This document shows positions 1-22,500 of a DNA stretch of 22,500 nt, piece by piece. The notes beneath the pieces were generated by a model. The model did not search any database and had not been told where the DNA came from. It was given only the letters and a program-made list of their open reading frames with translations. Source of the stretch: Chromera velia (Eukaryota > Sar > Chromeraceae). The stretch spans positions 677 through 23,176 of the forward strand of contig JAHBMJ010000281.1 in NCBI GenBank assembly GCA_018398765.1. Direction: 5' to 3'. A program made the position numbers and the translations under genes. How positions within the stretch are numbered: the first letter of the stretch is position 1; each line of letters starts with the position of its first letter.

Positions 1-320
1 CCCGACAGACTGACAGACTGACTGTGAAGCTGGAGTCGATGAGTTTTAGCCCCGACTGCACCAAAGCGAAGCGCGCCGCAAGTGTTTGAGACGACGAAAA
101 GGAACCATTCAAAACGAAGTGCACCAAAAGAAGAGAAGAGAGCGAGCAAAGAGGAGCAAGGTGGTCAAGAGGGGTGCAAAGAGCCGTGACACACACACAC
201 AAACACACGCCCGCGCGCGCGCCCAGGCACACACGCACTGACAAGGGGAGAGACAGACGGGGAGAGCTGAGAAGAGAAGAGAAGAGAAGAGAAGAGAAGA
301 CGGAAGAAGCACATGCCCAC
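1..320. other. left-edge non-coding stretch with simple repeats
   Basis: No convincing exon is seen. It holds a CA-rich tract (about 190-235), an alternating GC run near 211-221 and six perfect copies of GAAGA at 271-300. It probably belongs to an intron of the minus-strand K+ channel gene, because a small candidate exon with splice sites on both sides lies just to its right. Confidence 0.5.
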
Positions 321-3300
321 CTCTGATGCATTCTCCATCAGAATTCCGATACAGAATGTCACTATAGTCAAACTGCAAGGAGATAGGCAGGCAGGCAGGC
401 AGGAAAAAGTGTGCCGAAGGAAAGTGTGTGTATGTGCCATCTGTCTGTCTTTCTGGTAGTCTCTTGAAATGGCCTTCTCCCTTTCCTTCCTCGCTGCCGG
501 GCTTTCTGCTTCTACCCTTTGCCTGTACACTTTTTCTTTTCTTCTTCCTCTTTTCTGCATGGCTTCCTATTTTCCGTTGCTTCCTTCCTTCTCACCAGAC
601 CGAACCAAAAGGCAGCGTGCATTTATTTTCATACAGAATTCTTGTGATAACAATAAATGCATACATGTATAAAAATGTATGAAAATAAATGCGTGCTATT
701 TTCCGTTGCTTCCTTCCTTCTCACCAGACCGAACCAAAAGGAAGCGAAGGTTCCCTGTACATGTACACACACATTCGTGTATGTTGCAGAGAGGGAGCAA
801 GGGCGCATTAATCATCTTCGGCTGCATTCATTTCAAGAAGGGAGCCTCCCTCCTTCCCTCCTGCATGCCCCCGCCCCCCCACCTGATCCAGATGAACGGA
901 ATTCTTTTTCAGTATGAAAGTAAAATAAATCAAATAAATAAACAAAATAATTCTGTATGAAAATAAATACATACCCACGCACCCCCCCACCTGATCCAGA
1001 TGAACAGCAGGTGCGCGGGTCTCCAGTCATCACTCGGAAAGTAGTCGCCGTATCCGACTGTCGTCACAGTCACCTGCCAGCAAGGAAGAAAAGAAGGAGG
1101 TAAAGAGAGAGACAAGAAAGGTACCGGAGAGATACTAAGGAAATCAGAAAGAAGGAGGGGGCGACGAGGTCGGGAACGTGGAGGGGGGTAGAGACGATGA
1201 CATTGTAAAGTAAATGACGGGGGGGAATGAGAGAAGCATTAATTTCACTTCTGTGTGCATCCATCCATGTGTCGTCGTTCCTCCCCCTTTATCTTCATTT
1301 TCCATACAAGACATTTATCTAGGTGATTGATATGCGCCGAACTACTACTTCTCTTTTCGCATGACGGCTTTCTGTTCTTTCTGCACTGTCTGTCCACGTT
1401 CGGGGGGGGGTCCGCTCTTTCCTTCCACGAGAATGCGGAAGGAAGGAAGGAGAGACTCAAGGAAACAGATCCGAAGGGACAGTGCTGCTTCTGTTGTCTG
1501 TCTGTGTACAGGAACCTTCCTTCATTTTTTCCTTCTGTCAATCGATCAGAAAGCCATATCCTCCCCCCAACCCCCCCAAAACCCTTGGCCTCGGGACCAC
1601 TCTCTTGTCCCCGCTCGGGACGCAAACATGCTAACTGACGTCCTCCCTCCCTCTCTGTCTGTAATTCTTCTTCGCATCCAGTCAGTCACTCGCTCAGCAA
1701 CGAACTCTCTCCCCTCCTCCGCATCTCTCTCACTCACTCCATGCACCCTCCAAGTAAACCACTGACTGATTGACTGACCACAACAAAATAGGCCGATTCA
1801 ATCCAGTTCCAGTCTTGCGTAAAGCGAAAGAAAATGGCCCTGCACGCATGATTGATGAAGGAAGGGAGGAAGGAAGGATCGATTCGATCGTTTAATTTGT
1901 AGTTCGTTTGATCGGAGGGAGGACGCACACAGGAAGGAAAGAAGAGGAAGGGACGGGGCTGCAGCCATCAAAGACAGAAAGAAAGAGTTCTCGAGCTCGT
2001 GCGGGTCGAGAAGAAAGAAACACACGAAGACAATCCGCACAACCTCAAGGACACACCTACACCCACTAGCGTACCGGAGGGAGAGAAAAAGAGAAAGAGA
2101 GAGACAGAAAGAGAAAGAAAAAGAGAAAGAGAAAAAGAAAGAAAGAAAGAAAGAAAGAAAGAATGAAAGAAAGACACTTCTTTCCTCTCTTTCCTGACTG
2201 ATCGACTGACTGACTGACTGACCAGAGGGTCATGTGGCGCACAAAAATGGAGGCAGCCATTCATTTATTTTCACACAGAATTTCATACAGAATGCATGAA
2301 AATGAACGCATGCACTCACCAGAGGGTCATGTGGCCCACAAAAATGGAGGCAGCCAAGAGACGCCGTCGCATTTTTTGTTGGTGTGCCTGCAGGCAGAAC
2401 CATGCAGAAGGAAGAACTCCGGGAAAGAGGTTGACAGAGTGTGTGTTGCTCAAACTACGCAGTAGACAATTTCTTTAATTTTCCTTTTTGAAGGGTCGAA
2501 CTTTGGCATGATCATGTCCAATGAAAAGAAAAGACCGATCAGAAGAAGAAAGCGGGACCTCTCTGTCTCCTTTTTCGTTGCTTATCGAGGAGTCGCTCCC
2601 GTCTGAGAAGGAAGAAAGAGGAGAGGAACGAGCAGGCGGGGGGTGGTCAGGATAAAAAGGTGGCCCCCCGGCCACAGAGAATGATGGGAAGAAGCGCAGG
2701 CAGATTCGAGGCTGTCTCTCCGTCTCCCCGCCACCTTCTCAGATGCCCCTTTGTCGCCCTTCTCTTTCCTTCTTTCATTCCTTCCTCGGTTCCGGTATGT
2801 CTTCTCTGGTTATCAACAGAACAACAGCTTCACCATCCCTGATTGCCCAGGCGTCTCCACAGCAACCGAGGCACTGACCTCCAATTCGAGCCGGGACCCC
2901 AAATTATTTCGCCGAATTCCCAGAACTTCTGTCGACACGTACTGACCCATACCCTCAGCAATGCTCTCCCGAGGTAATCCCTCCTCCTGCACACACAAAA
3001 TTTTGCATACAGTCATACAGAATACATACATACAGATACACATTTATTGTGCATGCATTCAGCAATGCTCTCCCGAGGTAATCCCTCCTCCTGCGCACAA
3101 ATAAACAAACAAAACAAAGGGTAAGTGTCACAGAAAGAACATCAAAATACACACAGGCAGTGGGTACCTCCTCCCGCACATCGTAAGTGCACTCAAAAGG
3201 CGTCACCAGAATAGCAGCAGAGCACAAGCATTGAGAGCCTCCTCCCCCCTGTACACACCGACTAGACGGCCCATGGGGCCACAGGACGGGCCATTCATTT

Positions 3301-3831
3301 ATTTTCATACAGAGTTTTTTTTCATACAGAATTTCATATAGAAAGTATGAAAGTAAATGCATGCACGACTAGACGGTCCATGGGGCCACAGGACGGATCA
3401 AGCCTGACGCACACGCACACGCAAGCGTCATCCCGAAGCAGCTGTACGTGTATATGCAGTAGAGGAAGCAAACCGGACCAAACAGGATAAGAACTCAAGA
3501 AGAGAAGACTCCAGAGAGAGAAAAAAGAGTGCGGAGGGAGAAGGCTTCAGGGGAGGCAGGGATTTAGAGAAAGTGGTGAGAGATATGGGCGACAACGGCA
3601 GTATAAAGTGGAGCAAGCAAGCAGGTGAGAAGACATCAAGGAATACGATCAGACTGAAAGGTGCGCCCCCGTCTCCGAACTGATCCAATCTCAGTAGACC
3701 GGAAATTGTTTGCACCACGTGCTATGCGTTTTGCAAAAGCACGCTTGGTCACTGTGTTGGATCCAGACTCCCTTACTGACATGGTAGCGCCCAAGGAGAG
3801 CGGTGCTCTCACTCGTTCTCGGAGGGTCCAT
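321..3831 (-). CDS. Voltage-gated K+ channel, multi-exon, partial
   Basis: Probable K+ channel of the six-helix, CNG/HCN/KCNH-like type, acting in a membrane. The surest piece is the pore exon 1073-991, which reads TVGYGDYFPSDDW. An exon at 3248-3168 contains ILVTPFECTYD, resembling the VTPFE motif at the end of S1 in that family. An exon at 2387-2320 reads LLAASIFVGHMTLW, which I take as S5-like. A phase-consistent N-terminal model uses 3831-3777 (start, donor GTAAGG), microexon 3679-3655, 3403-3367, 3248-3168 and 2986-2879. Further candidates are 754-725 (follows the pore exon in phase) and 372-321. Exons between 2879 and 1073 (S2-S4) were not resolved, and the 3' end lies beyond the window. 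Five palindromic elements sit at its exon borders. The pore is family knowledge plus direct reading; subfamily, start and small exons are inference. Confidence 0.6.
568..746. repeat. Palindromic element with 50-bp flanking direct repeat
   Basis: Host copies 568-617 and 697-746 differ at one base. The 79-bp insert 618-696 has inverted ends: TGCATTTATTTTCATACAG on the left and the complement ATGAAAATAAATGC on the right. On the minus strand the repeat contains the donor TCTG|GTGAGAAG, placed at 725|724 in the exon-proximal copy. The second copy duplicates that donor inside the intron. Confidence 0.85.
874..1005. repeat. Palindromic element with 24-bp flanking direct repeat
   Basis: Host copies 874-897 and 982-1005 are identical. 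The insert 898-981 is AT-rich and degenerate, with AATTCTGTATGAAAATAAAT on its right arm and a decayed left arm. The repeat contains the 5' splice site of the K+ channel pore exon on the minus strand, so the donor occurs twice. Confidence 0.8.
991..1073 (-). CDS. K+ channel pore exon (selectivity filter)
   Basis: The exon is bounded by an acceptor (TTGCTGGCAG) and a donor (ATCAG|GTGGGG). It translates to VTVTTVGYGDYFPSDDW, then RPAHLLFIWI. TVGYGD is the K+ selectivity filter, and YFPSDD after it is typical of 6-TM channels. The exon is 83 nt, so it ends in phase 2, which fits the candidate next exon 754-725. Its donor lies inside a 24-bp direct repeat (982-1005) that is repeated at 874-897 beyond a palindromic element. 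Confidence 0.8.
1074..2319. other. Probable intron(s) of the K+ channel gene
   Basis: No exon could be supported here, although the missing S2-S4 or pore-helix coding sequence might lie in this stretch. It contains polypurine sequence, homopolymer G and C runs and a GAAA-type microsatellite near 2084-2171. Open frames across it are low-complexity and have no family signature. Confidence 0.4.
2084..2171. repeat. GAAA/GA polypurine microsatellite
   Basis: Runs of GAGA and GAAA on the plus strand, ending in perfect GAAA units near 2137-2162. It lies next to the palindromic element at 2221-2355. Confidence 0.9.
2221..2355. repeat. Palindromic element with 38-bp flanking direct repeat
   Basis: Host copies 2221-2258 and 2318-2355 differ at one base. 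The insert 2259-2317 contains TTCATTTATTTTCACACAG, a second TTTCATACAGAAT and the opposite arm ATGAAAATGAACGCATGC. On the minus strand the copy 2318-2355 ends exactly at the donor CTCTG|GTGAGT of the S5-like exon 2387-2320; the other copy carries CTCTG|GTCAGT. Confidence 0.85.
2955..3094. repeat. Decayed palindromic element with 36-bp flanking direct repeat
   Basis: Host copies 2955-2990 and 3059-3094 are identical. The insert 2991-3058 is degraded but keeps TCATACAGAATAC and a TGCATGCAT end. On the minus strand both copies carry the 3' splice site GCAG|GAGGAGGG, so the acceptor of the exon starting at 2986 occurs twice. Confidence 0.8.
3259..3396. repeat. Palindromic element with 31-bp flanking direct repeat
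   Basis: Host copies 3259-3289 and 3366-3396 differ at one base. The insert 3290-3365 reads TTCATTTATTTTCATACAG, a second TTTCATACAGAATTTC and the arm GTATGAAAGTAAATGCATGC. On the minus strand the repeat covers exon 3403-3367 and ends at its donor GTC|GTGCAT. Confidence 0.85.
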
Positions 3832-4652
3832 TGTCGGGGGGATCCTTTGGTTTGGCGTTAATTGTCTGTTTTTTGCTTGGCGAATTATACAGCAAGGCCG
3901 AGAAAGCCTGAGCACTTACAAACGAAAAGGACCGTATGAGCTGGCAGGGCTGCTGAGACTGTGCACCCAGCTGTAACGAGCTGACAAAAGGGAAACAAAT
4001 GAATGGGTGAGAGGGTTCGTTCCAATTGGAGCGTACGTTGGTTTAAGGAGAAAGTCTCAGAAGATCACGCGTGCACGGCTGAGAAAGATGCAAAGTGGTG
4101 ATTTGACAGCCCTGTCTGAGTGGCCTTATTAAGACAGTGTCTGCAAGAAGAGACAGGTTCACAGAAGCGGGCAGAAGGACGAACATAAAGCTGTGCACCT
4201 CGCACCGTCTGACATTAGTCTGCATGACACGTTCGTCAAGATACGCATCTTGCAGGCCAGGCATTGCCGTCTCCGGATAATGCGGCCGCGCGGCGCCGCG
4301 GCGCCGGCCCGGCGGCGGCGCGCATCAGCGTTCGCGGCGCCACGAACGGAGCAGCAGCAGCATGCAGCAACATGATCACCAGCTTTCATGCTGCATCATG
4401 CACCAGCACCGGGCCTGACACATTCTCACACGCACAGCTAGCTGCATGCCTGACAAACAGCCCGAAAACGTGCAGTGTAGGCAAAACAAAAGGACGAGAT
4501 CTTTTCAAAATTAAGCGGTTCCCGATTTAATTTTTCTTCCCTCACGTACGGCTCTGCGTTTCGATTCCTCTCAGAAAGAAAAACCAGCGAACCGTCTTTG
4601 ACAGAGTAAATTCAGACACGGCTCTGTCGACTCGTGGACGCACAAGTGCGAA
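3832..4652. promoter_or_regulatory. Divergent intergenic/promoter region with GC island
   Basis: This lies between the proposed start of the minus-strand K+ channel gene and the plus-strand GH54 gene, so it should hold both promoters. I see no exon. It carries a GC island at 4281-4323 made of GCGGCCGCG, GGCGCCGCGG and GGCGGCGGCG blocks. This is followed by a cluster of GCATG/CATGC motifs at about 4360-4450. A similar GC island occurs in the two other divergent gaps of this window. Confidence 0.45.
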
Positions 4653-6006
4653 ATGAAACTTTTCCATCTGTTTTTGAGTGTTTCTTCATTCCTGCCTTTG
4701 CTGCAAGGGCGCGGAGTGTTCACTTCGGCTGATTCCAAGTCAGAGACGGCGGAGACGGCACATGTCAATAAGAAGCCTCTCGAGGGTCCGTGCGACATTT
4801 ATGAGCGTGCCAAGACGCCCTGCGTGGCTGCGCACTCTCTGACTAGGGCCCTTTGACTTGGACCTATGAAGGGTCACTGTAACAGCTCCAGCGTGCGTCA
4901 GACAAGCAAACGATGGACGTTCGAGTGATGGCGGGAGGGGCCGGGATTGCAGATTCGGCGGTTGTCGACTCCTTTTGTCAGGACGCCTCGTGCATAGTGC
5001 TTCGGATCTACGACCAGTCCCCCTTCGGTAACCACCTGGACCTAGGGCCTCCGGGGGGGGCCGTGAAGACCCCGGACGAGGGGGTCAACGCCACAGCGAC
5101 ACGCGTACTGATCCAAAACCAGGCAACCGGGGAGACGCACCAAGTGTTTGGTGCAAAGTTCGAGGGGGGTATGGGGTACAGGAACGATAACACGAAAGGC
5201 GTGGCTGTGGATGATGAGCCTGAGTCTATCTACATGGTCGTTGCGGGTGGTCATTTCAACGACAAGTGTTGTTTTGACTATGGGAACGCAGAGACTTCAG
5301 ATCTCGACGAGGGGGAGGGAACGATGGAAGCGGTTTATTGGGGGTCTTGTAAGGGGTGGAGCAGGGGGAAGGGGAGCGGGCCGTGGGTAATGGCAGATCT
5401 GGAGAGTGGTCTGTGGGCGGGAGCACGGGAGGGGATAAATCCTCAGAATGTCCCCATTCGTTCTGATTTCGTGACTGCATTGTTGAAGGGGGATTCGAAC
5501 AGGTTCACTCTGAAGCACGCAGATGCGACGGGAGGCAAGAGTGGGAGTCCAGGCCTCATAGAAGAAGAGAACGGCAAGCTGCAGATGTTGTATGGTGGGA
5601 AGCGGCCTAACGAGAAGTATGAGGTGATGAGGAAGCAGGGTGCCAGTATTTTAGGCATCGGAGGGGACAACAGCAATTGGGCTGTTGGGACTTTTTTTGA
5701 GGGGGTGATCACGAAGGGTTATGCGTCCGACGACACGGACGCGCTCGTGCAGGAAAATATTCTGAATGCGGGGTACAGTCTGCTTCCTGCGGTAGAAGAG
5801 TCGCCTGCGTTTACTTTCATACAGAATTCTGCATGAAAGTAAACGAATTCTGTATGAAATTAATTTCATTAAAACGCGTGCAGGAAAATATTCTGAATGC
5901 AGGGTACAGTCTGCTTCCTGCGGGAGAAGTGTCACCAAGGCAGTCTCGAGCGAACAGCAGAGTGTTTGTTGTTGATGAGGAGGATGATCCCTTGAGGTTT
6001 GAGTGA
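4653..6006 (+). pseudogene. GH54 alpha-L-arabinofuranosidase, disrupted
   Basis: GH54 enzymes release L-arabinofuranose from plant or algal polysaccharides. The ATG at 4653 opens a signal peptide (MKLFHLFLSVSSFLPLLQG). Then come GPCDIYERAKTPCVAAHS, DQSPFGNHLD, CCFDYGNAET and GIGGDNSN, all family signatures. The nucleophile Glu (in TMEAVYWG, codon 5327-5329), the acid/base Asp (in GGDNSN, codon 5666-5668) and the vicinal Cys pair (5267-5272) are kept. The frame breaks at 4854-4856: HSLTRAL runs into TGA, one base short. A second lesion, TAA at 4880-4882, replaces an expected Tyr. Downstream the frame is open from 4913. Residue spacing across the break matches the family, so a hidden intron is unlikely. 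A palindromic element at the 3' end puts a stop at 5836; without it the frame runs to 6006. No CBM42 domain follows. Recent decay or an assembly error are both possible. Confidence 0.85.
5746..5935. repeat. Palindromic element with ~59-bp direct repeat, inside GH54 coding sequence
   Basis: Host copies are 5746-5804 and 5877-5935, with a handful of differences near their right end. The insert 5805-5876 holds a near-perfect palindrome (TTTACTTTCATACAGAATTC then TGCATGAAAGTAAA), followed by a second GAATTCTGTATGAAAT arm. In the unspliced reading the element adds FTFIQNSA and a stop. Two splice choices keep the frame into the second copy: 5747-5883 removed, or 5792-5883 removed. Confidence 0.85.
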
Positions 6007-6309
6007 CACCAGATCATAGGTCGACCATACGCTGTGCGTGGGGAGTGCATGTTGCAGTGTCCTGCCTTCCGCTGCCGTCCGGCCATCGTCCGGCCCTTCT
6101 CGCACGCGCGCCGTCTTTGCTTCGATCGCCCGCTACCGCGTTCTGTCTGTCCGGCGCTGTCTGGCCCCAGTGTCTGCGCTCGTGCAGGGACCGGTCAGAT
6201 TGAATCTGCCCTGCGCCGTCTCGCTGAGACCGTTCCGTTCTTTCGGTCGTAAGTCTGTCCTTTCTCGAGGAAAAGCATTGTTAGTAGAAGTGCATGTTCC
6301 GAGAGTCAC
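6007..6309. other. 3' flank of the GH54 gene
   Basis: GC-rich, pyrimidine-biased sequence. Open frames exist on the plus strand but match no family I recognise and look like chance. It ends abruptly at an AT-rich block. Confidence 0.4.
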
Positions 6310-6990
6310 CTAGAGAGTCACGAGTCAAACTCTGAATTCTCTTGACTCTATATGAACGATAATGAACGACAAAAGATCTTCTATAGTATATCCTATCTTT
6401 TACTGACTGAGATTTTCTAGGAGATTTTTATATTCAATTTCCTGATATTAGATTTGTTATTATTCAATTCAATTTCTTATTCGAAATTTATTTCGAAATT
6501 CTAAATCGAATATAGGAGTTCCATATAATCCCACGACTTTTCAGTAGATTTTGTTTAAATTTGAGTCGATTTTTATTATTTATATAATAGTCTACGAAAG
6601 AGAACTTGAACATACTTGAAACTTTATTTCACTTTAAAACTTTACATATCATGTATATCTAGAGTAGAGTTGTTGAATACCGCCCACCGGTTACAACCGG
6701 TTGTTTTTGATCCCCCAAATAACATCCAATAACGGTATTCGATACACCGGAACTATAGGGTATTGTGTCATAATTTGAATAATGTCATACTATGATTTCA
6801 GCTAGTGTACTATTCAGTATTTAAACTTACCGTTTTAAGTATGTTTAAGCAACTATGCGTCTATCTATGTATAAAAATTAAAATATGCAATGATTCGTAT
6901 AAAACTAGGTATAAAAAGATTTTCAAGAACTTGATAGCGGTATGTGGTGACCACTATAGCTGAGCAATGCTTTTCTGATCGAGAGAGTGT
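6310..6990. other. AT-rich block between convergent genes
   Basis: The composition changes sharply to AT-rich, with no microsatellites and no long open frame. It lies between the 3' ends of the plus-strand GH54 gene and the minus-strand gene ending at 7353. It contains an inverted pair ACCGGTTACAACCGGTT at 6686-6702. I see no transposase, terminal repeat or gene. Confidence 0.6.
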
Positions 6991-7352
6991 TAGCGCTTAG
7001 TGTGTGCGTGGACGAGTGACTGGATGAGTAAGAGAGTAAGTGGGTGGGCGACTGAAACCATCACCGTTCTGGACGGCATTGGTCGCGTGGTCGGCAATCA
7101 AGTCGAGAAACAAACTGAATGCATGCACGACTGTACAAGCACATCGATGTGTCTTTCTCAGACCGTCGCGCAAGTACAACATATGAGTTCAATGTTTGCC
7201 TGGCCCATGCACCGTTTATTCCGACACTCACATGCAGTTCCTGACATGCAATTCGATCTGTGTGCCCGACAAAAGCTTCGCCTCGATCATTGCTATTTCA
7301 TGTTTTCTTTCTGTACTAGCTCGAGCTGCCACCATGCAACTGGGTCGATCAG
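6991..7352. other. 3' flank of the minus-strand gene at 7353-8491
   Basis: Ordinary-composition sequence between the AT-rich block and a stop codon at 7355-7353 on the minus strand. It probably includes that gene's 3' UTR. No supported feature is seen. Confidence 0.4.
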
Positions 7353-8491
7353 CTAGTCTTGAAGGATAACGAAGTACGAGGCTGCCGCCCCACAACAGCC
7401 AGAGATAACGATGCCAACTCCGAAGTTATTGTTGTCGCATTCTGGTGACTCGTTGAAGGTGAACTTTGCTTGCAGTAGCCCGTCTGTCTCCTTTCCCTTT
7501 CCTTTCGTTTGGTCTGACTCGGGTTCTCCTGGCAGGGGCGAGACGACAAAGGTGCTGTTGACAGGGACAATCGGTGGAGCCTCGTTGATCTGGAAGAGAC
7601 TGTCTCCGATTGACTCTTCTCCCAGACACACGACTGTGGCCGCCACCGCGTCCGGACTGAAAACAATGCATGCATTTATTTTCATACATTTATCTATTTA
7701 AGAATTCTGTATGAAAATAAATGCAGACACACGACTGTGGCCGTCACCGCGTCCGGACTGAAAGCAGAGAGACACAAAGAGAAGCAGGCAGGCAGACGGA
7801 AAGACAGACAGACTATATGGTCTCAGACAGACAGACAGACAGACAGACAGACGGACAGACAAACAGATAGACAGACACATAGACAGACAGGCAAGGGGAC
7901 ATATAAAGGCAGGCAAACGGACAAAGAAAACAGACTGACAAAGTAAGCGTTGGGGTTTTGGACAGCTGTCTGCCTACCTGCCCGCCTGCCTGCCTGACTG
8001 GATTCATACATATTTATTTATTTTCATTTAGTGAAAATAAATGCATGCACCTGCCTGGCTGACTGACTCTTTACACCCCGAGAGGACAAAAGTGCTCTCG
8101 GTGACCCCGACAATGCCGAACGTCACGCTGCCCTCCACCAGTGTGCCCTCCGTCCCCACCAGCCACGCTGCCAACGCCGTGTCTCCCAGAATTTCATCTG
8201 CAAATGACTCCAGAGACGCCGAGAAGTTTCCATTTTTGCTGGGGGGCAGCTTCTCCGTCTGTCGCACAATGGAAGGTTGGGGTGTGGAAAATTCCACCAC
8301 CATTTCGCTGTCTTGAACGTCCGGCACCAGGAATGCACCTTTAAACTTGTGTCCGCATGAAGAGACGGAGTGGAAGGCCGTGAGCACGTTGTTGCCCTTC
8401 TCTGGGTCGAAAAGGTTCCCTACCCAAGTGAGGCGGTCCAGGGTGATCGAGCAGTTCTCGGTAAAGCACTTCTTCCCCTTCTGGCCTTTCT
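7353..8491 (-). CDS. Unrecognised protein, two 3' exons (5' end not found)
   Basis: Two exons agree in phase. Exon 8491-8077 has the acceptor GACTGCGTGCAG and the donor TCGGG|GTGTAAAG; it encodes about 138 residues beginning KGQKGKKCFTENCSITLDR. Exon 7656-7353 has the acceptor TTGTTTTCAG; it encodes PDAVAATVVCLGEESIGDS and so on to a TAG at 7355-7353. A loose internal repeat is visible: an (L/I)GD(T/S) motif followed about 20 residues later by a (G/N)S(V)TF motif occurs in both exons, suggesting repeated beta modules. The last about 20 residues before the end (FGVGIVISGCCGAAASYFV) are hydrophobic and could be a membrane segment. The first exon was not found. I do not recognise the family. The intron holds a CAGA microsatellite, one clear palindromic element and one weak one. 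Confidence 0.65.
7623..7763. repeat. Palindromic element with 40-bp flanking direct repeat
   Basis: Host copies 7623-7662 and 7724-7763 differ at one base. The insert 7663-7723 contains ATGCATGCATTTATTTTCAT and the opposite arm GAATTCTGTATGAAAATAAA. On the minus strand both copies contain the acceptor TTTCAG|TCCGGACG, so the 3' splice site of the terminal exon at 7656 is present twice, once 101 bases upstream in the intron. Confidence 0.9.
7790..7910. repeat. CAGA microsatellite
   Basis: Imperfect then perfect CAGA units, with interruptions such as ATAGACAGACACATAG. It lies in the intron of the minus-strand gene at 7353-8491. Confidence 0.9.
7985..8066. repeat. Weak palindromic element copy
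   Basis: The insert reads TTTATTTATTTTCATTTAG, then TGAAAATAAATGCATGCA. It is flanked by a short, imperfect CCTGCCTG-CTGACTG repeat. It resembles the family but has lost the CATACAGAATTC core and has a poorly defined duplication. It lies about 10 bases inside the intron from the donor of exon 8491-8077. Confidence 0.5.
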
Positions 8492-8960
8492 CTGCACGCA
8501 GTCAGAAACAATGCGACGCAGAGAGCAGATTGAAGCAGTCTCAATGCACCGCTGTGAAGCGACAAAACCGTATTGCCTATTTCTGCCCAGAGTTCTCCTG
8601 AGAACATACAGTTCGGAATGGGAGACGTCAAAGGACTTCCCCGACGCTTTAAGAGGAGACTGCGTGTGAGTGAGAGAGACAGAGGAGAAAAAAGAGAAGA
8701 AAGAAAAAGAAACCTTCTCAGGCAGGAGTTACCATCCTGGCCGCTCTCTCTCTGTGTTGCTGTACTCAACTGTTTCCATGGGTGTGTGCGTGTGTTGTTG
8801 AATGCATGGCTGTGCGCACGCGTGTGTGCGGTTGGCGGTGCATCTGGTTTTTTGGTGAGACCATACATGTACAAGAGCATGGACATATGTGTGTGAACAC
8901 AATTTTGGATAGAAGACGCGGCCCATCAGCACGTCTTCTGAGAGTAGATTTATTGCGCAT
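8492..8960. other. Gap between two minus-strand genes
   Basis: This probably holds the promoter and missing 5' exon(s) of the gene at 7353-8491. On the minus strand there are donor-like sites (GATG|GTAACT near 8731, AACT|GTATGT near 8607) and possible short ATG-led exons. None joins in phase to the exon at 8491 without a stop, so I do not call one. Confidence 0.35.
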
Positions 8961-9449
8961 CTAGAGGAAAGAACCGAATTTGCTCATGAATTCCGTTAAT
9001 TCTCTGAAGCATTTCAGCAGAACCAAGGTGTCACTTCTGGCATGTTCGTGAGTGTCTGCTGCTGACTCCCGAGACGATTGACTGACCTTCGTGCGAACCC
9101 AATTGACAAATATATACGCACATACGTGTATGGTGACCCCTCCCTTTCCCTCTTTTCTGACCGACTAACCTCCGAAGAGGCCCGAGTCGAGGCCGTTGAA
9201 GCCATCCAGGTTAAGCTTGGAGGCCCCAAGGTCGAGGTCAAACTTCTCTGAGAGGCTGCCGAGGTCTCCAAACTTTTTCACAGAGTCCTGAATACATGCA
9301 TGCATGCAGTTAGAAGATTTGAAGTGAAGCACGCAAGCCGGGAAGGAAAACAGTGAGTTCATAATGTTATGTTCTATAAAATGCGGACAAAAGCTCACCA
9401 CAGCGCCCTGAGCTCCAGCAAAAACCAGAGCAACAGTAGCGAGCTTCAT
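8961..9449 (-). CDS. Small secreted protein, 88 residues, three exons
   Basis: Exon 1 (9449-9399) encodes a short signal peptide, MKLATVALVFAGAQGAV, with the donor GTG|GTGAGC. Exon 2 (9287-9170) has the acceptor GTATTCAG and the donor GGAG|GTTAGT. It encodes an acidic, Gly/Leu/Asp-rich stretch, for example FDLDLGASKLNLDGFNGLDS. Exon 3 (9058-8961) has the acceptor GTCAGCAG; it encodes DTHEHARSDTLVLLKCFREL, then TEFMSKFGSFL, and a TAG at 8963-8961. The total is 267 nt and all phases agree. The mature protein would have one Cys and an amphipathic C-terminal helix. I do not recognise a family. Export is inferred from the N-terminus; an effector, matrix or cell-surface role cannot be told apart. 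Exon 3 is the least certain part. Confidence 0.65.
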
Positions 9450-10139
9450 GTTGTTGGAGTAGAATTAACAGACCAGAGACGTTCGACAACGATGATGCAA
9501 TGGGTTGCACGACCAAAAAGGAAACAAATCAGGTCGACAGAAAACGCTGCATGGGAGAGTCGTTCGAGCTGATTGTGAAGAAACGGTTGGCTGATGTATA
9601 TATTAAAGGTGCCTGTTTTGATCGAGATGCAATAAGAGAAACCTGCATCATCAGGCTGCATGTTGACGTGCGACGTAGTGCATGCATATGTACGTACACA
9701 GTTCATGAGAGTATGGATGCGAAGAGAACCCGATTATTCGGCTTGCCGGGCCCTCGCCGCGGGACTTGCGCGCGCGCGCGGTCTGCAGCATGTCTGCATG
9801 CACTGCATGACTCTGCAGCTATGCATGCAGTCTGATGCACTGAAATCACAGATTCACAATTCAGGAACGTCAATCTACATTGAATATCCACTTGTTGCGT
9901 CATCGCATTCCCCTACCGAATTGCTGTCCCTGATCTCCTGTTTGCAGGGCTGGAATTGCAACGCCACCAGGGGTGTCGAGCTTTGTTCATCGAGACAGAC
10001 AGAGAGAAGAGAGCCGTCTCTTTTTTTGTGTGTCGGCTGTGTGTGAGTAGAAATTCTTTGACCGGCTTCCGGTTCTCCTCGTCCTTGCTTTCATAGACCC
10101 ACGCAGAGTTCAGCAGCAAAAACATCAGCTGGATTGGTG
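9450..10139. promoter_or_regulatory. Divergent intergenic/promoter region with GC island
   Basis: This lies between the start of the minus-strand secreted-protein gene and the plus-strand gene at 10140. It has a GC island at 9741-9783 (GCCGGGCCC, CCGCGGG and an alternating CG run), followed by a dense cluster of TGCATG/CATGCA motifs at 9785-9838. No exon is supported. The arrangement matches the other two divergent gaps. Confidence 0.5.
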
Positions 10140-11001
10140 ATGAAAAAAGTGGTTGTGGCTTCCAAGAGAGGCCTCAAGGGAGGTTCTCTGTCTGCAGCTA
10201 GCCAGGAAGCCCTGGGCGTCGGGAGAGACGCCGTGGTGCTGGACGTCACCAGTAGGGGCAAGGAAGAGATGAGAGTGTTCTCTCCCTTCACCCAAAACGG
10301 AGATCATCTCTTCACTGTGCCTTTTCTCCCTTCCTCTGTCCCCAAAGAAAGGAGAGAGAGCAGGACTGTGGAAGGCATCTGGCAGGGACTGAAGATCTTC
10401 CAAAAGTGCGCAGAGGGGGCAGAGCTGACGGACGGAAAGTACGGAGTCGACTTCGGGAAGTTTAAAGCCGCGAATAAAAACCTGAAAAGGACCACCAGGA
10501 CACTCGGGGGCGTCAGAGGACACTATGGAGGTACGTTGATCGCCCTAGCTGGAATTTCTATGCATTCCTCTTTTCTTTGCGCGGATTGGTTTGTTCAGTG
10601 CTTGAAGTACAGGGGGACTCATCTGCCGTTGTATTTATTAACACATCTGCCGTTGTATTTTTTAACACATCTGCCGTTGTATTTATTAACACATCTGCCG
10701 TTGTATTTATTAACACATCTGCCGTTGTATTTATTAACACATCTGTCGTTGTGTTTATTAACACATCTGTCGTTGTATTTATTAACACATCTGTCGTTGT
10801 GTTTATTAACACAAGCTTTCCTATTGTTTCAAAAGGAGCGAAGAGAGGTAGATCGGGAGATGGATTTCCACGGACCCTGAGGGCGTACAGGCGAAGGTTC
10901 TACCCGTCTACGTCTCTGTGCCTCTGTGAACAAAGGAACCAATTAAGAGAGCACGTCTCTCTCTCAAAATGTGTGTGCTCTCTCAATCTAATATATGCAT
11001 G

Positions 11002-11064
<63 letters not shown>

Positions 11065-11646
11065 TGTGCCTCTGTGTGTGTGCCTCTGTGTGTCTGTGTC
11101 CCTCTGTGTGTGTGTGCGCGCAAGCGCGTAGCTGCGGGCCTCTGTTTGTACGTCCGTGCTTTTTTGGAACCAGAACACGCACACTGTTTGTTTCATCCTT
11201 GTTCGTCTGCAGGTCCGGGTGTCTTTCTGAGCATTCAGGAAGCCCGCAAGAAGATCTACCTGAGTGCATACAAACAACAGCTTCAACTTCCCCCAGTCGC
11301 CCGGCAGGTGGAGTCGCTGCGTGCCGTTGCCAGAGAGAAGGATTTGGTTTTTTTGGATTTCGACACGAACGACGATCTGAATAAAGATAAACCCCTGTCC
11401 CACGCGCAGTGTTTGCGGTCCTTTGTGCTGCACGGAGACTTTCGGGAGATCAAGGGGTCCCCTGAGGCACGAGGGGAAACCCGGACAACAGGACAGGCAG
11501 AGGGGGTAAAAGAGGCATTGCAATGCTCTTCGTCTGCCTCCTCGAGCTCTTCTCAGAATCCGAGCTCGAAGAAGAAAAGGCAGTCAGATGCAGCTGTAGA
11601 AGGGACAGAAGACGTTTCGCCTCTCTCCAAGAAGAAGAAGACTTAG
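10140..11646 (+). CDS. DUF6939-like conserved protein, two exons, basic tail
   Basis: Exon 1 (10140-10530) starts MKKVVVASKRG and ends at the donor GGAG|GTACGT. Exon 2 (11213-11646) follows the acceptor TTCGTCTGCAG and ends at a TAG. Phases agree and the product is 274 residues. Landmarks are DVTSRGKEEMRVFSPF, VEGIWQGLKIF, LKRTTRTLGGVRGHY, ARKKIYLSAYK, LVFLDFDTNDD and PLSHAQCLRSFV. They match, from memory, an uncharacterised family mostly known from bacteria (I believe DUF6939; the number should be checked). The function is unknown. The last about 55 residues are serine-rich then lysine-rich (SSKKKRQSD, SPLSKKKKT), unlike the bacterial proteins as I recall them, and could be a nuclear localisation signal. 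The 682-nt intron holds a 24-bp minisatellite and CT/GT tracts. Transfer from bacteria followed by intron and tail gain is inference. Confidence 0.85.
10621..10812. repeat. 24-bp minisatellite, 8 exact-length units
   Basis: Eight units of 24 bp (ATCTGCCGTTGTATTTATTA plus ACAC) start at 10621 and every 24 bases after. Units 1-5 carry GCCG and units 6-8 carry GTCG; a few units also vary at one other base. It lies in the intron of the gene at 10140-11646. Because 24 is a multiple of three and the unit has no stop in the exon 1 frame, exon 1 reads openly through it to 10880. Confidence 0.95.
10996..11122. repeat. CT then GT microsatellite
   Basis: A long CT run (to about 11046) passes into GT-rich sequence. 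It lies in the same intron, 90-215 bases before the acceptor of exon 2, so it may act as an extended pyrimidine tract. Confidence 0.9.
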
Positions 11647-12894
11647 ACTGATCAAGGGGAAGAAGACTTGAGTTCATATGACCACTCTCAACGCCTGGGT
11701 CCACGTTCGAGCTGGCGTTCGAGGTGGTTTGGAGGAAGACCTGCTTCTTTTTTTGTTAAAAGACTGTTGTTTGAGTGGTGCACAAGTGTTGTTCATGTGT
11801 TATTCATGTGTTGCGTAAGCGTTGTTCATTAAATCGTTGTTAAGTGTTGTTGAGCTTCAAAAAGTACCAAAAAAAAAAAGAAGAAAACAAATCTGCTTGA
11901 ATCGTTTATTTTATATCTGGGGGGAACTTTTGAAGACTTTTAAAAAACATGTGGAGATAGGTAGAGCGAATGATCAAAGGTGTTTCGTCACTTGTGATTA
12001 AAATATATTTAATTATCCCATGAAGTGATTGAATGTGATTGAATAAACTGAATAATTAGCCAAAGTCCGATTCTTACTAGTCTTTAATACCTTTGGTCAT
12101 TCTGATGGTGCGTGGTTTTTTTTTTACGTTATAAAAACAAATGTTTTGGGAGTAGCCTAGAGGCTTGTGCACATCCAGTGCACTGCATGCATGGCCCAGC
12201 CCATGCAGCCCGGGCCAGCCATGCATGCGCCGGTGCGGCCCCCCCCTTAATTAATTTAGGAATATATTCCTGAATATATTCCTGATTATATTACTTTTGA
12301 AGTGAGTAACTAGTGAATAAATATATTCCGTGATTAAACACCTTTGCGAATGATGCCGAATGTCGACTTTAGTGTCGACTTAATTGTTTAAGTATATAGC
12401 TCTTTCGCGTTCTCATGAAAATTGTGCAACCTATGTTAATTTAGGTCAGCCTATGTATAGGAATCTATACTGTTTAATTTAAGTTTAAACTAGAGTGTGA
12501 ATTTATTTGAATTGTGAACTAGATTTTGAAGTCCTTACATGCAGAGTGGACCACGGAAAAACGTACAACATCATTCTCATCGCAGATATATGATCGAGTC
12601 GGTTTAACTCGGTTAGAGTCCATTAGACTAGAAATATTTAACTATTTTAATGATCATTACCTGATCATATTTCCTAATCAAAAAAGTAATTCCCCTTATA
12701 TTTCCTAGCCAAAATAGTAATTGCATGTTTTTTAGTAGTTTTTATACGCAACTTTTCTGTTAGAGTGGTGTTCTATCAATGTCAGGCATTGTTAGAGGCA
12801 TTGTCAGCATGTCAATTCCGAGTCCCGAGTCTTCTTATAGTCTTCTCCCAAAGGTTTGGCTCACTGCCCGGAAAAACAAAAGGACCCCATGCAA
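11647..12894. other. Convergent intergenic region with AT-rich block
   Basis: The 3' flanks of the genes at 10140-11646 and 12895-19020 face each other here. From about 11880 to 12760 the sequence is AT-rich, has no microsatellites and no convincing gene. A GC-rich patch with three GCATGC motifs interrupts it at about 12175-12246. An A-run at 11869-11878 may be near a poly(A) site. A 60-codon plus-strand frame at 12526-12708 has no recognisable features and I do not call it. Confidence 0.6.
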
Positions 12895-14931
12895 TTAAGA
12901 TGCAAAGGAAAGATGACCAAGGTAGGCCCCACTGCCCCCTAGGTCGTCGTCCCCGATTTTCTTCAGAAATCGCAACGCCGCGCCGTTCCTCTCCCCACTG
13001 GAGCCGTCCAGAGGAAACTCGATCTCCATCTCCCGACCACTGTCACGAGACCGCAGCTGCATGCAGAGACAAATGGAATTGAATAAGGAAAAAGTGAATC
13101 GCGCGCACACGCGCGCATGTGTGTGTGTGTGTGTGTGCGTTCGCGTGTCTGTGTCTATGTCTTAGTGCGCATTTCTGTGTGAACATCCGTACTCGCCATT
13201 TCTGTGTGAGGCCCAAGTTGAAACTCCACTCACACTCCAAGAAAGAGGGAAGGAAAAGACCCTAAAAGAAAGAAAATCAACTGGGTGAGTGAGTGAGTGG
13301 GTGAGTGAGAAAGAAAAAAGCAAGCCGGCGAAGTAGATAGATAGATGCATGGGAGATCCACAAATGCAAAAAGCAGAAAGAAAAAAAGAAAGCAAGCAAG
13401 CAAGAAAGAAAGAAAGAATGAAAGAAAGAAAGAATGAATGAATGAAAGAAAGAAAGAAGGTTCCTGCATGTGCTGCCCTCCCTCCCGATGAACCCACCCC
13501 TGCCAGTTTTGCCTTCCCTCCCCCCAGCCCTCCTCCTTTCCCTTCCAACTTCTTCTCCTTGTCCTTCTCTGTCACCGCCACGCGAAGAGACTCTCCAGCA
13601 GCGAGGGCAACCAGACGTTTGTCGAATCCAAACAGGTTACCGATGTGCCGGAAGACTGACCTGAAGACATGCAGGGTGCATTTATTTTGAAAATTCTGTA
13701 TGAAAATAAACGAATCCAAACAGGTTACCGATGTGCCGGAAGACAGACCTGAAGACATGCAGCATGCATTTATTTTGAAAATTCTGTATGAAAATAAACG
13801 AATCCAAACAGGTTACCGATGTGCCGGAAGACAGACCTGATCGAAGACATGACGACGACAAAAAACGCGGAAACGGGATTGAAGCAAAAGCAACAAAAAA
13901 AAAAGGAAGAGAGGGAAAAAGAAAGAAAAGAGAGCGGGTGTTGGAAAACAAACTTGAAAATGAGGCAAAAAAACATGGAACAGAGGACGCCAGAAGTAAA
14001 AGCAGGGGAGAAGAAGAGACAGAGGGGTGGTGAAACCAAAAGAATAGAAACACGACGACGAACGAAAGGCATCAAGGCGGTTAGGAAAAGAGACTGACAA
14101 ACAAACAGAAAGAGGAAAGAATGGAAGAAAACAAAGTGATTAAGCCAGAAAGGAAAGGAAAGCAGGGACGGAGGGAGAGAGGGAGGAGGAAAGGAATGAC
14201 GCCAAGAAGAGAGAGAGACCGAAACAGAAATCCAGAGAGAAATTCCAGACAGACCATGCCTCTATCGCCCCTTTCTTCTTCCCCCCTCCCCCCCCTGCCG
14301 TTTCGTCTTCCTTCCCGTCTCCTCCTGCTGAGAGGACAAGAAAGGGATCCAACCGGATCTGCAGAAGACCCTCATAGGAGGGAGACTGGAACCACCAGGA
14401 CTCCTGGGGGACACTCAGAGTCACCATCTTCTGCACTGCATCCACATATCCATCCATGCGACCAGTCGTCTGGCCATTGGTCATCTTGAGCACAGACGAG
14501 ATTGATCCATAAATGTTGGTATCCATCCATCCATCCATACAGCCATACAGCCACTCATCCATGAATTGATCTCTGTGTGTCTGATTCATTCGAACCGCCT
14601 TGGAGACGGCAAAAAACATTTTCAAAGGAACATCCGAATACAAGAAGCACCAACGCGAAGTATTTGATAAGCCAGTTGGATGACTGCTCTCTAAAAGCAA
14701 GAAAAACCTGTTCTTTTGTTCTTTTGCACCCCCTCCAGGCAATACTCAAAAACGAACAAAAAAAGAGATACAGAAGGAATAGACGGAAGGAAAGAACAAA
14801 AGAAAGAAAGAAAGAAAGAAAGAAAGAAGAAAGAAAGAAAGAAAGAAAGAAAGAACGAAAGAGAGAACGAAAGAAAGAACGAAAGAAAGAACGAAAGAAA
14901 GAAAGAAAGAAAGAAAGGAATGAAGGAAAAA

Positions 14932-14975
<44 letters not shown>

Positions 14976-16041
14976 AGAAAAAGGAAGAAAAAAAAAAAGA
15001 AAGAAAGAAAGAAAGAAAGAAAGGCAAAGAGAAAACAACGAAAGAGAGAAAGCAAAGAAAGCGATAGAGGAAGAAAGGAAGCAAGGAACAAAGAAAGATG
15101 GGATTACACACAGGAAGCGCTGCATGATAATGAAGCTGGTCCAAAACGGCATCAGAGTGGGAGGTGACAAGAGGAGATGGGCACGCAGAGATAGAAAGAG
15201 AGAGTGAGACTCCCCTTATGTCTTGATGTTTGTTCCTTCTTAACTTACCTTCACACACAAACTGATTGGCCTTCCCTCCCCCCAGCTGTCTTCTTTTTTT
15301 CTTTCCGCTGTCGACAGGAGACACTGCCGCCGTGAAAACCTCCCCCCATTCCTTTGCCTCCAGCTTGCTCCATTTGATGTCTGCCAAAGACGTCTGACGC
15401 TGTGCTGGTCGAGAAGCTGAAGACGCATCAGAACTGGTTGGGGACACCGCCACGACGATATCCAATGGCTTCAAAGGAGCCGGGAGGGAGGCACAGGGAG
15501 GCATGCGCCTCTCCAGACACAGACGGATGTGCTGTGCCACATACTCAGGTAGAGACTTATCGAAATACTTGTCGGTGGAGAAGAGAGAGTCCCGAACTTC
15601 TTTCCTTTTCTTTTGCTGCTCCCGACTCTGACTTTCCTTCTCTTTCTCGTCCTTCTCCTTTCCTGCTTTGTCTTCTACCGACTGCTGCAGCGGATCTGTG
15701 CTGGAGGGTCGTTTCACTGCAGACGGCTTTGGGGGGTATGCCGGCGTTCTGTCTCCGTCTCCTCCGTCCCTGTCGTCCTCTTTCGCCTTCTCGTCCATTT
15801 CCTCAAAGAGAGAGGAAACGACGCCGAGGCCGCCTGTGATACTGCCAGCTGAGGGCGGGGCATCTGAGGCACTCACCTTTCCTCTCGTCTCTCTGTCTCC
15901 CTCAGGAGGCTGAAGAGAAATGGAGGTCTCTCTCTCTGTCGTCGTGTGGGTGTTGGACACAGCGAGGAAGCGCCCTTTCCTGCATGCATGGAGCGGGGGA
16001 GCGGAGGGGGGGAACACACACACGTCAATATGTACACGGCA

Positions 16042-16078
<37 letters not shown>

Positions 16079-18174
16079 AGAGAAAGAGAGAGAGAGAGAG
16101 AGAGTCTCTGTATCACGGCATGATCATGCAGAAGCAAGAAGCAAGAAATGCAACCAAACAGTGGGACGGGGACAAGCAAGCAAGAAGAAAGGCAAGAAAG
16201 AGAGCAAGGGACAGGAGGAAAATTGCAGGATGTCATGGCGAGTCACAAGGCAAAGTGATAAAACAAAACAGCCTTCTTTCTTGACTTGAAGAACTCTTTG
16301 CCCTTTGAGAAAGAACAGACAGGAACTTTCTTTACTTGAAGAACTCTTTGCCCTTTGAGAAAGAACAGACAGGAACCACAGCCGAACGAAATCCTCGCAG
16401 GGAGAGAGAGCAACAGGCCTCCCTCCACGCACTGGGGGGGGCAAAAAGGAAAACAGAAGCACGACGACACGAAGAGAGAGAGCAGACAGAAAGAAGAGAA
16501 GGAACAAGCGAATAAAAGAAAGCAGAAAGCATGGACGAGCGAAGGAGGGAAAGAAAAAGAAGAAGAAGAAGAAGAAGAAGAAAAGAAAAGACAGAGAAAG
16601 AAAGAAAGAGGTCCATGCACCCCCCAAACGACACCCGACGGAAAGACAAACGAACTAACCGCATCAGTCCCACGAGCGTTGGCTGTTCCCTCAGTAGCTG
16701 TTTCATGTTCTTTGGGTCCATCTCGAGCACCAGCAGGAGAACCACCTCTGTCAGGGAAGAGAAGAGAGAAGAAACGGGCAGGAAGAGAGACAAACAAATG
16801 AAAGCCCATGCATGCAGTCAGTCGGACAACGCGATGATGCGTTATGCTGTCAGAGCGAAACTAGGAAGGAATTGGGGGCCTTCAGAGAGTTGCAATTAAT
16901 TGCTTTGAAATTCTTCTTCTTCTGCCTGCCTGCATGTCTCTCTGTTTGGCGGTCTCTCTTTCTGCCCGCTGTTCGACTTTCTGCCGCTCCGTCTTCCTGT
17001 CACAGTGTCCAGCTCAGTGACCGACCGTTTGAGCGAATGACCTTCTGTCTGTCTGTCCGTATGCCCCGCTTCCTCTCTCTTTCTCGCATTCCTTTTCATA
17101 CAGAATTCTTTTTATGTATGTAGGTATGGGTGTATGTATGTATGTACATTTTTATGTATGCCGACCTTCTGTCTGTCCATATGCCCTCCTCTCTCTCTCT
17201 CTCTCTCTCTCTCCCTCTGTCTGTGTGTGTGTGTGTGTGGGAGTCCGTCTTCGTTTGTCTTTTTTCTTCTTCTCAGTCTGACTCTGTCTGTGCGGGTATG
17301 AGAACATCCATGCGTCCATTTGAGGGAGCTCTCTCCTTCTCTCTGACACTGTCTGTGCGGGTGTGAGAACATCCATGCGTCCATTTGAGGGAGCCCTCCC
17401 CTTCTCTCTGACAAGCAGCAGCGTGGATGCTTTGAGTATGCACTGACTGACAGACCAGCGGCGGTGTGGATGCTTTGTATGTATGTATGTATGTAAATAA
17501 ATGTCTGCAAAGACAGACCAGCGGCGGTGTGGATGTTGTTCTGAAGGGCCCTGTGGTACCCCATTCCATTTCTTTACATACAGAATTCTTTTTATGTATG
17601 TCTGTATGTATGTATGTATGTGTGTCTGTAAATAAATGTCTGCAAAGACAGACCAGCGGCGGTGTGGATGTTGTTCTGCAGGGCCCTGTGGTACCCCATT
17701 CCATTTCTTTACATACAGAATTCTTTTTATGTATGTCTGTATGTATGTATGTATGTATGTGTGTCTGTAAATAAATGTCTGCAAAGACAGACCAGCGGCG
17801 GTGTGGATGTTGTTCTGCAGGGCCCTGTGGTACCCCATTCCTCGGCCCTTCTCGTCAGTGAGCGGAATGCGCGCATCCCCGCACTTGTGCACAACGATCA
17901 GCAGGTCCGGTTTCTGCAATCAATCAATCGAGAGACCCACCGAGGCATCTTTTCTTTTCACGTGACAGTGCATATTCGTTGCACTCGATTCGTTGGTCAC
18001 GCATGCAGCTCGATCGCTTCCCTGTGGGACGGGACGGAGAGATTTGTATTGCGGTCTGTCTTCATCATTTCGGGAAAGCACCGGTGAGCTTCGTTCGGGG
18101 AAGGGGAACATGCAGGTAAAGTAGAGGGAATTATTGTACGTTTCCGATTGTGCGTCTTTTGTTTGTCCGATGGT

Positions 18175-18210
<36 letters not shown>

Positions 18211-19020
18211 CAGCACAGACCTCCCTCTAGCGACCGACCGGGTCATCGTCATCAATTTACCCATTGACTGCCAGCCTGCCTTAATTCCTTCCTTCCTTGC
18301 TGACCTTCCTGACAGGGACGTCCCTGAATGCGTTGGAGATGACGTCTCTCTCGAGGGTTCCGAAGTCGACGTGGGCCTGTATTCATTTATTCATTGATTT
18401 GTTGATTTTCATGAAAATAGAATTCTGTATGAAAATAAATGAAGTGACGTCTCGCTCGAGGGTTCCGAAGTCGACGTGGGTAGAATGAATGAAGCCATCG
18501 GTTGGTTGGTTGGTTGATTGGTTGGTTTGTAGGTTTGGTTGTTTGGTTGGTAGATTGATAGCGTGAGTGGGAGGGAACACGGGATGGGACGGGAAAATCG
18601 CTCTGAAGAGCTCTTCGTTCTCCATGAAGTCATCCATCCATCCATCCGTCCGTCCATCCATCCATCCATCCGTCCGTCCATCCATCCGTCCATAAATTCA
18701 ATCATGAGAAAGGGAATCCACACAAAGAGAAGCGAACAGAGCGGAAAGAAAGGAAACCGAGGGAAAGCCAGTGAGAGGGTCGCGTATGGGTTGCTCCACC
18801 TGAACAGAGAGGGAGACGGATACGCTGCCTATAGGAAGTAACGATCATGAACATGTCGAGAGGAGTCATCTTGAAGACAGACAGACGGACGGACATTCAA
18901 TCCCGCCAGCGGTCCGCCTTCCAGAAAGAGCCTCGCCACTCTGGTTGCACTGGAGAAGTGAAAGGACCGGATCACCACGGAGGGTTGATCTGTTGTCAGG
19001 GAGCTACACTGGGTTCCCAT
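12895..19020 (-). CDS. Unrecognised 555-residue protein, ten exons, N-myristoylation signal
   Basis: Exons: 19020-18891, 18828-18800, 18376-18305, 17913-17793, 16747-16660, 15979-15249, 14690-14596, 14430-14354, 13660-13498 and 13056-12895. All junctions are GT-AG, all phases match, and the total is 1668 nt ending in TAA, which strongly supports the model. The start MGTQCSS fits an N-myristoylation signal (Gly2, Ser6) with a nearby Cys for palmitoylation, so membrane attachment is likely. Recognisable stretches are [20 protein letters not shown] (exon 3), [20 protein letters not shown] (exon 4) and [18 protein letters not shown] (exon 5). Exon 6 (about residues 147-390) is charged and low-complexity, then [20 protein letters not shown]. 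Exons 7-10 give [52 protein letters not shown] and [15 protein letters not shown] recognise no family and assign no function. Three splice borders are duplicated by palindromic elements. Confidence 0.75.
13057..13497 (-). other. Intron 9 of the 555-residue protein gene
   Basis: Donor GCAGGG|GTGGGT, acceptor CTCTGCATGCAG. It holds an alternating GT/GC tract near 13100-13160, GAGT repeats near 13285-13310 and a GAAA microsatellite at about 13375-13462. Confidence 0.6.
13375..13462. repeat. GAAA microsatellite
   Basis: GAAA and GAAT tetranucleotide units with GCAA interruptions, within intron 9 of the minus-strand gene. Confidence 0.9.
13623..13840. repeat. Two palindromic elements in a tandem 88-bp array at the exon 9 acceptor
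   Basis: Host copies start at 13623, 13711 and 13799, exactly 88 bp apart. The two inserts are nearly identical: ATGCATTTATTTTGAAAATT then CTGTATGAAAATAAA. They are internally shortened forms of the palindrome. On the minus strand every host copy contains the 3' splice site CAG|GTC(T/A)GTCTTCC of exon 9. Only the 13623 copy continues into the rest of exon 9. Confidence 0.9.
13841..14353 (-). other. Intron 8 (remaining part) of the 555-residue protein gene
   Basis: Purine-rich, AAAG/GAGG-type low-complexity sequence with a C-rich patch near 14280-14300. No gene is supported. The donor is ATCCG|GTTGGA at 14354|14353. Confidence 0.5.
14691..15248 (-). other. Intron 6 of the 555-residue protein gene, with large GAAA array
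   Basis: The donor GAAG|GTAAGT is a near-perfect match to the consensus; the acceptor is TTGCTTTTAG. The intron is dominated by a GAAA microsatellite at about 14795-15033. Long Lys/Glu or Phe/Leu/Ser frames here are artefacts of the repeat. Confidence 0.7.
14795..15033. repeat. GAAA microsatellite, about 240 bp
   Basis: Mostly perfect GAAA units with GAAC, GAAG and poly(A) interruptions. It is the longest simple repeat in the window and lies in intron 6 of the minus-strand gene. Confidence 0.95.
16043..16107. repeat. CA then GA microsatellite
   Basis: A CA run at about 16043-16074 followed by GA units to about 16107, within intron 5. On the minus strand it reads CT then GT. Confidence 0.9.
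16284..16376. repeat. Tandem duplication, 43-bp copies 50 bp apart
   Basis: Copies 16284-16326 and 16334-16376 are identical (ACTTGAAGAACTCTTTGCCC to GACAGGAAC). There is no palindromic element between them, unlike the other duplications in this window. It lies within intron 5, away from any predicted splice site. Confidence 0.9.
17039..17198. repeat. Degenerate palindromic element, imperfect flanking repeat
   Basis: TTTTCATACAGAATTC lies at about 17094-17109 next to ATGT repeats. The flanks GACCTTCTGTCTGTC (about 17039 and 17163) followed by a similar TATGCCC tract look like an imperfect duplication. It is inside intron 4 and does not touch a predicted splice site. Confidence 0.45.
17284..17412. 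repeat. 64-bp tandem duplication
   Basis: Copies 17284-17347 and 17349-17412 are near-identical, with a few substitutions. Each carries CATCCATGCGTCCATTTGAG. There is no palindromic insert between them. It lies in intron 4 of the minus-strand gene. Confidence 0.85.
17449..17841. repeat. Array of exon 4 ends separated by palindromic elements
   Basis: A 56-bp host segment occurs at 17786-17841 (contiguous with exon 4), 17647-17702 and 17512-17567. A 24-bp part recurs at 17449-17472. The 79- and 83-bp inserts contain TTACATACAGAATTC, ATGT repeats and AAATAAATGTCTGC. The inserts differ by one ATGT unit. On the minus strand each host copy ends with the donor GCCGCTG|GTCTGTC, so the 5' splice site of exon 4 appears four times in a row. 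Confidence 0.9.
17914..18304 (-). other. Intron 3 of the 555-residue protein gene
   Basis: Donor AGGAAG|GTCAGC, acceptor TTGATTGCAG. It contains an AG run at 18180-18205. No exon is supported inside it. Confidence 0.6.
18338..18480. repeat. Palindromic element with 36-bp direct repeat at the exon 3 acceptor
   Basis: Host copies 18340-18375 and 18445-18480 differ at one base. The insert 18376-18444 holds AGAATTCTGTATGAAAATAA and a degraded second arm (ATTCATTTATTCATTGATTT). On the minus strand the insert's end reads AATACAG|G immediately before the host repeat, so the AG of the exon 3 acceptor comes from the element. The upstream copy is preceded by TTCTAC and has no AG there. Confidence 0.85.
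18622..18692. repeat. CATC/CGTC microsatellite
   Basis: CATC units with interspersed CGTC pairs, within intron 2 of the minus-strand gene. A TTGG-rich tract at about 18500-18550 lies in the same intron. Confidence 0.9.
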
Positions 19021-19769
19021 GATGCTGTCGTGACTCCGGATCTTTTCCGTTCGTTCTCAGTTGCTTATATGTTGGATGGAGCAGATAGTCGGGTGTGCCG
19101 ATCAGCTCTTTCTGGCGCACAGAAACACCTGCAAAGACTTCCGTGCGTGCAAGCCGACGCAGGAACGCAAAACGCGACTGGATTCTCACCAGAGACGGCT
19201 CAACAATACAATCGATCTGTTGGGTCGCTGTCACATCTTATATTAATGCCCGCGGACTGAATCATGCAGCTTGACGGATTCATCGGAGGCGAAGATTTTG
19301 CGGATCCTCATTCGTGATCGAACAACCTGCGTCAGTTCGACGGGAACTCTGAGCGGAAAATAACTCTGTGAATCTCTGATCGACAGGATATGACAGGATT
19401 GCAGTCTGATTTTTGCGAGAAATCATGCTCCCGGCCAACTTAATTTCATGCAGGCCCCCGCGCGCCGCGGCCCGGCCGGCGGCGGACCGGCGGACAGAAT
19501 CGGTTAACGGCGTTCTGTCGATGTCAGATCTAGAGTTTGGATGCTTGGTCCCCTGGCAGGCACTGTTGCGTACGTCTCTACATGTGTGCTGAGAGCCAGA
19601 ACAGAAAAGACAGTGATTCCACACTAACTGCACTGACAGCCTGTCAGACGAGGAAGAGAGTGGCTGTGGTCTGCTTTGTTGGAACCGTCTACGCTATCAG
19701 TGTTGTTTGCTGTCTCCTGAGCTAGAGGCAGACCACAAAACAGTTTGCAGACTTGAGTTGCTTTTCGCA
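19021..19769. promoter_or_regulatory. Divergent intergenic/promoter region with GC island
   Basis: This lies between the start of the 555-residue protein gene (minus) and UTP11 (plus). It carries a GC island at 19453-19495 (CGCGCGCCGCGG, CCCGGCCGGCGGCGG) sharing GCCGCGG, CCGGC and GGCGGCGG blocks with the island at 4281-4323. No other gene is supported. An in-frame ATG at 19707 would extend UTP11 by 21 residues, but that extension does not match the family. Confidence 0.5.
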
Positions 19770-20669
19770 ATGTCTTCGTACAAGCACTTGGTGCACAGGC
19801 GCGTGCACCTTGAGCGTCATCAGCCAGAACGGCGGCAGCGTCTTGGTTTGTTGGAAAAGAAAAAGGACTACAAGTTGAGGGCGGAGGACTTTCACAAGAA
19901 GCAAGACAAGGTGAAAGAGCTGGCTGAGATAGCACGGCTGCGGAATCCGGAAGAGTACAGCAGAAAGATGGCCAAAAAGGCAAAGTTGGTGAATGGGAAG
20001 AAGGTGATTCTTGATAGAGACCAGGAGGGTGACAGGGCTTTCGACAGTAAAGCTGCGAAGGCCTTGAATGCCCTGGACCGTTCTCTGATTTCAGTGAAGT
20101 CCCAAAAGCAGAAACGGAAGTTGGAGGGGTTGCAGGGAGAGCTGCACATGCTTGAGGCGAAGAAGCCAAACGCCCACACTCTGTTCATGGACTCTGACGA
20201 GGAGGCCGACCTCCTCTCTGCAGCCGCAGCGTCAGCCCCCCAGGCAAGAGGGAAAAGAGAGAAGGGAAAGAGAAAGCGAGAAGACGAGGAGGCGGAAAGA
20301 TTGGCAGAGGAGAGAGTGGCTGCAGCGTTCGACACCCTTCCGGAGTTTTTGGACAACCGCTCGAACCTTCCCAGAAAGGCTTCTCTGAAGAAGCAGCGCC
20401 TGCAGCAGCAGAAATCACGCTCAGGCGAGATGGGGGAAGAGGATGAAGATGAAGGGGGGGACGAGGGAGGTGCGAGAAGGGAGAGGCAGCTTTTGCGATC
20501 TTACAAGGAGATGGAGAAGCGTCAAGAGAAGCAGAGGCAATTGAACCGGGTTCTTCAGAGGTTGGAGATGCGAAGGGACGTGAGTGCGAAGGGAAGGAAG
20601 AAGAAGGTGGGTGGAGGGGAGGATGGGGCAGTTCCTGTGTTCAAATGGGAATTCCAGCGGAAGAAGTGA
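19770..20669 (+). CDS. UTP11: UTP11, small-subunit processome component
   Basis: UTP11 is a nucleolar protein of the SSU processome, which binds the U3 snoRNA-containing complex and is needed for 18S rRNA maturation. The 299-residue product starts MSSYKHLVHRRVHLERHQPE, then GLLEKKKDYKLRAEDFHKKQ and NPEEYSRKM, the family's N-terminal signature. LKKQR and the end VPVFKWEFQRKK match the usual C-terminus. Eukaryotic homologues are about 250 residues; the excess is in acidic/basic low-complexity inserts (about residues 150-190 and 210-245). The start at 19770 is chosen because the family motif begins directly after it; an upstream in-frame ATG at 19707 adds an unrelated leader. No intron is seen, unlike its neighbours. 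It shares a divergent promoter region with the minus-strand gene starting at 19020. Confidence 0.95.
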   Translation: MSSYKHLVHRRVHLERHQPERRQRLGLLEKKKDYKLRAEDFHKKQDKVKELAEIARLRNPEEYSRKMAKKAKLVNGKKVILDRDQEGDRAFDSKAAKALNALDRSLISVKSQKQKRKLEGLQGELHMLEAKKPNAHTLFMDSDEEADLLSAAAASAPQARGKREKGKRKREDEEAERLAEERVAAAFDTLPEFLDNRSNLPRKASLKKQRLQQQKSRSGEMGEEDEDEGGDEGGARRERQLLRSYKEMEKRQEKQRQLNRVLQRLEMRRDVSAKGRKKKVGGGEDGAVPVFKWEFQRKK

Positions 20670-21160
20670 GCAGGAATCAAGGAGGTAGGAACCTTGAAGC
20701 CATTTGAAAATTCATTACCACAAGAATATTTATTTGTATGAAGAGGTCATTTTGTTTGATCCAAACATCAAGAGAGAATTGCGAAATCACAGAGAAAAGA
20801 CTTGCATGAAGAGAATGTACAGAAAGACTGCAAGCCGACCGTAATTGAATGCAGCTGATTGGTTGGGTGGTTTGGTGTGTGTGGATGATGAGCAGCGTGA
20901 TCACCAGGCTGCGTAGGCTGGAACTCGGTCTGTAATAATTCTATCTGCCCTGCTTATTCTGCATCCATGCACACCCTTCGTCTTCCTCTTCCTTATTAAA
21001 TTAATACCCCCACTTCCTTTAATTTCTGCTTCCCCTAGCTTGTGTGTGGCTGGCTCTTCGATCGCTCAGCGGATGCGCATGGCCCGTCTTTTCTTTTTTT
21101 GTTTCTCTTCGGATCTCTGTTCTCATGCTCTGACTTTTCTCTCTACTGCGTTAGCTGCAC
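20670..21160. other. 3' flank of UTP11
   Basis: Moderately AT-rich sequence that probably holds the 3' UTR of UTP11 (AATATTTATTTG near 20727). No other gene is seen. Confidence 0.4.
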
Positions 21161-21583
21161 TCTGTTTGTTGTCCCCAACCCTCCGTCCTCCCCATTTATT
21201 TATTTTTTTTTATTTTCTGTTTGTTTATTTATTTTCGATCTCTGTTTGTTGTCTCCAACCCTCCGTCCTCCCCATTTATTTAATTATTTTTTTATTTTCT
21301 GTTTGTTTATTTATTTTCAATCTCTGTTTGTTGTCTCCAAACCTCCGTCCTCCCCATTTATTTATTTATTTTCTGTTTGTTTATTTATTTTCGATCTCTG
21401 TTTGTTGTCTCCAACCCTCCGTCCTCCCCATTTATTTAATTATTTTTTTATTTTCTGTTTATTTATTTTCGATCTCTGTTTGTTGTCTCCAACCCTCCGT
21501 CCTCCCCATTTATTTATTTATTTTCTGTTTGCTTATTTTTTTTCGATCTCTGTTTGTTGCCTCCAACCCTCCAACTTCCCCGT
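21161..21583. repeat. Minisatellite, five to six units of 74-82 bp
   Basis: Units begin TCTGTTTGTTGTCTCCAACC at about 21161, 21241, 21323, 21397, 21475 and 21549. Each is followed by CTCCGTCCTCCCCATTTATT and a T-rich part that varies in length. Hydrophobic repeat frames read through it on the plus strand, but they are by-products of the repeat. Confidence 0.9.
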
Positions 21584-22038
21584 GCACGGCGTGGGTCGGA
21601 AACCTGGCACCCTGTTTAGTTTGCGTGGTACTTTGCGTCACAGTGTGTGTGTGTATGTGTGTGTGTGTCCGTGTGTCTCCATGTGTGTGTATCTGTCCGT
21701 CTGTCTCTTCTCTTTCTTGTCTTGAGTGGAAGCAGTAGAGGAGTAGCGTGTGAAACCAGTGATCACGTGAAAGTCTGTCGGAAGGTGGAGAGGCAAGGGG
21801 CGCTTAACTCTCACCTTTCGGGCCCCCTGCCCACGCTGTTTGATTGTTGGTGCTGTGCTTTTATCTTTGTTCTTTCTTTCTTTTTGTCTGTTGTGTTCAT
21901 GAAGAAAAGAAGGGAGAAGAAGAAACATATAGTCTGTCTCACATGAGGAAAAGGAGGAAGAAGAAAAAACATATACTCTGTCTCACTCCGTCTCTCTCAC
22001 TTCGTGTCTCTGTCTCCGTCTCTGTCTCTGTCTCCGTT

Positions 22039-22089
<51 letters not shown>

Positions 22090-22225
22090 GTATGTGTGTG
22101 CAGTGACTGTGTGTGTGTATGTATATATGTGTATTATAGTTGTCTGCCCGTGACGCAGCCCGTCCCTCCGACTGTCTCTCTGTCTCTAGCTCTGTCTCTT
22201 TCTACCAGTTTCTGGAACGAAGAGT
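21584..22225. other. Simple-repeat-rich non-coding stretch
   Basis: GT tracts (about 21640-21690), a near-duplicate pair around AGAAGAAACATATA (about 21918 and 21960) and a CT/GT tract at about 22000-22130. No exon is supported on either strand. Confidence 0.5.
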
Positions 22226-22500
22226 AGTCCTAAACTTTTCAAGCCACATAGTATTACAGACCTCAATGTTATTATAAACGTGTTTGGCATGCATGTTTCT
22301 GGGCAAGGACTAGGCATTTCTGGACGTTTTTTAATTAAGCTTTTTAAACTCATGTATGATGATGACGATAATTAACTTGAAAGAGTAAACTGACTAAATA
22401 GTAAAATCGTTGTGTGGTAATGGTGACTAAATCCATTGTGTGCGATGCCTCAGACAGTTAGACTAGGCCTCTACTAGGGTTTCTAAGCAACCTACTAGCA
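22226..22500. other. AT-rich block at right edge
   Basis: The composition shifts to AT-rich and free of microsatellites, like the blocks at 6310-6990 and 11880-12760. No gene is seen. It continues beyond the window. Confidence 0.5.

Follow-up and report, generated by a model that had tools for sequence, protein, structure and literature searches.

MITEs and foldback elements are short, AT-rich and palindromic, reach high copy number, and combine fixed ends with target duplications that are short, about 2-11 bp. Target-primed reverse transcription of the LINE or Penelope-like kind leaves variable, sometimes long target duplications. In the introner families characterised previously, duplications span 3-9 bp and the element makes the intron (PMC9860276); the main text of that paper has 0 occurrences of 'Chromera'. 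For the neointrons of Daphnia, break and repair are described as recurring at one site (PMC4202315).

Here we describe, in a 22,500-nucleotide stretch of Chromera velia DNA (the window) and genome-wide, short palindromic inserts between long direct repeats that are associated with predicted splice borders. Neither a standard MITE nor a standard introner accounts for them. Our preferred reading, to which we assign a probability of about 0.55 from the sequence evidence, is that a hairpin template would have been captured at long staggered breaks, the surviving copies being those that carry a duplicated splice site.

The insert family and its flanking repeats

The inserts form a single short palindromic (hairpin) family with the consensus TGCA-TTTA(T/C)TTTCATACAGAATTC...GAATTCTGTATGAAA(A/G)TAAA-TGCA. 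Genome-wide, the half-palindrome TTTATTTTCATACAGAATTC has 185 exact matches and 1,691 at no more than two mismatches, against 0 and 1 for its reversed control; within the window, 15 matches occur at up to three mismatches and 0 in 100 shuffles. Two main forms are present, with 185 and 352 exact half-sites, and the filler is not heterogeneous. Inserts of 17-120 bp (71 single-unit loci) turn up in the repeat-insert-repeat arrangement in many unrelated genes, the repeats themselves being unrelated from locus to locus; terminal inverted repeats are visible in the inserts inspected, and at some loci just one arm is clear. A viral or prokaryotic source was rejected: matches fell in 0 viral contigs, and the three stretches in two bacterial MAGs compare with about one expected in 257 Gb by our own estimate for the pattern.

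After masking of simple repeats, 90 of 102 clusters reached a repeat score of 16 or more, as did 54 of 600 randomly chosen positions (Fisher 3e-61); unmasked, at a score of at least 20, the contrast is smaller (50/60 clusters against 66/300 random positions). Other tandem duplications are not rare in this genome, with 25 of the 600 masked random positions scoring at least 40. Repeat length in the 71 single-unit loci runs from 16 to 102 bp (median 37), some very short inserts and some long repeats being artefacts that arose where an array or the insert itself was aligned (e.g. L072, L093). The target duplication is neither short nor constant in length, lying at 16-63 bp in 68 of the 71, and the two copies share a mean identity of 96%. 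Tandem arrays make up 19 of the 102 clusters. An assembly artefact is unlikely because repeat copies are about 4% diverged and array units differ from each other.

The initial annotation had reported near-identical host copies of 24-59 bp around palindromic inserts; 56 of the 71 single-unit loci fall inside that range, and the near-identity holds in the window and genome-wide. The genome-wide palindrome search and flank measurement that it had proposed bear out a real family with long repeats at most clusters.

Loci in the window

At least ten insert loci had been claimed for the window, and ten repeat-insert-repeat units or arrays were confirmed (Table 1). The insert placed at 17039 is present with repeats, but is weak, its repeat being partly of low complexity. 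The locus at 2955 is absent from the 102 clusters because its motif is too diverged for the 4-mismatch scan.

Table 1. Repeats and inserts of the palindromic family, in window coordinates
Span	Repeats	Insert(s)	Repeat length, identity	Remark
567..746	567-617, 696-746	618-695	51 bp, 98%	
874..1005	874-897, 982-1005	898-981	24 bp, 100%	
2217..2356	2217-2259, 2314-2356	2260-2313	43 bp, 95%	first repeat 2224-2259 once masked
2955..3099	2955-2995, 3059-3099	2996-3058	41 bp	diverged insert
3259..3396	3259-3289, 3366-3396	3290-3365	31 bp, 97%	candidate border only
5746..5933	5746-5802, 5877-5933	5803-5876	57 bp, 95%	exon interior
7623..7763	7623-7662, 7724-7763	7663-7723	40 bp, 97%	
13623..13840	13623-13664, 13711-13752, 13799-13840	13665-13710, 13753-13798		tandem array, 88-bp unit x 2.5
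17048..17205		17086-17167	84%	weak candidate, masked score 12
17449..17841				array, 135-bp unit x 2.7, repeat core GACAGACCAGCGGCGGTGTGGATG
18340..18480	18340-18375, 18445-18480	18376-18444	36 bp, 97%	

The nine splice borders initially read in the window fared unequally. Protein homology upholds that at 874, a K+ channel exon border on the minus strand whose adjoining exon matches Ion_trans_2 (PF07885, E=2.7e-6) and whose repeat contains the donor CAG|GTGGGG (score 8.4), and coding score upholds that at 13623 (13.4, with coding on one side). At 568 a donor-like CTG|GTGAGA lies on the minus strand inside the repeat (score 8.7). The repeat at 7623 holds a minus-strand acceptor, TTTCAG|TCC, scoring 10.0, and the coding model picked a frame next to it (3.9), but the coding-flank test did not class the locus as coding on that strand. 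The borders at 2221 (a donor-like CTG|GTGAGT on the minus strand), 2955, 3259, 17449 and 18338 are readings by eye, and no convincing acceptor was found at the last. The locus at 5746 had been placed inside coding sequence, and rightly so: it lies in the single-exon CDS of a GH54-type arabinofuranosidase, whose frame matches ArabFuran-catal (PF09206, E=8.6e-93) once the insert and one repeat copy are removed.

Splice borders and coding context

The association of long duplications with predicted splice borders extends beyond the window. A splice-site score of at least 7 occurs inside the repeat at 39 of 80 loci, against 25.3% of 1,267 shifted windows (P=1e-5), and donors alone at 16 of 80, against 7.7% of shifted windows, both counts being back-calculated from printed fractions. 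The second sample by itself gave 6/17 against 38/156, which is not significant (P=0.38). The splice-site-like peak is centred on the repeat, with 49% at offset 0 and 44% at +20, and the share falls to 18-22% at offsets of -140 to -60 and +40 to +60. Of the 33 sites that score at least 8, to which some loci contribute two, 20 are no more than 10 nt from the repeat's intron-side end, where 9.3 would be expected if they were uniform; CAG/ACC counts at the ends of repeats showed no more than a mild signal. Hand reading of 45 coding-flanked loci placed the border inside the repeat in 28 (for L019 on the strand that the model had not chosen); the rest comprise one repeat whose start lies some 6 nt into the intron (L029:278), the exon-interior window locus, an ambiguous case (L017), two whose extreme edge may hold a donor, and 12 without a clear reading.

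Homology adds to the association. Nine exon borders lie in repeats, in eight genes identified by homology. Both exons around the insert are matched in a dynein (AAA_9 68-176 upstream and 179-222 downstream), in FBPase followed by FBPase_C, and in MTHFR_C (76-186, then 204-248); the adjoining exon is matched, with the splice site read by eye, in actin (both edges of one exon), CobN/Mg-chelatase, the K+ channel, an ankyrin gene and Ost-alpha. A further candidate, L018:5156, has a weak WD40 match (THOC3-like, E=1.4e-4, far below the Pfam cut-off) and was left out of the count because the match starts before the acceptor read there. A search for empty sites in paralogues yielded for the actin exon a single remote match other than itself (53% over 32 residues), and for the dynein exon six distant ones (27-37%).

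Readable copies are predicted to occupy the border of a pre-existing intron, not to create a complete new one, because coding sequence is found on one side only at 32 of 89 loci (278/1500 in the control, P=2e-4) and on both sides at 0 of 89 at threshold 8 (61/1500, P=0.046, marginal), or 7 of 89 at threshold 4 (188/1500, P=0.24). By eye, pre-existing polypyrimidine tracts or simple-repeat introns lie on the non-coding side of many loci.

Origin of the insertions and comparison with known systems

In the mechanism that we favour, paired nicks at a long and variable stagger would leave 3' overhangs, whose ends would pair through microhomology with a hairpin template of RNA or DNA; the template would be copied or joined, and fill-in would duplicate the target. 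Insertion may prefer exon or exon-edge DNA, by exon targeting or splice-junction targeting. Inserts would persist where the duplicated target includes a splice site, because the insert and the redundant exon edge would then fall on the intron side and be spliced out, and repeat-plus-insert units could later grow into tandem arrays. At loci with only 4-9 intron bases duplicated, the downstream acceptor is without its own pyrimidine tract; the choice of such an acceptor over the upstream copy falls outside the model.

The insert ends are ragged, the offset from core to repeat being 0-26 nt (113 arms with a core, a further 21 lacking one), and are not fixed relative to the target duplication. Insert and target often overlap by 1-4 bases of TGCA, CA or CG, with a mean, pooled over both insert ends, of 1.51 nt (49 arms). 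Random ends, drawn from 22 sources of which one (L107) is bacterial, gave 0.35 and permuted ends 0.70, and 0 of 5000 permutations attained the observed mean. Such ragged, microhomology-joined ends fit a repair-like process that leaves a palindrome, the second suggestion of the initial annotation. The T/C variant is common to both arms in 44 of 51 loci (P=6e-6, in samples chosen by one exact arm), a covariation that suggests that one arm was copied from the other by folding back; the first sample alone, in which two arms are no more alike within than between loci, does not suggest it.

The foremost competitor, unlikely on balance though not negligible, is retroposition of a hairpin RNA by target-primed reverse transcription of the LINE or Penelope-like type, making the family a tiny SINE-like element; it overlaps our preferred reading, and the two probabilities are not exclusive. 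Duplications of variable length and ragged ends joined through microhomology are consistent with it, the arms covary as in an RNA stem, and three inserts are predicted to form RNA hairpins of -20.3 to -28.5 kcal/mol. Conversely, neither tail nor polarity was noticed by eye, the microhomology combines the two ends, and Rfam returned no match in the window.

Insertion at random over the genome, with border-spanning copies merely tolerated, seems to us rather improbable. A survivorship filter is plausible and is also part of the preferred reading, but random insertion would probably leave mostly deep-intron copies, and the observed peak is instead centred on the repeat, with strong sites crowding at its intron-side end.

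There is less to recommend a MITE moved by a TIR transposase with a very long, variable cutting stagger. Terminal inverted repeats, subfamilies and high copy number speak for it; the use of microhomology and a duplication varying mostly over 16-63 bp speak against it, and fixed transposon ends were rejected on the unaligned termini and the lack of a strong target-site consensus among the loci examined. A long parent element was sought in three candidate inverted pairs, C1831 (1.3 kb apart) and C665 and C462 (up to 4.8 kb apart, about 4-5 kb), all of which resolve into independent short hairpins that have repeats of their own.

Still more doubtful is the possibility that insertion creates a whole new intron inside an exon, as an introner-like transposon in the usual sense, which the initial annotation had also entertained, would do. 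The exon-interior locus at 5746 is a possible exception of this kind, L017:4821 is ambiguous, and an introner may, according to PMC9860276, owe both of its splice sites to the sequence into which it inserted; the two-sided coding counts, the duplicated edge of an existing intron and the pre-existing intron tracts nevertheless argue against it. Ordinary tandem duplication of exon edges beside pre-existing palindromes (minisatellite growth), or assembly error, is highly improbable, for although 54 further direct-repeat units turned up in an unbiased 220-kb scan, many of them simple or lacking a palindrome, one insert family recurs between unrelated repeats in unrelated genes and its repeat copies have diverged.

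If capture of a hairpin template at staggered breaks is the true account, each insertion would bring its own duplicated splice site and stay silent in genes, giving the element a simple route to colonise genes unbroken, by duplicating enough of its target for a spare splice site. This account would connect intron growth with introners and with the repair of staggered breaks, provide one origin for this genome's long, repeat-filled introns, and supply many natural experiments on spliceosome choice between two near-identical splice sites.

With MITEs and foldback elements the family shares short AT-rich palindromes at high copy, and departs from them in lacking fixed ends and duplications of about 2-11 bp. 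Staggered-break repair insertion likewise has target direct repeats flanking filler, and microhomology, but the heterogeneous filler is absent here; with a SINE-like retroposon the variable-length target duplication and the microhomology at the join are shared. Introners of diverse eukaryotes, as presented in PMC9860276, resemble it as many similar short elements in genes, some families having terminal inverted repeats, with splice sites drawn from the duplicated target; they differ in that 3-9 bp is duplicated there, and mostly 16-63 bp, at the edge of an existing intron, here. The introners of the alveolate Amoebophrya also combine inverted and direct repeats over exon-intron borders with hairpin RNAs, whereas in the account of PMC7789003 the direct repeats are 3-5 nt, the inverted repeats 8-20 nt, the introns mostly non-canonical, and no family-specific inverted-repeat motif is given. 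Daphnia neointrons, linked to staggered double-strand breaks, share an exon-end direct repeat at the insertion; the description in PMC4202315 has repeats of 4-12 bp between intron and adjacent exon and mentions no common palindromic insert, in contrast to the one genome-wide palindromic family here. Direct repeats at intron borders are also the subject of PMC11782384, where they measure 4-30 bp (mean 11.4 bp), lie at or near the two borders, and are described with no palindromic insert. Tentatively, and at odds rather below even, the family may be a splice-border-duplicating element, a mobile or repair-borne kind not previously described, in which priming by TGCA microhomology on a hairpin template would yield exon-edge target duplications of mostly 16-63 bp.

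Genome-wide distribution and architecture of the inserts

The repeat-insert-repeat units described in the window by the initial annotation were present on re-examination. Across the whole assembly (177.8 Mb, 4,040 contigs), the introns of which are rich in low-complexity sequence, the half-palindrome TTTATTTTCATACAGAATTC has 185 exact matches and 1,691 with at most two mismatches; its reversed control gave no exact and one near match. A second form, TTTACTTTC..., has 352 exact matches. The first-form sample comprised 100 of the 185 exact TTTATTTTCATACAGAATTC places, all within the window and regions L009-L086 taken from the rest of the assembly (20 of 10 kb and 58 of 0.8-2.3 kb), and the second-form sample comprised 20 regions holding 21 exact half-sites. 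Since the twenty 10-kb loci contained nine further clusters of half-palindrome matches in ~182 kb, extrapolation leads to an estimate of several thousand copies.

Genome-wide search for the palindrome and measurement of its flanks, as initially proposed, revealed long direct repeats (score of at least 16, simple repeats masked) in 90 of 102 clusters, compared with 54 of 600 random positions; without masking, a score of at least 20 was reached by 50/60 clusters and 66/300 random positions. Among 71 single-unit loci the repeat has a median length of 37 bp and a mean identity of 96%, and repeat plus insert recur with a mean period of 101 bp. In 19 of the 102 clusters, roughly two to five units form an array. 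The same architecture recurs in 18 of the 20 second-sample loci and in all four further loci inspected separately.

Other kinds of tandem duplication are common in the sampled DNA as well: an unbiased scan of 220 kb detected 54 other direct-repeat units outside the known clusters. Palindrome-free duplications of 50 and 65 bp in the window (16276-16375 and 17277-17406) suggest that tandem duplication is generally common here. The scan also returned repeat-insert-repeat units with inserts that are not clearly palindromic (region:position L012:7065, L024:7372 and L026:5803). Window positions 21160-21572 hold 74-78-bp units, a CCTCCGTCC-type segment alternating with TTTATTTATTTTC-rich stretches, in what resembles a repeat-insert array belonging to a different, diverged family. 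At 7980-8060, just inside an intron, a short degenerate palindromic stretch with imperfect CTGCCTG/CTGACTG repeats on either side is possibly an older family member. By eye, intergenic GC-rich blocks occur within TGCATG-rich sequence at 4270-4330, 12170-12245 and 19440-19500. Regions L038 and L077, on two contigs, represent the same locus (99.2% identity over 610 bases), as haplotypes or an assembly duplication; one contig stops within the array.

Association with splice borders

The proposal that the repeats fall on splice borders is supported as an enrichment of predicted splice sites across loci. With splice sites scored on the joined empty site, a score of at least 7 occurred inside the repeat in 39 of 80 loci, compared with 25.3% of 1,267 shifted windows from the same loci (P = 1e-5), although the second sample alone showed no significant excess (6/17 usable loci against 38/156). 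Shifted windows at offsets of -140 to -60 and +40 to +60 reached this score in 18-22% of cases. Prior to the second sample, the corresponding figures were 34/64 loci and 489/2,000 random segments. A codon model, for which the sequence itself served as training set, placed coding potential on exactly one side at 32/89 loci versus 278/1,500 random sites (threshold 8, P = 2e-4) and on both sides at 0/89 versus 61/1,500 (P = 0.046); at threshold 4 the two-sided difference was not significant (7/89 versus 188/1,500).

Hand reading, possibly biased, located a splice site inside the repeat at 28 of 45 coding-flanked loci, the intron part spanning 3-25 bases (median 8) and the remainder being exonic. 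A matrix-based count agrees with this position: of the 33 sites with a score of at least 8, 20 fall no more than ten bases from the intron-side end, against 9.3 expected if uniform. Hence duplicated segments that contain a border consist mainly of exon.

Protein homology identified eight genes with nine borders in repeats, both exons being matched for three borders.

Genes identified by homology with a border in a repeat (L, region of the assembly)
Gene or domain	Locus	Observation
Dynein AAA_9	L028	Acceptor in repeat; exon before intron, positions 68-176; exon after, 179-222
FBPase_C	L023	61-bp repeat across acceptor preceding FBPase_C exon; unbiased repeat scan
MTHFR_C	L025	Matches on both sides, 76-186 and 204-248
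Actin	L083	One exon, repeat-insert unit at each edge; 48 residues aligned to solved actin
CobN/Mg-chelatase	L029:581	Adjoining exon by homology; splice site by eye
K+ channel	Window 874	Adjoining exon by homology; splice site by eye
Ankyrin	L032	Adjoining exon by homology; splice site by eye
Ost-alpha	L045	Adjoining exon by homology; splice site by eye

Two different inserts have each duplicated the dynein acceptor (minus strand, ~4890-5140 of the reverse complement), with the same breakpoint nine bases into the exon. The actin exon has a Pfam score of 25.1, just below the cut-off of 27; its conserved leucine is CTG in the exon-proximal repeat copy and GTG in the other, the pattern predicted if the exon-proximal copy is the functional one.

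Two counter-cases were found. On the opposite side of the L029 exon, the repeat begins about six bases inside the intron. The insert at 5746, initially placed in coding sequence, indeed lies inside an exon, that of an apparently single-exon GH54-type alpha-L-arabinofuranosidase gene (window 4914-6003; Pfam E=8.6e-93, joined frame), where, unless spliced out as part of a new intron, it introduces a stop immediately downstream of the catalytic domain.

Insert ends and a possible mechanism

Of the arms, 113 possess the conserved core, which begins at a distance of 0-26 bases from the repeat, and 21 lack it. In the 49 arms whose prefix TGCATGC(A/G) reaches the junction, the prefix runs on into the target for a mean of 1.51 bases, compared with 0.35 for random ends and 0.70 for permuted ones, and no other strong target consensus was found at insertion sites. 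The palindrome centre varies widely between inserts. At the T/C position, the two arms of a locus carry the same base in 44 of 51 cases. When the first sample was taken by itself, however, arms from one locus were overall no closer to each other than arms from different loci. Taken together, the repeats, ends and arms fit a process in which a break would leave long single-stranded 3' ends, at which a hairpin template would be copied or joined before fill-in; the overhang direction, the kind of template and the enzyme are inferred.

If random insertion were followed by survivorship alone, most remaining copies would probably lie deep in introns, with which the splice-site peak on the repeat relative to shifted windows appears to disagree. 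The favoured reading of the border association is that insertion prefers exon or exon-edge DNA, after which the surviving copies would be those with a spare splice site in their duplication.

Relation to known insertions

In the titles and abstract openings of the literature searched, we found no description of an insert family with these features. Among the papers searched, 'Chromera' and 'introner' occurred together only in PMC7789003. Among the nonconventional introns of euglenids, the available part of one report describes eight-nucleotide repeats in one recent case (PMC4770533). In the portions available of the nearest reports, duplications measure 3-9 bp (PMC9860276), 3-5 nt (PMC7789003), 4-12 bp (PMC4202315) and 4-30 bp with a mean of 11.4 (PMC11782384), whereas the median here is 37 bp.
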